64,000 bases of DNA, taken from the NCBI RefSeq assembly GCF_001570585.1, contig NZ_BBXF01000002.1, positions 1,190,077 through 1,254,076 of the forward strand, in the 5' to 3' direction. This document shows, piece by piece, positions 1-64,000 of this stretch. The stretch is from Herbidospora daliensis (GTDB lineage Bacteria; Actinomycetota; Actinomycetes; Streptosporangiales; Streptosporangiaceae). The translations under genes were made by a program, and so were the position numbers. Below the pieces are notes generated by a model that worked only from the letters and a program-made list of their open reading frames with translations, searched no databases and was not told the DNA's origin. The stretch's first letter is position 1. The number at the start of each line of letters is the position of its first letter.

Positions 1-790
1 CCTGCGACAGGAAGTGGCGGGCCGCCTTCTGGATCGACTCGATGGGTACGGTCTGCTCGGCGCCGTCGCGCCGGATCACGGCCTCGCCCTGCTGGAGGAA
101 GGCGTGGAAACGTTCCTGGTGGTCGCGCCAGTAGGCCGGGAGGTCGAAGTCGCCGGGCACCTCGAATTCCTCCTCGGAGATGCGCAGGGCGAGGATCTGG
201 TCGACGCGGTAGGTGCGCGGGCCCGGCCCCGCCACGAGATACCAGCGGCCGGCCTTCAGCACGAGCCCGTACGGTTCCAGCTCCCGGTCGACCTCCTCGG
301 GCGCCTTCCACCTGCGGTACCGCACGTGGAGCAGGCGGCCGCGCCAGACGGCGTCGGCGACCGCGCCGAGGAACGGCACGGAGGTGTCCTTGGCGTACCA
401 GCCGGGGGCGTCGAGGTGGAAGCGGGCCCGCAGGCGGTCGGCCTGGGCGCGCAGGTCGGGCGGCAGGGCGGCGCGCAGTTTGAGCTGGGCGCCGGCCAGC
501 GCCTCGCCCATGCCGAGTTCGCCCGCCGGGCCGGGCAGGCCCGACAGGAACAGCGCCTCGGCCTCGGCCGGGTTCAGGCCGGTGAGGTGGGTGCGGTAGC
601 CCGCGACCAGCTGGTAGCCGCCCTGGTGGCCGGCGTCGCCGTAGATCGGGACGCCCGCGGCGTGCAGCGCCTCGACGTCGCGGTAGACGGTGCGCACCGA
701 GACGTCGAGCTCCTCGGCGAGCTGGGCGGCGGTGCGGCGGCCCTTCGTCTGGAGCAGCAGGACCGTCGCGAGCAGTCGGCTCGACTTCAC
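1..790 (-). CDS. WYL-domain (YafY/DeoR-type) transcriptional regulator, 3' end cut by window
   Basis: The minus strand encodes an N-terminal winged helix-turn-helix (about residues 1-50, with SVRTVYRDVEAL as recognition helix) followed by a WYL ligand-sensing domain; the WYL motif is at about 183-185 in GRWYLVAG. This is the YafY/PafC architecture. The C-terminus runs off the window at base 1. I chose the GTG at 790 because AAGG lies 7 nt upstream; an in-frame GTG at 796 is possible. It is divergent from the hypothetical gene at 830 with only about 40 nt between, so it may control itself and that four-gene run. Family ligands are often unknown; a nucleic-acid or small-molecule signal is family knowledge, not seen here. 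Confidence 0.9.
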   Translation of the reverse strand, partial: MKSSRLLATVLLLQTKGRRTAAQLAEELDVSVRTVYRDVEALHAAGVPIYGDAGHQGGYQLVAGYRTHLTGLNPAEAEALFLSGLPGPAGELGMGEALAGAQLKLRAALPPDLRAQADRLRARFHLDAPGWYAKDTSVPFLGAVADAVWRGRLLHVRYRRWKAPEEVDRELEPYGLVLKAGRWYLVAGPGPRTYRVDQILALRISEEEFEVPGDFDLPAYWRDHQERFHAFLQQGEAVIRRDGAEQTVPIESIQKAARHFLSQ

Positions 791-817
791 TGACACACCT
801 TGGCAGTGGAGTCCCCC

Positions 818-823
818 TATCGT
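818..823 (+). promoter_or_regulatory. Putative -10 box of a leaderless promoter
   Basis: TATCGT fits TANNNT and ends 6 nt before the ATG at 830, the spacing expected if transcription starts at the start codon itself. No convincing -35 box is seen at the right distance. Confidence 0.45.
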
Positions 824-829
824 CCAGGC

Positions 830-1288
830 ATGGCTTTCGCGGAGAAGATCCTCACCGTGCCGCCGCCGATCGAGGTCGGTGGACGCCACGTCAAGCGCTA
901 CCACGTGGGCTCGCCGGAACCCCACGTGGAGAAGGCCGCCTACGCCCTGCTGCCCGACCTGCTGCCCGAACCCGACGGCACCCCGCCGGCCTCGTTCGTG
1001 GTGCTGCACCGGGGCGGCGACACCGGCGCCTATCTGAACGTCTACTCCTGGGCCTGGGACAACGCGCTGCGTTTCACCGGCGCGGCCGGGGGCCAGCCGT
1101 TCCTCGGCTGCCCCGACGACGACCCGGCCCACTTCGTGCGGCTGGCCCCCGACTTCATCGGCTGCGTCTTCGAGCTGCCGCCGATCACCCACGAACGCGA
1201 CGCCTGGGTGCGGCACGTGCTCGCCCCCGAACGGCCCGATCTGGCCGCCTACCTGACCGACTCGCTCCCCGAAGGGATGACCGGATGA
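830..1288 (+). CDS. Conserved-looking hypothetical protein
   Basis: This 152-residue soluble protein has no family I recognise. It is acidic, rich in Pro/Asp, with no signal peptide or membrane segment. ATG 830 is chosen over the in-frame TTG at 800 because a -10 box sits just before it. Its stop overlaps the next start (ATGA at 1285-1288), so it is translationally coupled to the DUF1579-like gene. It heads a same-strand run of four genes divergent from the WYL regulator, which makes joint regulation plausible. Confidence 0.75.
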   Translation: MAFAEKILTVPPPIEVGGRHVKRYHVGSPEPHVEKAAYALLPDLLPEPDGTPPASFVVLHRGGDTGAYLNVYSWAWDNALRFTGAAGGQPFLGCPDDDPAHFVRLAPDFIGCVFELPPITHERDAWVRHVLAPERPDLAAYLTDSLPEGMTG

Positions 1289-1728
1289 CCGGCTTCGACT
1301 TCCTCATCGGCGACTGGACCGTCGCCAACCGCCGCCGCCTGAACTACGTCGACCCCGGCAGCGAATGGGAGGAGTTCACCGGCCACTCCACCTGCCGCCC
1401 GCTGTTCGACGGCGGGGCCAACATCGAGGAGATGGTCTGCCCGACCTTCACCGGCATCACGCTGCGGCTGTTCGACGTCGAGAAGAAGGAGTGGTCCCTC
1501 TACTGGTCGAACTCCAAGTACGGCGTGCTCCAGCCGCCGGTCGTCGGCACCTTCACCGACGGCGTGGGCGAGTTCTTCGGCACCGACCTCTACGCCGACG
1601 AGGAGATCCACGCCCGGTTCATCTGGAACGCCATCACCCCCGAGTCGGCCCACTGGGAGCAGGCGTTCTCCCAGGACGGCGGTCAGACCTGGCTGACCAA
1701 CTGGACGATGGACTTCACCCGCCGCTGA
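1285..1728 (+). CDS. DUF1579-like protein
   Basis: The 147-residue product has the pattern of the DUF1579 (lipocalin-like beta-barrel) family: FLIGDWTV at the N-terminus, a GANIEEM segment, then alternating beta strands with many Trp (WSLYWSN, WEQAF, WLTNWTM). Molecular function of this family is not established. It overlaps the upstream gene by 4 nt and is followed 6 nt later by a VOC protein, consistent with one transcript of small cytosolic enzymes. Confidence 0.7.
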   Translation: MTGFDFLIGDWTVANRRRLNYVDPGSEWEEFTGHSTCRPLFDGGANIEEMVCPTFTGITLRLFDVEKKEWSLYWSNSKYGVLQPPVVGTFTDGVGEFFGTDLYADEEIHARFIWNAITPESAHWEQAFSQDGGQTWLTNWTMDFTRR

Positions 1729-1734
1729 GCGGGT

Positions 1735-2139
1735 ATGGGCCAGTTCGTGACTGAGGTTCGTGAACTGCGGCTCGTCGTGACGGCCGAGAACTACGAGGAG
1801 GCCCTGCACTTCTACCGCGACGTGCTCGGCCTCCCCGAGATCGCCGACTTCTCCTCCGACGACGGAAGGGTCCGCCTGCTGTCGGCGGGCCGGGCCACCG
1901 TCGAGATCGTCGACGTCCGGCAGGCGCAGTTCATCGACCGCGTCGAGGTCGGCCGCAGGGTGGCCGGGCACATCAGGGTCGCCCTGGAGGTGCCCGACGC
2001 CGAGTCGACGGCGGCGCTGCTGGAGGAGCACGGCGCCGACGTCCTCGCACCCGCGACCCGAACCCCGTGGAACTCGCTCAACGCCCGGCTGACCGCCCCC
2101 GACGGGCTGCAACTCACCCTGTTCGAGGAGCTCGAATGA
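1735..2139 (+). CDS. VOC-fold (glyoxalase/bleomycin-resistance type) protein
   Basis: The 134-residue protein shows the paired beta-alpha-beta-beta-beta modules of the vicinal oxygen chelate superfamily: an N-terminal ELRLVVTAENYEEALHFYRDVLGL segment (spanning about residues 8-31) and a second half with GHIRVALEVPD and a C-terminal DGLQLTLFEE strand whose Glu residues could be metal ligands. The substrate cannot be told from sequence. It overlaps the oxidoreductase start by 4 nt (ATGA at 2136-2139). Confidence 0.8.
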   Translation: MGQFVTEVRELRLVVTAENYEEALHFYRDVLGLPEIADFSSDDGRVRLLSAGRATVEIVDVRQAQFIDRVEVGRRVAGHIRVALEVPDAESTAALLEEHGADVLAPATRTPWNSLNARLTAPDGLQLTLFEELE

Positions 2140-3071
2140 AGGCTGTCAGCCAGGACGTCCTGGGCGGACCCGACGTCCTGCACACCATCGACCTGCCCAC
2201 ACCGGTTCCCGGGCCGACCGAGGTGCTGGTCCGGGTGCACGCCGCCGGGCTCAACCCGACCGACTGGAAACACCGCGCGACCGGCTACCTGATCGGCGCA
2301 CCGCCGTTCGTCCTGGGCTGGGACGTCTCGGGCGTCGTCGAGGCGGTCGGCAGGGGGGTGGCCATCCACAAACCAGGCGACGAGGTCTTCGGCATGCTGC
2401 GCTACCCCGTCGGCCACGGCGGCTTCGCCGAGTACGTCGCCGCGCCCGCCCGCACCTTCGCGCCCAAACCGGCCGTGCTCGACCACGTCCAGGCCGCGGC
2501 GGTGCCGCTGGCCGGGCTGACCGCCTGGCAGGCGCTGGTCGACGTCGCCAAGGTCCGCGAGGGCGGCGAGGTGCTGGTGCACGCGGCGGCCGGCGGCGTC
2601 GGGCACATGGCGGTGCAGATCGCCAAGGCCCGCGGGGCCTACGTCTACGGCACCGCCAGCGCCGGCAAACACGACTTCCTGCGCCACCTCGGCGTCGACG
2701 AGGTGATCGACTACCGGTCGACCGACTTCACCACCGCCTGCGACGGGCTCGACGCCGTGATCGACACCATCGGCGGCGACTACGGGCCGCGTTCGCTCAC
2801 AGTGCTGCGGCCAGGGGGCGTCCTCGTCTCACTGGTCGCCTCCATGGAGGTCGCCGGCCTGCGGGAACAGGCCGACGAGCAGGGCGTGCGGGTCGAGTCG
2901 ATGATCTGCGAACCCGACCTGTCGGCGCTGAAGAGCCTCGCCGCGCTGATCGAGGCCGGGCGGCTGCGGGTCGCGGTCGCGGCGGTCTTCCCCCTGGACG
3001 AGCTCGGCAAGGCCATGGAACTCGGCGAAGCGGGCCGCACCACCGGGAAGATCGTTCTCACCGTGCCCTGA
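2136..3071 (+). CDS. NADP-dependent zinc-independent MDR oxidoreductase (quinone reductase-like)
   Basis: The 311-residue protein is an MDR-superfamily reductase. The N-terminal GroES-like part has LNPTDWKHR, typical of the zinc-less quinone reductase/crotonyl reductase branch, and the Rossmann part has AAAGGVGHMAVQIAK (NAD(P)-binding AxxGxxG). The structural-zinc Cys cluster is absent. ATG 2136 overlaps the upstream stop; an upstream in-frame start at 2067 lies inside the VOC gene and is unlikely. Likely electron donor is NADPH; the acceptor is unknown. Confidence 0.88.
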   Translation: MKAVSQDVLGGPDVLHTIDLPTPVPGPTEVLVRVHAAGLNPTDWKHRATGYLIGAPPFVLGWDVSGVVEAVGRGVAIHKPGDEVFGMLRYPVGHGGFAEYVAAPARTFAPKPAVLDHVQAAAVPLAGLTAWQALVDVAKVREGGEVLVHAAAGGVGHMAVQIAKARGAYVYGTASAGKHDFLRHLGVDEVIDYRSTDFTTACDGLDAVIDTIGGDYGPRSLTVLRPGGVLVSLVASMEVAGLREQADEQGVRVESMICEPDLSALKSLAALIEAGRLRVAVAAVFPLDELGKAMELGEAGRTTGKIVLTVP

Positions 3072-3108
3072 TCTGGCGCGTGACGACTCCAGGGCCGACA
3101 CTGGCGGC

Positions 3109-4221
3109 ATGGTCACCCAGACGTCCACCCGGCGGCCGGAACTCGATCTGATCCGGACCGCCGTGGTCTTCGGGCTGATCTTCGCCCACGCGGCGCTGGT
3201 GTTCGACGCCGAAGACGACTTCTACGTGAAGAACGCCGACACCACCTCGGTCACCATGATCCTCGCCGGCTTCGTCATCATCTGGGCGATGCCGCTGCTC
3301 TTCCTCGTCTCGGGCGTGGCGGCCTTCTACTCGCTGCGCAAACGCGGCGCGGGCGGCTTCGCGAAAGACCGGTTACTCCGCCTCGGCCTGCCGCTCGTCG
3401 CCGCCGTCGTGACGATCGTGCCGATCCCGCAGTGGATCAGGTCCGGGGCGACCGGGAGCTACTGGGCGTTCCTGCCGGAGTTCTTCGACGTCCGCCTCGA
3501 CCTCGCCGACTTCCCCTTCGTGCTCGACGGCGAGCACTTCGAGGTCGGCCACCTGTGGTTCGTGGTCATGCTGATCGTCTGGTCGCTCGTGCTCGCCGCG
3601 ACCGCGCGCTGGATCCCGGCCGACTACGGCTTCCTGGCGCGCCGGGGGTTCGTCCTGCTGCCCTTCGTACCGATCGCGCTCGTCTGCGTGTTCGCCGGCC
3701 TGGAGCAGCAGTTCGCGGCCTGGAGCCGGTGGGCCTACCTGCTGTTCTTCCTGTACGGCTACATCGTCGCCGCCGACGACCGGCTGAGGGCGGCCATGCG
3801 ACGAGACGCCCCGCTCGCCGCCCTGATCGGCGCGGTCCTCTTCCCCGTGGGGGCGATCGGCTTCCTGCTCGTCCCCGGCGACCCGCTGACCGACATGGCG
3901 CCGGCCCACGTCGCCGCCCGCGCCCTCTACGGCGCGGCCTCCTGGTGCATCTGCGTGGCCATCCTGGGGTTCCTCGACCGGCGCACCTGGCCAGAAGAGG
4001 GCGGCTACCTGATGGCCGCCGCCCTGTTCGTCTACATCGTCCACCAGCCCGTCGTGGTGGCGACCGCCTTCTACGTGGTCCGGTGGCCGGCGCCGATCCC
4101 GGTCAAGTACGCCGCCATCGTCGCGGTGTCGTTCGCGGTGACGCTGGCGGCGTACGAGATCGTGCGGCGCATCCCCTACCTGCGGGAGCTGTTCGGGGCG
4201 GGTCAGGCCGGGCGGGCGTAG
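3109..4221 (+). CDS. Membrane acyltransferase (acyltransferase 3 family)
   Basis: The 370-residue integral membrane protein has about ten hydrophobic helices and the N-terminal RxxELDLIRTAVVFGLIFAHA motif region whose His is the usual catalytic residue of acyltransferase-3 proteins (OpgC/OafB type). These transfer acyl groups to extracytoplasmic glycans or lipids. A TTA codon (3373-3375) is present, rare at this base composition and possibly bldA-dependent. The 3' end overlaps the convergent beta-helix gene by 19 nt. Confidence 0.85.
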   Translation: MVTQTSTRRPELDLIRTAVVFGLIFAHAALVFDAEDDFYVKNADTTSVTMILAGFVIIWAMPLLFLVSGVAAFYSLRKRGAGGFAKDRLLRLGLPLVAAVVTIVPIPQWIRSGATGSYWAFLPEFFDVRLDLADFPFVLDGEHFEVGHLWFVVMLIVWSLVLAATARWIPADYGFLARRGFVLLPFVPIALVCVFAGLEQQFAAWSRWAYLLFFLYGYIVAADDRLRAAMRRDAPLAALIGAVLFPVGAIGFLLVPGDPLTDMAPAHVAARALYGAASWCICVAILGFLDRRTWPEEGGYLMAAALFVYIVHQPVVVATAFYVVRWPAPIPVKYAAIVAVSFAVTLAAYEIVRRIPYLRELFGAGQAGRA

Positions 4222-6554
4222 AACGCGATGTGCTCGTAGGTCCAGCCGCCGGCGACGGCCGCGTCGCGGGCCTGCGGGCCGACGACGTAGGTGTGGTAGG
4301 CGCCCTTCCTGAGGCGGTAGACGGCGATCGTGCCCGGGGTGTTCTGGTTGACGGCGTAGAACGTGACGCCCTCGTAGACGTAGCCCGAGCGGTTCACCGC
4401 GTTGTCGCGCTCGACGGTGCTGCGGGCGAACAGGCGGTCGCCCGAGGTCGGGTGGACCAGCCGGTGGATGGGCGCCAGGCCGTTGCCCGCCCGGCCGGAG
4501 ACGAGCAGCGTCACGCCCTCGTCGGCGTAGCCGTACCGGGCCACGGCCTTGTCGGCCTCGCCTCTGCTGAGGGTCAGCAGCGTGTGGCCCTGGGTGGGGT
4601 GCGTGACGACGTGCAGGGGCCTGCGCAGCAGTTCGAGCACGGGCGCGAGCGTCTGCGACGGCGAGGGGGTCGGCGTGGGAGTCGGGGACTTCGACGGCGT
4701 GACCGACGGACTGGCGCTCGGGGATGCGGTCGGCGATTTCGTGGGCGTGACCGACGGGGAGGGCGTCGGCGTGGGGGTCGTGGTGGGCGGCGGGGGAGTG
4801 GTCTCGACGCTCGGGCCGCGCAGGGCGCCCAGGGGGACCTTCTTGCCCGCGTCGACGCCGATCGCGGCGGCGACGTCCTCGGGCAGCGGGGCGCCGGCCG
4901 TGGCCGCGGGGGAGCCCGACTTCAGCTTGTAGCCGTCGCCGTTGAAGTAGCCCTCCGTGCCCTCCTGGTAGTGGGCGTTGCTCTCGCGGCCCGTCGACTT
5001 GAGCTGCGTCAGGCTGGTGAACGACTGGTCGTTGCCGGCCGGGACGGCCCACTTCGCCACCTGCGAGGCGGTCGTCGGGCGGTAGTAGCCGTTGTTGTCC
5101 ATCTGCCCGGCGGGGATCATCTTCGCCGCGCCGACCCGCTTGCCCGACGACGCGCTGTTGGCGTCGACCGTGTCGACGAGCGCGCCGCCGCCCGAGCGGC
5201 CGGAGAAGATGTTGTTGATCAGGGTCACATCGGCGGTGTCCCAGGTCACCCCGCGTGCCACCGCTTCGGGAGCGGGGCAGTTGTCGGCGTTGCAGCGGTC
5301 CAGGTGCGGGCGGGGGTCCTCGGCGACCTGGATCGGGGAGGCGTTGTCGGCCATGGTGTTGTTGTAGACGCGGACCTTGTTCGAGCCGCTGATCTTGAGC
5401 CCGAACTGCCCGTTCCCGGCCAGCAGGTTCGAGGCGATCAGGCCGCGCGAGGACACCTCGTAGTACATGCCGTGCTTGGCGTTGCCCCGGGCCACGTTCC
5501 GGACCAGCCGCACGTTCTCGCACGACAGGTCGCACCAGAACCCCGCGCCCTGGTTGCCGTCGAACACGTTGTCGCGGATGTTGGCGTTGACGAGGAAGGT
5601 CGCCTTCATGCCGGCCCCGGCGAGGCTGGAGACCGCGACCAGGCCGATCTTCTCGGTGTTGTTGCCCGAGACGACGTTGCCGTACATGGTCAGGTTGGCG
5701 GCCTTGTGGGAGCTGATCCCGGTGAAGCCGTTGGCGGTGATCGTGTTCCCGGTCAGCCGCATGTCGCTGGCGAGCACCGAGACCCCGGCCGCCGCGTTGA
5801 GGGTGACCGTGTTGTCCTCCAGCGTGACGCCCCTGGCCTGCGAGATGATCGCGGCCGGCTTCTTGCGGTAGTCCTGGCTGGTCGCGTAGTGGGCGAAGCC
5901 GAGGCCGCGCAGCACCGAGTTCTCCGAGCCGGGCAGGAAGTGCACGGCGTAGGCGATGGAGGCCAGTTCGACCCGGGCCCGCGCGGGGTCGCTGCCGAGG
6001 TAGACCGAGCCCCGGCCGTCCCAGAAGAAGGTGCCGGCGGTGACGGCGGCGCGAGAGGTCACCTGCTGGAGCGGCTTGCCGCCGTAGAAGGCCATCTCGG
6101 GGTCGCCGCCGATGACGTTGCCCGAGGTGATGTCGGGCGGGTACACGCAGTCGGCCCGGCAGATATTGGGGTTCCATCCGTCGAGACGCCAGGCGGCGCC
6201 GTCGCGGACGAACTTCGCGGCCGGGATGTCGGTGCTGCCCTTGAACCAGGCCTGCTCCCCGGGCGCCGACTGGATCGTCACCGGCTTGGCGATGCTGCCC
6301 AGGGACTCCCGGTACTCGCCGCCGCGGAGGACGATCGTCGTCATCACCCCGCCCTTGGCGCGCTTGAGGGCGGCGGCGACGGTACGCAGCGGCGCGCTCT
6401 CCGTTCCCGGGTTGGCGTCGTCACCCGAGCTCGCCGACACGTGGACCGCGTCGGAGGCGGGCGGGGCCGCGATCGCCTGAGTGGCCACGTCGACTCCGAT
6501 CGCGCCCCCGACGGCAAGCGAACAGATGACGAATCTTCTATAACGAAGAGGCAT
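4203..6554 (-). CDS. Secreted right-handed beta-helix protein with Ser/Thr/Pro linker and DUF5648-like C-terminus
   Basis: The 783-residue product begins with a signal peptide (MPLRYRRFVICSLAVGG..., cleavage near AIAA), then a parallel beta-helix domain rich in Asn ladders (LEDNTVTLN, LTGNTITAN, MYGNVVSGN) of the pectate-lyase/NosD fold. About 58 residues of Thr-Pro/Ser-Pro linker follow, then a domain of about 140 residues with three repeats ending in YGYADEGV, SGYVYEGV and GGWTYEHI, typical of DUF5648. ATG 6554 has GAAAGG upstream; ATG 6566 is an alternative. It is a paralogue of the beta-helix protein at 33324. Role is unknown; polysaccharide lyase, epimerase or binding activity is inference from fold. 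Confidence 0.85.
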   Translation of the reverse strand: MPLRYRRFVICSLAVGGAIGVDVATQAIAAPPASDAVHVSASSGDDANPGTESAPLRTVAAALKRAKGGVMTTIVLRGGEYRESLGSIAKPVTIQSAPGEQAWFKGSTDIPAAKFVRDGAAWRLDGWNPNICRADCVYPPDITSGNVIGGDPEMAFYGGKPLQQVTSRAAVTAGTFFWDGRGSVYLGSDPARARVELASIAYAVHFLPGSENSVLRGLGFAHYATSQDYRKKPAAIISQARGVTLEDNTVTLNAAAGVSVLASDMRLTGNTITANGFTGISSHKAANLTMYGNVVSGNNTEKIGLVAVSSLAGAGMKATFLVNANIRDNVFDGNQGAGFWCDLSCENVRLVRNVARGNAKHGMYYEVSSRGLIASNLLAGNGQFGLKISGSNKVRVYNNTMADNASPIQVAEDPRPHLDRCNADNCPAPEAVARGVTWDTADVTLINNIFSGRSGGGALVDTVDANSASSGKRVGAAKMIPAGQMDNNGYYRPTTASQVAKWAVPAGNDQSFTSLTQLKSTGRESNAHYQEGTEGYFNGDGYKLKSGSPAATAGAPLPEDVAAAIGVDAGKKVPLGALRGPSVETTPPPPTTTPTPTPSPSVTPTKSPTASPSASPSVTPSKSPTPTPTPSPSQTLAPVLELLRRPLHVVTHPTQGHTLLTLSRGEADKAVARYGYADEGVTLLVSGRAGNGLAPIHRLVHPTSGDRLFARSTVERDNAVNRSGYVYEGVTFYAVNQNTPGTIAVYRLRKGAYHTYVVGPQARDAAVAGGWTYEHIAFYARPA

Positions 6555-6663
6555 AGGCCCTTTCATACCGAGAGGGTCGTGATCGTGTACACAGAAGTTA
6601 CAAAAACGGCCTGAGTCCCTCAGGTCACAGAGAATCCCTGTATTAACGAGGATTAACCGAGCC

Positions 6664-7029
6664 GTGCGCGACGATCTTCTCCGGGCCGTAATGGCCGCTG
6701 CCAGCACTTTTTCCGAGGCCGGTCGGGACCTTTACCTCGACTTCCATCCCGACATCCGGCGCTGGTCGCCGATCACCGATCTCGTGGGGCGGGTGCGCCT
6801 CGGGGTTTCGTACACCCTGCCCGACGGCCGTGAACTGGTCTGTGAGGTGCGGCTCCGCCCCGACGGGCCCGGTTGGGCCGTCGACGGGACGGTCGACCTC
6901 GACGGCGAGGAGTTACTTCTGTTACCCGAAGGGCCGGTGGACCTGCTCGGCCACTACACCGAGCAGGTGCTCGAACCGGCCCGCCGGCACCTCGACGAGG
7001 CGCTCAGAGGGCTCGCAAACCCTGGATGA
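6664..7029 (+). CDS. Hypothetical protein
   Basis: The 121-residue protein has no family I recognise. It is acidic, with no signal peptide or membrane segment, and looks like an alpha/beta sheet protein (GVSYTLPDGRELVCEVRL, GWAVDGTVDLDGEEL). It carries two TTA codons (6913-6915 and 6922-6924). GTG 6664 follows a short AT-rich region with two ATTAAC repeats. The 3' end overlaps the convergent DUF742 gene by 26 nt. Confidence 0.65.
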   Translation: MRDDLLRAVMAAASTFSEAGRDLYLDFHPDIRRWSPITDLVGRVRLGVSYTLPDGRELVCEVRLRPDGPGWAVDGTVDLDGEELLLLPEGPVDLLGHYTEQVLEPARRHLDEALRGLANPG

Positions 7030-7345
7030 CCTCGCGCAGGATGCGCTCCTCCGGCAGCTGGGCCACGGTGGCCTGCGGCCGGGCGGTGATGAGGTTGCGG
7101 TCGCGCAGGCCGCTCAGCAGGATCCTGACCACGTTCAGCGACAGGCCCACGTCCGAGGCGAGGTCGGCGACCGACGCGGGCGACTGGCAGATCCGGACGA
7201 TCCGGAGCTCCTCGGGGGTGAGCCCCCCGAGCGGCGCTCCCGGCACCGCCCGGATGATCGTCATCAGCTCGAACTCCGGCCCGGTCGGCCGGGTCCGCCC
7301 CCGGGTGAGGGTGAACGGGCGCAGCAGAGGCGGTTCGTCACTCAC
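7004..7345 (-). CDS. DUF742 family regulator (conservon CvnC-like)
   Basis: The 113-residue protein matches DUF742: the LRPFTLTRGRT start, a central GGLTPEELRIVRICQ segment, and a helix-turn-helix-like part (SVADLASDVGLSLNVVRILLSGL). In actinomycete conservons this protein is encoded with a sensor kinase, a Roadblock protein and a small GTPase. Here its GTG overlaps the kinase stop by 4 nt, and neither the Roadblock nor the GTPase gene is present on either side. Confidence 0.88.
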   Translation of the reverse strand: MSDEPPLLRPFTLTRGRTRPTGPEFELMTIIRAVPGAPLGGLTPEELRIVRICQSPASVADLASDVGLSLNVVRILLSGLRDRNLITARPQATVAQLPEERILREVIQGLRAL

Positions 7346-9462
7346 GTCTTGTCTTCCTCCGCTCGGCGCCAACCGGCCTGGAAGGAAGAGTACAAGTCGG
7401 GCTTGCCCTGTTCCTCCCGCAGTTGCGGCGCCATGTTCGCCTGCTTGACCCGCCGGGGCAGGTTCGTCTCGGCCGTCGCCTTGGCCCCGTGCCGCCCGGA
7501 CACCGGCGCCAGGATCGGCGCCTCCGACGGCTGGGCCGGCACCAGGCGCTCGGCCGCCGCGATCTCCTCGGGCTCGGGCATGACCACGAGCTCGACCGGG
7601 ATCAGCACGATGGCCGTGGTGCCGCCGTACGGCGAGGGCCGCAGGTTGACGGTGATGTCGTGCCGCTTGGCCAGCCGTCCGACGACGAACAGGCCGAGGC
7701 GGTCGCTGTCGGCGAGGTCGAACTCCGGCGGGTCGGCCAGCCGCTCGTTGATGGCGGCCATCTCCTCGGAGTTCAGCCCGAGCCCCCGGTCCTCGATCTC
7801 CAGGACGAACCCGCGCGCCGCCAGGTCGCCGTGGACGGTGACCCGGGTGTGCGGCGGGGAGAAGATCGTCGCGTTCTCGACGAGCTCGGCGATCAGGTGG
7901 ATGGCGTCGGTGACGGCCGGGCCGACCAGCTTGGCGTGGAGCGGCACGTTCACGTCGACCCGCAGGTAGTCCTCCACCTCCTCGACCGAGGCGCGGACCA
8001 CGTCGAACAGGGCGACCGGCTCGCGCCAGCCCCGGCCCGGGACCGCGCCCGACAGGATGATCAGGCCCTCGGCGTGCCGGCGCATGCGGGTGGTCAGGTG
8101 GTCGAGGCCGAACAGCTGCTCCAGCAGGTTCGGGTCGTCGGTCTGGCGCTCCAGGCCGTCGAGGATGCCGAGTTGCCGGTGCAACAGCGATTGGTTTCTG
8201 CGGGCCAGGTTGAGGAACACCTTGTTGACGCCCTGCCGGAGCTGCGCCTGGCCGACCGCCGCTTGGACGGCGGTCGACTGCACCGAGGTGAAGGCGTTGG
8301 TGACCGTGGCGACCTCGGCGGTGTTGCCGGGCACCTCGACCGGCGGGGTCTCGGCCCTGACGTCGACGTCGTCGCCTCGGCTGAGCCGCCGCACGATGTC
8401 GGGCAGCCGCCGGTCCGACAGGTCGACGGCCGCGTTCTGCAGCGCGCCCAGTTCGGCGGAGATCCGGCGGCCGAACCTGACCGACACCAGCAGCGTGACC
8501 ACCAGGGCGATCAGGCCGACGCCGGCGAGCACGCCGAGGCGGATCAGCACGTTCATGACGGCCGGCTGCATGCGGTTGCCGATCTCGACGCTGGCCTGGC
8601 CGCCCAGCTTGTCGAGGGTGATCGAGAGCGCCTCGGCGGTGGCCTGCCAGCGGCCCGCCTCGGGCGGCAGCGGCCCGTCGGCCCGGACCTTGTCGCGGAC
8701 GGCCCCTTCGAGCTTCACGAAGTCGAGGTAGGCCGGGGACCCGTTGAGCTTCACGTACGGGTCGCGCATCGAGCCTTCGAGGCCGGAGAAGCCGAGGCTG
8801 TAGAGGACGGAGCGCTTGGCGGCCATGTCGACGAAGACGGCCTGCTCGCGGTCGCTCATCCGGCCGACGCCCAGGGTGCCGGCCAGCAGCGCCGACTGCT
8901 GGCTGACGATCTCGCGGGCCCGGCCGACCATGACGACGGCCTTCGTCTGGTCGATCAGGTCGAGGTCGGGGGCGATCATCATGCGGTCGTACACCTGCCA
9001 GCCGACCTCGGCGATCTCGCTGTACTGCGTGAGCGCGTCGAGCCGGCCGATCTCGCGGTTCTCCACCTGGCTGCGCAGCGCGTCGAGCCGGTCGAGCTGC
9101 CGGAGCAGTTCCTGTACGCGGTCCCAGAGCGCCGGCGGGGCGGACTCGCGCCCGGCGACCGCGTGCCCGGCCAGGCCGGCCGCGATCTCGTCGGTGCGCT
9201 TCTGCTGGGCGTCGAGGTCGGCGTGGAAGGTGGAGTTGCCTCCGAGGTAGGTGACCGACATCAGGCGCTCGTGTTGTAACTCGGTCAGCACGGCGCGTGA
9301 CGGGAGGACGATGTGCTCGTACACCCTCCCGACCCGGAGGTATTCCCGGCCGGATGTGAGGGTGATAGCCGCGGTCAACGCCCAGACGACCGCGAGAGCG
9401 GTGACGGGCGCGAGCAAGACCGCGAAGATCTTGAACCGGATGGAGCGTTTGCGGCCAGCCAT
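7342..9462 (-). CDS. Membrane sensor histidine kinase with nitrate/nitrite-sensing (NIT) domain, conservon CvnA-like
   Basis: The 706-residue protein has a membrane helix near 14-36, a long extracellular helical domain containing the NIT pattern (ERLMSVTYLGG..., AAKRSVLYSLGF), a second membrane helix near 305-330, a HAMP-like region, the atypical dimerisation segment (LARRNQSLLHRQLGILDGLE) and a HATPase_c domain (ELVENATIFSPP N box; DRGLGL and DRLGLFVVGRLA G boxes). The tail is Pro/Ala rich, as in other conservon kinases. GAGG lies 4 nt before ATG 9462. It is translationally coupled to DUF742. No cognate response regulator is adjacent. Confidence 0.9.
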   Translation of the reverse strand: MAGRKRSIRFKIFAVLLAPVTALAVVWALTAAITLTSGREYLRVGRVYEHIVLPSRAVLTELQHERLMSVTYLGGNSTFHADLDAQQKRTDEIAAGLAGHAVAGRESAPPALWDRVQELLRQLDRLDALRSQVENREIGRLDALTQYSEIAEVGWQVYDRMMIAPDLDLIDQTKAVVMVGRAREIVSQQSALLAGTLGVGRMSDREQAVFVDMAAKRSVLYSLGFSGLEGSMRDPYVKLNGSPAYLDFVKLEGAVRDKVRADGPLPPEAGRWQATAEALSITLDKLGGQASVEIGNRMQPAVMNVLIRLGVLAGVGLIALVVTLLVSVRFGRRISAELGALQNAAVDLSDRRLPDIVRRLSRGDDVDVRAETPPVEVPGNTAEVATVTNAFTSVQSTAVQAAVGQAQLRQGVNKVFLNLARRNQSLLHRQLGILDGLERQTDDPNLLEQLFGLDHLTTRMRRHAEGLIILSGAVPGRGWREPVALFDVVRASVEEVEDYLRVDVNVPLHAKLVGPAVTDAIHLIAELVENATIFSPPHTRVTVHGDLAARGFVLEIEDRGLGLNSEEMAAINERLADPPEFDLADSDRLGLFVVGRLAKRHDITVNLRPSPYGGTTAIVLIPVELVVMPEPEEIAAAERLVPAQPSEAPILAPVSGRHGAKATAETNLPRRVKQANMAPQLREEQGKPDLYSSFQAGWRRAEEDKT

Positions 9463-9834
9463 GAGACCTCAGCAAGAGGGCGAACACATGCGTTAATAGT
9501 GGCGAAACAATAGCAACGCGTGAGCTGTGGAACTAGGTGGCGTTCGCAACGAAATGGGGGCTATTCGGGGTTGACGCCGATTTGCGGATTTTGTCAATCG
9601 CGCCGCCGGTCCGACGATGACGCTCCGTCGCCCTGGCATCCGGTCGCCACCTGCATTGATAACTAATCTATCGAGATCGAGGGTGACGACGGTCACACTC
9701 CGCTGTGTAGCCCGCCGGTTGCGGATGTGAGGTAGGACACCACCCGAAAGCAACGTTTCGGTCAACGTAGTGGACGCATGTGGTCAGCGGTGACCCCCGG
9801 ATGACCGTCTGGCGGCCGGCCGGTGGAACTGCTC
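9463..9834. other. Intergenic region without a supported gene
   Basis: This is 370 nt of clearly more AT-rich sequence upstream of the sensor kinase. The kinase SD (GAGG) is at its left edge. A 90-codon minus-strand reading frame (9493-9765) exists but has no recognisable features and a basic, unstructured composition. TTGAC and GTCAA arms at 9571-9597 form a loose inverted repeat that might be a regulatory site. I see no RNA gene. Confidence 0.4.
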
Positions 9835-9863
9835 GGCGCGCGGGCCGGGCGCGGGCCCGCGCC
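9835..9863 (-). terminator. Putative terminator of the barstar gene
   Basis: A GC-rich hairpin lies 3 nt after the barstar stop: GCGGGCC pairs with GGCCCGC, extended by GGC/GCC beyond a 2-nt bulge, around a 7-nt loop. There is no U tract, which is common in actinomycetes. Confidence 0.45.
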
Positions 9864-9865
9864 GT

Positions 9866-10240
9866 TCAGTTGGCCAGCATGATCACCGTCAAGGTCGCGT
9901 CGCCCTTGGTGCCGTCGGTGGCGGCGTCCGAGAGGGCCGATCCGAGGCCGTCGTAGGCCGTCGCGTCGATCTTGCGGAGCACCGACGGCTTCGACCAGAT
10001 CAACACGTGCTCGCCCGCTGACAACCACGAGAGGTCCGTCAGGTGGTCGTACAAGGAATCGAGGCAGTGACCGAAACCTGCCGGAAAATCGAGGGCGTGG
10101 GCGATGGCCTCGAAGGCGGCGGCGGAGGTGGTCATCTCGGCGCCGTCGAGGGGGTGCGGGACCGCTCCCCGCTCCTTGACCTCGGCGATGGCGGCGGCGA
10201 CCCCGACGGTCCGGGGCGCCCGTACAAACCGACTCAACAT
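9866..10240 (-). CDS. Barstar-family (barnase inhibitor-like) protein
   Basis: The 124-residue protein carries the barstar signature, with FPAGFGHCLDSLYDHLTDLSW split across about residues 52-72; its acidic helix is what blocks the RNase active site in the family. ATG 10240 is chosen, with GGGGAAGA upstream; longer in-frame starts at 10276 and 10324 add residues not typical of the family. No ribonuclease toxin gene is near, so it is an orphan immunity or antitoxin candidate, or a barstar-fold regulator. Confidence 0.82.
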   Translation of the reverse strand: MLSRFVRAPRTVGVAAAIAEVKERGAVPHPLDGAEMTTSAAAFEAIAHALDFPAGFGHCLDSLYDHLTDLSWLSAGEHVLIWSKPSVLRKIDATAYDGLGSALSDAATDGTKGDATLTVIMLAN

Positions 10241-10401
10241 GGTTGCGGTCTTCCCCGAGACAGCCGCTTCCCACATGTCTGGGAATCTTCCGGATAAAAC
10301 AACTCTCCCTATTGGCATATGCACCGCTTTTACGGTGCATTGTCATGGTTTTCTGTCAGATCTTTACTCCTGGTCATAAACGACGGTCGGCGGTAAATCG
10401 C

Positions 10402-10431
10402 TTGCGATCGAGTGTCTAGTTGTCAGACAAT
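10402..10431 (+). promoter_or_regulatory. Leaderless promoter with overlapping GntR/FadR-type operator
   Basis: TTGCGA (10402-10407), an 18-nt spacer and GACAAT (10426-10431) form a promoter whose -10 ends 7 nt before ATG 10439. The perfect palindrome TTGTCAGACAA (10420-10430) overlaps the -10 and matches TNGTNNNACNA, the known FadR-subfamily consensus. The FCD-GntR gene is the second gene of this transcript, so autorepression is the simplest reading. Confidence 0.6.
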
Positions 10432-10438
10432 CTGACGC

Positions 10439-11296
10439 ATGCGCATCTCAGAGCCGCTCCTCGTCGTGCTCGCCGCCGTCCTGTGGGGGACCGCCGGCAC
10501 CGCCGGGACCTTCGCCGCCGCCGGGGCGGTCGCGCTGGCCGCCGCCCGGCTCGTCATCGGCGGCTCCGCGCTGGCCGCGTTCGTGCTGCTCCGGCCCGGC
10601 GCCCGGGTGCGGCCCAGCCCAACGCTGTTGCTCGGCGGCCTGTGCGTGGCCGTCTACCAGCTGTGCTTCTTCGTCGCGGTGAACCTGACCGGCGTCGCGA
10701 TCGGCACCGTCATCCTCATCGGCAGCGGCCCCGTCTTCACCGGCCTGCTGTCGTGGGCGCTCGACCGGCGCGCCCCCAGCCGCCAGTGGATGTGGGGCAC
10801 CGCCGCCGCGATCGTCGGCTGCGCCGTGCTGCTGCTCCCGGGCGGCGGCGCCGTCGACCCGCTCGGCGTCGGCCTGGCGCTGGTCGGCGGCTTCATCTAC
10901 GCCTCGTACGCCGTCATCGCCGCCCGCGCCATCGTCGCCGGCAACCCCAGCGACGACGTGATGGCCGTCATGTTCGGCGTCTCGGCCGTGATCATGCTGC
11001 CGATCCTGCTGGCCGGCGACCTCTCCTGGCTCACCGACCCCGCCAGCCTGGCCACCGTCTGCTACCTCGGCCTGGCCACCACGGCCCTGTCCTATGTTCT
11101 GTACGGCCGGGGCCTGCGCGGCACCCCCGTCGCCACCGCCAGCACCCTGGCCCTCGCCGAACCGGCCGTCGCCGCCCTGCTCGGCGTCGCGGTCCTGGGC
11201 GAGACCCTCAGCCCCACGTCGTGGGCAGGTCTGGCCATGCTCGCGGTCAGTCTGATCGTGGTGGCCCGGCCGGAAAAAGTAGGCTCTCCGGCGTGA
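10439..11296 (+). CDS. EamA/DMT-family exporter
   Basis: The 285-residue protein has ten hydrophobic helices in two EamA repeats (about 5-130 and 145-278). Family signatures include VLWGTAGTAGTF in helix 1 and LALAEPAVAALLGVAVLGE in the second repeat. DMT proteins of this type export metabolites such as amino acids or nucleosides; the substrate is not predictable. The stop overlaps the GntR start (GTGA), giving a two-gene operon that probably responds to the GntR ligand. Confidence 0.9.
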   Translation: MRISEPLLVVLAAVLWGTAGTAGTFAAAGAVALAAARLVIGGSALAAFVLLRPGARVRPSPTLLLGGLCVAVYQLCFFVAVNLTGVAIGTVILIGSGPVFTGLLSWALDRRAPSRQWMWGTAAAIVGCAVLLLPGGGAVDPLGVGLALVGGFIYASYAVIAARAIVAGNPSDDVMAVMFGVSAVIMLPILLAGDLSWLTDPASLATVCYLGLATTALSYVLYGRGLRGTPVATASTLALAEPAVAALLGVAVLGETLSPTSWAGLAMLAVSLIVVARPEKVGSPA

Positions 11297-11901
11297 AGCT
11301 GCGCCCCGTCTCCACCGTGGAAGCCCTCGCGGACGCCCTGCGCACCCGCATCCTGTCGGGTGACGTCGCCCCGGGCACCCAGTTCCCCGAACAGGAGATC
11401 TCGGCGACCTACGGCGTGGCCCGCCCCACGGTCAGGGAGGCCATCGCCGCGCTCGTCCACGAGGGCATCCTGCGGCGGGAGCGCAACAAGTCGGCGTACG
11501 TGCCCGACTTCACCCGCGACGACCTCGACGACCTGCTCTACGTACGCCGCCCGCTGGAGGACCTCGTCGGCGCGGCCGTGGCCGGGCGGCGGATCGAGGA
11601 GGCCCGGCGGGCCCTCGACACCATGGCCGCGCTGCCCGACGACGCCCCGTGGGCCGGCATCGTCGCCCAGCACATGGCCCTCCACGAGGCCCTCGCCCGC
11701 GCCGCCGGCAGCCCCCGGCTGCTGCGCCTGTATCTGTCGCTCTCGGCCGAGACCCGGCTGGGGGTGGTGCGCCTGCGGGCGGCGTACCCAGATCGAGATG
11801 AAATGGTGACGGAGCACCGCGAACTGCTCGAACGACTGGAAGCGGGAACCCCGCAGGACGCGGCGAAAGCCGCCCGCGACCACCTGGTGTGGCGCATCTG
11901 A
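11293..11901 (+). CDS. GntR-family regulator with FCD effector domain
   Basis: The 202-residue protein has a GntR winged HTH (about 5-72; ADALRTRILSGDVAPGTQFPE and YGVARPTVREAIAALVHEGIL, shown here in parts) and an alpha-helical FCD domain (80-200) with the conserved D/H metal and ligand residues (HMALHEALARAAGSPRL and VTEHRELLERL). FadR-subfamily FCD regulators usually bind small carboxylates. It is coupled to the EamA exporter, and a matching operator overlaps the operon promoter. Confidence 0.9.
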   Translation: MKLRPVSTVEALADALRTRILSGDVAPGTQFPEQEISATYGVARPTVREAIAALVHEGILRRERNKSAYVPDFTRDDLDDLLYVRRPLEDLVGAAVAGRRIEEARRALDTMAALPDDAPWAGIVAQHMALHEALARAAGSPRLLRLYLSLSAETRLGVVRLRAAYPDRDEMVTEHRELLERLEAGTPQDAAKAARDHLVWRI

Positions 11902-11910
11902 CGCGCGGTC

Positions 11911-11939
11911 TTGCCGGACCATGCAAAGCCCGACACAAT
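11911..11939 (+). promoter_or_regulatory. Leaderless promoter
   Basis: TTGCCG (11911-11916), a 17-nt spacer and CACAAT (11934-11939) are followed after 7 nt by ATG 11947. The geometry places the transcription start at the start codon. Confidence 0.5.
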
Positions 11940-11946
11940 CGCGCCC

Positions 11947-12288
11947 ATGCACGTGCCGGATACCTACGTGTACGTCACCGAAGAGGGCGTGACCCGCCAC
12001 TACGCCGACGGTTCCGTCGAGGCGCTGGCGTGGGAGGACGTCATAGAGGTCAGGGTCGGCGGCGTCACCGCGTCCGACGTGCTCATCGTCCTGGAAGACC
12101 GCGCGGGCGACAACTGCGTGGTGCCCCGGTCGGCCACCGACGCGACGTTCCTGGCCCGCCTCCGCTACCTCCCCGACTTCGATCTCGACCGCCTGTCGTG
12201 GGCCGTCGAGAACGCCGACGACGGCTTCGTCGTGGTCTGGCGCAGTCCCGATCCGCCTCATCCGCTCCCAGATTTGGAATACGACTAG
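11947..12288 (+). CDS. Hypothetical protein
   Basis: The 113-residue acidic protein is not a family I recognise. Its first half has short beta strands (TYVYVTEEGVTRHYADG, WEDVIEVRVGG, DVLIVLEDRAG), like a small PH-like or immunity-type fold; that is only an impression. There is no signal peptide. ATG 11947 is supported by a leaderless promoter immediately upstream. Confidence 0.7.
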   Translation: MHVPDTYVYVTEEGVTRHYADGSVEALAWEDVIEVRVGGVTASDVLIVLEDRAGDNCVVPRSATDATFLARLRYLPDFDLDRLSWAVENADDGFVVVWRSPDPPHPLPDLEYD

Positions 12289-12300
12289 CCAAGATCACCC

Positions 12301-12356
12301 CTGAATCCGACATAGAGTGACAAAGAGCGCCTGTTGTCACCTGGGTTTGGATTCAG
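12301..12356. repeat. Symmetric nested inverted repeat upstream of the APH-like gene
   Basis: Outer arms CTGAATCC (12301-12308) and GGATTCAG (12349-12356) are perfect complements. Inner arms GTGACAA (12317-12323) and TTGTCAC (12334-12340) are also perfect. The outer and inner arms are separated by exactly 8 nt on both sides, with a 10-nt centre. The element ends 3 nt before ATG 12360. It could be a dimeric operator pair or an mRNA structure controlling initiation. Confidence 0.6.
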
Positions 12357-12359
12357 AGC

Positions 12360-13424
12360 ATGAACGCCGATCTGCGCAGTCTCATCGCGCGCGTCTGGGA
12401 ACCGTCCGGCGACGCCGTCCGCGTGACCACGGGGGAGATCCCGCCGGGGTACCGCGAGGCCGAACGCTACTCCTTCACCGGCGACCGGCTCCGGCCACGC
12501 GGCGTCTTCGCCTTCCACCCGGTGGTCGTCAGCGTCCGCGAGGACGCCGACCCGAAGCAGACCCTGCTGATCTCCTGGCTCACCGCCCTCCTGGGCCGAG
12601 GCCCCCTGCGGGCGTCCTTCTCCCTACGCGCCGAGCGCCCCTACGTCTGGCTGCACTCCCGGGGCCGCGCCGTCGCCCGCGCGACCGTCGGCTGGAACAC
12701 CGCGACCAGCGTGCTGGCCGTCAACGAGGCCGTGACCGTGGCCGCCCTCGACGGCCACCGCCTGGCCCCCCGCCTGCTGGCCGAATCGGAGTGGCAGGGC
12801 CACCCCGTGACGGTCACCTCCTGGACCGGCCGCCCCCACCGCCAGGGCGACCCGGCCCCGTCGCCCCAGATCATCAGGGACATCGCCTTCAGCGGCCCCC
12901 GCAGCCGGGTGATCCTGTGTGAGTCGGCGTACTGGAAGCGCCTGCGCGCCGAGATCGCCGCCCTCCGCGAGGCCCCCCGCCTGTCGGCCGTCGCCGACCG
13001 CCTGGCCGAGCGTCTGGAACGCTGCTACGGCGACGTGGCCCTGACCTTCGGCCGCTGGCACGGCGACCTGGTCCCGGCCAACGTCCTGTGGTCCGGAGGC
13101 CGCCCCCGCCTCGACGGCTGGGGCCTCAGCGCCCCCGACGCGCCGCTGGGCTTCGACATCCTCCACTGGCACTTCCACCAAGCGCTCGCCACCCGAGGCG
13201 CGACCCTCCACGACGCGTCGTCGGCGGCGGGCGACGCGGCGGTCAGACTGCTGGGCGAACTGGGCGTCCCGAGGGAGGCCCGCCCGCTGGTGGCCTGGCT
13301 GTTCCTGCTGGAGACGGCCCTGCGCGCCTACCGCGAACGCCTCGACGGCTCGGCCTGGAACCCGGCGATCTACCCGGCGATCATCCACGTCCTGTCGGAG
13401 GGCGGCGTCTACGCCGCTCCCTGA
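12360..13424 (+). CDS. Aminoglycoside-phosphotransferase-like (APH fold) protein
   Basis: The 354-residue protein has the C-terminal half of an APH/choline-kinase fold: WHGDLVPANVLW (catalytic Brenner motif HGDxxxxN, about residues 237-248) followed by RPRLDGWGLS, where the Asp would bind Mg-ATP. The N-terminal half has no clear P-loop. It resembles the shorter APH-like protein at 28583. Substrate is unknown; similar proteins occur beside polysaccharide genes. The nested inverted repeat ends just before its start. Confidence 0.75.
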   Translation: MNADLRSLIARVWEPSGDAVRVTTGEIPPGYREAERYSFTGDRLRPRGVFAFHPVVVSVREDADPKQTLLISWLTALLGRGPLRASFSLRAERPYVWLHSRGRAVARATVGWNTATSVLAVNEAVTVAALDGHRLAPRLLAESEWQGHPVTVTSWTGRPHRQGDPAPSPQIIRDIAFSGPRSRVILCESAYWKRLRAEIAALREAPRLSAVADRLAERLERCYGDVALTFGRWHGDLVPANVLWSGGRPRLDGWGLSAPDAPLGFDILHWHFHQALATRGATLHDASSAAGDAAVRLLGELGVPREARPLVAWLFLLETALRAYRERLDGSAWNPAIYPAIIHVLSEGGVYAAP

Positions 13425-13609
13425 GGCTCGGGGTAGCGGCGGTCGCAGGCCGGGCAGGCCCATTTCTCGTCGCGGACCACGCAGCCGCCCAGGACCAGCC
13501 GTTTCTCCTCGACGGCGCGCTTCAGTTCGTCGGTGAAGTGCGGGTAGCCGTACGCGATCGGGACCAGGCGGCCCGTGCCGCATTCCGGGCACTGCGGGGG
13601 CGGGATCAT
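13409..13609 (-). CDS. Small zinc-ribbon protein
   Basis: The 66-residue protein has two Cys pairs, CPECG near residue 7 and CPACD near residue 53, which would hold one zinc in a ribbon. The centre (FTDELKRAVEEKRLVLGGC) is helical. Function is unknown; such ribbons often serve in protein or nucleic-acid contacts. It overlaps the 3' end of the APH-like gene by 16 nt (convergent) and is divergent from the SDR at 13684. Confidence 0.75.
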   Translation of the reverse strand: MIPPPQCPECGTGRLVPIAYGYPHFTDELKRAVEEKRLVLGGCVVRDEKWACPACDRRYPEPQGAA

Positions 13610-13683
13610 GTACGGGTAGACGCCCCGGAAGCCCTCGAAGTTCGCTTCCGTATGATCACGAAGAGTGACATGGGGGTGTGGGT

Positions 13684-14586
13684 ATGGCCGGAAAGCTGGT
13701 TCTCGTCCCGGGGTCCCGGGGGCTGGGGCGCAAGGTCCTGGAGCGGCTGCACCGCATGGACGTGCCCGTTCGCGCCATGGTCCGCCGTGACGACCAGCGG
13801 GCCGAGGAGTTGCGGGGCCTCGGCGTCGACGTCGTGATCGGTGATCTGACCAAGCCCGAGACCGTGGCCAAGGCGCTCGACGGGGTCTCGCGGATGTACT
13901 TCGGCATGACCGTCTCGCCCGACCACCTGCTGGCGGCGGCCGTGGTGGCGTCGGTCGCCAGGGAGATGCGGGTGCTCGACGGGCTGGTCGACCTGTCGCA
14001 GATGACGGTGTCGCAGATGACCGCCACCAGCGTCGGGGAGTCGGACCAGCAGCGCCTCCACTACCTGGCCGAGCGGGTCTTCGACTGGTCGGGGCTGCCG
14101 GTGATCCACGTCAGGCCGACCGTCTTCCTGGACAACCCGCTGTTCACCACGCTGGCCGCACGCTCGATCAAGGAGAACGGCACGATCGCGCTGCCGTTCG
14201 GCTCCGGGCGCACCTCGCCGATCGCCACCGACGACGTCGCCCGCGTGGTCGCGGTGATCCTGCGCGACCCGTCGCCGCACATCGGCGAGGTCTACCAGCT
14301 GACCGGGCCGCACACGCTCGACATGCACGGCGTGGCCGAGGAGTTCGCCAAGGCGCTCGACCGGTCGGTCACCTACCGGGACGTCCCGCTGCACCAGTGG
14401 CTCACCGACGTGCTGCCGAAGACGGGCCTGCCGGCGCACACGCAGCAGCACATCGCGACGATGGCCCGGCTCCACCGCGAGAACCGCTACGACCGGGCCA
14501 CCGACGACGTCTTCCGGGTCACCCGGCAGATCGCGCAGACGGTCGAGCAGTTCGTGGCGGCGCACCGGCGCCTCTACGTCAGTTGA
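13684..14586 (+). CDS. NmrA-type SDR (atypical NAD(P)-binding) protein
   Basis: The 300-residue protein starts with a Rossmann strand and LVPGSRGLGRKVLERL, an NmrA/azoreductase-like variant of the glycine motif, then RAMVRRDDQRAEEL (NADP-binding Arg pattern) and GDLTKPET. It lacks the canonical YxxxK catalytic pair, as NmrA-family proteins do. ATG 13684 has GGGGG 7-8 nt upstream. It could be a quinone reductase-like enzyme or a redox sensor. Its end overlaps the LCP gene by 8 nt. Confidence 0.85.
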   Translation: MAGKLVLVPGSRGLGRKVLERLHRMDVPVRAMVRRDDQRAEELRGLGVDVVIGDLTKPETVAKALDGVSRMYFGMTVSPDHLLAAAVVASVAREMRVLDGLVDLSQMTVSQMTATSVGESDQQRLHYLAERVFDWSGLPVIHVRPTVFLDNPLFTTLAARSIKENGTIALPFGSGRTSPIATDDVARVVAVILRDPSPHIGEVYQLTGPHTLDMHGVAEEFAKALDRSVTYRDVPLHQWLTDVLPKTGLPAHTQQHIATMARLHRENRYDRATDDVFRVTRQIAQTVEQFVAAHRRLYVS

Positions 14587-15592
14587 CCTGCTTGGTGTTG
14601 GACGTCCCCCCGTAGTCCTCGAAGTACTGCTCCAGTTTGTCGTCCCTGATGGCGGCGTACATGATCTTGGCGGCCTTCTCGTCGAGACGGACGATGCTGG
14701 CGCCCTTGACGGTGTCGGTCCCGGCCAGCGGCAGGGTCGCGGCCACCAGGCTGCCGCCGCGGATGTTGCGCAGCTCGATCGCCAGGTCGCGCAGTGTGCC
14801 GATGGAGACGCCCGAGTCGACGCTGATCGACTTGGTCAGGGCGCCGAGGAAGTCGTTCAGGGCGAACGGGTCGGTCAGCACGCCGCCGTTGATCAGCTTG
14901 TCGGCGACCGCGCGCAGGAACGCCTGCTGGCGTTTGATGCGGTCGAAGTCGCCGCCCGGCAGGCCGTAGCGCTGGCGGACGAACAGCAGCGCCTTCTCGC
15001 CTTCGAGGTGCACCGTCCCCTGCGGCCAGGTGATCTTGTTGGCGGTGTCGTACGTCTCCTTCGACACCTCGACCTCCACCCCGCCGATGGCCTTGCTCAT
15101 GGCGACGAACCCGCTGAAGTCGAGGGCGGCGAAGTGGTCGACGCGCACCCCCGACAACTTCTCGACGGTCGAGATGAGGAGTTTGGGACCGCCGTATGCG
15201 TATGCGGCGTTGATCTTGTCAGTGCCGTGTCCGGGGATCGGCACGTAGGAGTCGCGCGGGATGCCGACGAAGAAGACGCGGGCCCGGTCGGCGGGCAGGT
15301 GCACCAGCATGATCGAGTCGGCGCGGTTGAAGCCCTTCTCCCCCGGGCGCGAGTCGGAGCCGATGAGCAGCCAGTTCTGGGCCTCGCCCACGGGCTTGGC
15401 GGGACGCTCGGGTTCGGCGGGGAAGACGTCGTCGATGCGGGTGATGTTGCGGTCGTAGGTGTACTGCCGCTCCATCGCGATCGTGAAGAGAGCCGCCAGC
15501 GGAAGTGACAACACCAGTAAGGAGACAATCAAAATGTTACGACGGCGTTTAGAACGCTTTTTCGGTACTGGCTCGTCTGTGGTTTGGGTCAC
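14579..15592 (-). CDS. LytR-CpsA-Psr (LCP) family wall-polymer ligase
   Basis: The 337-residue protein has a basic cytosolic start, one membrane helix (about 20-40) and an extracellular LCP domain with LIGSDSRPGE, RADSIMLVHL, IPRDSYVPIPG and FVRQRYGLPGGDFDRIKRQ; these hold the Asp and Arg residues that bind polyprenyl-pyrophosphate. LCP enzymes transfer lipid-linked glycans to peptidoglycan. GTG 15592 (MTQTTDEP) is preferred; GTG 15658 would add 22 residues. It is divergent from the priming sugar transferase, so it probably attaches this locus's polymer to the wall. Confidence 0.9.
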   Translation of the reverse strand: MTQTTDEPVPKKRSKRRRNILIVSLLVLSLPLAALFTIAMERQYTYDRNITRIDDVFPAEPERPAKPVGEAQNWLLIGSDSRPGEKGFNRADSIMLVHLPADRARVFFVGIPRDSYVPIPGHGTDKINAAYAYGGPKLLISTVEKLSGVRVDHFAALDFSGFVAMSKAIGGVEVEVSKETYDTANKITWPQGTVHLEGEKALLFVRQRYGLPGGDFDRIKRQQAFLRAVADKLINGGVLTDPFALNDFLGALTKSISVDSGVSIGTLRDLAIELRNIRGGSLVAATLPLAGTDTVKGASIVRLDEKAAKIMYAAIRDDKLEQYFEDYGGTSNTKQVN

Positions 15593-15682
15593 GTCAGGAC
15601 GTCCCGATTGGAGAGCTGCGAGGAGGCCGAGTAAATCCAGGTGGAAGCGGGTGCGCACGCAGCTGTCCAGAGCCGCGCCTGA

Positions 15683-15711
15683 AGTATAAATGGCCTTATG
15701 TGGACATTCAG
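15683..15711 (-). promoter_or_regulatory. Promoter of the LCP gene
   Basis: On the minus strand CTGAAT (15711-15706), a 17-nt spacer and TATACT (15688-15683) form a good vegetative promoter. The start point would be near 15676. Confidence 0.55.
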
Positions 15712-15779
15712 ATGAACTTTCCCTCTAAGTTGCGGCGATCTTACGATCGTTCCATCGTTCACAGACTTCAAGGTCAACA

Positions 15780-15796
15780 AGATCAGTCAGTGATCT
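15780..15796. repeat. Inverted repeat, possible operator
   Basis: AGATCA and TGATCT flank GTCAG in the LCP/sugar-transferase divergent region, 45-60 nt before the sugar-transferase start. It could bind a dimeric regulator of the polysaccharide locus. Confidence 0.35.
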
Positions 15797-15840
15797 AGGT
15801 AAACCAACGGTACAGGTGGGGCGTCCGTCAGGTAACAAGT

Positions 15841-17310
15841 GTGGGGGAAAGGCGCATCTGCGACATGGGTGTTGCTCTTGAAGAGGCAGTTCGTTCCGGG
15901 ATCGGAGATCCCGGCTGGTCACGGCGCTACATCCGCGCCGCCGTCGCCATGGACACCCTCAGTGGTGCCGCGGCGATCCAGGGCGTCCTGCTCGCGCGCT
16001 TCGCGCTCGGCATCGCCCATCCCGTCGAGGTGCCACTCGGGCTGGCGATCGCCACCGGCTGGCCGCTCACGGTGGGACTCGTCGGGGGGTACGACCGTCG
16101 TCACATCGGCGACGGCGCCGACGAATATCGAAAGATCATTCATTCCGCGGCCATCCTGGCGTCGGTCGTCGCGATCAGCGCCTACGTCACCCAGACGTCG
16201 ATCGCCCGGTCCTACGTGATGGCCGGCATCCCGATCTGCGCGCTGCTCACGCTCGGCGTCCACTACGCCCTGCGCAAGCGGCTGCACCGCCGGCGCCGCA
16301 ACGGCGAGTGCCTGCGGCGGGTGGTCGTGGTCGGCCACTGGACCTCGGTGCTCGACCTGCACGCGCAGTTCTCCCGCGAACGCCACCACGGCATGCGGAT
16401 CGTGGCCGCGTGCGTGCCGCCCGACCAGGCCGGGCAGCTGCCCTCGCAGGTCGACGGGTTCCCGGTGCTCGGCGACTTCAAGAACGTGCCGGAAGTGGTG
16501 GTGGCGGCGCAGGCCGACAGCGTGGCCGTGCTCGCCTGCCCCGAACTCGACGGCCACGCGCTGCGGCGGCTGGCCTGGCAGCTGGAGGAACGCGGCACCG
16601 AGCTGCTCGTCGCCACCGCCCTCATGGAGGTCGCGGGGCCGCGCATCAACATCCGGCCGGTCGCCGGCCTGGCGCTGCTGCACGTCGAGCACCCCGACAT
16701 CCGGGGCATGCGGCAGGCGATCAAGAGCGTGTTCGACCGGGTCGTGGCCAGCATGGTGTTATTGATGCTGCTGCCGTTCATGCTGGTCATCGCGGCGGCG
16801 GTCAGGCTCAGCAGCCCGGGTCCGGCGCTGTTCCGGCAGGCCCGCGTCGGCAAGGACGGCGAGGTCTTCACCGTCTACAAGTTCCGCACGATGACGGCCG
16901 ACGCCGAGCGCCGCAAGATCACCCTGCGAACGTTCGGCGACGACGGCAACGGGGTGCTCTTCAAACTCAGGAACGATCCAAGGATCACCCCCCTCGGAAC
17001 GTGGCTCCGGCGCTACTCCCTCGACGAGCTCACCCAGCTCATCAACGTCATCAAGGGGGAGATGTCGCTGGTGGGGCCGCGCCCGCCGCTGCCCGAGGAG
17101 GTCGCCCAATACGGCGACGACGTGCGGCGGCGGCTGCTGGTGAAGCCCGGCATGACGGGCCTCTGGCAGGTCAGCGGCCGGTCCGACCTGACGTGGGAGG
17201 AGTCGGTGCGGCTCGACCTGCGGTATGTCGAGAACTGGTCGCTCACCCTTGACGTGCTCATTCTCTGGAAGACGTGGTCGGCCGTGTTCGGCGGGCGGGG
17301 AGCGTACTGA
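15841..17310 (+). CDS. Polyprenyl-phosphate sugar-1-phosphate transferase (priming enzyme of polysaccharide synthesis)
   Basis: The 489-residue protein has an N-terminal set of about four membrane helices, a central Rossmann-like region (RRVVVVGHW...), a further membrane hairpin (VVASMVLLMLLPFMLVI) and the catalytic bacterial sugar transferase domain (about 295-485) with SPGPALFRQARVG, YKFRTM, SLDELTQLINV and LVGPRPPLPEE. It loads the first sugar-1-phosphate on the lipid carrier. A TTA codon lies at 16759-16761. GTG 15841 has AGG 8 nt upstream; ATG 15865 is an alternative. It heads the rmlABD transcript. Confidence 0.93.
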   Translation: MGERRICDMGVALEEAVRSGIGDPGWSRRYIRAAVAMDTLSGAAAIQGVLLARFALGIAHPVEVPLGLAIATGWPLTVGLVGGYDRRHIGDGADEYRKIIHSAAILASVVAISAYVTQTSIARSYVMAGIPICALLTLGVHYALRKRLHRRRRNGECLRRVVVVGHWTSVLDLHAQFSRERHHGMRIVAACVPPDQAGQLPSQVDGFPVLGDFKNVPEVVVAAQADSVAVLACPELDGHALRRLAWQLEERGTELLVATALMEVAGPRINIRPVAGLALLHVEHPDIRGMRQAIKSVFDRVVASMVLLMLLPFMLVIAAAVRLSSPGPALFRQARVGKDGEVFTVYKFRTMTADAERRKITLRTFGDDGNGVLFKLRNDPRITPLGTWLRRYSLDELTQLINVIKGEMSLVGPRPPLPEEVAQYGDDVRRRLLVKPGMTGLWQVSGRSDLTWEESVRLDLRYVENWSLTLDVLILWKTWSAVFGGRGAY

Positions 17311-17315
17311 AAACA

Positions 17316-18383
17316 ATGAAGGCCCTGGTTCTGGCGGGAGGCTCGGGCACCCGCCTGCGGCCCATCACGCACACGTCGGCCAAGCAACTCGTACCGGTGG
17401 CCAACAAACCGGTGCTCTTCTACGGCCTGGAGGCCATCGCCGACGCGGGGGTCCGCGACGTCGGCATCGTCGTGGGCGACACCCAGGCCGAGATCGAGGC
17501 GGCGGTCGGCGACGGCTCGCGGCTCGGCCTCAACGTCACCTACCTGCGGCAGGACGCGCCGCTCGGGCTGGCGCACGCGGTGAAGATCGCGCGCGACTTC
17601 CTCGGCGACGACGACTTCGTCATGTACCTGGGCGACAACTTCATCGTCGGCGGCATCCGCTCGCTGGTCGCCCGGTTCGGGCACGACCGGCCCGCCGCGC
17701 AGATCATGCTCACCCAGGTGCCCGACCCGACCCAGTTCGGCGTCGCCGAACTCGACGCCGACGGCCGCGTCGTCGCGCTGGAGGAGAAGCCGAAGGAGCC
17801 CAAGAGCGACCTCGCGCTGGTCGGCGTCTACCTGTTCACGTCCGCCGTCCACGAGGCGGTGGCCGAGCTCAAGCCGTCGGCGCGCGGCGAACTGGAGATC
17901 ACCGACGCGATCCAGTGGCTCATCGACGACGGCCGCCGGGTCGAGTCGACCGTCATCTCGGGCTACTGGAAGGACACCGGCAACGTCGCCGACATGCTCG
18001 AAGTGAACCGGCTGGTGCTGGAATCGCTCCAGCCGGCGGTACGCGGCCAGGTCGACGCCGCCTCCGAGCTCATCGGCCGCGTGGTCGTCGAGGAGGGCGC
18101 GGTCGTGACCGGCTCGCGCATCGTCGGCCCGGTCGTCATCGGGCCGGGCGCCCAGGTGCGCGACTCCTACGTCGGGCCGTTCACCTCGGTGGCGGCCGGC
18201 TGCGTCATCGCCGACAGCGAGATCGAATACTCGATCCTGCTGGCCCGTTCGTCCATCACCGGGGTGCGCCGGGTCGAGGCGTCGCTGATCGGCCACGACG
18301 TCGAGGTCACCCCGGCCCCCAACACGCCCCGGGCCCACCGGCTGGTGCTCGGCGACCACAGTAAGGTGCAGATTTCGGCATGA
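17316..18383 (+). CDS. rmlA: Glucose-1-phosphate thymidylyltransferase (long RmlA type)
   Basis: The 355-residue enzyme makes dTDP-glucose from dTTP and glucose-1-phosphate, first step to dTDP-L-rhamnose. The nucleotidyltransferase core has LAGGSGTRLRP (about 6-15) and YLGDNF; the C-terminal third is a left-handed beta-helix (VGPVVIGPGAQVRDSYVG...) as in the longer StrD-like actinomycete enzymes rather than the roughly 290-residue RmlA. ATG 17316 lies 5 nt after the sugar-transferase stop. Its stop overlaps rmlB (ATGA). Confidence 0.92.
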   Translation: MKALVLAGGSGTRLRPITHTSAKQLVPVANKPVLFYGLEAIADAGVRDVGIVVGDTQAEIEAAVGDGSRLGLNVTYLRQDAPLGLAHAVKIARDFLGDDDFVMYLGDNFIVGGIRSLVARFGHDRPAAQIMLTQVPDPTQFGVAELDADGRVVALEEKPKEPKSDLALVGVYLFTSAVHEAVAELKPSARGELEITDAIQWLIDDGRRVESTVISGYWKDTGNVADMLEVNRLVLESLQPAVRGQVDAASELIGRVVVEEGAVVTGSRIVGPVVIGPGAQVRDSYVGPFTSVAAGCVIADSEIEYSILLARSSITGVRRVEASLIGHDVEVTPAPNTPRAHRLVLGDHSKVQISA

Positions 18384-19321
18384 CACGTGTCCTGGTCACT
18401 GGCGGCGCCGGGTTCATCGGCTCTCATTTCGTGCGCACCCTGCCCGATGCGAAGATCACCGTCCTCGACAAGCTGACCTACGCCGGCAACCGTGCCAACC
18501 TCGACGGGGTCGACCACGACTTCGTCCACGGCGACATCTGCGATCCCGCCCTGCTGGCCGAGGTCGTGCCGGGCCACGACCTGGTGGTGAACTTCGCCGC
18601 CGAGAGCCACGTCGACCGGTCGATCGACGGCGCGGCCGACTTCGTGCGCACCAACGTGCTCGGCGCGCAGACCCTCATGCAGGCCTGCCTCGACGCCGGG
18701 GTGCCGAGGGTCGTGCAGGTCTCCACCGACGAGGTCTACGGCACCATCGAGACCGGCTCGTGGGACGAGAGCGCCGCGGTGAACCCGCGGTCGCCCTACT
18801 CGGCGGCCAAGGCCGGTGGCGACATGATCGCGCGGGCCTATGCGGTCACCCACGGGCTCAACGTCTCGATCACCCGCTGCGGCAACAACTACGGGCCCTA
18901 CCAGTATCCCGAGAAGGTCATCCCGCTGTTCGTGACCAACCTGCTCGAAGGGCGGCGGGTGCCGCTCTACGGCGACGGCGGCAACGTGCGCGACTGGGTG
19001 CACGTCGACGACCACTGCCAGGGCATCCGCCTGGTGGCCGAGGTCGGCGAGCCCGGCGAGGTCTACCACATCGCCGGCACGGCCGAGATGTCCAACCGCG
19101 AGCTGACCGAGCAGTTGCTCGCCGCGTGCGGCGCGACCTGGGACAGCGTCGACTTCGTCGACGACCGCAAGGGCCACGACCGCCGCTACAGCCTCGACGA
19201 CACCCGGTTGAGGGCTCTCGGGTACGCCCCCCGCTGGACCTTCGACCAGGGTCTGGCCGACACGGTCGCCTGGTATCGCGACCACCCGACCTGGTGGAAG
19301 CCGCTGCGGGGGTGGTCGTGA
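18380..19321 (+). CDS. rmlB: dTDP-glucose 4,6-dehydratase
   Basis: The 313-residue extended SDR has GGAGFIGS (8-15) for NAD, the STDEVYG motif (Thr116, Asp117, Glu118 for dehydration) and catalytic Tyr140/Lys144 in SPYSAAK. It converts dTDP-glucose to the 4-keto-6-deoxy sugar. It overlaps rmlA and rmlD starts by 4 nt on each side, so the three are one translationally coupled unit. Confidence 0.94.
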   Translation: MTRVLVTGGAGFIGSHFVRTLPDAKITVLDKLTYAGNRANLDGVDHDFVHGDICDPALLAEVVPGHDLVVNFAAESHVDRSIDGAADFVRTNVLGAQTLMQACLDAGVPRVVQVSTDEVYGTIETGSWDESAAVNPRSPYSAAKAGGDMIARAYAVTHGLNVSITRCGNNYGPYQYPEKVIPLFVTNLLEGRRVPLYGDGGNVRDWVHVDDHCQGIRLVAEVGEPGEVYHIAGTAEMSNRELTEQLLAACGATWDSVDFVDDRKGHDRRYSLDDTRLRALGYAPRWTFDQGLADTVAWYRDHPTWWKPLRGWS

Positions 19322-20130
19322 CCCGCTGGCTGGTCACCGGCGGCGGGGGCATGCTCGCCACCGATCTGGTCCGCGTCCTCGACGGGGCCGACGTCCGCGC
19401 ACCCTCCCGCGCCGACCTCGACATCACCGACGAGACCGCCGTCGCCGAGGCCGTGAACTGGGCCGACGTGGTGGTGAACTGCGCGGCGTGGACGGCGGTC
19501 GACGACGCGGAGACCCACGAGGACGCCGCCCTGAGGATCAACGCTCCGCGTGCGCTGGCCGAGGCGGCGGGCCGCAAGCTCGTCCACCTGTCCACCGACT
19601 ACGTCTTCTCCGGCGAGGGCCGCGAGCCCTGGCCGGAAGACGCCCCGACGGGCCCGGTCAACGCCTACGGCCGCACCAAGCTGGCCGGGGAGGAGGTCGT
19701 CGCCGACCACCACGGCACGATCGTCAGAACCGCCTGGTTGTACGGCGCCCACGGTCCCAACTTCGTGCGCACGATGGCCCGTCTCGAACGCTCTCATGAG
19801 GTCGTGACCGTCGTCGCCGACCAGCACGGCCAGCCCACCTGGACCCTCGATTTGGCCCGCCAGATCGTCGACCTGGTCAACGCGGGCGCGCAGGGCGTCT
19901 TCCACGGCACCAGCTCCGGCGCCACCACCTGGCACGGCCTGGCCCAGGAGGTCTTCCGCCTGCTGGGCGCCGACCCCGAGAGGGTGCGGCCGGTCGGCTC
20001 GGAGGCCTACCCCCGGCCCGCGACCCGTCCGAAGAACAGCGTGCTGGCCCACGGCGGGTGGGCGGCGGCGGGCCTCAAGCCGATGCGCGACTGGCGAGAG
20101 GCCCTGCACGACGCCTGGCCGGAGCTCTAG
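19318..20130 (+). CDS. rmlD: dTDP-4-dehydrorhamnose reductase
   Basis: The 270-residue SDR has TGGGGMLATDL (glycine motif near 7-17), HLSTDYVFSG (90-99) and YGRTK (Tyr117/Lys121), the RmlD hallmark set. It reduces the 4-keto group to give dTDP-L-rhamnose. GTG 19318 overlaps the rmlB stop. Its last 4 nt overlap the convergent FkbM gene. The epimerase partner is not here but at 39349. Confidence 0.93.
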   Translation: MTRWLVTGGGGMLATDLVRVLDGADVRAPSRADLDITDETAVAEAVNWADVVVNCAAWTAVDDAETHEDAALRINAPRALAEAAGRKLVHLSTDYVFSGEGREPWPEDAPTGPVNAYGRTKLAGEEVVADHHGTIVRTAWLYGAHGPNFVRTMARLERSHEVVTVVADQHGQPTWTLDLARQIVDLVNAGAQGVFHGTSSGATTWHGLAQEVFRLLGADPERVRPVGSEAYPRPATRPKNSVLAHGGWAAAGLKPMRDWREALHDAWPEL

Positions 20131-21086
20131 AGGGCCTTCTCCGCCGGAGAGACGATCACGTCCCGGGAGCCGTAGCGCGGCAGCGGCTCCTCCGACGCCA
20201 GTTCGGCGTCGGTGATGACGTGCAGCGCGTCGTGGCCGATGGCGCGGATCTCGTAGTTCTCCGCGCGCAGGTCGCGCAGCACCTGACGGAGCGCGGGAAC
20301 GTTCCTGAGCACCTCGACGACGATCGTGGGCCGGGTGGCCAGCAGCTGCGGCCAGACCGCGCGCAGCACGCCGGCCTCGTAGCCCTCGATGTCGAGCTTG
20401 ATGAGGTCGACGCCCTCGACCAGCTCCGACATCTTCACCGTCTGCACCGTGATCGTGCGGGAGGCCGGGCGGTTGCTGATGCCCTCGCCGCCCTCCGACA
20501 GGTAGGCCCCCGTCGGTGCGACGTAGCTCTCCTGGTCGGGCAGCGACAACTCCAGGGTCGCGGGCGCGTCGTCGGGCACCACGGCGGCCTGGATCACCTT
20601 CACGTTGACCAGCTCGTTGAGCTCGGCGTTGCGCGTCACGATCGCCGCCGCCTCGGGGTTGGCCTCCACCGCGACGTACGGGGTGCTCCCGGCCGCCTCC
20701 GCGCCCTGGACGGTGTAGTAGCCGATGTTGGCGCCCAGTTCGAGGATGCCGGTGGCCTTGGCGCACAGGTCGCGCCAGCAGGCCGTCTCCATGCCCTCGT
20801 AGCCGCGCTCGCCGTACCAGAACAGGATGCGCACCAGCCGCGACTCGACGGCGGCCAGCCGGATGCGGGGGTTGTCGGGCAGCGCGAAGTCGTCGACGAA
20901 GCCCAGCGGGCGGTGCCGCAGCACCTTCACCACCTGGCCGAGCAGGGTGCGGGAGACCCCGGAGGAGGAGTGGAATCCCGAGCGGGTCTTCATCGTCACC
21001 GCGGGCGGCACCACGACGAGGGCGCGGGAGAGCATTTCCCGGGCCCGCATTCGGACGCGCAGGACAGGCGAGAGCTTTTCGACCAT
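20127..21086 (-). CDS. FkbM-family SAM-dependent methyltransferase
   Basis: The 319-residue protein has the SAM-binding LELGANIGYYT (about 115-125), an acidic loop (VAVEANPEAA) and VDLIKLDIEGYEAGVL, the FkbM motif set. FkbM enzymes methylate hydroxyls, often on sugars, so O-methylation of the polymer built here is plausible. It is read alone on the minus strand, separated from the secreted-propeller operon by 128 nt that contain a terminator. Confidence 0.88.
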   Translation of the reverse strand: MVEKLSPVLRVRMRAREMLSRALVVVPPAVTMKTRSGFHSSSGVSRTLLGQVVKVLRHRPLGFVDDFALPDNPRIRLAAVESRLVRILFWYGERGYEGMETACWRDLCAKATGILELGANIGYYTVQGAEAAGSTPYVAVEANPEAAAIVTRNAELNELVNVKVIQAAVVPDDAPATLELSLPDQESYVAPTGAYLSEGGEGISNRPASRTITVQTVKMSELVEGVDLIKLDIEGYEAGVLRAVWPQLLATRPTIVVEVLRNVPALRQVLRDLRAENYEIRAIGHDALHVITDAELASEEPLPRYGSRDVIVSPAEKAL

Positions 21087-21176
21087 GGACTTCTCTCGAA
21101 TCGGGGCAAAATGTATCGACCCACAATAAGGGCGACCATCCTCTTTTTTCAGGACCCAATTCGATCAGGAAATATC

Positions 21177-21205
21177 GGACCCGCCCCTCCCTCCAGGGCG
21201 GGTCC
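21177..21205 (-). terminator. Terminator after the propeller operon
   Basis: A perfect 10-bp stem (GGACCCGCCC with GGGCGGGTCC) around a 9-nt loop lies 9 nt beyond the stop of the 21214 gene; on the minus strand GATATTTCC follows. Confidence 0.65.
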
Positions 21206-21213
21206 GCCCCGCG

Positions 21214-22836
21214 TCAGCGCGCCCGGAGGCGCAGGTCGAAACTGATGTCGCTGGAGTCGGGCCGATCCTGGTGGATCTCGACGGTGATCGTGTTCTGGCC
21301 CTGCTGGAGCTGGCCGGGCGACAGCGCCACGTCGGTCCACTGCGACTCGGCCGCGCCCGAGATGGTGGACAGGGCCCGGCTGGCGGAGGTGATCGTGCCG
21401 GCCGGCAGGTTGTCGCGCCAGATCTCGGTGCCGTTCAGGTAGACGACCGCGCCGTCGTCGCGGATCACGCTCATGGTGACCTGGCTGAACGTCGCGGCGA
21501 CGCCGAAGGTCGTGCGGAAGTAATAGGTGATGCGGCCCGTCGCGACCGGTTGCCGCTCGTCGCCGTCGCCGAAGCCGAACTGCGCCAGGCCCTGCGGCCA
21601 GCCGGAGTCGTCGAACCCGGCCGCCCGCCAGGCCGTGCCCTGGTCGCTGCCGTTGTCGAGGTAGCGCCACGACGAACCGGCCGGCACCAGCGTCACGTCG
21701 CCCGACGGCGGGATCAGCGGGAACTCCGTGTAGTTGGGCCGGGAGACCCCGTTGAGCTGGCCGTAGCCGCCGCCCGCGCGCAGCGCGTCGGGCCCGGCGT
21801 GCAATGCGAACACCTGCCCGTTGGCCGTGGGCGCGAAGTCGGTGTCGACCGCGCCGGTCCCGGCGTCGACGGCCGCGAAGTCACAACGCTGGAAACCGGC
21901 GAAGTCGGGGCAGAAGTGGCCGGCGGCGTACACGTAGGAGCCGCGTACCGCGACCGACTCCACGTCGCCGTCGGCGGTGCGCTCCCAGCGGCGCGACCCG
22001 TTGCTCAGGCGGTAGGCGGCCAGCCGTCCGCCGACCCCGGCGATGGCGGTGTAGACGCTGTCGGAGTCGGCGGCCAGGTCGAGCACCCAGCACTGGTTGC
22101 TCGGCAGGTCGCAGCTGGGCGGCGGGGCCCAGCCGGTGACCGTGCCGTTGAGGCCGACCGAGCCGAGGAACAACCGCGTCGCGCCGCCGAGGGTGCGGAA
22201 CTGGCCGCCCACGATGACGCTGCCGCCGTCGGGCGCGGCCGCCATCGCCATGATCGTGTTGTTGGCGCCCGGGTTCCAGCCGCGCAGCGCGCCGCTGACC
22301 AGGTCGACCGCCGCCAGCCGGGTCCGGTTCTGCCCGGCCAGCTGCGTGAACGCCCCGCCGGCGTAGAGCGTGTCGCCGATCACGGCCAGCCCGCGCACCG
22401 TGCTGTTCGCGGCGGGCGTCCAGCCGCCCACGACGCTCCCGCTGCTCAGGTCGATCGCCGCCAGGCGGGTGCGGGTCTGCCCGGCCACCGTGGTGAAGTC
22501 GCCGCCGAGGAACACCCGGCCGTTCGCCACCGCGAGGACGTGCACCGCGCCGTTCACCGCCGGCGACCACGAGCGGACCAGGTCACCGCTGGCCGCGTCG
22601 AGCAGCGCGACGCGCTGGCGGCCGACCGTCTCACCGGTCGCGGAGTGCCGCAGGCTGGTGAACTCACCGGCGATCACCACCCGGTCTCCCGTGTGGGCGA
22701 TGGCGAGGACCCGGCCGTTCGGCAGCCAGTTGGCGCGGGGCTGGGCCGAGTAGTCGGCCGCCCACGCCGGGGCCGCCAGCAGCCCGGTCAGCAGGAACAA
22801 GAGGGATGACACGGCCAGGATCGTGCGTCTGTGCAT
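21214..22836 (-). CDS. Secreted delta-60-repeat beta-propeller protein (propeller A)
   Basis: The 540-residue protein has a signal peptide (cleavage after APAWA, about 26) and five or six propeller units of the DUF5122/delta-60 type, seen as VFLGGDFTTVAGQTRTRLAAID and LYAGGAFTQLAGQNRTRLAAVD (each about 22 long, given here as landmarks in parts). Residues about 390-540 form a jelly-roll-like module (DDSGWPQGLAQFGFG, ITYYFRTTF) that often binds carbohydrate. It is last in the minus-strand operon with GT4, Wzz and Wzx. Role is unknown; extracellular glycan binding is inference. Confidence 0.82.
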   Translation of the reverse strand: MHRRTILAVSSLLFLLTGLLAAPAWAADYSAQPRANWLPNGRVLAIAHTGDRVVIAGEFTSLRHSATGETVGRQRVALLDAASGDLVRSWSPAVNGAVHVLAVANGRVFLGGDFTTVAGQTRTRLAAIDLSSGSVVGGWTPAANSTVRGLAVIGDTLYAGGAFTQLAGQNRTRLAAVDLVSGALRGWNPGANNTIMAMAAAPDGGSVIVGGQFRTLGGATRLFLGSVGLNGTVTGWAPPPSCDLPSNQCWVLDLAADSDSVYTAIAGVGGRLAAYRLSNGSRRWERTADGDVESVAVRGSYVYAAGHFCPDFAGFQRCDFAAVDAGTGAVDTDFAPTANGQVFALHAGPDALRAGGGYGQLNGVSRPNYTEFPLIPPSGDVTLVPAGSSWRYLDNGSDQGTAWRAAGFDDSGWPQGLAQFGFGDGDERQPVATGRITYYFRTTFGVAATFSQVTMSVIRDDGAVVYLNGTEIWRDNLPAGTITSASRALSTISGAAESQWTDVALSPGQLQQGQNTITVEIHQDRPDSSDISFDLRLRAR

Positions 22837-22855
22837 GGCCGGAGTATGAACCCGA

Positions 22856-23869
22856 TTACCGCCTCAGTCGACGGACGACCGCGCCGAGCCCGATGAGCAG
22901 CGCCAGCCCGGCGACGCCGCCGAGCATGTACTGCGGCAACCGCGACGGCTGCTGCGTCCTGCCGATCTGCTGGATGGCGTTGGGGTCGGGCTGCGGGCCG
23001 GGTTTGCGCACCGGGCCGGTCGCCAGGTCCTTGGGCAGCGTCCAGGCGAACACCGCGCTCTTCTCGCCCTCGCTGCCGACGAGCAGGGTCTTGCCGTCGG
23101 CGCTGAGCGCCATCGACTCGCCCTGGGGCTGCTTCGGCGCGTCGAGGGTCTGCACCACGTGGCCGGTCACGTCGGTGAAGATGCGGATCTTGTTCAGCCC
23201 GCGCAGGTACATGCGGCCGTCGTAGCCGATCAGGCCGTCGGAGATGACGTGGGGGACCGCCACCAGCTTCTCAAGTCGGTTGGCCACGCCCGGCACCAGC
23301 GACGCGGGCGCGCCGTAGACGGCCCCGCCGGTCGGGGTCTTGCTGACGAAGTAGAGGTTGCCGTTGGTCGGGTTGATCAGGACCGCCTCGGAGTCCTGCG
23401 GGCCGTCGGGGTAGACGATCGGATACCGCTCGGCGGTCACCGTCGTGTCGGCCAGCACCTTCGGCTCGGTGAAGACGAACAGGGTCACCCCCGCCTGGCG
23501 GGACTTGTCGTTGTCACCCGTGTCGGCCAGGTAGATGAGGGCGTTGCCGCGCTGGTCGACGAAGCCGCCCATGGCCTCGGTGTCGACGGCCGGCGCGCCC
23601 TCGATGGTGACGGTCGCCTGGGTCGAGCCGTCGGGGCCGATGGCGTAGAGGGTGGCCGGTCCGCCGCCGTCGTTGTGGGTCCAGACCACACCGGGGTGGA
23701 GCGGGGAGGCGTAGAGGCCGCTGGACTCGGTGATCTTCGGGTTGTCGATGACCCGGTCCTGCTTCCAGGCGGCCTTCACCGGCGCGGGCGGGGCCGGTTC
23801 GGCGTACGCGGGCGCCGCCGCCGTCAGGGCGAACGCCAGGGCGGCGCTACTCAGCAGCGTGCGTCTCAT
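22856..23869 (-). CDS. Membrane-anchored extracellular beta-propeller protein (propeller B)
   Basis: The 337-residue protein has a signal peptide (MRRTLLSSAALAFALTAAAPAYA split near 23), an extracellular propeller-like domain (ITESSGLYASPLHPGVVWTHNDGG, GFVDQRGNALIYLADTGDN in parts) and a C-terminal membrane helix with a basic tail (GVAGLALLIGLGAVVRRLRR). So it stays anchored facing outwards. ATG 23869 or 23881 both overlap the flippase end, giving coupled translation. It differs in sequence from propellers A, C and D. Function is unknown. Confidence 0.8.
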   Translation of the reverse strand: MRRTLLSSAALAFALTAAAPAYAEPAPPAPVKAAWKQDRVIDNPKITESSGLYASPLHPGVVWTHNDGGGPATLYAIGPDGSTQATVTIEGAPAVDTEAMGGFVDQRGNALIYLADTGDNDKSRQAGVTLFVFTEPKVLADTTVTAERYPIVYPDGPQDSEAVLINPTNGNLYFVSKTPTGGAVYGAPASLVPGVANRLEKLVAVPHVISDGLIGYDGRMYLRGLNKIRIFTDVTGHVVQTLDAPKQPQGESMALSADGKTLLVGSEGEKSAVFAWTLPKDLATGPVRKPGPQPDPNAIQQIGRTQQPSRLPQYMLGGVAGLALLIGLGAVVRRLRR

Positions 23870-25118
23870 GGGGGATCTCATTCCGTGACGGGACGGGGGC
23901 CTGGCGGCGGCGAAGGTGCCACCATAGGAGGAATCCCGAGGCCAGGCCGCCGAATCCGATGCAGTAGGGGGCCAGGTGGGCCAGATCGGGGGCGACCGCG
24001 AGCACGACCAGCATGGCCGTCAGGCCGATGCCGGTCTCGGCCGCCCTGACGATGAACACCAGGCGTGACAGGGTGTAGGCGGCCGCCATCATCGACAGCG
24101 GCAGCGTCGCCGAGAAGCTGACCGTGTAGGCCACCCACCCGCCCACGGTCACCGCGTCGAGGGTGAACGCGCCGCCGGTGATGAGCGGGCCGGCGTACCC
24201 GAGGACCGCGATGGCGGCGACCCCGCAGGCCAGCGTGCCGGCGATGAGCACCAGCGAGGCGGCCAGCGCGTTGCGGGGCCGGATGGGCACCCCGGCGTCG
24301 CGCCGCCGCACGAACGTGGGCAGCAGATAGGAGCCCGCGCCCTGCACGACCGTCAGCGCCGGCGACATCAGCAGCCGCCCGGCCTCGACGGCGGCCAGCA
24401 CCGTACGCGACGCGAACGTGTCGATCGCCACCCGCATGACCAGCAGCGCGACCGGCCGCAGCGACGCCTGCGCCGACCGCCACGCGGCGAACGAGGTGAC
24501 CTCGCCGAGCCCGGCGAGGCTCGGGCGCGGCAGCCGGTACTCCACCGACGGCAGCAGCGCCAGCGTCAGCCCCAGCGACACGAGCTGGCCCGCGCACATC
24601 GCGCCCAGGATCCACGTCAGCGTGAACGGGGTGCCGGTCAGCCAGAGCGCGGCCAGGATCGCCAGCGTCACCCCGACGTAGACGACGTCGTTGAGCACCA
24701 GGCGGCCGAACTCCAGCCGCGCGTTGAGCAGCCGCCGCGCGCTCTCCTGCGGCAACCACAACACGGTGAGCAGCGCGAACGCCACGACGCCCGGCCCGTC
24801 GGCCAGGTGGAGCAGCAGCGCGAACACGACGCCGACGACGGTCCCGGCCGCGGTCAGCCCGAGGATCGAGGCGCACAACGCGGCCCGCACGCGCGGATTG
24901 AAACGGTCCAACACGGTGAGCGAGTCGCCCACCCACGAGGAGAAGACGGTGGTGACCGCGACGAGCACGGCCATCATGATCGCGTAGGCGCCGAACGCCT
25001 CGGGCCCGAGGAACCTGACCGCGATGAGCTGTAAGACGACGCTCCCGCCCGCGGTGACGGCCTGGGAGGTGACGGAGCCGCCCGCCCGCGCGAGGAGGCG
25101 GCGGAGAGAACCGGCCAT
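23847..25118 (-). CDS. Wzx-like lipid-linked oligosaccharide flippase (MOP superfamily)
   Basis: The 423-residue protein has 10-12 hydrophobic helices and the start typical of polysaccharide flippases (GSVVLQLIAVRFLGPEAFGAYAI). It would move lipid-linked repeat units across the membrane. Its ATG shares one base with the Wzz stop and its end overlaps propeller B, so the three are coupled. MurJ-like specific residues are not evident. Confidence 0.85.
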   Translation of the reverse strand: MAGSLRRLLARAGGSVTSQAVTAGGSVVLQLIAVRFLGPEAFGAYAIMMAVLVAVTTVFSSWVGDSLTVLDRFNPRVRAALCASILGLTAAGTVVGVVFALLLHLADGPGVVAFALLTVLWLPQESARRLLNARLEFGRLVLNDVVYVGVTLAILAALWLTGTPFTLTWILGAMCAGQLVSLGLTLALLPSVEYRLPRPSLAGLGEVTSFAAWRSAQASLRPVALLVMRVAIDTFASRTVLAAVEAGRLLMSPALTVVQGAGSYLLPTFVRRRDAGVPIRPRNALAASLVLIAGTLACGVAAIAVLGYAGPLITGGAFTLDAVTVGGWVAYTVSFSATLPLSMMAAAYTLSRLVFIVRAAETGIGLTAMLVVLAVAPDLAHLAPYCIGFGGLASGFLLWWHLRRRQAPVPSRNEIPHETHAAE

Positions 25119-26254
25119 CAGGAGGTGGCGCCGGTGTCGATGGTCACCACGGGCTCGGCGTCGTCGTCATCCGGTTCGTCGGCGACCGGGGTCTTGGCCG
25201 GTGACTTCGGTGTGGGCGGCGGTTCGGGCCAGCTCCGGATCGGCGGCGGAGGCGCGGGCCTCTCGGGCCTCTCGGGCCTCTCGAGCGCGGGCGTGGCGGG
25301 CTCCGGTGGTTTCGCGGGCAGGCTGATGCGTTCGAAGGCGGCCGTCGGGCGGTCGTCGTATTCGGCCCTGGCCGGGGCCGAGCCGTTGACCTCGGGCCGG
25401 GGCAGCAGCGGGCGGCGCGGCTGGGCGGGCTTGTGGCGCTGGCCGGTCGGGGTGGTGACCTCGCGGATCGTGCCGATCGGGTTGGTGGCGCGCAGGAACG
25501 CGATCACGATGGCCAGCAGCGTGCCGACCGCGAGGCCGATCGCGATGTTGGTCGGCACCTTGCTCGGGGTGATCTTCAGCGGGTTGGCCTGGTCGACGAA
25601 CCGGACGCCGCCGCCGAACTGGGCGAGGTCGATCGTCGCCTCCGACTCCTTCAGCTGGAGCTGCACCAGCGCCTCGGTCAGCGACGACTCGGTGGCGCTG
25701 CCGTCGGGGGCCCGCTTCAGGTCGTCCTGTACGCGGGTGCGCGTGGACCGCACGCTCTTGAGCAGCTTCTCCTGCTCGCGCTGGGCGTCGGCCTCGGTGA
25801 GGATCTGGTAGGCCGCCACGACCGAGTTGGCCATCTGCGCGGCCAGCTTGTCGGTCTTGGCCGTCGAGGTGATGACGACGATGCCGCCGGCCGTGCCGGG
25901 TGAGGCGGTGACGCTCTGCCGCAGGGTCTCGAGGTCGACGACGACCTTCTGCTCGTTCTCGAGCAGCTGCCGGGCCCGGTCGAGCACGCCCGCCGACTGG
26001 GCGAACGCGGCCCGCTGGGCGGTGTAGGCGATGTAGCTGCTGTCGGAGGACACGCCCATGCGCAGGTAGGTGGTGCTGCGCGGGTCGACGACCGCGAAGC
26101 GGGCGGTCGCCTCGACGTTGCCGAAGACGAAGAAGGTCGCCGCCCCCGCGGCGACGGCGGCGACGAGGATCAGTGCGAGCGACGACCACCGATAGCGCCA
26201 CACGGCCTCAAGAAGACCGACCTCGGGGGTCTCGTCACGTTGGTCTGTGGCCAC
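25118..26254 (-). CDS. Wzz-like polysaccharide chain-length/export protein
   Basis: The 378-residue protein has a membrane helix near the N-terminus (about 24-46), a long extracytoplasmic helical region with coiled-coil character (about 90-200), a second membrane helix near 230-250 and a Pro-rich cytosolic tail of over 100 residues. This is the Wzz/capsule co-polymerase layout; no Walker motifs, so no tyrosine kinase domain is fused. GTG 26254 has ACAGG 5 nt upstream; ATG 26281 is an alternative with SD too close. Confidence 0.85.
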   Translation of the reverse strand: MATDQRDETPEVGLLEAVWRYRWSSLALILVAAVAAGAATFFVFGNVEATARFAVVDPRSTTYLRMGVSSDSSYIAYTAQRAAFAQSAGVLDRARQLLENEQKVVVDLETLRQSVTASPGTAGGIVVITSTAKTDKLAAQMANSVVAAYQILTEADAQREQEKLLKSVRSTRTRVQDDLKRAPDGSATESSLTEALVQLQLKESEATIDLAQFGGGVRFVDQANPLKITPSKVPTNIAIGLAVGTLLAIVIAFLRATNPIGTIREVTTPTGQRHKPAQPRRPLLPRPEVNGSAPARAEYDDRPTAAFERISLPAKPPEPATPALERPERPERPAPPPPIRSWPEPPPTPKSPAKTPVADEPDDDDAEPVVTIDTGATS

Positions 26255-26312
26255 GAATGCCTGTTCTCCCCGCTTTTGCATTCCTCACATAAAGAAGTGG
26301 TCGGTTCACAGT

Positions 26313-27422
26313 TTAGACATCAGCCTCCGGCCCGAGAATCGCCCGCTTCATCGCCGTCGTGTAACGCACGAGGCCGAATCGGGACGTCGCATCGTCGAAT
26401 CCCCTGTTCGCCAGGGCTTTGGCGGCGGGCCAGTCGGTGAGCAGCGATTCGACGGCGTCGGCCAGCGCGACCGCGTCGCCCGGGGCCACGAGCAGCCCGT
26501 TCTTCCCGTCGTCGACGATTTCCGCCAAGCCCTGCACCTCGCTGGCGACCACCGGTCGGCGGGCCAGCATGCCCTCGACGGCGACCAGGCCGAAGGGCTC
26601 GACCCGCGACGGCACCAGCACGACGTCGGCCGTGGCCAGAAGCGGCCACACCGGGTCGGCGAATCCGGCGAAGACCACCTCGGGGCCCGCTTTGGCGCGG
26701 AGCTCGGCCTCGTACCACTCGTAGCCGGGGAAGATGGTGCCGGCCAGCGTCAGCCTGATGGCGTGACCGCGCTCGGCCAGCAGCTTCGCCGCCTCGACGG
26801 CGACGTCGTTGCCCTTGCGGGGCGACAGGCGGCCGACCAGCACGAGGTGTCCCTCGTGCTCCGGGCGGGGGTCGGTGGGCGGGGGACCGGCGACGCCGTT
26901 GTGGATGACGGTCGTTTTCCCGTCAGGGGCGCCGTCGGCCACGATTCGGTCGCGCACGCTCCTGCTGATCGCGATGATCGTGTGCGCCAGTCGCAGCGGC
27001 AGCGCCAGCGCCCGCCTGACCGGAGCGGGCACGGCCTCCTCCGCCTCGTGGACGTGGCACACGACCTTCGGCACCCGCGCGAGCCGCCCGGCCAGCAACC
27101 ACCAGGGGATGGTGACCGTGTTGACGTACAAGACCGAAGCGCGGTCGCGCCGCAGGTAGGACACCATGCGGGGGAGCGTGGTGGCCAGCTCCCAGGTGAG
27201 CTTCACCAGACCGGCCGGCTTCAGGTAGGCCTTGCGGAGCACGGGCACCGGGAGGATCTCGACCTCGGCCCCGGCGTCGCGAATCAAAGCGGACAAAGGG
27301 CCGTCTTTGGGCAAAGTGACCGTGATTTCGGCTGTTTCGGCCAGGGCCCGGACCGATTCGACGAGCATGCGGTCGGAACCGTAGAGATCGGGCGACGGGT
27401 GGGCCATCACCACTCGAACCAT
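26313..27422 (-). CDS. Glycosyltransferase family 4 protein
   Basis: The 369-residue GT-B enzyme has an N-terminal acceptor domain starting VRVVMAHPSPDLYGSDRM and a C-terminal nucleotide-sugar domain with LVLVGRLSPRKGNDV and the EPFGLVAVEGM (ExxGLxxxE) motif of GT4. Sugar specificity is not readable. It is first in the minus operon GT4-Wzz-Wzx-propeller B-propeller A, and divergent from the rhamnosyltransferase-like gene. Start 27422 or 27437. Confidence 0.9.
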   Translation of the reverse strand: MVRVVMAHPSPDLYGSDRMLVESVRALAETAEITVTLPKDGPLSALIRDAGAEVEILPVPVLRKAYLKPAGLVKLTWELATTLPRMVSYLRRDRASVLYVNTVTIPWWLLAGRLARVPKVVCHVHEAEEAVPAPVRRALALPLRLAHTIIAISRSVRDRIVADGAPDGKTTVIHNGVAGPPPTDPRPEHEGHLVLVGRLSPRKGNDVAVEAAKLLAERGHAIRLTLAGTIFPGYEWYEAELRAKAGPEVVFAGFADPVWPLLATADVVLVPSRVEPFGLVAVEGMLARRPVVASEVQGLAEIVDDGKNGLLVAPGDAVALADAVESLLTDWPAAKALANRGFDDATSRFGLVRYTTAMKRAILGPEADV

Positions 27423-27430
27423 CGTTGCCG

Positions 27431-27465
27431 CATCCAAATGTTTGATTACCGTTTACGGTTGGATG
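27431..27465. repeat. Nested inverted repeats between divergent glycosyltransferase genes
   Basis: CATCCAA (27431-27437) and TTGGATG (27459-27465) are perfect complements, and between them ACCGTTTACGGT (27448-27459) is a second palindrome. The element lies in the only gap between the two divergent transcripts, so it may be their shared operator. Confidence 0.45.
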
Positions 27466-27494
27466 TTCATCTTGTCATCCATCGAAGGGGACGC

Positions 27495-28586
27495 ATGCGG
27501 ATCGCCATGATCGGGACTCGCGGGGTGCCGGCCCGTTACGGGGGCTTCGAGACCGCCGTCGAGGAGATCGGGGCCCGCCTGGCCGACGCCGGGCACGACG
27601 TCCGGGTCTACTGCCGGGGGGCGGTGGAGAAGCTCCCGGCGTACAAGGGGATGACGCTCGTCCATCTGCCCGCCGTACAGCACAAGATCATGGAGACGCT
27701 CAGCCACACCGCGCTGTCGGTCGGCCATGTGCTGCTGCACCGCACCGACGTCGCGCTGGTGTTCAACGCGGCGAACGCGCCCCTGCTGCCGTTCCTGAAG
27801 CTGGCGCGCATCCCGGTGGCCACCCACGTCGACGGGCTGGAGTGGAAGCGGGCCAAATGGAACGGTGCAGGGCAGCGCTACTACCTGGCCGTCGAGAAGT
27901 TGTCGGTCCGCTGGTCGAAGCAGATCATCGCCGACGCCGTCGCGATCCAGGACTACTACCGCGAGACCTACGCCGCCGGCAGCGTCATGATCCCCTACGG
28001 CGCTCCCATTCAGGAGCGCTGCGACGACGACCTGCTGCGGGCCGAGGGTTATGAGCCCGGCGGCTACCACCTGGTGGTGGCCCGGTTCGAACCGGAGAAC
28101 CACGTCGACCTGATCGTCGAGGGCTACTCGCGCAGCACCGCCCGGCTGCCGCTGATGGTCGTGGGCTCGGCGCCCTACGCCGAGGAGTACGTGAAGAAGA
28201 TCAACGACCTGGCCGCCAAGGACGAACGCGTCAAGCTGGTCGGCGCCGTCTGGAACCAGGACCTGCTCGACGCCCTCTACGCCGGGTCGGCCACCTACCT
28301 CCACGGCCACTCCGTCGGCGGCACCAACCCCTCGCTGCTCCGGGCGATGGGCGCGGGCGCCCCGACGATCGCCTACGACGTCGTGTTCAACCGCGAGGTG
28401 CTCGCCGAGTCGGGCGCGTTCTTCGGCGGCCCCGACGACCTGGCGGCGGTGATCGAACAGGCCGAGGACGACCCGGCCGCCTGCCGCCGCCGCGGCGACC
28501 TGGCCCGCGAGCGCGCCCGCGCCCACTACACGTGGGACGACGTCGCGGCCCGCTACGAGAGACTCTGCCTGGACCTGCGCGGATGA
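27495..28586 (+). CDS. DUF1972/GT4-type glycosyltransferase, rhamnosyltransferase-like
   Basis: The 363-residue protein starts with the DUF1972 signature (MIGTRGVPARYGGFETAVEE), found in beta-1,4-rhamnosyltransferases such as WchF of streptococci, and has a C-terminal GT-B domain (HSVGGTNPSLLRAMGAGAP). With a complete dTDP-rhamnose pathway nearby, rhamnose transfer is likely but inferred. AAGGGG precedes ATG 27495. It overlaps the APH-like gene by 4 nt. Confidence 0.88.
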   Translation: MRIAMIGTRGVPARYGGFETAVEEIGARLADAGHDVRVYCRGAVEKLPAYKGMTLVHLPAVQHKIMETLSHTALSVGHVLLHRTDVALVFNAANAPLLPFLKLARIPVATHVDGLEWKRAKWNGAGQRYYLAVEKLSVRWSKQIIADAVAIQDYYRETYAAGSVMIPYGAPIQERCDDDLLRAEGYEPGGYHLVVARFEPENHVDLIVEGYSRSTARLPLMVVGSAPYAEEYVKKINDLAAKDERVKLVGAVWNQDLLDALYAGSATYLHGHSVGGTNPSLLRAMGAGAPTIAYDVVFNREVLAESGAFFGGPDDLAAVIEQAEDDPAACRRRGDLARERARAHYTWDDVAARYERLCLDLRG

Positions 28587-29440
28587 GTTTCGTGCGCTAC
28601 CCGCCGGGCCGGGCCAACGTCTGGATCCCGGTCGGCGACGCCCGGTCGGCCGCGGCCGGGCTGTCGCTGCTCACCTTCTCCAAGCCCCTCCCGCTGCTGG
28701 CCCAGCGGATCCTGCACCGGGCGGTGCTGGTCGCCGGGCCGTGGCTGCTGCCGGGCCGGCGCGAACCCTGGCGACCCCCGGTCGAACGCTGGGACCAGGT
28801 CCTCCGCGACGTCGCCGACGTCGTCGGCCCGGTCGACGAGGTCGCCCTCTACCTGCGGCCGCAGGCGTCCCGGCCCGGCGCGGCGGCCCTGCTCCTGCAG
28901 AAGGGCCGTCCGGCCGGGTTCCTGAAGGTCCGCGAGGGGCTCGACCACGAGGCCCAGGTGCTGCGGCTGCTCGACGGCGGCGACGGCTTCCGGGCCCCGG
29001 TCGTGCTCGGGCAGGGCCCGTCGTGGTTGCTGATCTCGGCGATGGAGCCGGTCCCGGCCCGTCCGTTCCGGGGGATCGACGTCGTCGACCTGGCCGGCCG
29101 GATCCAGCGCCTGCTCGCCAAGCTGCCCAAACCGCCCGGCACCCCCGACCACTGGTTGCCCATGCACGGCGACCTCACCCCGTGGAACCTGCGCCGGACC
29201 AGGGGGAGGACGCCGTGGCTGATCGACTGGGAGGACGCCGCGTGGGCGCCCCCCGGTTGCGACGAGGTCTACTACCGGGCCGCCGAGACGACCCTGTTCG
29301 GCACCGAACCGGTGCCCACGGGCTACGCCGAGGCCGCCGCCCACTGGGAGGCCGTGATCTCCCGGCGCAGCGACGACCTGCCCCTCAACGGCGGCATGCT
29401 CGCGGCGCTGGAGGTGCTCAGCCGGCCGTCCAGTCGCTGA
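28583..29440 (+). CDS. APH-like kinase of the polysaccharide locus
   Basis: The 285-residue protein has a complete APH C-lobe: MHGDLTPWNLR (about 194-204, catalytic HGDxxxxN) and WLIDWEDAAWAPPGCDE (Mg-binding Asp). The N-lobe is reduced, with FLKVREGLDHEAQVL giving a possible ATP-binding Lys and Glu. It is coupled to the rhamnosyltransferase-like gene (ATGA), so its substrate may be a sugar or glycolipid of this pathway. It is the second such protein in the window (see 12360). Confidence 0.78.
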   Translation: MSFVRYPPGRANVWIPVGDARSAAAGLSLLTFSKPLPLLAQRILHRAVLVAGPWLLPGRREPWRPPVERWDQVLRDVADVVGPVDEVALYLRPQASRPGAAALLLQKGRPAGFLKVREGLDHEAQVLRLLDGGDGFRAPVVLGQGPSWLLISAMEPVPARPFRGIDVVDLAGRIQRLLAKLPKPPGTPDHWLPMHGDLTPWNLRRTRGRTPWLIDWEDAAWAPPGCDEVYYRAAETTLFGTEPVPTGYAEAAAHWEAVISRRSDDLPLNGGMLAALEVLSRPSSR

Positions 29441-30314
29441 GCCTGCGGCCGAGCAGCTCCTCCAGCCGCCGGTTGTGCGGGGCGAAGTGGCGGGCCAGCC
29501 TCTTGCGCACGTCGTCGGGGATGTCACCCGGGGCGGCGGCGTTCCACACCTTGCCCGCATCGGGCAGCGGCGCGGGCGGCAGCCCGAGGAACTCCGCCGC
29601 CCGGTCGCAGGCGGCCTGCGGGTCGCGGTAGAAGTCCTCGCTGGTCAGGATGTGGAACCGATCGCGGGGGAAGTGGGCGAACCACCGTTCGAGGCCGCGG
29701 GCGTATTCGCTCTGGGCGACGTACGACTGCTGTTCGTGGGCGTAGGACAGGTACGCCGGATCGGCGATGATCCGCTCCTCCTCCCCGGCGGTCCGCGACT
29801 CCTCGGCGGCCAGGGCCTCCTCGAACGTCAGGGTCTCCGCTCCGGCGCGCACCCGTTCGCGGTAGTGGGAGAACGTGCGCTCGACCGGGTCGCGTAAGAC
29901 CAGGAGGATGCGCGCCGTTGGCACGTTCCCGGCGGCGCGTTCGGCGGCCAGCGGGTGGTGGAGGTAGTAGGGCGAGCCCTCGCCCGCGACCACCGGCCCG
30001 CCCGCCCTGCGCTCGGCCCGCGCCCGGTTCGACCGGCTCGGCAGGTGCGAGCGGTACCACCGCATCCCGCGCGCGTAGTTGGAGTCGAAGTAGTGCACGC
30101 CCTTCGTGTGGTTGGCCTTGGGCAGCAGGCCGGCCGCCGGGAACAGCGGGATCACCCTGGGGTGCTCCAGCAGGGCGAAGTAGAACGACGTCGAGCCCCC
30201 GCGCTTGGCCCCGATGAGCAGGAAGTCGGGATCGGGCCGGAACGCCGCCGTCGCCATGCCCCAGCCCCGGATGGCGGTTCGGCCCGCGTTCATCACGGGT
30301 TCAGGGAGCTTCAT
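29418..30314 (-). CDS. PAPS-dependent sulfotransferase
   Basis: The 298-residue protein has the 5'-phosphosulfate loop (FLLIGAKRGGSTSFYFALLEHP, landmark at about 31-52 with KRGGSTS) and the 3'-phosphate motif RDPVERTFSHY (141-151). These are the two PAPS-binding signatures of carbohydrate sulfotransferases. It would sulfate a hydroxyl on a glycan or lipid. ATG 30314 has AGAGGA 9 nt upstream. It overlaps the convergent APH-like gene by 23 nt. Confidence 0.9.
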   Translation of the reverse strand: MKLPEPVMNAGRTAIRGWGMATAAFRPDPDFLLIGAKRGGSTSFYFALLEHPRVIPLFPAAGLLPKANHTKGVHYFDSNYARGMRWYRSHLPSRSNRARAERRAGGPVVAGEGSPYYLHHPLAAERAAGNVPTARILLVLRDPVERTFSHYRERVRAGAETLTFEEALAAEESRTAGEEERIIADPAYLSYAHEQQSYVAQSEYARGLERWFAHFPRDRFHILTSEDFYRDPQAACDRAAEFLGLPPAPLPDAGKVWNAAAPGDIPDDVRKRLARHFAPHNRRLEELLGRRLSDWTAG

Positions 30315-30410
30315 GTGACTCGTCCTCTCAACCGGTCCATAGTGAAAAGTTATTAACCGCTCGTATGCTGGCACACGTCACCAAGCGGAGCGGCGATTCG
30401 GGGGGACCGC

Positions 30411-31685
30411 GTGAGGGGTGCGCGCCACCGGCGGCTTCGTACGCAGTGGTGGCCCACGCTGCTTCCCCTCGGCATGATCCTCGCGAGCGACTACAAGTTC
30501 CGTTCGCGTGACGTCTCCGAAGCGGTCGGCGGCGGCATCGACGCCACCGTCCTGATGGAGATCGGCGTCTACGGCCTCTGCGCGCTCTACCTCTACCGCC
30601 GGTTCGGCCTGCGGGCGCCCCGGCGGGCGGCGCCGGCCGCGTTGATCCTGGCCTGGTTGTTCGCGGCCTACTGCGCCCTGTCGGTGTTGTGGACCCCGTT
30701 CCCCCCGTTCGCCGCCGTGCGGGCGAGCCAGCTCCTGGTCACCGCGATCGTGTGTCACGTGATCGCGACCCGGGCGCGGCGCGAGGACCTCTACCGGCTG
30801 GCGCACGTGTTCGTCGGCCTGGTCGTGGTCTCGGTCGCGTTCGGGGTGGCGGTGCCGCTCAAACGCACGCCCAACACGCAAGACCGGTTCAACTGGCTCT
30901 ACGTGCATCCCGTCACGGCCGGCATGTTCCTGGGCGTCGCACTGCTGCTGTGCCTGGCGTTCCTGCTGCCGAACGGGCTGCCGCGCCGGTTCCCGTGGCC
31001 GGTCTACGCCGGTTCGGCGGGCGTCACGGCGGCGGCGCTGGTCGCCACCGGCACGCGGGGCGCGGCGGTCGGCATCCTCGCGGGGGTGGCGGCGTTCCTG
31101 CTCACCGCCCGGGGCAACCGGGGCCGGGTCGAGGTGATCATGGTCGGTACGCCGATCCTGGTCCTGCTGCCGTTGTTGTTCGGCGACAAGCTCCTGGAGT
31201 TCGCCACCCGTGGCGAGACCGTCGAACAGCTGGAGAGCCTCAACTCGCGTACCGACCTGTGGACCTTCGCCTACCAGGCGGTGATGAACCGCCCGGTGTT
31301 CGGCAACGGCATGTCGTCGGCGCGCGGGTTGTTCCTCGACGCCCTGGGGCTCGGCGGGGGTCACAACATCTTCGTCAACGTGCTCGTCGAAGGCGGCCTC
31401 ATCGGGGCGGCGATCTTCTGCCTGCTCCTGGTCGTGGTGCTGACGGTGAACCTGTCGTTCACCCGGGTCCAGGAGGTCCGGGTCGAGGCGGCGTTGCTGC
31501 TCGGTTTGATGACGTTTCTGGTGGTCGACGGCTTGACCGCCGACCAGATGGCGGGCGCGGCGAACGTCGCGTCCATCTGGATGTTCCTCATCGTGGCGTG
31601 GACTTGTGTTATCACACGTAAACCTGTGAGACGTGACGAGCGTCACGATACGCGTGAGGCCGGTGTGGTCTCACCTGTGCCCTGA
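30411..31685 (+). CDS. Wzy-like O-antigen polymerase/ligase
   Basis: The 424-residue protein has 10-12 membrane helices and the large extracytoplasmic loop of the Wzy_C/O-antigen ligase family, with SLNSRTDLWTFAYQAV, PVFGNGMSS and GGGHNIFVNVLVEGG. It would join flipped repeat units into the polymer. GTG 30411 follows GGGGG. It is the first of a plus-strand run with propeller C and beta-helix 2. Confidence 0.9.
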   Translation: MRGARHRRLRTQWWPTLLPLGMILASDYKFRSRDVSEAVGGGIDATVLMEIGVYGLCALYLYRRFGLRAPRRAAPAALILAWLFAAYCALSVLWTPFPPFAAVRASQLLVTAIVCHVIATRARREDLYRLAHVFVGLVVVSVAFGVAVPLKRTPNTQDRFNWLYVHPVTAGMFLGVALLLCLAFLLPNGLPRRFPWPVYAGSAGVTAAALVATGTRGAAVGILAGVAAFLLTARGNRGRVEVIMVGTPILVLLPLLFGDKLLEFATRGETVEQLESLNSRTDLWTFAYQAVMNRPVFGNGMSSARGLFLDALGLGGGHNIFVNVLVEGGLIGAAIFCLLLVVVLTVNLSFTRVQEVRVEAALLLGLMTFLVVDGLTADQMAGAANVASIWMFLIVAWTCVITRKPVRRDERHDTREAGVVSPVP

Positions 31686-31695
31686 AGGGGACCAA

Positions 31696-33327
31696 ATGCG
31701 CAAGACCCTGATATCGGGCCTGATCGCCGCGTTAGCGGTGACGCCCGTCCCCGCGGCGATGGCCGACACGGCCCCCGCCACGGGGGAAGTCGCCACAGTC
31801 ACGGCCGACGCCCTGCCCACCTGGCAGACCGACGGAGTGGTGCTGACGATCGAGATCGTCAACGGGGTGACCTACGTCGGAGGCAACTTCGACAACGTCC
31901 GTCCGCCGGGCGTGCCCAAGGGGGGCGCGGGCGAGGTGCCGCGGGTCGGCTTGGCCGCGTTCGACACCGCCACCGGCGACCTGCTGCCGTGGAACCCGGT
32001 GGCCTTCTCGCCGACGTTCACCGACGACCAGGCGCAGAACGAGTGCGACAAGATCTCCACCGGCACCTACCGCTGCGACACGGTGTGGGAGATCAAGGCC
32101 TCGCCCGACGGCTCGAAGATCTACGTCGCCGGCGACTTCAACAAGATCGACAGCTCGCGGCGTGACCGCATGGCGGCCTTCGACACCGCCACCGGCGCCC
32201 TCGACCCCGACTTCAAGCCGGTGTTCAACAACCGGGTGCGCGCGATCGCCGTGTCCGATACGACCGTCTACGCGGGCGGCCACTTCACCACGGTGAACGG
32301 CGAGACCCGCACCCGCCTGGCCGCGTTCGACGCCTCGACCGCCGCGCTCACCTCGTGGACGCCGACGGCCGACAAGCGCGTCAACGCGATGATGCTGACC
32401 CCCGCGGGCAACCGCCTCATCGTCGGCGGCGACTTCGACCGCATCAACGGCGTCAAGCAGCACGGCCTGTCGGCCGTCAACGTGAGCGACGGCTCCAAGG
32501 GCACGTTCAACAGCAACGACATCCCGGCCAACAGCTCCAGCAGCCGCTCGTGGGTGACCGACATCGTCTCCGACGGCACCCGCATGTACGCCAGCGCCAA
32601 CGGCGAGGGCACCTTCGACGGCCGCCTGGCCTTCAACCCCGACAACGGCTCGCGCATCTGGATCAACAACTGCCTCGGCGCGACCCAGGCGATCTCGGTG
32701 ATGGGCGGCGTCCTCTACAGCGGCAGCCACGCCCACCGCTGCAACATGCAGAACTACTACGGCAACGACGGCTTCCCCGAGACCAAGCCGCACCGCCGCT
32801 ACCTCGCCGAGCCCGCCGGCACGGCGCAGGGCGGCAAGCAGACCATCCTCCACTGGTTCCCCAACTCGGCCCCCGGCACCGTCTACCCCTGGGTCCAGGG
32901 CCCGTGGTCCATGGCCAACGACGGCACCTACCTGTGGGCCGGCGGTGACTTCACCGAGGTCAACGACGTGGCGCAGCAGGGCCTCACCCGCTGGACCTTC
33001 CACGAGACCAAGCCCGACACCGGCGGCCCCATCCAGGCCGGGTTCGGCGCGCCGACCCTCCAGGCCAACGGCGGCGGCAAGGTGACCGTCCGCTGGGGCG
33101 CCACGTGGGACCTCGACAACCGCAAGGTGCGCTACGAGGTGCTGCGCAACGACGGCCAGGTCGCCTGCACCGCCGAGGCGTTCTCGGTGTTCTGGAACCT
33201 GCCGAACCTCTCGTGCCAGGACACCGGGCTCACCCCCGGCGCGTCGCACACCTACCGGGTGCGCGCGATCGACCCGTACAACAACCGCGTCTCCAGCCCG
33301 ACCAGCGCGTCGGTGACGGTTTCGTGA
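31696..33327 (+). CDS. Secreted delta-60-repeat beta-propeller with fibronectin-like end (propeller C)
   Basis: The 543-residue protein has a signal peptide (cleavage near MADT, about 24), then DALPTWQTDGVV, the start shared with propeller D, and repeat units such as VYAGGHFTTVNGETRTRLAAF (landmark) ending before about residue 440. Residues about 450-543 form an Fn3-like domain (VRYEVLRND, HTYRVRAIDPYNN). A TTA codon lies at 31732-31734. AAGGGG is 6 nt before ATG 31696. It is coupled to the beta-helix gene (GTGA). Confidence 0.83.
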   Translation: MRKTLISGLIAALAVTPVPAAMADTAPATGEVATVTADALPTWQTDGVVLTIEIVNGVTYVGGNFDNVRPPGVPKGGAGEVPRVGLAAFDTATGDLLPWNPVAFSPTFTDDQAQNECDKISTGTYRCDTVWEIKASPDGSKIYVAGDFNKIDSSRRDRMAAFDTATGALDPDFKPVFNNRVRAIAVSDTTVYAGGHFTTVNGETRTRLAAFDASTAALTSWTPTADKRVNAMMLTPAGNRLIVGGDFDRINGVKQHGLSAVNVSDGSKGTFNSNDIPANSSSSRSWVTDIVSDGTRMYASANGEGTFDGRLAFNPDNGSRIWINNCLGATQAISVMGGVLYSGSHAHRCNMQNYYGNDGFPETKPHRRYLAEPAGTAQGGKQTILHWFPNSAPGTVYPWVQGPWSMANDGTYLWAGGDFTEVNDVAQQGLTRWTFHETKPDTGGPIQAGFGAPTLQANGGGKVTVRWGATWDLDNRKVRYEVLRNDGQVACTAEAFSVFWNLPNLSCQDTGLTPGASHTYRVRAIDPYNNRVSSPTSASVTVS

Positions 33328-34997
33328 AACGGGGGCTCGCCGCCGCGGGGGCCGTCGCCCTCGCGGTGGCGGGCGTCCTGATCGGGGCCGCGCTCATGCG
33401 GCCCGACACCGCAGGTCCGGCCCAGCCGTCGTGGAAGACGGCCGGGCCGGCCCCGCTGGGGACGGCCGACTACCCCGTCCCCGAAGGCGCCTTCTTCGTC
33501 GCCCCCGACGGCGACGACGCGCAGCAGGGCGGCGAAGGCAGGCCCTGGCGCACGCTGGCCCATGCCGTGGAGACCGCCCCCGAGGGCTCGACGATCGTGC
33601 TGCGGGCGGGCGTCTACCACGAGAAGGTCGAGATCTTCCGCAAGCGCCTGGCCATCCAGAACCACCCCGGCGAGGTCGTCTGGTTCGACGGCAGCGAACC
33701 GGTCGGCGGCTGGGTCCGCGACGGCTCCCTCTGGCGGCGCGACGGCTGGGACGTGCGCTTCGACAACACCGACTTCACCGCGGGCGGCGGCGAAGACTGG
33801 CACATGGTCGACCCGGAGCACCCGATGGCCAACTGGCCCGACCAGGTCTTCGTCGACGACCGGCAGCTGACCCAGGTGCGGAGCGCCGAGCAGGTGGGCC
33901 CCGGCTCCTTCTTCGTCGACTACCAGGCCGGCCGCCTGTTCATCGGCGACGACCCCACCGGCCGCGAGGTGCGCGCCACCACCCTCGACGAGGCCCTCTA
34001 CTTCGAGGGCGCCGACGGGTCGTCCCTCAAGGGCGTGGGGGTACGGCGCTACGCCACCTCCCTGGCCAGGATCGCCGCCGTCAAGGCGTTCGCCGACGAC
34101 ATGACGATCGAGAACAGCGTCTTCGCCGAGACCTCGGTCACCGGCCTGTCGCTGAAGGGCGCCCGGATCACCGTCAGGAACAACCTGTTCGCGGGCAACG
34201 GCCAGGTCGGCATCGGCGGCCACAAGTCCGACGACGCGACGATCGTCGGCAACATCAGCCGCGGCAACAATGTGGAGCGTTTCATGATGGCCCCGGTCTC
34301 CGGCGGCCTGAAGATCACCGAGTCGAAGCGCATGACGGTCGTCGGCAACCTCATGGAGGACAACCGGGGCCCCGGCATCTGGCTCGACGAGTCGATCGTC
34401 GGCGCCGTGGTCGCCCGCAACCTGGCCCGGAACAACGCCCACCACGGGATCCATTTCGAGATCTCGGCCGGGGCGCTCATCGCCGGAAACATGGTGACCG
34501 GCAACGGCACCAACGGCATCTATGTGAACGAGTCGAGCGACGTCCGGGTCTGGAACAACACCGTAACCGACAACAAAGGCCGCCAGATCTATGTGATCGA
34601 CGGCGCGCGGCAGCAACTCACCCCGGGAGTGACCTGGAATGTGAGTGGCGTCGAGGTGCGAAACAACGTGCTTTCCTCGGCGGGAGCCGAGCCTCTGGTG
34701 GCGGTACGCGATCTGACCCGCCGCAAGGGCGCGGCCGACATGGCGAGCCTCGACCACAACGTCTACCAGCGGCGCGGACCAGGGCCGCTGGCCGACTGGG
34801 CCGACTGGACGCGGGCCGACGCCGACGTCGCCTCGGTGGCCGATCTGCGCCGGATGACCGGTCAGGAAAGCCACGGCAGTGAGCCGAAAAATGGTGATTT
34901 GCCCGATGGTGCGCCGCTGCCTTCCGACGTCGCCGAGTTGTTCGGCGAGGAAGCCGGGACGGTGCTTAAATCAGGCGCTCCAGAAGGTGAACTTTAA
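33324..34997 (+). CDS. Secreted or membrane-tethered right-handed beta-helix protein (beta-helix 2)
   Basis: The 557-residue protein has an N-terminal hydrophobic helix (about 4-25, no clear cleavage site, so it may be an anchor), then FVAPDGDDAQQGGEGRPW, the start of the DUF1565-like beta-helix, with Asn-ladder turns (ITVRNNLFAGN, MTVVGNLMEDN, VRVWNNTVTDN). It is a paralogue of the 4203 protein (GQESHGS/GRESNAH and GAPLPSDVA/GAPLPEDVA) but lacks the Pro-rich linker and DUF5648. Start GTG overlaps the propeller C stop, so the two are made together. Confidence 0.85.
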   Translation: MKRGLAAAGAVALAVAGVLIGAALMRPDTAGPAQPSWKTAGPAPLGTADYPVPEGAFFVAPDGDDAQQGGEGRPWRTLAHAVETAPEGSTIVLRAGVYHEKVEIFRKRLAIQNHPGEVVWFDGSEPVGGWVRDGSLWRRDGWDVRFDNTDFTAGGGEDWHMVDPEHPMANWPDQVFVDDRQLTQVRSAEQVGPGSFFVDYQAGRLFIGDDPTGREVRATTLDEALYFEGADGSSLKGVGVRRYATSLARIAAVKAFADDMTIENSVFAETSVTGLSLKGARITVRNNLFAGNGQVGIGGHKSDDATIVGNISRGNNVERFMMAPVSGGLKITESKRMTVVGNLMEDNRGPGIWLDESIVGAVVARNLARNNAHHGIHFEISAGALIAGNMVTGNGTNGIYVNESSDVRVWNNTVTDNKGRQIYVIDGARQQLTPGVTWNVSGVEVRNNVLSSAGAEPLVAVRDLTRRKGAADMASLDHNVYQRRGPGPLADWADWTRADADVASVADLRRMTGQESHGSEPKNGDLPDGAPLPSDVAELFGEEAGTVLKSGAPEGEL

Positions 34998-35094
34998 TCG
35001 TTACTTCATGTCCCACGGGTTACTCCTTGCTTGATTAAACCGTTCCATTACTCTTGCATCGATGTGAGAACGATCTCCTGAGATGTAGGTAACC

Positions 35095-38000
35095 GTGGTA
35101 ATTCGATCATCGCGAGTGGCCGCCTTCCTGGCCGCGTCATTACTGGGGGCGTCGCTCGCGGCGATCCCCCTTCCCGCCCGGGCCGACATCGACCCGCCGC
35201 CGGGAGTCACCGAGACCGTCACGGCCGACGCACTGCCCACGTGGCAGATCAACGGCGTGGTCTGGAAGATGGCCACCGTCGGCAACACCGTCTACGCGGT
35301 CGGCAGCTTCACGCGCGCCCGCCCGCCGGGCACCGCCCCCGGGAACGCGGCCGAGGTGGTGCGGTCGAACATCCTGGCCTTCAACATCACCACGGGTAAC
35401 GTCACCTCCTTCGCCCCGACCCTGAACGCGCAGGCGCGCACCATCGCCGTCTCGCCCGACCAGACGAAGATCTACATCGGCGGCGACTTCACCCAGGTCA
35501 ACGGCCAGACCCGCAACCGGGTCGCCGCCTTCGACGTCGCCACGGGCAACCTCGAGTCGTGGGCGCCCTCGGTCGGCAACGTGGTCCGCGCGATCACGGT
35601 CTCCAGCTCGACCGTCTACATCGGCGGCAACTTCTTCAGCGTCAACGGCCAGAGCCGCAACCGCCTGGCCGCCGTCAACCGGAGCAACGGCGCCAACCAG
35701 CCGTGGGCGCCCGACACCGACGACGAGGTCTTCGCCCTGATCATGTCGCCCGACCAGAGCCGGGTCATCGTGGGCGGCAAGTTCCAGCAGCTCAACAACG
35801 CCACCCGGGTGGGCATCGGCGCCCTCGACCCGGTCACCGGCGACTCGCTGCCGTGGAGCAGCAACCCGATCCCGGCGCGGATCGGCAACGACTACTCGAT
35901 GACCTACGACCTCACCACCGACGGCACCAACATCTACGCCGCCGCCGACGGCGAGGGCTGGCACTGGTTCGACGGCCGGTTCGCGGTCGAGCCCAACACG
36001 GGCGACCTGATCTGGCTCGACAACTGCTACGGCGCCAGCTACAGCGTCTTCCCGATCAACAACGTGCTCTACAGCGTGGGCCACGCCCACGACTGCGAGT
36101 CGATCCGCGGTTTCCCCGAGGTCTCGCCGACCCGCTGGCAGCGCGCGCTGGCCACGACGATCGAGGCGACCGGCACCGACCCGATGCCGCCGTCGAACAA
36201 CAGCCAGTACAGCGGTCAGCCCACGCCGACCCTGCTCCACTGGTTCCCGCAGGTCAACGCCGGTTCCTACACCGGCATGAACCAGGGCGGCTGGGCCCTG
36301 TCGGGCAACAGCGACTACCTGGTCATGGGCGGCGAGTTCACCACCGTCAACGGCGGCGCGCAGCAGGGCCTCACCCGGTTCGCGGTCAAGGCGCACGCGC
36401 CGAAGACCTCCGGGCCGATCCCGTCGGCCGACCTGACCCCGACCGCGGTCTCGCTCAACGCGGGCACCGCACGCCTGAGCTGGAAGACCACCTGGGACCG
36501 CGACCACGCGAAGGTGAAGTACCAGATCCTCCGCGACGGCGGCACGACCCCGATCGGCGAGGTCGAGGTCGACTCCAACTTCTGGACCCTCCCCTCGGCC
36601 GGCTTCATCGACGAGGGCCTCACGCCCGGCTCGGTGCACACCTACCGCGTCCGCGCCGTCGACCCCCAGGGCAACGCCGTCGGCAGCGGCACCTCCGACC
36701 CGGTGACGATCTCCTCGGCGGGCGCGCTCAGCGACTACGCCGAAGCCGTCATCGACGACGGCGCCGCCGCCTACTGGCGGCTCGGCGAGGCCTCGGGCAC
36801 GACCGCCTTCGACTACGCCGCCTTCACCGACGCCACCCGTGACGCCGGCACCTCCCAGGCGAGCCCCGGCGCGATCAACGGCGACGCCGACGCCGCGGCG
36901 GCCTTCAACGGCACCGGCACCGGCCTGGTGAAGACCAACAGCACGGTCGCCACCACCCCGGCCTTCTCGATCGAGGCCTGGGTCAAGACCACGTCGAACC
37001 AGGGCGGCAAGATCGTCGGGTACGGCGCCTCCGCCACCGGCGAGTCGGGCAGCTACGACCGGCACGTCTACATGGACAACGCCGGCCGCGTCTACTTCGG
37101 CGTCTACCCCAACGCGGTGCGCACGGTGAACAGCGCCCCCGGCTTCAACGACGGCCAGTGGCACCACATCGTCGCCACCCAGGGCACCGGCGGCATCGCC
37201 CTGTACGTCGACGGCCGCCGCGTCGGCCAGGACCCGTCGGTGACCACGGCCCAGTCCTACACCGGCTACTGGCGGATCGGCGGCGACAACCTCAACGGGT
37301 GGCCGAACCGCCCGACCAGCCTCTACCTCAACGGCCAGATCGACGACGTCGCGATCTACCCGACGGCCCTCGCGCCGGCCAAGGTCGACGCCCACTTCGT
37401 CGCCTCAGGCCGCACCAGCCCGATCCCGCCGCGCCCGGCCGACGACTACGGCCGCGTCGTCTACGACGACGAGCCGGTGACCTACTTCCGGTTCAACGAG
37501 GCCAACGGCCCGGCGGCGGTCGACGCCAGCACCAGCGGCGTCAACGGCACGTTCACCAACACCAACGTGACCTACAACCAGACCGGCGCGATCGTCGGCT
37601 CGACCAACCGGGCGGTCCGGGTGCAGAGCGGCGGCCGGGCGGTCTCCGGCAACGCGACGACCAACCCGACGACCTACTCGGCCGAGGTCTGGTTCCGCAG
37701 CTCGTCGAACCAGGGTGGCAAGATCGTCGGCTTCGGCAACACCGCCAGCGGCACCAGCTCCAACTACGACCGCCACGTCTACATGCGCAACGACGGCCGC
37801 CTGGTCTTCGGCACGTACACCGGCGCGTTCAACCTGATCACCACGACGGCTGCGTACAACAACAACCAGTGGCACCACCTCGTGGCGACCCAGGGCGCCG
37901 ACGGCATGAAGCTCTACGTCGACGGCGCGCTCGTGGGCACCAACGCGCAGACGAGCGCCGAGAGCTACTCGGGTTACTGGCGCTTCGGCAGCGACACGCT

Positions 38001-39288
38001 GAACTCCTGGCCGAACCGCCCGAGCTCCGACAACTTCAACGGGTGGCTCGACGAGGGCGCGATCTACACCAAGGTGCTCAGCGCGGCCGAGATCGCCCAG
38101 CACTACCAGGAGGGCACCGGCACCGGCCCGGCCAACCAGCCGCCGACCGCGTCGTTCACCTCCTCCTGCACCGACCTGGAGTGCTCGTTCGACGCCTCGG
38201 CGTCGGCCGACGCCGACGGGACGGTCGAGAGCTACGCCTGGGACTTCGGCGACGGCCAGACCGGCACCGGCGCCACCCCGACCCACGCCTACACCGCCGC
38301 CGGTGACTACCCGGTCACCCTGACGGTCACCGACAACGACGACGCCACCGCCAACAGCGGCAGCGTGGTCGTGCCCCGCCCAGCCGCCAACCCGCCGTCG
38401 ATCATCGCGAACGACACCTTCGGCCGGACCCTCAACGGCGCGCTCGGCACCGCCCAGACCGGCGGCCCGTGGACGCTCGTCGGCGGCACCGGCAACTTCT
38501 CCGTCGACGGCAACGCGGCCAAGCTCGCCCTCCCGGCGACGGCGGCCAACCCGCGCGCCTACCTCGACGGGGTGTCCAGCACCACCGCCGACCTGTCGTT
38601 CTCGATCGCGTCCGACAAGGTCGGCACCGGCAACGGCACCTACCTGTTCGCCTCCGGCCGCCGCGTGGCGGGCGTCGGCGAGTACAAGGTCCGGGCGCGG
38701 CTGCTCCCGTCGGGCGTCGGCCTCGCGCTGATCCGCACCGCCGGGGCCAGCACCGACACCCTGATCACGTCGGAGACCATGATTCCGGGCCTGACCTACA
38801 CGCCGGGCCTGGTGCTCAACATGCGGGTGCTCGTCACCGGCACCAACCCGACGACGATCTCCGGCAAGGTCTGGAACGCCGCCGCGACCGAGCCCGCCTC
38901 CTGGCAGGCGACGACCACCGACGCCACCGCGAACCTCCAGGTCGCCGGCGGCGTGGGCATCGGCGCCTACCTGTCGGGCACCGCGACGAACGCGCCGATC
39001 ACCCTGACGGTCGACGACCTCGCCGCGAGCAACCTGGCCGCCGCCCCGACGGCCGCGTTCACGCCCACCTGCACCGGCCTGACCTGCGACGTCGACGCCT
39101 CGGCCTCGACGGCCGGGTCGTCGGCCATCGCGAGCTACACGTGGAGCTACGGCGACGGCGGCGCCCCCAGCACCGGCCAGACCGGCTCGCACACGTACGC
39201 GACGCCCGGCACCTACAACATCACCCTGACCGTGACGGGCGCCGACGGCCGGACCTCGGTCGTGGTCCAGCCCGTGACCGTCGCCTAA
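35095..39288 (+). CDS. Large secreted multidomain protein: beta-propeller, Fn3, two LamG, two PKD modules (propeller D)
   Basis: The 1,397-residue protein has a signal peptide (cleavage near ARAD, about 30), a delta-60 propeller (about 35-445) closely similar to propeller C, an Fn3 domain (about 450-545), two tandem LamG/concanavalin-like domains (about 550-765 and 780-1010; both hold EAWVKTTSNQGGKIVG or its variant), a PKD domain (about 1015-1100), a jelly-roll-like stretch and a last PKD domain (to 1397; FTPTCTGLTCDVDASAS). A TTA codon lies at 35140-35142. LamG and PKD modules bind glycans or proteins outside the cell. It may be a surface adhesin or polysaccharide-matrix protein. Confidence 0.85.
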   Translation: MVIRSSRVAAFLAASLLGASLAAIPLPARADIDPPPGVTETVTADALPTWQINGVVWKMATVGNTVYAVGSFTRARPPGTAPGNAAEVVRSNILAFNITTGNVTSFAPTLNAQARTIAVSPDQTKIYIGGDFTQVNGQTRNRVAAFDVATGNLESWAPSVGNVVRAITVSSSTVYIGGNFFSVNGQSRNRLAAVNRSNGANQPWAPDTDDEVFALIMSPDQSRVIVGGKFQQLNNATRVGIGALDPVTGDSLPWSSNPIPARIGNDYSMTYDLTTDGTNIYAAADGEGWHWFDGRFAVEPNTGDLIWLDNCYGASYSVFPINNVLYSVGHAHDCESIRGFPEVSPTRWQRALATTIEATGTDPMPPSNNSQYSGQPTPTLLHWFPQVNAGSYTGMNQGGWALSGNSDYLVMGGEFTTVNGGAQQGLTRFAVKAHAPKTSGPIPSADLTPTAVSLNAGTARLSWKTTWDRDHAKVKYQILRDGGTTPIGEVEVDSNFWTLPSAGFIDEGLTPGSVHTYRVRAVDPQGNAVGSGTSDPVTISSAGALSDYAEAVIDDGAAAYWRLGEASGTTAFDYAAFTDATRDAGTSQASPGAINGDADAAAAFNGTGTGLVKTNSTVATTPAFSIEAWVKTTSNQGGKIVGYGASATGESGSYDRHVYMDNAGRVYFGVYPNAVRTVNSAPGFNDGQWHHIVATQGTGGIALYVDGRRVGQDPSVTTAQSYTGYWRIGGDNLNGWPNRPTSLYLNGQIDDVAIYPTALAPAKVDAHFVASGRTSPIPPRPADDYGRVVYDDEPVTYFRFNEANGPAAVDASTSGVNGTFTNTNVTYNQTGAIVGSTNRAVRVQSGGRAVSGNATTNPTTYSAEVWFRSSSNQGGKIVGFGNTASGTSSNYDRHVYMRNDGRLVFGTYTGAFNLITTTAAYNNNQWHHLVATQGADGMKLYVDGALVGTNAQTSAESYSGYWRFGSDTLNSWPNRPSSDNFNGWLDEGAIYTKVLSAAEIAQHYQEGTGTGPANQPPTASFTSSCTDLECSFDASASADADGTVESYAWDFGDGQTGTGATPTHAYTAAGDYPVTLTVTDNDDATANSGSVVVPRPAANPPSIIANDTFGRTLNGALGTAQTGGPWTLVGGTGNFSVDGNAAKLALPATAANPRAYLDGVSSTTADLSFSIASDKVGTGNGTYLFASGRRVAGVGEYKVRARLLPSGVGLALIRTAGASTDTLITSETMIPGLTYTPGLVLNMRVLVTGTNPTTISGKVWNAAATEPASWQATTTDATANLQVAGGVGIGAYLSGTATNAPITLTVDDLAASNLAAAPTAAFTPTCTGLTCDVDASASTAGSSAIASYTWSYGDGGAPSTGQTGSHTYATPGTYNITLTVTGADGRTSVVVQPVTVA

Positions 39289-39297
39289 CCGATCATC

Positions 39298-39329
39298 GAT
39301 GCCCCGCCGGGTTCGCCCGGCGGGGCATC
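39298..39329 (+). terminator. Strong hairpin between propeller D and rmlC
   Basis: A perfect 14-bp stem (39298-39311 with 39316-39329) with a TTCG tetraloop starts 10 nt after the propeller D stop. No U tract follows, and the rmlC SD is only about 7 nt further on, so it may act as terminator, attenuator or mRNA stabiliser. Confidence 0.7.
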
Positions 39330-39348
39330 TGTCATGTAAGGAGTCCCC

Positions 39349-39936
39349 ATGGAAGAACTGCCGATCAAGGGCGCCTACCTGCACACCCCGAGGCTGTTCC
39401 ACGACGACCGGGGCACGTTCATGGAGTCGTTCCGGGCCGCCGACCTCGCCGAGGCCGCCGGCCACGGCCTGCGCCTGTCCCAGGCCAACACCTCGGTCTC
39501 GGCCAAGGGCGTGATCAGGGGCGTCCACTACGCCGACGTGCCGCCCAGCCAGGCCAAATACGTGACGTGCCTGTCGGGCCGCATCCTCGACGTGATCGTC
39601 GACCTCCGGGTCGGCTCGCCGACGTTCGGCGAGCACGTGCCGGTGGTCCTCGACTCCGAGAGCTTCCGGAGCGTCTACATTTCCGAGGGCCTCGGCCACG
39701 GCTTCGCCGTCCTCAGCGACAGCGCGACGGTCTTCTACCTGTGCTCCGAGCCCTACGCGCCGACGCGGGAACGCGGCCTCAACCCGCTCGACCCGGAGCT
39801 GGGCATCGACTGGCAGGTCGCCGAACCGATCCTGTCGGAGAAGGACGTACAGGCCCCCACAATGAAGCAGGCCCTCGACGAGGGCCTGCTTCCTGATTTC
39901 GAGACGTGTACGACCTTCTACAAGACCCTGTCTTAG
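39349..39936 (+). CDS. rmlC: dTDP-4-dehydrorhamnose 3,5-epimerase
   Basis: The 195-residue cupin has the RmlC motif set: RGVHYA (catalytic His60), QAKYVTC, SVYISEGLGHGFAVLS (His117) and the VFYLCSEPYAP segment with catalytic Tyr. It completes dTDP-L-rhamnose synthesis with rmlABD, which lie 19 kb away at the other edge of the locus. AAGGAG is 6 nt before ATG 39349, the best SD of the region. Confidence 0.92.
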   Translation: MEELPIKGAYLHTPRLFHDDRGTFMESFRAADLAEAAGHGLRLSQANTSVSAKGVIRGVHYADVPPSQAKYVTCLSGRILDVIVDLRVGSPTFGEHVPVVLDSESFRSVYISEGLGHGFAVLSDSATVFYLCSEPYAPTRERGLNPLDPELGIDWQVAEPILSEKDVQAPTMKQALDEGLLPDFETCTTFYKTLS

Positions 39937-39950
39937 GGCAGATTCCTGGC

Positions 39951-39987
39951 GCGAGCCACGGCCGGCCTTCGGCCGTCCGCGTCTCGC
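39951..39987. terminator. Bidirectional terminator between rmlC and korB
   Basis: ACGGCCG (39958-39964) pairs with CGGCCGT (39970-39976) around GCCTT, with outer GCGAG/CTCGC arms. It lies between two convergent genes whose stops are at 39936 and 39988. Confidence 0.6.
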
Positions 39988-41034
39988 TTAGTTGATCTTC
40001 CAGGTGTCGCCGCCCTGGAGGAGTTCGTCGAGGTCGCCGGGGCCGCGCTGGGCCACGGCGAGGTCGAGCTGCTCGCTCATCAGGTGGTCGTAGGAGGGCC
40101 GGTCGACCGACCGGAAGATGCCGATCGGCACGTGCTGGAAGGCCGGCTCGTCGAGCCGGCTCAGCGCGAACGCGAGCGACGGGTCGGGGTTGTGCATGTC
40201 GTGGACGAGGATCTCCGACTCGGCGATCGAGTCGCGCGCCACGACCTCGAGACCGCCGGTCGGGGCGATCTTGACCGCCTGGGAGGCGTTGGCGATCGGC
40301 TGCCCGTGCTCCAGGCGCAGCGTGATCACGTCGCGCTTGTCGGGGTCCTTGAGGTCTTCGAACGCGTTGTCGTTGAAGATGTTGCAGTTCTGGTAGATCT
40401 CGACCAGCGAGGTGCCCCGGTGGGCGGCGGCCTCGCGCAGCACGCTGTGCAGGTGCTTGCGGTCGGAGTCGATGGTCCGGGCGACGAACCCGGCCTCGGC
40501 GCCGACGGCCAGCGAGATCGGGTTGAACGGCTTGTCGAGCGAGCCCATCGGCGTCGACTTGGTGATCTTGCCGACCTCGGAGGTGGGCGAGTACTGGCCC
40601 TTGGTCAGCCCGTAGATCCGGTTGTTGAACAGCAGGATGTTCAGGTTGACGTTGCGGCGCAGCGCGTGGATCAGGTGGTTGCCGCCGATCGACAGGGCGT
40701 CGCCGTCACCGGTGATCACCCACACCGACAGGTCGGGGCGCGAGGCCGCCAGACCGGTCGCGATGGCCGGGGCGCGGCCGTGGATCGAGTGGAACCCGTA
40801 GGTGTTCATGTAGTAGGGGAACCGCGAGGAGCAGCCGATGCCCGACACGAACACCGTGTTCTCGCGCTTGATCCCCAGCTCGGGCATGAACGACTGCACG
40901 GCGGCCAGGATCGCGTAGTCGCCGCACCCGGGGCACCAGCGCACCTCCTGGTCGGACTTGAAGTCCTTCAGGGTCTGCTTGCCCTCGGCCTTCGGCACCA
41001 GGGCCAGGCCCTTGCCATTCAAGCTCTCACTCAC
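39988..41034 (-). CDS. korB: 2-oxoacid (2-oxoglutarate):ferredoxin oxidoreductase, beta subunit
   Basis: The 348-residue subunit binds thiamine pyrophosphate and part of an Fe-S cluster: VRWCPGCGDY (Cys34, Cys37), SGIGCSSRFPYY, and the TPP motif GDGDALSIGGNH...NILLFNNRIYG. With KorA it oxidises a 2-oxoacid with CoA and reduces ferredoxin. It lacks fused delta (ferredoxin) sequence, as in other actinobacterial KorAB. GTG 41034 overlaps korA by 8 nt. Confidence 0.92.
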   Translation of the reverse strand: MSESLNGKGLALVPKAEGKQTLKDFKSDQEVRWCPGCGDYAILAAVQSFMPELGIKRENTVFVSGIGCSSRFPYYMNTYGFHSIHGRAPAIATGLAASRPDLSVWVITGDGDALSIGGNHLIHALRRNVNLNILLFNNRIYGLTKGQYSPTSEVGKITKSTPMGSLDKPFNPISLAVGAEAGFVARTIDSDRKHLHSVLREAAAHRGTSLVEIYQNCNIFNDNAFEDLKDPDKRDVITLRLEHGQPIANASQAVKIAPTGGLEVVARDSIAESEILVHDMHNPDPSLAFALSRLDEPAFQHVPIGIFRSVDRPSYDHLMSEQLDLAVAQRGPGDLDELLQGGDTWKIN

Positions 41035-42874
41035 TGTCGATCACTTCCTGGATCACTCCGGCCAGCTCCTCGGCCTTGAACGGAAGCCCGCGCACGCGGT
41101 TGTAGCTGATGATGTCGACCAGGTACTTGGCCCGCAGCAGCAGCGCGAGCTGGCCCAGGTTGATCTCGGGCAGCAGCACCTTGTCGTAGGACTTCAGCAC
41201 CTCGCCGATGTTCTTCGGGAAGGGGTTGAGGTGACGCAGGTGGGCCTGCGCGACCTTGTGGCCGCCCCGGCGCACCCGGCGGGCCGCCGCGGCGATCGGG
41301 CCGTAGGTCGAACCCCAGCCGAGCACCAGCACCCGCGCGTCGCCGTCGGGGTCGTCGACCTCGAGGTCGGGCACGTCGATGCCGTCGATCTTGGCCTGGC
41401 GCAGCCGGACCATCAGATCGTGGTTGTTCGGGTCGTAGGAGATGTTGCCGGTGCCGTCGGCCTTCTCGATGCCGCCGATGCGGTGTTCGAGGCCGGGGGT
41501 GCCGGGGATCGCCCACGGGCGGGCCAGCGTCTCGGCGTCGCGCTTGAACGGCAGGAAGGTGGTGCCGTCGTCGCCGTTCGGCTCGGTCGTGTAGGGCACC
41601 GAGATGTCGGGCAGCTCGGCCTGCGACGGGACCTTCCACGGCTCGGAGCCGTTGGCCAGGTAGCCGTCGGAGAGCAGCATCACCGGGGTGCGGTACTTGA
41701 TCGCGATCCGGGCGGCCTCGACGGCGGAGTCGAAACAGTCGCTCGGCGTCGCCGGGGCGATCACCGGCACCGGCGACTCGCCGTTGCGGCCGAACAGCGC
41801 CATCAGCAGGTCGGTCTGCTCGGTCTTGGTCGGCATGCCGGTCGAGGGGCCGGCGCGCTGCACGTCGACCACGATCAGCGGCAGCTCGGTGGTGACCGCG
41901 AGGCCCACCGTCTCGGCCTTGAGCGCCACGCCGGGGCCCGAGGTGGTGGTCACGCCGAGCGCGCCGCCGAACGCCGCGCCCAGCGCCGCGCCGACGCCGG
42001 CGATCTCGTCTTCGGCCTGGAAGGTCCGGATGCCGAACCGCTTGTGCTTCGACAACTCGTGGAGGATGTCGGAGGCCGGGGTGATCGGGTAGGAGCCCAG
42101 GAACAGCGGCAGCTTCGACTGGACCGACGCCGCGACCAGCCCGAGGGCCAGCGCCTGGTTGCCGGAGATGTTCCGGTAGACGCCGGCGCTCAGCGGGGCG
42201 GGTTTGATCTCGTACGAGACCGAGAAAGCCTCGGTCGTCTCGCCGTAGTTGTAGCCGGCGTTGAAGGCGGCCACGTTGGACTTGGCGATCGCGGGCTTCT
42301 TGGCGAACTTGGTCTCGATGAACTTGATGGTCGCCTCGACCGGGCGGCCGTAGAGCCACGAGAGCAGGCCGAGGGCGAACATGTTCTTCGCGCGCTCGGC
42401 GTCCTTCTTCGAGATGTCGAACTCTTCGAGCGCCTTGACCGTCAGCGAGGTCAGCGGCACCGAGTGGAGCCGCCACTCGGCCAGGCTCTCGTCTTCGAGC
42501 GGGTTGGTCTCGTAGCCGACCTTCTGCAGGTTCCGCTTGGTGAACTCGTCGGCGTTGGCGATGATGTCGGCGCCGCGCGGGAGGTCGGACAGGTTCGCCT
42601 TGAGGGCGGCCGGGTTCATCGCGACCAGGACGTTGGGCGCGTCGCCTGGGGTGAGGATGTCGTGGTCGGCGAAGTGGAGCTGGAAGCTCGACACTCCGGG
42701 GAGGGTGCCTGCCGGGGCGCGGATCTCGGCCGGGAAGTTGGGCAGCGTCGACAGGTCGTTGCCGAACGACGCCGTCTCCGCGGTGAATCGGTCGCCGGTG
42801 AGCTGCATGCCGTCGCCGGAGTCACCCGCGAACCGGATGATCACGCGGTCGAGTTGCTGCACCTGCTTGGTCAC
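41027..42874 (-). CDS. korA: 2-oxoacid (2-oxoglutarate):ferredoxin oxidoreductase, fused gamma-alpha subunit
   Basis: The 615-residue subunit joins the gamma domain (N-terminus VIIRFAGDSGDGMQLTGDRF) and the alpha pyrimidine-binding domains (SYPITPASDILHELSK, TTSGPGVALKAE, VVDVQRAGPSTGMPTK). This is the usual actinobacterial KorA; 2-oxoglutarate is the likely substrate. GTG 42874 has GAGGAGG 10-11 nt upstream. A short cysteine-containing leader ORF lies about 140 nt before it, and a small hairpin (42894-42912) just before the SD. Confidence 0.93.
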   Translation of the reverse strand: MTKQVQQLDRVIIRFAGDSGDGMQLTGDRFTAETASFGNDLSTLPNFPAEIRAPAGTLPGVSSFQLHFADHDILTPGDAPNVLVAMNPAALKANLSDLPRGADIIANADEFTKRNLQKVGYETNPLEDESLAEWRLHSVPLTSLTVKALEEFDISKKDAERAKNMFALGLLSWLYGRPVEATIKFIETKFAKKPAIAKSNVAAFNAGYNYGETTEAFSVSYEIKPAPLSAGVYRNISGNQALALGLVAASVQSKLPLFLGSYPITPASDILHELSKHKRFGIRTFQAEDEIAGVGAALGAAFGGALGVTTTSGPGVALKAETVGLAVTTELPLIVVDVQRAGPSTGMPTKTEQTDLLMALFGRNGESPVPVIAPATPSDCFDSAVEAARIAIKYRTPVMLLSDGYLANGSEPWKVPSQAELPDISVPYTTEPNGDDGTTFLPFKRDAETLARPWAIPGTPGLEHRIGGIEKADGTGNISYDPNNHDLMVRLRQAKIDGIDVPDLEVDDPDGDARVLVLGWGSTYGPIAAAARRVRRGGHKVAQAHLRHLNPFPKNIGEVLKSYDKVLLPEINLGQLALLLRAKYLVDIISYNRVRGLPFKAEELAGVIQEVIDSE

Positions 42875-42893
42875 AGCGCTCAGTCCTCCTCGA

Positions 42894-42912
42894 CAGACCA
42901 AGGCGAGGTCTG
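42894..42912 (-). promoter_or_regulatory. SD-proximal hairpin in the korA leader
   Basis: CAGACC and GGTCTG pair around a 7-nt loop, 2 nt before the GAGGAGG ribosome site on the minus strand. It may be part of an attenuator linked to the leader ORF at 43013-43096. Confidence 0.35.
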
Positions 42913-43012
42913 CTCGTGGCACGTGTGTGAATTCAATGCTAGATCCCTTTGTCGCGCTTATACGAATGCGCGTGGGTTGTGACCTTTGTCGCTCGTGTGG
43001 GGGGATGGGGCG

Positions 43013-43096
43013 TCAGTCGGGCAGGGCTTGACACAGTCCCGACGCGATGCGGCACAGGTCGACGTGCCGGCGAGCGAAGAGGATGATTCGGGTCAC
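43013..43096 (-). CDS. 27-residue cysteine-type leader peptide upstream of korAB
   Basis: A short minus-strand ORF starts with GTG 43096 and ends at TGA 43013-43015. It contains RRHVDLCRIASGLCQ, which fits the HVDLxRxxSxxC pattern I remember for actinobacterial sulfur-operon leader peptides annotated as putative leader peptide. TATAGT at 43110-43105 ends 8 nt before the GTG, so it is probably leaderless, as cysteine-responsive attenuator ORFs of mycobacteria are known to be. The two Cys codons (TGC, TGT) would sense Cys-tRNA. It precedes korAB by about 140 nt. Confidence 0.65.
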   Translation of the reverse strand: MTRIILFARRHVDLCRIASGLCQALPD

Positions 43097-43104
43097 GGTG
43101 CCTA

Positions 43105-43110
43105 ACTATA
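43105..43110 (-). promoter_or_regulatory. -10 box of the leader-peptide/korAB promoter
   Basis: TATAGT on the minus strand is a near-consensus -10, 8 nt before GTG 43096 and 15 nt after the stop of the upstream deacetylase gene. No good -35 is seen. Confidence 0.5.
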
Positions 43111-43124
43111 TGTCCCCGCTGGAT

Positions 43125-44570
43125 TCACGGTAGCGGCCGCCCATAGCGCGAGACGGCGACGTCCACGGCCGATTCGTAGGTTCGGCCTGGCTGCATCGGG
43201 CGTGTTCCGTACAACTCGGGAACGGTGACAAAAGAGTATCCGCGTTCTTCGAGTTCCTTGAGGATCAGGGGGATGGCTTCGGGGGTGGCGGGGCCCAGGT
43301 CGTGCAGGAGCACGATCGAGCCGGGCTTCACGGCCGAGGTGACCCGCTTGCAGATCTCCTGGGGGGTGGCGTCGCCCTCGTCGCCGCCGTCGACGTCCCA
43401 GGTGACCACGCTGAGCTTCAGTTCGCCGGCGACCTTGGCGACGTCGGGGTTGGTGGCGCCGTAAGGGGGCCGCATCAGGGCCGGGAGGCTGCCGGTCGAC
43501 TGGGCGATGACGTCCTGGGTGCGCGACAACTGCTCGTAGATGCGGTTGTCCGGCATCGTCGTCAGGTCGCGGTGCGACCAGCTGTGGTTGCCGACCAGGT
43601 GCCCGTCGCGGGCCATCCGGCGCAGCAGGTCGGGCCGGGCCGCCGCGCTGGTGCCGGTGAGGAAGAAGGTGGCGCGGGTGGAGCCGAGCGCCGTCAGGAT
43701 CCGGTCGGTGTACGGCCCCGGCCCCTCGTCGAACGTCAGGGCGACGCAGCGGGCGACCCGGCAGTCGACCTTCCCCGGCACCGCCCGCGCCGTGGCCTCG
43801 GGCGGGTCGCGCAGTTCCGGCGGGGTGGTCGGCCGGGCCGACTCGACGGCCCGCTGGGCGTTCCTGCCGAAGTCCGACAGCAGCGGGATCGCCTCCTGCC
43901 GGGGGATGGCCGTGGCCACCCGGCCCAGCGCGCCCGGCCCTATCTCGTAGTCGTCGAACTCCACCACCAGATCGCCGCGCGAGTTGAAGTCGAGCGAGTC
44001 GAACAACATCCGGTCGGGCCTGATCGCCGCGTGGTCGACGTCGGCGTCGTCGGCCAGCCGGGCCCCGACCGCCTTGGCGAGGGCGTCGAGGTTCTTGACC
44101 AGCAGATCGGAGGTGACGACGCGGGCGCCGTCGTACCAGAGGGTCCGGGTCGAGTTGACCCACGACGCGCCCTCGAAGCGGCCCGTCCGCAGGCGCACGC
44201 CGCTGACCTTCGGCGACACGGCCGTGAGCTGCCAGTCGACGTTGATCTCCGACTTGGGCAGGGCGGCCTTGCCCTTGGCGGCCTTCTCGTTGAAGGCCTT
44301 GGCCTCGGCGACCAGGTCGGCCCGCATGCGGTCGCTCAGCGCCGCCGCCCCGGGGATCTGGGGGTAGGTCAGGTGCACATGGGCCTTGCCCGTCTCTTTG
44401 TAGATCGTCTGCACCTGGAGACCGGGCACGACGGCGGGGTCGACGAAGGTCAGCACCGTCGGCTCGGACGACGGCGGCACCTCGTCTGCCGGGGAGTTGA
44501 AGGCAACGCCGCACGCGCAGCACGCGGCGGCGAGCGTCGCGATTCCTCCGGTGAATCGCAAAACGGGCAT
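43125..44570 (-). CDS. Secreted polysaccharide deacetylase (CE4/NodB domain) with DUF3298-like N-terminal region
   Basis: The 481-residue protein has a signal peptide (about 1-20, with a Cys-rich end CCACG), a DUF3298-like region (about 60-240) and a NodB domain (about 272-465) with NHSWSH (His329, His333), RPPYG (367-371), WDVDG and LLHDLG. The first motif reads TFDEGP (279-284) where TFDDGP is usual: Asp281 (base) is kept but the metal-binding Asp is Glu282. It would de-N-acetylate peptidoglycan or a surface glycan. It is divergent from nuoA. Confidence 0.88.
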   Translation of the reverse strand: MPVLRFTGGIATLAAACCACGVAFNSPADEVPPSSEPTVLTFVDPAVVPGLQVQTIYKETGKAHVHLTYPQIPGAAALSDRMRADLVAEAKAFNEKAAKGKAALPKSEINVDWQLTAVSPKVSGVRLRTGRFEGASWVNSTRTLWYDGARVVTSDLLVKNLDALAKAVGARLADDADVDHAAIRPDRMLFDSLDFNSRGDLVVEFDDYEIGPGALGRVATAIPRQEAIPLLSDFGRNAQRAVESARPTTPPELRDPPEATARAVPGKVDCRVARCVALTFDEGPGPYTDRILTALGSTRATFFLTGTSAAARPDLLRRMARDGHLVGNHSWSHRDLTTMPDNRIYEQLSRTQDVIAQSTGSLPALMRPPYGATNPDVAKVAGELKLSVVTWDVDGGDEGDATPQEICKRVTSAVKPGSIVLLHDLGPATPEAIPLILKELEERGYSFVTVPELYGTRPMQPGRTYESAVDVAVSRYGRPLP

Positions 44571-44633
44571 AAATGTCAGATTATTGGCGCTTGAGCGTGG
44601 TTTGCTGTGACTTGGCAGTGTCCGTGAGCTTCT

Positions 44634-44661
44634 TTGGTTCGGCGTTCAACTGCGCGATTAT
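44634..44661 (+). promoter_or_regulatory. Leaderless promoter of nuoA
   Basis: TTGGTT (44634-44639), a 16-nt spacer and GATTAT (44656-44661) end 6 nt before GTG 44668. Transcription would begin at the start codon of the nuoABCH run. Confidence 0.5.
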
Positions 44662-44667
44662 CAAGGG

Positions 44668-45039
44668 GTGGACGGATACTTCGGGTCGTACGCGGTGGTC
44701 GCCGTGCTGCTGGCCATCGGGGCGGCGATCTTCGCCGGGGCCCTGCTGATCAACCGGCTGCTGCGCCCCGACCGGCCCACCGAGGCCAAGCTGACCACCT
44801 ACGAGTGCGGCGTCGACCCCGTCGGCGACGGCTGGGCCCAGTCGCAGGTCAGGTACTACGTCTTCACGTATCTTTACGTCGTCTTCGCCGTCGACGCCGT
44901 GTTCCTGTTCCCCTGGGCGACCGTGTTCGCCGCCCCGGGCTACGGCCTGACCACTCTCGTCGAGATGTTCGTCTTCCTGGCGTTCATCGCGCTCGGCATC
45001 GTCTACGCGTGGCGCAAGCGCGTGCTCACTTGGACGTGA
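44668..45039 (+). CDS. nuoA: NADH-quinone oxidoreductase subunit A
   Basis: The 123-residue membrane protein has three helices and the conserved loop TTYECGVDP (quinone-site region of complex I subunit A), then QVRYYVFTYLYVVFAVDAVFL. It belongs to the second, EFG-less nuo set known in actinomycetes. The leaderless promoter fixes the GTG start. nuoB follows after 3 nt. Confidence 0.92.
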   Translation: MDGYFGSYAVVAVLLAIGAAIFAGALLINRLLRPDRPTEAKLTTYECGVDPVGDGWAQSQVRYYVFTYLYVVFAVDAVFLFPWATVFAAPGYGLTTLVEMFVFLAFIALGIVYAWRKRVLTWT

Positions 45040-45042
45040 CCC

Positions 45043-45528
45043 ATGGTTGATCTGCCCACCCCGACGTTCGGCCCGGCGGCCCGCCTCGCCCCGAAGCCGA
45101 TGAAGTTCGTGCTGAACTGGGGCCGCCGCTACTCGTTGTGGGTCTTCAACTTCGGCCTGGCCTGCTGCGCGATCGAGTTCATCGCCACCTCGATGAGCCG
45201 CCACGACTTCATCAGGTTCGGGGTCATCCCGTTCGCCAACGGCCCCCGCCAGGCCGACCTGATGATCGTCTCGGGCACGGTCACCGACAAGATGGCCCCA
45301 GCCGTCCTGCGCCTCTACGAGCAGATGCCCGACCCGAAGTACGTCATCTCGTTCGGGGCCTGCTCCAACACCGGCGGCCCCTACTGGGACTCCTACTGCG
45401 TCACCAAGGGCGTCGACCAGATCATCCCGGTCGACGTCTACGTGCCCGGCTGCCCGCCCCGCCCCGAGGCGCTGCTCCACGGGATCATGAAGCTCCAGGA
45501 GAAGATCGCGGGGGAGTCGCTGGCATGA
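45043..45528 (+). CDS. nuoB: NADH-quinone oxidoreductase subunit B (N2 cluster)
   Basis: The 161-residue protein holds the [4Fe-4S] N2 cluster ligands: the Cys pair in LACCAIEF (Cys41, Cys42), Cys107 in [12 protein letters not shown] and Cys137 in [10 protein letters not shown]. It passes electrons to quinone at the interface with NuoD, whose gene is not in this window. The stop overlaps nuoC (ATGA). Confidence 0.94.
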
Positions 45529-46049
45529 TCTTCGACGAGTTCGGCTCCCGGGTCGTGGTCTCCGAGTCGTTCGGCGAGACCACGGCCGACGTCGGCCCGG
45601 CCGACTGGATCGAGGTGCTGACCTCCTGCCGCGACAAGGGCTACGCCTTCTTCGACTGGCTCACCGCCGTCGACAACCCGCCCGAGGGCTTCGCCGTCGT
45701 CGCCCACCTCGCCGACCAGGAGAAACACCTTCGTCTGCTGGTACGCACCCACGTCCCGCTGGCCCACCCGGTGTTGCCGTCGGCGGTCGGGGTGTTCCGC
45801 GGGGCCGACTGGCACGAGCGGGAGACCTTCGAGATGTTCGGCGTGGTCTTCGAGGGCCACCCCGACCTGAAGCCCCTGCTGCTGCCCGACGGCTTCGAGG
45901 GGCACCCGCTGCGCAAGAGCTTCGTGCTGGCCGCCCGGGTCGCCAAGACCTGGCCCGGCGCGAAGGAGCCGGGCGAGTCGGGCGGCGCGCCCTCGCGCCG
46001 GAAGATGTTGCCGCCCGGCGTGCCGACCGACTGGGGGCGCAATGCCTGA
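45525..46049 (+). CDS. nuoC: NADH-quinone oxidoreductase subunit C
   Basis: The 174-residue protein matches the 30-kDa subunit: a central ferredoxin-like fold, [22 protein letters not shown] (landmark, about 101-122) and [13 protein letters not shown] near the end. It is not fused to NuoD. It overlaps nuoH by 8 nt; nuoD would normally sit here and is missing. Confidence 0.9.
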
Positions 46050-46989
46050 GCTGCTGGAAGTCGCGATCAGGGTGGTCGTGATCGTCGGGGCGTTCCTGCT
46101 GCTGCCGCTGATCGTCGGCCAGATGGAACACAAGGCCATGGCCCACATGCAGTCACGCCTCGGCCCCATGTACGCCGGCGGCTTCCACGGCTGGGCCCAG
46201 CTCATCGCCGACGGCGTCAAGTTCATGCAGAAGGAGGACGTGATCCCGGCCGCGGCCGACCGGGCCGTCTTCAAGCTGGCCCCGGCGGTCGCGCTGGTGC
46301 CCTACCTGGTCGTCATGGTCGTGATCCCCGTCGGGCCCGGCCTGCTCGGGGTCGACCTCGACGCGGGGATCTTCTTCGTGCTGGCCGTGATGGGCGTCGG
46401 CGTGCTCGGCTCGATCATGGCCGGGTGGTCGTCCGGCAACAAGTACTCGGTGCTGGGCGGCATGCGGTCGGCGGCGCAGCTGATGTCGTACGAGCTGCCG
46501 CTGGTCCTGGCCGCCTCCAGCGTGGCGATGGCGGCCGGCACCCTCTCGCTCCAGGGCATCGTCGAGGCGTGGGAGCCCTGGTGGCTGGCCTGGCAGGCCA
46601 TCGGCGCGGTGGTGTTCTTCGTGGCCGGGCTGGCCGAGCTCCGGCGGCCGCCGTTCGACATGCCGATCGCCGAGTCGGAGATCATCATGGGCCCGATGAC
46701 CGAGTACACCGGCATGCGGTTCGCCCTGTTCATGCTGACCGAGTACGCCGGGATCGTGGTCCTGTCGGCGCTCACCACGGTCCTCTACCTGGGCGGCTGG
46801 CAGGGCCCGCTGCTGCCCGGCCCGGTCTGGACCCTCATCAAGATCTTCGCCCTGGCGTTCGTCGTCATCTGGGTCAGGGTCAGCTTCCCCCGGATGCGCG
46901 AAGACCAGCTCCAGCGGCTCGCCTGGGTCGGCCTGGTGCCGCTGGCGCTCGTACAGCTCGCGCTGACGGGGGTCGTGAAGGTCCTCTAG
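46042..46989 (+). CDS. nuoH: NADH-quinone oxidoreductase subunit H
   Basis: The 315-residue protein has eight membrane helices and family motifs [20 protein letters not shown] (near 34-53), [13 protein letters not shown] and [15 protein letters not shown]. It forms the quinone chamber with NuoB and NuoD. It is the last gene of the nuoABCH run and ends 4 nt into the convergent kinase gene. Confidence 0.93.
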
Positions 46990-48308
46990 TGGACGATCCG
47001 CAACATGATGTCGGAGGCGGTCGGCCGGTTCACCGGGTTCTTGTCCAGGCACGACGCCGCCAGGGCCCGTAACGACACCGGCAGTTCGCTGAGGTCGGGC
47101 TGGTGGTTGATGATCCGGTTGAGGATCGCCGGGATCGTGTCCTGCCCGAACGCGTTCTTGCCCGACGCCGCGAACACCATCGTGGCCGCCCACGCGAAGA
47201 TGTCGGTCTCCGGCCCGACCGGCCGCCCGCCGACCTGCTCCGGCGACATGTAGGCCGGGGTGCCCATGACCTGGCTGGCGGTCGCGTTGACCTGGTCGAG
47301 CGCCTTGGCGATGCCGAAGTCGATCACCCGGGGCCCGTCGGAGCCGATCAGCACGTTGCTCGGCTTGAAGTCGCGGTGCACGATGCCCGCCTTGTGGATG
47401 GCGGCCAGCGCGCCCGCCGTCGCCAAGGCCAGCCGGGTCAGCCCGTCTTCGGTGCGCGGGCCCTTGTCCTTGACGAGCTGCTCCAGCGACACGCCGTCGA
47501 CGTACTCGGAGACGACGTAGGCCAGGTCGTCGGTGATGTTCACGTCGAGCACCCGCGCCGTGGAGAACGGCGCCACCCGGCGGGCGGCGTCGACCTCGCG
47601 CAGGAACCGCGCCTGGGCGTCCTTGTCCTTGGCGATGTGGGCGTGCAGCACCTTGATGGCGACCTTCTGCCCGCGCTGGTCGACGCCCAGATAGACCGCG
47701 CCCTGCCCGCCCTGCCCGAGATCGCCGATCACCCGGTAGGGCCCGAGCCACTGCGGCCCCTGGCTGCGCGGCTGCACCCCCATCGTCGAGGGGTGGGTGG
47801 GCTGTGTGAACGGCCGGGGCGGGTGGGGGACGTGCGTCGGCGGGTGCGGGACCCGCGTCGGCGGCGGGGGCTGCGGGTAGGGCCGCGGCGGCATGGGCAT
47901 CGGCCGCTGCTGCTGCTGGTACTGCGGAGGCTGCGGCTGGTGGTGGACGGGCTGCTGCTGGACGGGCTGCCAGGCGTGCCCCGGCTCGAACACCCCGCGC
48001 CGGATGATCAACGTGTTCGCGAGCCCGCCGAACCAGTTCACGATCAGGCCGATCGTCGTGGTCGTGTTGAGCCACGTGGGCCACAGGTCGACGTTCTCAT
48101 AGCTGGCGATGGCGATGATGAAGACGACGAAGTTCAGGGCGTACACCCCGGTGGCGACGATCAGCAGCGGGCTGCGCTTCTTCGCCGCCGCGTACCCGAC
48201 GACGAACGGCGTGCCGAAACCGCAGGTGAAGAGCGGGACAACCGCCCACAACCAGGACACCGCCGTGTTCGAGGCGGGCTTCTGCGGCGGTTGCCAGTAC
48301 GGATGCAC
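46986..48308 (-). CDS. Ser/Thr protein kinase with N-terminal membrane domain
   Basis: The 440-residue protein is reversed relative to usual PknB-like kinases: three membrane helices come first (about 18-40, 47-70, 86-102), then a Gln/Pro linker (about 110-185), and the kinase is at the C-terminus (188-440) with GQGGQGAVYLG, AIKVLHAH (Lys219), HRDFKPSNVL (311-320) and DFG (330-332). No PASTA repeats. GTG 48308 is chosen because TATTGT ends 7 nt before it; TTG 48338 is the longer option. It sits inside the nuo set on the opposite strand. Confidence 0.88.
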   Translation of the reverse strand: MHPYWQPPQKPASNTAVSWLWAVVPLFTCGFGTPFVVGYAAAKKRSPLLIVATGVYALNFVVFIIAIASYENVDLWPTWLNTTTTIGLIVNWFGGLANTLIIRRGVFEPGHAWQPVQQQPVHHQPQPPQYQQQQRPMPMPPRPYPQPPPPTRVPHPPTHVPHPPRPFTQPTHPSTMGVQPRSQGPQWLGPYRVIGDLGQGGQGAVYLGVDQRGQKVAIKVLHAHIAKDKDAQARFLREVDAARRVAPFSTARVLDVNITDDLAYVVSEYVDGVSLEQLVKDKGPRTEDGLTRLALATAGALAAIHKAGIVHRDFKPSNVLIGSDGPRVIDFGIAKALDQVNATASQVMGTPAYMSPEQVGGRPVGPETDIFAWAATMVFAASGKNAFGQDTIPAILNRIINHQPDLSELPVSLRALAASCLDKNPVNRPTASDIMLRIVH

Positions 48309-48315
48309 AGCGCGA

Positions 48316-48321
48316 ACAATA
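48316..48321 (-). promoter_or_regulatory. -10 box of the kinase gene
   Basis: TATTGT on the minus strand ends 7 nt before GTG 48308, the leaderless spacing. No clear -35. Confidence 0.4.
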
Positions 48322-48347
48322 CGTACTTCCGACGCCAAGCGCCGCTA

Positions 48348-48968
48348 TTACGGGAGATAGACGCCGTATTCGGAGAGCTCATCCCTATTCGCCACGGGCA
48401 GGTTCAGCAGGTCGGACAGGTCCTCCGCCGAGGTGAAGGTGACCGTGCGGCTGCGCGCCTCCAGCACCCGTTCGACCAGGTCGGGCGTCATCCCGGGAAC
48501 GGTCCGGAGCACGATCGCGGGCGCGTGGTTCATGTCGACCAGCCCGCCGTCGTCGAACCGCCGCCCCAGGTCGGGCCGGCCGACCCCCAGCCGCCGCGCC
48601 CGGCCCGGGTTCTTGGTGGCCAGCGCGCGGGCCTCCCTGCGCAGCAGTCGCGCCCGCTCGAACGGGCAGGCCGGGCCGAACACCTTCCGCCTGACCGCGA
48701 ACGCGTGGAGCGTTCCGCCGAGCCACGACACGAAGAGGCCCAGCACCATCACCACGGCCCAGATCCCCGAGGGGGTGCCCGTGACGTTGCCGATGAGGAG
48801 CCAGGCGGCCATCGAGGCGGCGTACAGGGCCCCGGAGAGCACCAGCCACCGGCTGCGCCGCCGCAGACCCGCCCACCCGAACGTGAACGGCGTCGCGAAA
48901 CCAAAGGTGACCAGGGGCGCCACCGCCCAGAGCAAGCCGCGAGCCGCCGACCGCGGCACCTGGTCCAT
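48348..48968 (-). CDS. Membrane protein with C-terminal helix-hairpin-helix domain
   Basis: The 206-residue protein begins with a membrane module (GLLWAVAPLVTFGFATPFTFGW..., about 11-90) clearly related to that of the neighbouring kinase, then a basic linker, then a ComEA-like helix-hairpin-helix (about 145-195; MNHAPAIVLRTVPGMTPDLV). HhH domains bind DNA or serve as protein adaptors. ATG 48968 has TATCCT 6 nt upstream. Function unknown; the shared membrane module suggests it acts with the kinase. Confidence 0.78.
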   Translation of the reverse strand: MDQVPRSAARGLLWAVAPLVTFGFATPFTFGWAGLRRRSRWLVLSGALYAASMAAWLLIGNVTGTPSGIWAVVMVLGLFVSWLGGTLHAFAVRRKVFGPACPFERARLLRREARALATKNPGRARRLGVGRPDLGRRFDDGGLVDMNHAPAIVLRTVPGMTPDLVERVLEARSRTVTFTSAEDLSDLLNLPVANRDELSEYGVYLP

Positions 48969-48974
48969 ATGCGA

Positions 48975-48980
48975 AGGATA
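48975..48980 (-). promoter_or_regulatory. -10 box of the helix-hairpin-helix gene
   Basis: TATCCT on the minus strand ends 6 nt before ATG 48968, the leaderless spacing. Confidence 0.4.
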
Positions 48981-49067
48981 CGGACTTTCTGTCTCGACCT
49001 GGAGAAAACCGATAGGGCCGGGTCGTCACATTCACGAGTGGCCTGTTCTAGGGGATGATGTTGGATC

Positions 49068-49931
49068 GTGGCGCGCATACCAGGAACGGGCCTGGCCAAG
49101 GGCTTGGCCGTAACGCTGCGACACATGCTCAGTCGCTCGGTGACCCAGCAGTACCCGGAGGTCCAACCCGACCTGCCGCCCCGATCGCGCGGCGTGATCG
49201 CGCTGGTCGAGGAGAACTGCACGTCATGCATGCTCTGCGCGCGTGAGTGCCCCGACTGGTGCATCTACATCGACTCCCACAAGGAGACCTTGCCCGCGCC
49301 CGAGGGCGGCCGCCCCCGGCAACGCAACGTGCTCGACCGCTTCGCCATCGACTTCTCGTTGTGCATGTACTGCGGGATCTGCATCGAGGTCTGCCCGTTC
49401 GACGCGCTCTTCTGGGCCCCGGAGTTCGAGTACGCCGAAGGCGACATCCGCAACCTCCTCCACGAGAAGGACCGCCTCGGCGAGTGGGTCGCCAGCGTCC
49501 CGCCGCCCCCGCCCCACGAGGCGAACGCGGAACCTCCGAAGGAGGTGACGGCCAGCAAGCGCCCGGCGCGGGGCCCGAGCGGCGGCGACACGCCCAAGCC
49601 CACCCGCGACGAGCCGCCGAGTGAGCCCAAGCCGCGTCCGGCGCGCGACGTGCGCGCGATCCGGCCTCCAGGCCGGCTGCCCGAGGGGGCCGAAGGGGAG
49701 GGTTCGGGCGAGGCCAAGCCACGCCCCGCGCGGGATGTGCGCGCGATCCGGCCGCCGGGCAAGCTTCCTGACCGGGCGCCCGGTGAGGAGACACCGGCTC
49801 CCGAGGAACCTCCGGCGAAGCCGCGGGCGCCTCGTGACGTGCGGTCGATCCGGCCGCCGGGGAAGTTGCCCGATCGGCCTGCTACGGATCCTCCTGATGC
49901 GGGGGAGCGGCCCGATGGGGAGGGGCCGTGA
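49068..49931 (+). CDS. nuoI: NADH-quinone oxidoreductase subunit I with a long repeat-bearing C-terminal extension
   Basis: Residues 1-145 are a normal NuoI: two 4Fe-4S motifs (Cys51, 54, 57, 61 and Cys99, 102, 105, 109). The remaining 142 residues are an unusual Pro/Arg/Glu-rich tail with three near-identical 20-residue repeats (188-207, 217-236, 251-270) containing [19 protein letters not shown] sequence. NuoI is usually about 160-200 residues. In complex I it carries electrons to NuoB. It starts the nuoIJKLMN run; the nuoJ start overlaps its stop. Confidence 0.9.
49629..49877 (+). repeat. Three tandem-like 60-bp coding repeats in the nuoI tail
   Basis: Units at 49629-49688, 49716-49775 and 49818-49877 encode [40 protein letters not shown] and [20 protein letters not shown]. 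Spacers of 9 and 14 residues are acidic and Pro-rich. Confidence 0.85.
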
Positions 49932-50461
49932 GCGGCGTCGACTTCTGGCCGCCGTCGACGCTTGAGGTCGTGTTCCTGCTGCTCGGGCTGGTCGCCGTGG
50001 GGTCGGCGCTGCTGGTGGTGACGACGCGGCAACTCGTGCACGCCGCGTTGTGGCTGGTGGTCTGCTTCGGGGCGCTCGCCGGGTGTTATCTGGTGCTGAC
50101 GGCCGAGTTCGTCGCCTGGGTGCAGGTGCTGATCTACGTCGGCGCGGTCGTGGTGCTGCTGCTGTTCGGGATCATGCTGACCCGGGCGCCCATCGGCAGG
50201 AGCGACGACCTCGACTCCGGCAACCGCGTGGTCGCCGCCGTCGTCGCCGTCGCCACCGCGGGGGTGCTGGTCAGCGTGGTCGTGGGCGGGTTCCAGCACG
50301 CCTACGCCGAACTGCGGCCGGGCGCCGGGTCGGCCGAGGAACTGGGCGCGAGCATCTTCCGCAACTGGGTGCTGCCGTTCGAGGCCCTGTCGGTGCTGCT
50401 GCTGGCCGCGCTCATCGGCGCGATCGTGTTGTCGCGCACCGACATCAAAGGGCGGCGCTGA
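49928..50461 (+). CDS. nuoJ: NADH-quinone oxidoreductase subunit J
   Basis: The 177-residue protein has five membrane helices, with the conserved pi-bulge helix region [20 protein letters not shown] (about 66-85). It is part of the membrane proton-pumping arm. GTG 49928 overlaps the nuoI stop; its own stop shares a base with nuoK. Confidence 0.92.
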
Positions 50462-50769
50462 TGCACGTCGTCTATCCCGCCGTCGTGGCCGCGCTGCTCT
50501 TCTCCATCGGCGTGTACGGCGTGCTCGCCCGGCGTAACACCATCCTCGTCCTGATGTCGGTCGAGCTCATGCTGAACGCGGTCAACCTGAACCTGGTCGC
50601 CTTCGACGTCTGGTTGCGCGACGCGCTCCACTCCGGCCAGGTGCTGACCCTGTTCGTGATCGTCATCGCCGCCGCCGAGGTCGGGATCGGGCTGGCCATC
50701 GTGCTGGCCGTCTTCCGCACCCGCAAGGCCATCGAGCTCGACCGACTGCGCGAACTGGGGGAGCCGTGA
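50461..50769 (+). CDS. nuoK: NADH-quinone oxidoreductase subunit K
   Basis: The 102-residue protein has three membrane helices with the conserved Glu in [17 protein letters not shown] (about residue 36) and another in [14 protein letters not shown] (about 72); these carry protons in the family. Stop overlaps the nuoL GTG. Confidence 0.93.
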
Positions 50770-52592
50770 TCGCGTCTCTCGTGGTGGTGCTGCCGTTCGC
50801 GGGGGCCGTACTGGGCCTGCTGCTGTCCCGCTACCCCCACGGCCGCAGCCCGGCGGACAACCTGGCCGCCAACAAACGCGCGGCCTGGTTCGGGGTCGTG
50901 CCGACCGCCCTGTCGACGGCCCTCGTCGGCTGGCTGGCCTGGGAGAACACGCCGTCGGCCACCACCCTGACCACGATCGACACCGGCGGGATCGCGATCA
51001 CCGTCGGGCTGGAGGTCGCGGAACTGTCGGTGCTGACGGCGATGCTCGTCGGCGTGGTCGCGCTGGCGGTGCAGGTCTACTCGGTCGGATACATGCGGGG
51101 CGAGTCCCGCTACCCCTCCTTCAGCGCCTTCATCAGCCTGTTCACCAGCGCGATGCTGCTGGTCGTGTTCGCGGCCGATCTCCTGGTCCTGTACGTCGGC
51201 TGGGAGATCATGGGCCTGTGCTCCTACCTCCTGGTCGGCCACTGGTGGGAGGAGAAGGCCAACTCGCGGGCCGCCATTAAGGCGTTCCTGGTCACCCGCC
51301 TGGGTGACGTCGGCTTCCTGTTCGGCATCTTCGTCCTGGGCTTCGCGGCCGGCTCGTTCCGCATCGCCGACATCATGGCCGCCGACATCCCCGAGCCGAC
51401 GCTGATCCTGGCGACGCTGCTGCTGCTCGCGGGCGTGGCCGGCAAGAGCGCCCAGGTCCCGCTGCACACGTGGCTGCCCGACGCGATGGCCGGCCCGACC
51501 CCGATCAGCGCCCTGATCCACGCCGCGACGATGGTGGCGGCGGGCATCTTCGTGGTGGCCCGCCTCTACGTGCTGTTCCCGCAGCCCACCCTCGACGTGC
51601 TCGGCGTCGCCGCCGCGATCGGCATGCTCGGCGCGGCCCTGGCCGCCTTCGCCCAGAACGACCTGAAACGTGTGCTGGCCTACTCGACCATCAGCCAGCT
51701 CGCCTACATGGCCGCCGCCCTCGCCGGAGGAGCCCGCGACGCGGCCGTCTTCCACCTGGTCACCCACGGCGCCTTCAAGGCCCTGCTGTTCCTCTGCGCC
51801 GGCGCGGTCATCCACCACGTGGGCTCCAACCTGCTCGGCCACATGGGCGGCCTGCGCCGATCGATGCCGGTGACCTTCGTGACCATGACCATCGGCTACG
51901 CCGCCCTGGTCGGCCTGCCTCCGGCCAGCGGCTTCTTCAGCAAAGACGCGATCCTCTACGGCCTGGAGCGTTCGTCCAGCCCCATCCAGCTGGTCCTCTA
52001 CGGCTCGGCCCTGCTCACGGTGGGCGTGACGGGCGCCTACGCGACGAGAGCGTGGTTGATGACCTTCTTCGGCACCGGCAAGGTCCAGGCCCTCCCCGAA
52101 CCGGCCCCCGGCACCGCCCACGTCTTCGACGGCCGGGAAGCCCCGTTGTCGATGTTGTGGCCGATGGGCGTGCTGGCGATCCCGGCCCTGCTGCTCGGCT
52201 TCACCGACGCCGGCGAGTTCCACCTCGCCCCCGCGGTGACCGCCCTGGCCGTGGCGCTGCTCGGCGCGGCTTTCGTCTACGTGACCTGGCGCGGCGCCCC
52301 CGAACGCGACCCGGCCCGCCTGCTCGGGGCCTTCCGCGACCCGTGCGAGCAGGCGTTCTACGTCGACCGCCTGTACGCGGCCGTGTTCGTCCGCCCGGTG
52401 CTCGCCCTGGCGCGCGGAGTGGTGCGAACCGACGACGACGTGGTCGACGGCGCGGTCAGGGGCGCCGGCCGGGCGACGGTGGGCCTGTCGGGGCTCACCC
52501 GCCACCTGCAGAACGGCAACGCCCAGCTCTACGTGACGGGCGTGCTCGCCGGGGTGCTGCTGATCGCGGTCGGGGCGGTGGTGCTGGGATGA
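50766..52592 (+). CDS. nuoL: NADH-quinone oxidoreductase subunit L
   Basis: The 608-residue antiporter-like subunit has about 16 helices; landmarks are [52 protein letters not shown] and [14 protein letters not shown] (in parts), with pump Glu and Lys residues in place. It drives proton translocation. Its stop overlaps a 67-residue ORF (ATGA). Confidence 0.94.
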
Positions 52593-52792
52593 CCATCCAC
52601 GTGCTTTCTCCACCGGACGTGGCGCGATTCGCGCCCCGCTTCGGCTCGGCCGATCCGGCCGCGGAGTCGGACGCGTTCGCCGCGGCGCTCAGCTTCAGCC
52701 CGAGGCGGGGCGTCTTCGGCGTGGCGGGGCGGCGGCATCCGGCGGGTTCTGGACGGGAATCGGGCAGGTTCGGCGGGGTGGTGAGGGCGTGA
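52589..52792 (+). CDS. Small hypothetical protein between nuoL and nuoM
   Basis: This 67-codon ORF overlaps nuoL (ATGA) at its start and nuoM (GTGA) at its end, so it fills the gap exactly and is in the translational relay. The product is soluble, Arg/Gly/Ala rich (FSPRRGVFGVAGRRHPAG), with no membrane segment or family I recognise. It could be a small accessory subunit or only a coupling device. Confidence 0.6.
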   Translation: MTIHVLSPPDVARFAPRFGSADPAAESDAFAAALSFSPRRGVFGVAGRRHPAGSGRESGRFGGVVRA

Positions 52793-54270
52793 ACGTGCTA
52801 CTGGTCGCACTGCTGGCCCTGCCTCTGCTGGGAGCCGGCGCGCTGCTCGTGCCAGGGCCACTCGGCACGGTCGCCGTTCGGTTCGGGCTGGCTGTCTCCG
52901 GGGTGGTGTTCGCGGTCGCCGTCGCGGTGGCGGCCGTGTTCGACTACTCCGACGCCGGGACCATGCAGGGCACCGTCGATCTCGCCTGGATCCCCTGGCT
53001 GGGCGTGCGGTTCCACCTCGGGGTCGACGGGATCTCTCTGCCGCTCGTGGTGCTGACCGCGCTGCTGACGCTTCTGTGCCTCGTCTACCTGGCCGGGCAC
53101 AAGCCGCCGCGCGCCAGGGAGCTCGTCTTCGCGCTGCTGGTGCTCGAACTGGGGATGATCGGCACCTTCCTCTCGCTCGACCTGCTGCTGTTCTTCGTGT
53201 TCTTCGAGGTCGTGCTGATCCCCATGTACTTCGTCATCGCCGTCTGGGGTGGCGAGGGGCGGCGGCGGGCGGCGTACAAGTTCATTCTCTACACGCTGCT
53301 CGGGTCGGCCGTGCTGCTGGTCGGGCTGCTCTACGTCTGGGCGCAGACCGGCACCCTCGACATGGTGCGGCTGGCGGCCGAGCACCCGATGGGGCGGACG
53401 GCGCAGATCCTCGCGTTCACGGCCATCGGGCTCGGGCTGGCCGTCAAGACGCCGATGTGGCCGCTGCACACCTGGTTGCCCGACGCGCACACCGAGGCCC
53501 CGACCGTGGGGTCGGTGCTGCTCGCGGGGGTGCTGCTGAAGATGGGCACCTACGGGTTCGCGCGGGTGGCGATCCCGATCCTGCCCGAAGGGGCCGCGGC
53601 CGTCGCGCCGTGGCTGGGGGCGCTGGCCGTCGTCGGCATCGTCTACGGCGCGCTGGCCTGCCTGGCGCAGCGCGACCTGAAGCGGCTGATCGCCTATTCT
53701 TCCGTCGGGCACATGGGGTTCGTGCTGCTCGGGTTCGCGACGCTCACGCCGGTCGGGATCAACGCCGCGCTCTTCGGGAACGTCGCCCACGGGCTGATCA
53801 CCGGGCTGCTGTTCTTCCTGGTCGGGGCGTTGAAGGAGCGGCACGGCACGTCCGACCTCGACCAGCTGGGAACGGGACTGCTCGGGCGGCTGCCCTGGGT
53901 CGGGTCGCTGCTGACGTTCGCCTGCGTCGCGTCGCTCGGGCTGCCGGGGCTGGCGGGGTTCTGGGGCGAGATGCTCGCCCTCCAGGGCGCCTACGAACCG
54001 GCCGCCGGGTTGCCGCGCGGGTTGTTCCTCACGTTTATGGTGATCGGCGGGCTCGGGGCGGTGCTGACGGCGGCCTACTTCCTGGTCATGTTGTCGCGGC
54101 TCACCCACGGGCCGTGGGGCGGGCCGGGGCCGGCCCTCCACGACGCCACCCGGGTCGAGCTGACCGCCTGGGTGCCGCTGGTCGCGCTCATCCTGGTGTT
54201 CGGGTTGTGGCCGTCGGCGCTGCTCGGGCTGACCACTCCGGCCGTCCACGCTCTTCTGGGGGTGCCGTGA
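52789..54270 (+). CDS. nuoM: NADH-quinone oxidoreductase subunit M
   Basis: The 493-residue antiporter-like subunit has about 14 helices; [40 protein letters not shown] (near 224-243), DLKRLIAYSSVGHMGFV are family marks. It is one of the proton pumps. Start overlaps the 67-codon ORF and the stop overlaps a 15-codon ORF. Confidence 0.94.
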   Translation: MNVLLVALLALPLLGAGALLVPGPLGTVAVRFGLAVSGVVFAVAVAVAAVFDYSDAGTMQGTVDLAWIPWLGVRFHLGVDGISLPLVVLTALLTLLCLVYLAGHKPPRARELVFALLVLELGMIGTFLSLDLLLFFVFFEVVLIPMYFVIAVWGGEGRRRAAYKFILYTLLGSAVLLVGLLYVWAQTGTLDMVRLAAEHPMGRTAQILAFTAIGLGLAVKTPMWPLHTWLPDAHTEAPTVGSVLLAGVLLKMGTYGFARVAIPILPEGAAAVAPWLGALAVVGIVYGALACLAQRDLKRLIAYSSVGHMGFVLLGFATLTPVGINAALFGNVAHGLITGLLFFLVGALKERHGTSDLDQLGTGLLGRLPWVGSLLTFACVASLGLPGLAGFWGEMLALQGAYEPAAGLPRGLFLTFMVIGGLGAVLTAAYFLVMLSRLTHGPWGGPGPALHDATRVELTAWVPLVALILVFGLWPSALLGLTTPAVHALLGVP

Positions 54271-54314
54271 TCGTGCCTTTCTGGCCTGACCGAGTCTCCT
54301 TGGGGGTGCGGTGA
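54267..54314 (+). CDS. 15-codon mini-ORF linking nuoM and nuoN
   Basis: GTG 54267 overlaps the nuoM stop and its own stop overlaps nuoN GTG 54311; it would encode MIVPFWPDRVSLGVR. The 16-mer around each GTG (54257-54272 and 54301-54316) is repeated with one mismatch at a period of 44 nt, so the mini-ORF probably arose by duplication of the start region and may keep the ribosome coupled. Confidence 0.45.
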   Translation: MIVPFWPDRVSLGVR

Positions 54315-55726
54315 TCCAGTCGATCGACTACTGGGCGATCGCCGCGCCGCTGATCCTGGCGCTGGCCGCCGGGCTCGTCCTGCTGCTCGACGCCTTCCTG
54401 CCCGCCCGGCCCGGCGTCCGGACCGCCCTCGGCTGCGTCACGCTGGCCTCCCTGGTGGCGGCGTTCGTCGTGGTGGCGGCCCAGCGGGGCACCCGGGAGA
54501 CGTTCTGTGTGCCGTCGGCCGGCTGTTCCTACGTCGTCGACGGCACGACCGTGGTGTTCGCGGGGCTGGTCCTCGGGGCCGGGGCCGTCGTGGTCCTGCT
54601 GTCGATGGCGCAGCTCAAGCAGGGCGACATCCCCGTCGGGGAGTGGTACTTCCTGCTGCTCGCGGCCCTGGCCGGGGCGGTCACCCTGCCCGCGTCGCGC
54701 GACCTCATCATGCTGGTCGTCGCGCTCGAACTCGTCTCGTTGCCGGTCTTCGCGCTGACCGCGCTGCGCCGCTACGACGGCCGCGGGGCCGAGGCGGCGC
54801 TCAAGCTGTTCGTGGTCTCCGTCGTCTCCACGGCCGTGATGTTGTTCGGGGTCAGCCTCCTCTACGGCGTCACCGGAGCCGTCCACCTCGACGCCGTCGC
54901 GGCGGCGCTGGCGCAGCCCGAACGGCCGGGAGCCGGGCCCGTCGTGGCGGTCGGGGCCGTCATGGTCGTGGCGGGCTTCGGGTTCAAGATCGCCGCAGTG
55001 CCGTTCCACTTCTGGGCCGCCGACGTCTACCAGGGCGCGCCGATCCCGGTCGCGGCCCTGCTGTCGGTGGTGTCGAAGGCGGCCGGGTTCGCCGGGCTCA
55101 TCCTCGTGCTCACCCAGGCCCTGCCGGGCGAGTCGGCCACCTGGACGCCGATCGTCGCGGTGCTCGCCGCGCTGACCATGACCGTCGGCAACGTGCTGGC
55201 GCTGCGGCAGACCCATCCCGTCAGGCTGCTGGCCTGGTCGTCGGTCGCCCAGTCGGGATACGTCCTGGCCCCGATCGCGACCACCGACGCCCAGGCCGCC
55301 ACCGCCTACCTGGTCTTCTACGCCGCCATGAACCTGACCGCCTTCGCCGTGGTGATGGCCGTGCCCCACGACACGCTCGACGGCTACCGGGGGCTGGTCT
55401 CCGGGCGTCCGGTCGCCGGGCTGGCGCTGGCGTTCGCGCTGATCTGCCTGGCCGGGCTGCCTCCCGGCCTCGCCGGGTTGTTCGCCAAGGTCGTCGTGTT
55501 CCGCGAGGTGATCGCGGGCGGGCTCGGCTGGCTCGCGGTGGTGATGGCCGTCAACACGGTGATCGGCCTCTACTACTACATCGCCTGGACCGCCCGCCTG
55601 TTCACGCCCGCCGACGCCGCCCGGACCGCCGCGTCCACACCGGCCTGGATCGCGGTCGGGGTGGCCGCGGCGGTGGCCGTCGGCTTCTCGGTCGCCCCCC
55701 AGCTCGTGCTCGCCACGCTGGGCTGA
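54311..55726 (+). CDS. nuoN: NADH-quinone oxidoreductase subunit N
   Basis: The 471-residue antiporter-like subunit has about 14 helices; FGFKIAAVPFHFWAADVYQGAP (landmark), NVLALRQTHPVRLLAWSSVAQSGY and GLPPGLAGLFAKVVVF are typical. It completes the membrane arm NuoA,H,J,K,L,M,N. GGGGG lies 4 nt before GTG 54311. It ends the nuo set. Confidence 0.93.
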   Translation: MIQSIDYWAIAAPLILALAAGLVLLLDAFLPARPGVRTALGCVTLASLVAAFVVVAAQRGTRETFCVPSAGCSYVVDGTTVVFAGLVLGAGAVVVLLSMAQLKQGDIPVGEWYFLLLAALAGAVTLPASRDLIMLVVALELVSLPVFALTALRRYDGRGAEAALKLFVVSVVSTAVMLFGVSLLYGVTGAVHLDAVAAALAQPERPGAGPVVAVGAVMVVAGFGFKIAAVPFHFWAADVYQGAPIPVAALLSVVSKAAGFAGLILVLTQALPGESATWTPIVAVLAALTMTVGNVLALRQTHPVRLLAWSSVAQSGYVLAPIATTDAQAATAYLVFYAAMNLTAFAVVMAVPHDTLDGYRGLVSGRPVAGLALAFALICLAGLPPGLAGLFAKVVVFREVIAGGLGWLAVVMAVNTVIGLYYYIAWTARLFTPADAARTAASTPAWIAVGVAAAVAVGFSVAPQLVLATLG

Positions 55727-55791
55727 CGTTCGGGACGGGAACGCCCAAACGTCCGCTCACGTTGGAGGGGAGGAGCGTGAGGAGGTGGACG

Positions 55792-56607
55792 ATGCGGAGA
55801 AACGGGACGCGTACGGCGGGGGTGTTGGGCGCGTCCGCCGTGTTGATCGTGGTGGTCGCGGGGTTGCTCGGGGGAGTGACCGGGCTGATGGCGGGGGTGC
55901 CGCTGGCCGGGGTCACCGTCTGGGTGGCCTACTTCTTCTCCGATCGGTTCGCCCTCGCGGCGCTGCGCGCCCGGCCCGTCGGAGAGGTCGAGCACGCCGC
56001 CCTCTACGGGATCGTGCGGGAGTTGTGCACGCAGGCCCGCCGCCCCATGCCTCGCCTGTACGTCTCCCCGCTGGCCCAGCCCAACGCCTACGCCACCGGC
56101 CGAAACCCGCGCAGATCCGCCGTCATCGTCACGCAGGGCTTGCTGACGCTGCTCGACGAGCGGGAACTGCGCGGCGTGATCGGGCACGAGCTGGCCCACG
56201 TACACAACCATGACACCCTGCTCGCCTCGGTGGCCGGCGCGCTGGCGACGATGTTCACCACGTCGGGCTACCTCGGCCCGGTGTTCGGGGTGCGCCGCGC
56301 CGACGACGAGACCCCGGCCCCGCTGACCCGGTTCGTCGCCGCGCTGCTCGCGCCGATCGCGACCGGCCTGGTCAGGCTCGCGCTGCCGCCCGACCGTGAG
56401 TTCGCCGCCGACGAGGCGGCGGCGCGCATGACGGGCGACCCGCTCGCCCTCGCGTCGGCGCTGCGCCGGATCGACGCCAGCAACCGGGCCCGGCCGCTGC
56501 CGCGCAACGGCCGGATCGCCAGCGCCAGCCACATGTTGTTCGCGGGGCCGTTCGCGACCCGGCCGACCGCCGCCGAGCGGGTCGCCAACCTCGAACGGCT
56601 GCGCTAG
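55792..56607 (+). CDS. M48-family membrane metalloprotease (HtpX-like)
   Basis: The 271-residue protein has two N-terminal membrane helices (about 11-35, 37-52), the zinc motif HELAH (His132, Glu133, His136) and the third ligand Glu in DREFAADEAAARM. HtpX-type proteases degrade damaged membrane proteins. GAGGAGG lies 6 nt before ATG 55792; GTG 55777 is an alternative. It ends 4 nt into the convergent PPOX gene. Confidence 0.9.
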   Translation: MRRNGTRTAGVLGASAVLIVVVAGLLGGVTGLMAGVPLAGVTVWVAYFFSDRFALAALRARPVGEVEHAALYGIVRELCTQARRPMPRLYVSPLAQPNAYATGRNPRRSAVIVTQGLLTLLDERELRGVIGHELAHVHNHDTLLASVAGALATMFTTSGYLGPVFGVRRADDETPAPLTRFVAALLAPIATGLVRLALPPDREFAADEAAARMTGDPLALASALRRIDASNRARPLPRNGRIASASHMLFAGPFATRPTAAERVANLERLR

Positions 56608-57179
56608 CTGCGCCGATGCGCGGGATCGGTCTCGCCGGGGTGCAGCCCGAACAGGCCGTCGATGCTCTCCCGCAGGGCGCTCGACCGCTGGAACTGCTTC
56701 TTCTTCGAGCTGTCGAGCTCATGGTGGTCGTCGAGGAGGGTGCGATCGTGCTCGTACGCCATGAACGGCACCGAGTAGCCGCAGGAGTCGGAGATGCGGT
56801 CGCAGCTCACCACGATCACCGACCGCACGGCGGGATGCGGGCCGAAGTTCTTCAGCAACGCCTCGAAGCGGGCGTCGCCGGGGGTCACGACCTCGCCCGT
56901 GCCGTAGAGGCGGACGATGTTGGGCCGCCCGGAGAACGCCGCGAACATGATGGTGATGCGGCCGTTGTTCCGCAGGTGGGAGATGGTCTCGACGCCGCTG
57001 CCGTCGAGGTCGAGGTAGGCGACGGTGGTGCCGTCGAGGACGGCGAAGGTGTCGGGGTAGCCCTTGGGAGACACGTTGACATGCCCGCCGCTCTCGGGGG
57101 CGGTGGCGACGAAGTAGACCGGCTGTGAGGTCACGAACTCCCGCAGCCGGTCGTCGATCACGTCATATTGTTTGCCCAT
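56604..57179 (-). CDS. Pyridoxamine 5'-phosphate oxidase-like flavoprotein
   Basis: The 191-residue protein has the split-barrel FMN-binding pattern: FVATAPESGGHVNVSPKGYP near the start, TVAYLDLDGSG and ISHLRNNGRITIMFAAFSG. This branch (PPOX class, Pfam Putative_PNPOx) includes F420- or FMN-dependent oxidoreductases rather than PdxH itself. The C-terminal tail (about 130-191) is helical and charged. Monocistronic on the minus strand. Confidence 0.85.
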   Translation of the reverse strand: MGKQYDVIDDRLREFVTSQPVYFVATAPESGGHVNVSPKGYPDTFAVLDGTTVAYLDLDGSGVETISHLRNNGRITIMFAAFSGRPNIVRLYGTGEVVTPGDARFEALLKNFGPHPAVRSVIVVSCDRISDSCGYSVPFMAYEHDRTLLDDHHELDSSKKKQFQRSSALRESIDGLFGLHPGETDPAHRRS

Positions 57180-57198
57180 GACCGGACGATAACCCCGA

Positions 57199-58188
57199 TC
57201 ATTCGCCCGGCAGCCACCATATCCACAGGTTGGACCGCGACTGCAGGCTCCACGTGTCGACCTTCTTCAGCTCCCCGGTCTCGACGTCGACGGTCCGCAG
57301 CCCGCCGCCGAGCACGTCGCCGTTCGTGTTGATCCGGTACGTCGAGAGCAGCAGCCGCCCCGACGTCTGCCACGCCATCCGGTTCGCCTTCTCACCCTTC
57401 GGCATCGTCACCTTGACCGGCGGCCCGACCGAGTCGGACGACAGGTCGTAGAACCGCACCGCGGCCTGGCGGCCCTCGATGAACACCGCGATCGAACGCC
57501 CGTCGTCGGACAGCGCCAGCGGGTAGTTGTCGTCGACGACCTGCGGCACCTCCTGGCTGTTCAGCTCGCCGTCGGCGTCGTAGGAGGAGAAGATCGTGGT
57601 GTTCTGGTCGGAGCTCTCGGTCACCATCACCTTCGACCCGTCACCGCTGAACCCCTGGAGCGCGACGTCGGCGGGCAGCGTGTAGAAGCTCCCCGACGCC
57701 ACGTCGACCACCTTCGTCGGCTCCTTCCCCTGCACGTAGTCGATGGCGAGCTGCTTCCCGTCGTACGACAGCAGCGTGTCGAGGTCGTTGATGAGCAGCC
57801 CCTTGGGCGGCTTCGCCGCGGCGCCCCGTACCGGATAGACCTTGCCGCTGACGAGGTCGCGCACCACCAGCTTCTTCGTCGACGCCGTGAAATAGGCGAC
57901 GCGCCGGCCGTCGCCGCTCAACGCCGGCTGCAGCGAACTCTCCCCGTCGACGCCCCCCGACGCCTTGACCTGGTGGACCTGCGCGTCTGGAATGCGGGTC
58001 ATCGTGCCGTCGCGGCGATAGACCATCCAATCGCCGCAGGGCACCGTGTAGCCCGCCTTGGGGCACGACTTCAGCCAGACGTACCGGGCGGGCGAGGAGG
58101 CGGCTCCCGTCGACGCCTCCGCGACCGTCATCGGCGCCACGACCGCGAACGCCGTCACCACGGCGGCCGCGAATGCACGCTTCTTCAT
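57199..58188 (-). CDS. Secreted WD40/TolB-like beta-propeller protein
   Basis: The 329-residue protein has a signal peptide (MKKRAFAAAVVTAFAVVAP..., cleavage near AEA) and six blade-like repeats with LSGDGRRVAYF, LSYDGKQLAIDYV, FSGDGSKVMVTES and LSDDGRSIAVFIE. AAGGA is 7 nt before ATG 58188. Two Cys (CPKAGYTVPCGDW) may form a disulfide. Extracellular role unknown; it is not related closely to propellers A-D. Confidence 0.8.
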   Translation of the reverse strand: MKKRAFAAAVVTAFAVVAPMTVAEASTGAASSPARYVWLKSCPKAGYTVPCGDWMVYRRDGTMTRIPDAQVHQVKASGGVDGESSLQPALSGDGRRVAYFTASTKKLVVRDLVSGKVYPVRGAAAKPPKGLLINDLDTLLSYDGKQLAIDYVQGKEPTKVVDVASGSFYTLPADVALQGFSGDGSKVMVTESSDQNTTIFSSYDADGELNSQEVPQVVDDNYPLALSDDGRSIAVFIEGRQAAVRFYDLSSDSVGPPVKVTMPKGEKANRMAWQTSGRLLLSTYRINTNGDVLGGGLRTVDVETGELKKVDTWSLQSRSNLWIWWLPGE

Positions 58189-58292
58189 GTGCGTTCCTTT
58201 CGTCACCGGAGTAGATGCCGGAACCGGCGCGGAAGTTGGCAGGGAATCGGTATCCGGCATGAGGGCGACCCAGTTGTGATGGAATCTGGCGA

Positions 58293-58808
58293 ATGGAACG
58301 CGCACGCCAGTTATTGGGCGATCTCCTGATCGCCGTCACACTGGTCGTCGTGGTGGTCGGGATCTATCTCGCCACCCATTACGACATCAGCGACGAGACG
58401 GTGGCGTACGACGGCGTGTACGAGCCGCTCCGCGGCGTCCCGATGCCCGCCGCCTACGAGTCGGTCCTGACACAGAGTTTCGAAGTGCCCGGCGGCCTGA
58501 CCCTGCGCCACCTCCACCAGCGATCCGGCACGATCCTGCTGCTCGGCCTGGTGATCTGGGCCGCGCTCGGCCGCTTCCGCTACGCCCTCCCGGCGTTCGC
58601 CCTGGCCGTGGCCGCCGCTTACTCCGGGTGGCAACTCGCGGAGGGCAACCCGCCGGTGGCGCTCTGGTTCGCCGGCCACGTCGCCGCGACTCTGGCCATG
58701 GTCACGATCCTGATCGTGTCGTCTCTGCGTGAGGCCAGAGAAAAACCCATTTCGGTCAGGTACGTCGCCGGGTTGCTCGGCCTGCTGGTGGTTGTGGCCC
58801 TTTTCTGA
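58293..58808 (+). CDS. Small membrane protein (tandem paralogue 1)
   Basis: The 171-residue protein has five hydrophobic segments and an extracytoplasmic loop (VAYDGVYEPLRGVPMP). It shares RQxxGDLLIxVT, GVYEPL/GTYAPL and the LxWxALGRxxxxxxAFALAVAA segment with the next gene. Family not recognised. Its stop and the next ATG overlap by one base. Confidence 0.7.
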   Translation: MERARQLLGDLLIAVTLVVVVVGIYLATHYDISDETVAYDGVYEPLRGVPMPAAYESVLTQSFEVPGGLTLRHLHQRSGTILLLGLVIWAALGRFRYALPAFALAVAAAYSGWQLAEGNPPVALWFAGHVAATLAMVTILIVSSLREAREKPISVRYVAGLLGLLVVVALF

Positions 58809-59326
58809 TGCGATCACGACAGTTCGTGGGCGACCTCCTGATTCTGGTGACCTTCCTGGGTGCTTTCACGGGGGAGCCGTATTTCCTGCCGTTCGGCGGC
58901 GAAGTGGTGTACGGGGGGACGTACGCACCGCTGCAGAACGTCCCCCACGAGGTCGACACCGTGGTGCGGGTGTCGGTGGACGTGTGGGCGTTCGATCTCG
59001 ACCGGGGCGGCATCCTGTTCTACGGCCTGATCCTGTGGACGGCGCTGGGCCGATACGTCCACGGCACGGCGGCCTTCGCCCTGGCGGTGGCCGCGACCGC
59101 CACCGTCCCTCTCCCGGCACTGCACCTGGCGGCGACGGCGGGCTTGGGCGCGGTGCTGGCCGACGCCGCGCGCCGGGAGCGTCAGGTCAGCGGCTCCCCG
59201 CCGTCGACCCGCAACGTCACGCCCGTGAGGAACGGGTTGGTCATCGCGAAGACCACGGCGTCGGCGATGTCCTCGGGCGTGCCGATCCGCCGGGCCGGGT
59301 TGCGGGTGCGCAGACCGGTGAAGTAG
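58808..59326 (+). CDS. Small membrane protein (tandem paralogue 2), 3' end antisense to SDR
   Basis: The 172-residue protein is a diverged copy of the preceding one (GDLLILVTFLGAF, GGTYAPLQNVP, LFYGLILWTALGRY, AAFALAVAA). Its last 48 residues have no counterpart and are encoded antisense to the SDR gene, a 145-nt convergent overlap, so it has probably lost its original stop. Unknown function. Confidence 0.65.
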   Translation: MRSRQFVGDLLILVTFLGAFTGEPYFLPFGGEVVYGGTYAPLQNVPHEVDTVVRVSVDVWAFDLDRGGILFYGLILWTALGRYVHGTAAFALAVAATATVPLPALHLAATAGLGAVLADAARRERQVSGSPPSTRNVTPVRNGLVIAKTTASAMSSGVPIRRAGLRVRRPVK

Positions 59327-59901
59327 GCGTTCTTGCCTTCCTCGCCCATGGAGTCCCAGATCCCGGTGTCGATCACCCCAGGGGAGATGGCGTTGACCCG
59401 GATGGGCCCGAGCTCGAGCGCCAACGATCGGGTGAGGAAGTCGACCGCGCCGTTGGTGATGGCGACCCCGAGATAGCCGATGGCCGGCTTGAACGCCGCC
59501 ACCCCGGAGAACAACACGAACGACCCGCCTTCGGCGATGTGCGGCGCGAAGTGCTTCGCCACCATGACCGGCCCGATGACCTTCGTGTCGAACGACCGCC
59601 GCAACGCCTTCCGATCGAGCTCACCCAGCCGCCCGCGCGCCCGCGCCGAAGCGGTCGAGACGACGTGGTCGACCCTCCCGAGCCGCCGGGCCAGCGCGGC
59701 GATGCTGTCGTCGTCGGTGACGTCGACGTACTCGGCGGTGATGTGCTCGTCGTCTTCGTAAGCCTGGCCGAGGGCTTCCTTGTCGCGCCCGGCGACGACC
59801 ACGCGGGCTCCGCAGGCGCGGGCGGCGAGGGTGACGGCATGGGCGAGCCCACTGGCCCGGCCGATCACGACGACGGTACGGCCGTCGAGTGAGGATGACA
59901 T
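59182..59901 (-). CDS. SDR-fold protein lacking the usual catalytic Tyr/Lys
   Basis: The 239-residue protein has a classical SDR length and Rossmann start but VVIGRASGLAHAV instead of TGxxxGIG, and at the active site YLGVAITNGAVDFL, where the expected YxxxK positions read Val and Asn. SPGVIDTGIWDSM and the C-terminal FLTGVTLRVDGG are normal. It may be a non-enzymatic or unusual oxidoreductase. ATG 59901 chosen; longer ORF upstream is not supported. Confidence 0.82.
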   Translation of the reverse strand: MSSSLDGRTVVVIGRASGLAHAVTLAARACGARVVVAGRDKEALGQAYEDDEHITAEYVDVTDDDSIAALARRLGRVDHVVSTASARARGRLGELDRKALRRSFDTKVIGPVMVAKHFAPHIAEGGSFVLFSGVAAFKPAIGYLGVAITNGAVDFLTRSLALELGPIRVNAISPGVIDTGIWDSMGEEGKNAYFTGLRTRNPARRIGTPEDIADAVVFAMTNPFLTGVTLRVDGGEPLT

Positions 59902-60017
59902 GTCGACACCCGCCCCTTTCGCTGGTCGCTCATCGACCGTAACGAGAGGGGAGAGGGCGGGCTGTGTGGCGGGCGGGCCGCTGGGATGTCTTTGCCTGAT
60001 CCCGGAAAGCATCCAGC

Positions 60018-60300
60018 GCGCATGGCCTGTCGACCAGGAATGGGCCGCGCTCAAGGAGTTGCTCCGGCCCGGCCGGACGGGACGTCCACGAGAAGACGAC
60101 CGGCGGTCCGTACCGGCAGCGCCGGGCGTGACGAGCCATGGCGGACGATCCACACCCGCTTCCGCCGCTGGGCGATGCTGTCGGCCGCCCAGGGCAGAGC
60201 CGGCGTGGCCGGGGACATCGACTGGCTGGTGGCGGCCGACTCCACGATCGTCCGAGCTCACCAGCACGCGGTCGCAGCCCGCTGGCGGCCTTCTGCCAGC
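60018..60300 (+). pseudogene. Degraded IS5-family transposase fragment
   Basis: Two pieces in different frames match an IS5-type transposase N-terminal half: WPVDQEWAALKELLRPGRTGRP in one frame (60018-60085) and TIHTRFRRWAML...DIDWLVAADSTIVRAHQHA in another (about 60137-60290). The last contains the first DDE Asp. A frameshift and an internal gap separate them, and the C-terminal half is missing. No terminal repeats were found. Confidence 0.7.
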
Positions 60301-60407
60301 ACGCAGCGCTTACGCTGGGACCTACGGCCGCCGCGTGATCTTCAGGCTTCAACGGTGGCTCGCCCGTTCGCGCAGCGTCTGTCTGCCGGCCTGTGTCTGG
60401 AGGACTC

Positions 60408-60812
60408 GTGCAACGTGGCGAAGTCTGGTGGGTCCAGTTCGACGAGCGGAGGTTGGTCGTCCTGCTGTCGGGAGACGAAGCGTCCGGGTTCCGGGTGATG
60501 CAGGTCGTCGCTCCGGCGGGCGTCGACATCAGCGGTCTCGGCATCGAAGTGACCGTGGGCACCGGTGAAGGACTGCCGTTCGAAGGCGCGCTGCGGCTCG
60601 CGTTCCCGCGTCCAGGATTCACCCCTTGCACGTGGCTGACCACGGTGTCACGGGACGACCTGATGGAGCGGGCGGCCGTCCTGTCCGCTGCGAAGCTCGG
60701 CGAGATCGACGATGCCCTCCGACTCGCCGAACAAGCGCAGGAGCAGACCCCGGCGACGACCGCGAGGCTCAGCGAGATGAGGAACGCCCTCCGTCTCGGT
60801 GAACTCGGGTAG
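60408..60812 (+). CDS. MazF/PemK-like toxin, no antitoxin seen
   Basis: The 134-residue protein begins RGEVWWVQFDERRLVVLLSG, the MazF-type strand pattern, and ends TWLTTVSRDDLMERAAVLSAAKLGEIDDAL (in parts), also typical. These toxins are endoribonucleases that cut mRNA. GGAGGA precedes GTG 60408; GTG 60393 is longer. No MazE-like gene lies on either side, but the transposase remnant immediately upstream may have removed it. Confidence 0.75.
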   Translation: MQRGEVWWVQFDERRLVVLLSGDEASGFRVMQVVAPAGVDISGLGIEVTVGTGEGLPFEGALRLAFPRPGFTPCTWLTTVSRDDLMERAAVLSAAKLGEIDDALRLAEQAQEQTPATTARLSEMRNALRLGELG

Positions 60813-60985
60813 ACGGGGTGGGTGGTCTCGGCCAGATGGCCGACGCCGTCCATCAAGATCATGGAGCACTAGGCGGGTAGTCGCAGGGCAGGTAACGCGT
60901 CCAGGACCAAGCCGGGCAGGCCGTACCGCGCCGCCGGACTCTGAAGGTCGGGCAGCTTGAAGACTGAGTGTGACCACAAAGGACT
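60813..60985. other. Intergenic region without a supported gene
   Basis: I see no coding or RNA gene between MazF and the terminator-like hairpin; the sequence looks like leftover of the same mobile insertion. Confidence 0.4.
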
Positions 60986-61029
60986 CAGGGCACATGGCCG
61001 CGCCGGGATCGGCGGCCGTGTGCCCTGAA
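60986..61029 (-). terminator. Hairpin terminator between MazF and YajQ genes
   Basis: A 17-bp stem (60986-61002 with 61013-61029; one U-G pair) with a 10-nt loop lies between two convergent genes, about 36 nt past the yajQ stop. Confidence 0.6.
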
Positions 61030-61064
61030 TGTGCCCTCTGGTCTTCAGTCGGAAGACGCAGGTG

Positions 61065-61556
61065 TCAGCGGTAGTTCTTGAACTGCAGCGCGATGTCCAG
61101 GTCCTTGCCCTTCAGCAGGGTGATGACCTCCTGCAGGTCGTCCTTCTTCTTGGAGCTCACCCGCAGCTCCTCGCCCTGGATCTGCGCCTTGACGCCCTTG
61201 GGCCCCTCGTCGCGGATCATCTTGGAGATCTTCTTCGCGTTCTCCTGGTCGATGCCCTCCTTGAGGGCGACCATCAGCCGATATTCCTTGCCGGAAAGCT
61301 TCGGCTCGCCCGCGTCGAGGACCTTCAGGGACAGCCCACGCTTGATCAACTTCTCGCGGAACACGTCGAGGACCGCGTTGGCCCGCTCCTCGCTGTTCGC
61401 CTTGATCTCGATGTCCTTCTGCCCGGACCAGGAGATCTCCGCGCCGGTGCCCTTGAAGTCGAAGCGGTGCCCGACCTCTTTGACCGTCTGGTTCAGCGCG
61501 TTGTCCACCTCCTGGCGGTCGATCTCAGAGACAACGTCGAAACTGCTATCGGCCAT
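61065..61556 (-). CDS. yajQ: YajQ-family protein
   Basis: The 163-residue protein matches YajQ throughout: [53 protein letters not shown] and [11 protein letters not shown] (landmarks). YajQ proteins bind nucleic acid or cyclic-di-GMP in some bacteria; the exact role here is not readable. Start ATG 61556 has GAGGA 11 nt upstream. Confidence 0.94.
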
Positions 61557-61573
61557 CGGTGTCCGTGTCCTCT

Positions 61574-62056
61574 CTACGTTCCTACCGACCTTAGCCGCCT
61601 CATGACCACTCGCGGCGCCACCTCGATCCCGAGCTCCCGTTCATGTGCTACGAGGGCTTCGAGTTCGGGTCCCCACTCGGCGGAGTCGAGGACGTGGAAG
61701 CCGCGCCTGGCGTACCAGGGGGCGTTCCACGGCACGTCCCTGAAGGTGGTCAGGGTGACGTGGCCGAGGGCGCAGACGGCTTCGAGGAGCGCGGTGCCCA
61801 GGCCCTTTCCCTCGTGTACGGGATGCACCGCCAGCTGGTCGAGGTGCACATACCCGTCCACGTCGCCGACGAGGGCGAAGCCCACCGGGGGCCGGCCGGT
61901 CACGAAGACACGCCCGGGATCGGAGACTTCTTCGATCATGGTGGTCCCGGGCGGGAAGACGATGCCGAGCGGGGCGAACCGCGCGTCGGCGGCCAGCTCT
62001 ATGGCGGCCAGGCCGGGCAGCTCCGCGGGGGTCGGATGTCTGATCACATCGGCCAT
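61574..62056 (-). CDS. GNAT-family N-acetyltransferase
   Basis: The 160-residue protein has the GNAT fold with the acetyl-CoA pyrophosphate loop [15 protein letters not shown] (Q/RxxGxG/A variant) preceded by LDQLAVHP, and the C-terminal [12 protein letters not shown] strand. Substrate unknown. ATG 62056 preferred; ATG 62059 and GTG-type starts near 62092 possible. It is divergent from tRNA-Tyr. Confidence 0.85.
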
Positions 62057-62149
62057 CATCGGCGATGGACGTCTGGGACAAACCGATGTCACGTGTACGG
62101 CGTGAGTCCGCTATTCTTCTACCTGTCGCCGCCGAGAGGCGGATGACAC

Positions 62150-62234
62150 GGCAGGTTGCCCGAGTGGCCAAAGGGAGCGGACTGTAAATCCGTCGGCTAA
62201 GCCTACCCAGGTTCGAACCCTGGACCTGCCACCA
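62150..62234 (+). tRNA. tRNA-Tyr (anticodon GTA)
   Basis: A class II tRNA with a long variable arm: acceptor GGCAGGT (62150-62156) pairs with ACCTGCC (62224-62230), anticodon GTA at 62184-62186, TTCGAAC T-loop near 62211, and an encoded CCA at 62232-62234. Confidence 0.97.
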
Positions 62235-62239
62235 GCAGT

Positions 62240-62276
62240 GAGAACGGCCCCTGATCATCGATCAGGGGCCGTTCTC
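62240..62276. terminator. Strong hairpin terminator after tRNA-Tyr
   Basis: A perfect 17-bp stem (62240-62256 with 62260-62276) with a 3-nt loop is followed by GTTT. It also lies 11 nt beyond the stop of the convergent GAF gene. Confidence 0.8.
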
Positions 62277-62286
62277 GTTTCCCAGC

Positions 62287-63117
62287 TCAGGAAACCCACG
62301 CCTGCACCGCGATCCCCGTCAGGTCGGCCGGCCCGGCGACCACCTGCGCGACGACCGTGGCCGTGCGGCCGTCGGTGAGGGCGATCTCCACCATCGCCTC
62401 CCGGCCCTGTGCCACCAGTCGTACAGCTGCGTCTTCGAGGGCGAGCCGGTCGCGGAGCGGCAGGTCCGACGGGACCGAGGCGGGCACGACGGCGGGGGAT
62501 CTCGAGTTGAGGAATCTCGTGAACAGCGCCCGTTCGCGGCTGGCGCTCAGGTCGACCAGGCTCTGTTCGACCTCCTCGATCGCCCGGCGCATCATCGGCT
62601 TCACCTGCGCGTTCATGCGTTCGCTCATCGCGGCGATGCACAAAACCCCTTCGGTGCGGCCGGTGAGGGGGTTGCGGACGGGGCTCCCCACGGCGTCGAA
62701 CTGCTGGAACTCCTCCCACAGGTGTTCGCTGCCCGCCACCAGGTAGGTGCGCCGCTCCAGCAGCGCCGAGCCGATGGCGTTGGTGCCGATGTCCGCTTCG
62801 GCGTAGCTGAAGCCGGGGAGGACGCCGAGGCCGTCCACGGTGCGCTGCATGGCGGTCTCGCCCAGGATGCGCCGGGTCAGCGCTCCGGAGGCGTCACTCA
62901 GGAACACGCCTGAGGGGGTGTCGGCGATCTCGATCTGGAGCCGGTCGAGGATGGGCTGCGCCGCGCGCACCAGGATGCTGTCGAGGTCCAGGTCGTCGAG
63001 CAGGCGTACCCTGACGGCGCCGGGAATCAGCCCGGCGTTTTGACAGCGCTGCCACGAATTCAGGATCGGTGCGCGTACCGCCTGCTCCGCGGAGGTTGTG
63101 CTCAAAATCAACTCCAT
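62287..63117 (-). CDS. GAF-domain protein resembling the N-terminal half of DhaR/AcoR activators
   Basis: The 276-residue protein has the DhaR-like start (APILNSWQRCQNAGLIPG), a GAF-like sensor (about 70-180; FSYAEADIGTNAIGSALLERR, VRNPLTGRTEGVLCI in parts) and a short C-terminal part, but no AAA+ or Fis HTH domain. Such one-domain proteins in actinomycetes may act as regulators through other partners. Terminator shared with tRNA-Tyr. Confidence 0.8.
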   Translation of the reverse strand: MELILSTTSAEQAVRAPILNSWQRCQNAGLIPGAVRVRLLDDLDLDSILVRAAQPILDRLQIEIADTPSGVFLSDASGALTRRILGETAMQRTVDGLGVLPGFSYAEADIGTNAIGSALLERRTYLVAGSEHLWEEFQQFDAVGSPVRNPLTGRTEGVLCIAAMSERMNAQVKPMMRRAIEEVEQSLVDLSASRERALFTRFLNSRSPAVVPASVPSDLPLRDRLALEDAAVRLVAQGREAMVEIALTDGRTATVVAQVVAGPADLTGIAVQAWVS

Positions 63118-63225
63118 GATCTCGCCTGGGGCTCACAGCACAGAGCCGTCGCAACATTTCACGTTAAATCCGAATAGCGCGAACAATCGCTATAGATCGA
63201 GCAATGGACGGGCAAAGAAACCGCC

Positions 63226-64000
63226 TTACAGTGCGGGCAGCCGGAGGACGAATCGGGCCCCATGAGGGATCGCGTCCTCGACGTGGAGGGTGCCGTGGTG
63301 GGCACGCGCGATGTCGCGGGCGATGGCCAGGCCGAGGCCGGTGCCGCCGACGTCGCGGCTGCGGGCCGTGTCGAGCCGGGTGAAGGGCTGGAAGATGTGC
63401 TCGCGGTCGGTCGCGTGCACCCCCGGGCCGTCGTCGCTGACGCTGAGTTCCGCGACGTCGCCGGTGCGGCGCACCCCTACCGTGACGTCGTGGGCGGCGT
63501 GCCGCTGCGCGTTGTTCAGCAGGTTGTTCAGCACCCGGCAGATCTGAATCGGGATCCCCTCGGCCCGCACGCCGGGGGCCAGGTCGAGCCGGGCCGGATG
63601 GGGGTCGCCGATCCGGCGCGCCATCTCCTCTTCGACGAGGTCGGCCAGGTCGACGGGCTCCATGGCGGTCAGCGGCTTGGCCTCGTTGCGGGCCAGCGAG
63701 AGCAGGTCGGTGAGGATGGCCTGGAGCCGGTCGACGTCGGTCAGCGCGTGGCTGAGCAGGTCGGCGAGGTCGGTCTCGTCGGGGTGGAGCTGCGCCTCCT
63801 CCAACTGGACCCGCAGGCCGGCCAGCGGCGTGCGCAGTTCGTGGGAGGCGTCGGCGGTGAACCGCCGCTGGTGGTCGAGGGAGTGCCGCAGCGACGCGGT
63901 GGCGTCCTCCAGCTTCGTGCTGATCGCGCGTTCGTGGGTGTAGCGGCGGGCGTTGTCGACGCAGACCGCCGCGCGGTTGACCAGTTCCTCGGCCAGGGCG
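63226..64000 (-). CDS. Sensor histidine kinase, 5' part outside the window
   Basis: From the right edge the minus strand encodes the end of a GAF-like region (NRAAVCVDNARRYTHER), the HisKA H-box FTADASHELRTPLAGL, N box (VLNNLLNNAQRHA), DGPGV and GTGLGLAIARDIARAHHG G boxes, and a stop at 63226. It is a typical OmpR-type kinase, here joined to a GAF-type sensor. The N-terminus is missing. Confidence 0.9.
   Translation of the reverse strand, partial: ALAEELVNRAAVCVDNARRYTHERAISTKLEDATASLRHSLDHQRRFTADASHELRTPLAGLRVQLEEAQLHPDETDLADLLSHALTDVDRLQAILTDLLSLARNEAKPLTAMEPVDLADLVEEEMARRIGDPHPARLDLAPGVRAEGIPIQICRVLNNLLNNAQRHAAHDVTVGVRRTGDVAELSVSDDGPGVHATDREHIFQPFTRLDTARSRDVGGTGLGLAIARDIARAHHGTLHVEDAIPHGARFVLRLPAL

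Follow-up and report, generated by a model that had tools for sequence, protein, structure and literature searches.

Genes for building a cell-surface polysaccharide are interleaved with genes for secreted beta-propellers and a beta-helix protein at positions 14579-39936 of the window analysed here, a 64,000-nucleotide stretch from a Herbidospora-type actinomycete, and the arrangement raises the question of whether these extracellular proteins belong functionally with the polymer. The locus holds Wzx/Wzy-type polysaccharide genes together with a full rmlABCD set, and the analysis, in good part with Pfam and NCBIfam profiles, bore out the gene content that an earlier note on this DNA had listed, the two glycosyltransferases proving to be of family GT4. 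It is a polysaccharide gene set with its own secreted propellers and beta-helix.

The priming polyprenyl-phosphate glycosylphosphotransferase (15841..17310, + strand) matched PF02397 (E 8.5e-68) and TIGR03025 (415.8 bits, above cut-off), and scored below cut-off against the NCBIfam models for WcaJ and WbaP. The dTDP-L-rhamnose pathway is complete, each enzyme scoring above its NCBIfam cut-off: a long-form RmlA (17316..18383, +; TIGR01208, 457.6 bits), RmlB (18380..19321, +; TIGR01181, 395.1 bits), RmlD (19318..20130, +; TIGR01214, 262.6 bits) and, at the far end of the locus, RmlC (39349..39936, +; TIGR01221, 169.9 bits). Glycosyltransferase a (26313..27437, -) matched PF13692 (E 3.2e-33), and glycosyltransferase b (27498..28586, +), with DUF1972 and GT4 domains, is nearest the rhamnosyltransferase Cps2T (NF046071, E 7.2e-56, at 190 bits below the cut-off of 500). 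The encoded polysaccharide probably contains rhamnose. The putative Wzx-like flippase (23847..25118, -), hydrophobic by inspection, had no Pfam or NCBIfam match, and the Wzz/CpsC-like chain-length protein (25118..26281, -) reached GNVR below cut-off (E 0.0054; 17.1 bits against 27.7); both names were assigned from hydrophobic pattern, size and synteny. The Wzy-type polymerase of the O-antigen ligase family (30411..31685, +) was detected with PF04932 (E 8.3e-15; 55.3 bits against a cut-off of 31.7), a model that does not separate polymerase from ligase. An accessory FkbM-family methyltransferase (20127..21086, -; PF05050 E 2.3e-13; TIGR01444 above cut-off) also occurs in two of five loci from other genera (G135 and G070) and is absent from the stretches read of the other three (G100, G039 and G133).

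Of the four propellers in the earlier note, propeller C exceeds the DUF5122 cut-off (36.8 bits against 27 for PF17164), and A, B and D do not. Propeller A (21214..22836, -), an accessory secreted propeller with a C-terminal domain, falls below that cut-off (22.6 bits) and passes PQQ_2 (30.9 bits against 27.6). Propeller D (35095..39288, +) likewise falls below (25.2 bits) and passes Rax2 (38.1 bits against 28.8); this secreted protein also carries two LamG domains (Laminin_G_3 E 6.7e-44), two PKD domains (PKD_4 E 4.9e-39) and an Fn3-like domain recognised by alignment with propeller C. Propeller B (22856..23881, -), which by inspection has a signal peptide, a propeller-like region and a C-terminal membrane anchor, has no Pfam match and only a weak likeness to YncE propellers (NCBIfam E 0.0047; PDB E 0.027). 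Two couplings proposed from the sequence were borne out: the Wzx and propeller B genes overlap by 35 nt when the first ATG is used, with a gap of 19 nt by coordinates between B and A, and propeller C is joined to the beta-helix gene by a GTGA overlap that is present in the sequence. Propeller C (31696..33327, +) is a secreted DUF5122/Rax2 propeller whose predicted model (mean pLDDT 77.3) showed a propeller fold with an Fn3-like domain and matched generic WD40-like propellers, with no glycan-specific match among the best 50 of 447 PDB matches at E <= 0.001. A PDB search with the propeller alignment yielded weak matches only. Glycan binding by the propellers is plausible.

The beta-helix protein (33324..34997, +), secreted or membrane-anchored by inspection, is predicted to be a retaining-type, GH120-like glycosidase, a prediction drawn from sequence relationship and a catalytic dyad. 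Its profile found the GH120 beta-xylosidase XylC (3vst) as the best of 14 PDB matches listed (E 6.3e-18), and Foldseek also ranked 3vst first (E 3.9e-9, 13% identity over the alignment), with a TM-score of only 0.39 from a model of mean pLDDT 62.9. The motif G-x-K / W-x-D / E was invariant in 43 of 43 beta-helix sequences, and its residues K330 (codon 34311-34313), D355 (34386-34388) and E379 (34458-34460) align with K358, D382 and E405 of XylC, the latter two of which we take to be its named catalytic residues. Passages of a review describe GH120 enzymes as retaining, with an Asp nucleophile and a Glu acid/base (PMC6887791). The two proteins share the fold match and the aligned Asp/Glu pair and Lys, and differ in that the helix is encoded in a biosynthetic locus; catalytic residues are by themselves no proof of activity. 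The invariant dyad argues against a mere scaffold. A different enzyme, an alginate-type C5-epimerase or lyase acting on uronic acids in the polymer, is unlikely: its signals are secondary matches to AlgG/AlgE epimerases (E 7e-8 and 5e-10), matches to NosD/AlgG models and the beta-helix lyase RbmB at rank 43 of the fold search (E 0.023), whereas a GH120 enzyme led both the sequence and the fold search, K358, D382 and E405 of XylC align with the invariant residues, and no UDP-sugar dehydrogenase was found among the locus proteins scanned.

If the predicted glycosidase and the propellers serve the polymer, their genes should keep company elsewhere, and a neighbourhood search had been set beforehand as the refuting test. 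The idea survived, with propellers linked to polysaccharide genes in most relatives. From at least 481 confirmed relatives of propellers C and D in Actinomycetota we kept 77 loci, of which 55 had at least one of five markers (priming, Wzx, Wzy, GT4b and Wzz) within 10 kb and 48 had at least two; none of 20 control windows, hand-placed in three genomes, had any. Chance proximity of propellers and polysaccharide genes is ruled out by this difference. Seven more loci had a priming gene within 20 kb, bringing the linked loci to 62 of 77. Whole-genome positions of PF02397 placed a priming gene within 20 kb at 25 of 36 loci searched against an expected 0.50 (one random point in each of 34 genomes), the 36 being hand-picked, for the most part one from each group together with those lacking a link, and not random. 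In the reciprocal search, a Wzy orthologue was present in 12 of 150 family genomes, and in each of these 12 the contig with Wzy also carries a relative of propellers C/D, in 11 of them within 10 kb.

The propellers and the helix might nonetheless be generic secreted actinomycete proteins hitchhiking in a polysaccharide island, their linkage reflecting block inheritance without shared function. The exceptions speak for this: 15 of the 77 loci, including five from Actinomadura (L079-L082 and L115), showed no polysaccharide link in a search for all markers out to 10 kb, or to where the contig stops, and for PF02397 farther out in 11 of the 15 (L081, L113, L139 and L141 left out). The genome encodes a further DUF5122 protein roughly 119 kb away from the locus, and the 20 kb inspected around that gene likewise held no polysaccharide marker. 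Sampling of relatives was also uneven, with Actinomadura supplying 29 of the 77 loci. Block inheritance is, however, difficult to reconcile with what was seen in other genera, where neighbourhoods read in 12 genomes outside the genus, of 20 family genomes (G051 and G113 left out), revealed the same module rearranged, with gene order and orientation reshuffled and linkage kept. Linked loci also occur in 20 of 23 groups labelled by genus or MAG name (21 counting the RYN_229 MAG), every Wzy orthologue recovered in the reciprocal test had its propeller, and in the 33 loci bearing both, the helix gene adjoins Wzy in 10, is separated from it by one gene in 22 and by two genes in 1, which puts 32 of 33 at one gene's distance or less. 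We consider hitchhiking quite unlikely. Distances of the helix and of propeller D, moreover, track those of Wzy beyond RmlC (partial r 0.86 and 0.68) across the 26 loci that contain each of the five compared genes, after removal of four Herbidospora duplicates, in a permutation that ignores phylogeny.

PF04932 is common to Wzy polymerases and ligases in general. That the secreted proteins are instead cargo or acceptors glycosylated by a ligase-like Wzy (an O-oligosaccharyltransferase), and not binders of free polymer, is very improbable, since the weak similarity of Wzy to the PEP_O_lig_1 (E 1.8e-10) and TfpM (E 2.2e-7) ligase models lies far below both cut-offs and the position of the secreted-protein genes directly downstream of Wzy is set against a Wzz-like protein and an LCP, which indicate a polymer, and a helix with catalytic residues, not merely an acceptor-like sequence.

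The earlier note had gone on to suggest a sulfated, rhamnose-containing wall polysaccharide. A sulfated polymer is plausible from the gene content: the sulfotransferase (29418..30374, -; PF00685 E 1e-10) resembles heparan-sulfate enzymes, with 3rnl ('Sulfotransferase', E 4e-20) as its best PDB match followed by heparan sulfate 3-O-sulfotransferases (E 2e-13) and NDST (E 1e-10), and APS kinase domains are present in the genome. Its partner, an APH-like kinase (28583..29440, +; PF01636, 39.8 bits), occurs together with it in 26 loci, and the two leftover single matches are two contigs of one genome. Sulfation would be optional, because both genes are absent at 8 of 35 Wzy-bearing loci. As for the wall, the LCP-family glycopolymer transferase (14579..15658, -; PF03816 E 1.4e-45; TIGR00350 above cut-off) could be the enzyme that links the polymer to peptidoglycan, and by this gene alone the polymer may be wall-bound. 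The LCP gene adjoins the locus also in G100, G039 and G070; the stretches read of G135 and G133 did not show it, and none of the 77 propeller loci has it in its flanks, its distance from propeller C exceeding 10 kb here too.

Taken together, the locus rather probably makes a rhamnose-containing, optionally sulfated Wzx/Wzy polysaccharide along with proteins that give it order and remodel it in the extracellular space. Judged by its family, the priming enzyme would load a sugar phosphate onto a lipid carrier, on which the two GT4 enzymes, at least one of them probably a rhamnosyltransferase, would build the repeat unit using dTDP-rhamnose from RmlABCD. Wzx would flip the unit and Wzy, with Wzz, would polymerise it; the LCP protein would perhaps tether the polymer to the wall. 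The co-occurring kinase and sulfotransferase may decorate it as one cassette, and the membrane-anchored propeller B, linked to Wzy, may work with the flippase and polymerase on the outer side of the membrane. By analogy with the Bap1 and RbmC proteins discussed below, propeller C and propeller D, the latter with its lectin-like LamG and its PKD domains, could bind and cross-link the polymer, and the beta-helix protein, encoded beside Wzy or one gene from it, could trim or release it. The earlier note's proposal that the secreted proteins bind, process or display the polymer is partly borne out: their functional tie to the polymer is supported by the neighbourhood test, and for the beta-helix the GH120-like dyad favours processing.

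A close parallel is the vps/rbm system of Vibrio cholerae, in which the vps operons flank the rbm genes. Passages of two papers describe how the propellers of Bap1 and RbmC bind VPS directly (PMC10102183) and how RbmB trims surface VPS (PMC11695861). In both systems polysaccharide genes go together with propellers that are secreted and with a polysaccharide-degrading enzyme of beta-helix fold, here a predicted one. They belong to different phyla, however, and the locus studied here has DUF5122/Rax2-type propellers with LamG, PKD and Fn3-like domains, a helix closest to GH120 rather than to RbmB, and LCP and rml genes. Because neither Bap1 nor RbmC appeared among the best 50 of 447 PDB matches (E <= 0.001) of the propeller C model, we say that the locus works like the Vibrio system and not that it is one. 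More tentatively, and with the balance leaning against so broad a reading, it could be a widespread, independently evolved actinomycete counterpart of the vps-rbm toolkit: a matrix polymer, cross-linking propeller/LamG/PKD proteins, a membrane propeller coupled to flippase and polymerase, a GH120-like family of self-processing glycosidases near Wzy and an optional, charge-tuning kinase-sulfotransferase cassette, possibly forming a sheath of aerial hyphae or spores.

As far as we know, little is understood of the extracellular matrix in filamentous actinomycetes, and we know of no propeller set in the PslG, PelA or AlgL loci, whose enzymes belong to other families than the helix. These three are reported to carry a hydrolase or lyase gene inside a polysaccharide cluster (PMC9075953, PMC9894940, PMC8829089), as the present locus is predicted to do. 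Another parallel is the imp cluster of Actinoplanes missouriensis, in which Wzx/Wzy-type matrix polysaccharide genes adjoin gimB, encoding a secreted matrix-cutting glycoside hydrolase (PMC12691653). This is likewise an actinomycete Wzx/Wzy-type cluster with a neighbouring glycosidase gene (predicted in our case), whereas GimB is drawn as GH5 in that paper and the helix here is GH120-like, and the paper's main text makes no mention of propeller, beta-helix, rhamnos or sulf. The combination of propellers with a polysaccharide cluster, which the earlier note did not know as described, was also not described in the open-access literature searched, where DUF5122, a domain of unknown function, is named in one paper, as a modelling target. 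If our reading is true, DUF5122 propellers would gain a function as polymer partners, the helix would represent a new branch of beta-helix glycosidases with a likely native substrate encoded beside them, and the sulfotransferase would be a bacterial representative of the heparan-sulfate type with a polymer of the wall or matrix as its substrate. How actinomycetes assemble and release their matrix would become a testable question.

The module varies in composition between lineages. Within the genus, the spacing of propellers A, C and D is kept in 7 of 7 genomes. Across the 77 loci, propeller B accompanies Wzy in 31 of 35 cases and never occurs where Wzy is lacking, and propeller A was seen in G135 of the five other-genus loci. 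A conserved core of all four propellers is unsupported, because propeller C was not found in the compared Microtetraspora, Sphaerimonospora and Microbispora loci and propeller A occurs in the flanks of only 6 of the 77; D-type propellers, plus B at Wzy loci, are the ones that recur widely. Nor is the helix enzyme indispensable, because two of the 35 Wzy loci lack it (L078 and L112, the latter with a weak Wzy match) and the sole helix match in G135 is some 41 kb away from Wzy. Conversely, 8 of 41 helix-bearing loci had no Wzy match within their flanks. One of these eight is the RYN_229 MAG locus (L084), where a priming gene lies about 19 kb away and a second helix and the rest of the cluster are found further along the contig.

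Gene calling and family scans confirmed the polysaccharide, propeller and beta-helix gene content that the earlier note had read at 14579-39936 (host genome 8.5 Mb, GC ~70%). LCP, priming transferase and rmlABD genes occupy one side of the locus. Next, on the minus strand, come the genes for GT4a, Wzz-like, Wzx-like, propeller B, propeller A and FkbM proteins, and after these a plus-strand series of GT4b, an APH-like kinase, Wzy, propeller C, the beta-helix protein, propeller D and rmlC, with a sulfotransferase between the kinase and Wzy on the opposite strand. Both proposed couplings were seen on direct inspection: GTGA at 33324-33327 joins propeller C to the beta-helix gene, and Wzx overlaps propeller B by 35 nt. 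The flanking korAB (2-oxoacid:ferredoxin oxidoreductase) and polysaccharide deacetylase genes (39988-44570, minus strand) border the locus in several genera and also adjoin a different propeller/sulfotransferase locus (L070, genome G021), so this recurrent border suggests a fixed insertion site.

The proposed linkage of propellers to polysaccharide genes held up in a neighbourhood search of one genome per species across Actinomycetota, in which 77 propeller loci were kept and family members supplied the profiles used to seek markers. Of the five markers (priming, Wzx, Wzy, GT4b, Wzz), at least one lay within 10 kb at 55 of the 77 loci and at least two at 48, compared with 0/20 control windows for either count. 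A priming gene beyond 10 kb links L119, L132, L135, L137, L138 and L146, as well as L084 (~19 kb away), giving 62 linked loci with this wider search; the groups covered include Streptosporangiales genera, Micrococcaceae, Pseudonocardiales MAGs, Kribbella, Streptomyces and Cryobacterium. No marker was found at 15 loci, comprising five in Actinomadura (L079-L082, L115) and L105, L113, L123, L124, L126, L128, L136, L139, L141 and L148; some are on short contigs, and 11 of the 15 were followed beyond the flank. L117, L121 and L130, from Kribbella and the Streptomyces-labelled SID13031, are laid out in much the same way as one another, combining a priming transferase with several propellers and a very divergent beta-helix; for SID13031, either mislabelling of the record or transfer of the locus may be the explanation.

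Spacing of propellers A, C and D was unchanged in all seven genus genomes, and a propeller-C relative (E 1e-15) was present in 20 of 150 family genomes. Among the 12 family genomes outside the genus whose neighbourhoods were inspected, the module was present, often rearranged, in G135, G100, G039, G070 and G133, with Wzx and propeller B inverted in G100, G039 and G070 and quite a different gene order in G133. The G093 cluster lies ~20-40 kb from one propeller-helix pair on the same contig, and a second propeller contig of that genome showed no cluster genes across 20 kb. In G120, G020 and G008 a propeller lies near a priming transferase, and no Wzy orthologue was found. Reciprocally, all 12 of the 150 family genomes with a Wzy orthologue have a relative of propeller C/D on the contig that bears Wzy, within 10 kb in 11 and at ~30 kb in G093.

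A PDB search with a profile of 12 relatives of the beta-helix protein ranked the GH120 xylosidase XylC first (E 6.3e-18; 2.2e-12 with six relatives). Foldseek with its AlphaFold model (mean pLDDT 62.9) also placed XylC first, then BT_1002, followed by pectate lyase, lacto-N-biosidases and AlgE epimerases, all with low TM-scores. K330, D355 and E379 align opposite XylC K358, D382 and E405, the last two of which we take to be the GH120 catalytic Asp and Glu, and no variation was seen at G328, K330, G351, W353, D355, E379 and N412 among all 43 sequences compared, both beta-helices of the window included. In GH120 enzymes, according to part of a review (PMC6887791), the nucleophile is Asp and the acid/base Glu. 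We conclude from these sequence comparisons that the protein has a predicted glycosidase-type active site, for which the co-encoded polymer is the obvious candidate substrate. In the 33 loci with both genes, beta-helix and Wzy are direct neighbours in 10, separated by one gene in 22 (sulfotransferase in 16, propeller C in 6) and by two in one; at eight beta-helix loci no Wzy match was found within the flanks. The second beta-helix protein (4203-6707, minus strand; 834 aa, C-terminal DUF5648 domain), found in all six genus genomes examined, keeps the W-x-D / E motif (D393, E417) and is perhaps another GH120-like enzyme.

The sulfotransferase best matched an unspecified sulfotransferase (3rnl) in the PDB, then heparan-sulfate sulfotransferases. 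It co-occurs with the APH-like kinase in 26 loci, both are absent from 8 of 35 Wzy loci, and lone matches occur only at L099 and L111, two contigs of one Actinomadura montaniterrae genome. In the window these two genes (28583-30374) are convergent with a 23-nt overlap; across loci they are present or absent together. Outside the locus, the host genome encodes two APS kinase domains that could be the source of sulfate donor. More distant propeller loci in G137, G021, G089 and G008 again lie beside a sulfotransferase and an APH-like gene, with Wzz-like genes at three (G137 and G008 above the cut-off, G089 below).

The analysis showed the gene content, conserved linkage, the GH120-like motif and the kinase/sulfotransferase pairing, and it partly supports and sharpens the earlier reading that the extracellular proteins bind, process or display the polymer; the rest we infer. 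The locus would synthesise and export a rhamnose-containing polymer, with optional sulfation, that LCP would anchor to the wall; propellers C and D would bind and cross-link it, propeller B would act at the export site, and the beta-helix enzyme would trim or release it. GT4b is closest to the rhamnosyltransferase Cps2T, scoring below that model's cut-off. Propeller B, the weakest propeller assignment of the four, was found at 31 of the 35 loci with Wzy and, among the 77, at none without it. The analogy is with Vibrio, where, in the parts of two papers that bear on it, VPS is bound directly by Bap1/RbmC propellers (PMC10102183) and trimmed by RbmB (PMC11695861). The propeller C model (mean pLDDT 77.3), a propeller plus an Fn3-like domain, matches generic propellers, and Bap1/RbmC were absent from the best 50 of its 447 structure matches; thus we suggest that the locus works like the Vibrio system, not that it is a member of it. 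By organism, a closer precedent is Actinoplanes missouriensis, where a glycosidase gene is described in part of one report as adjoining the imp matrix-polysaccharide cluster (PMC12691653). The earlier note knew of no description of this combination. Wzx/Wzy loci with accessory matrix proteins and a hydrolase are, in principle, a known kind; this particular set, its spread in Actinomycetota and its GH120-like enzyme are, as far as we can tell from the open-access literature searched, new. A further DUF5122 protein (L189:9071-10288; G000:C2:1084071-1085288 in the host; 44.2 bits, over the cut-off), ~119 kb from the locus and flanked by no polysaccharide marker across the 20 kb inspected around it, is kept in 7/7 genus genomes.
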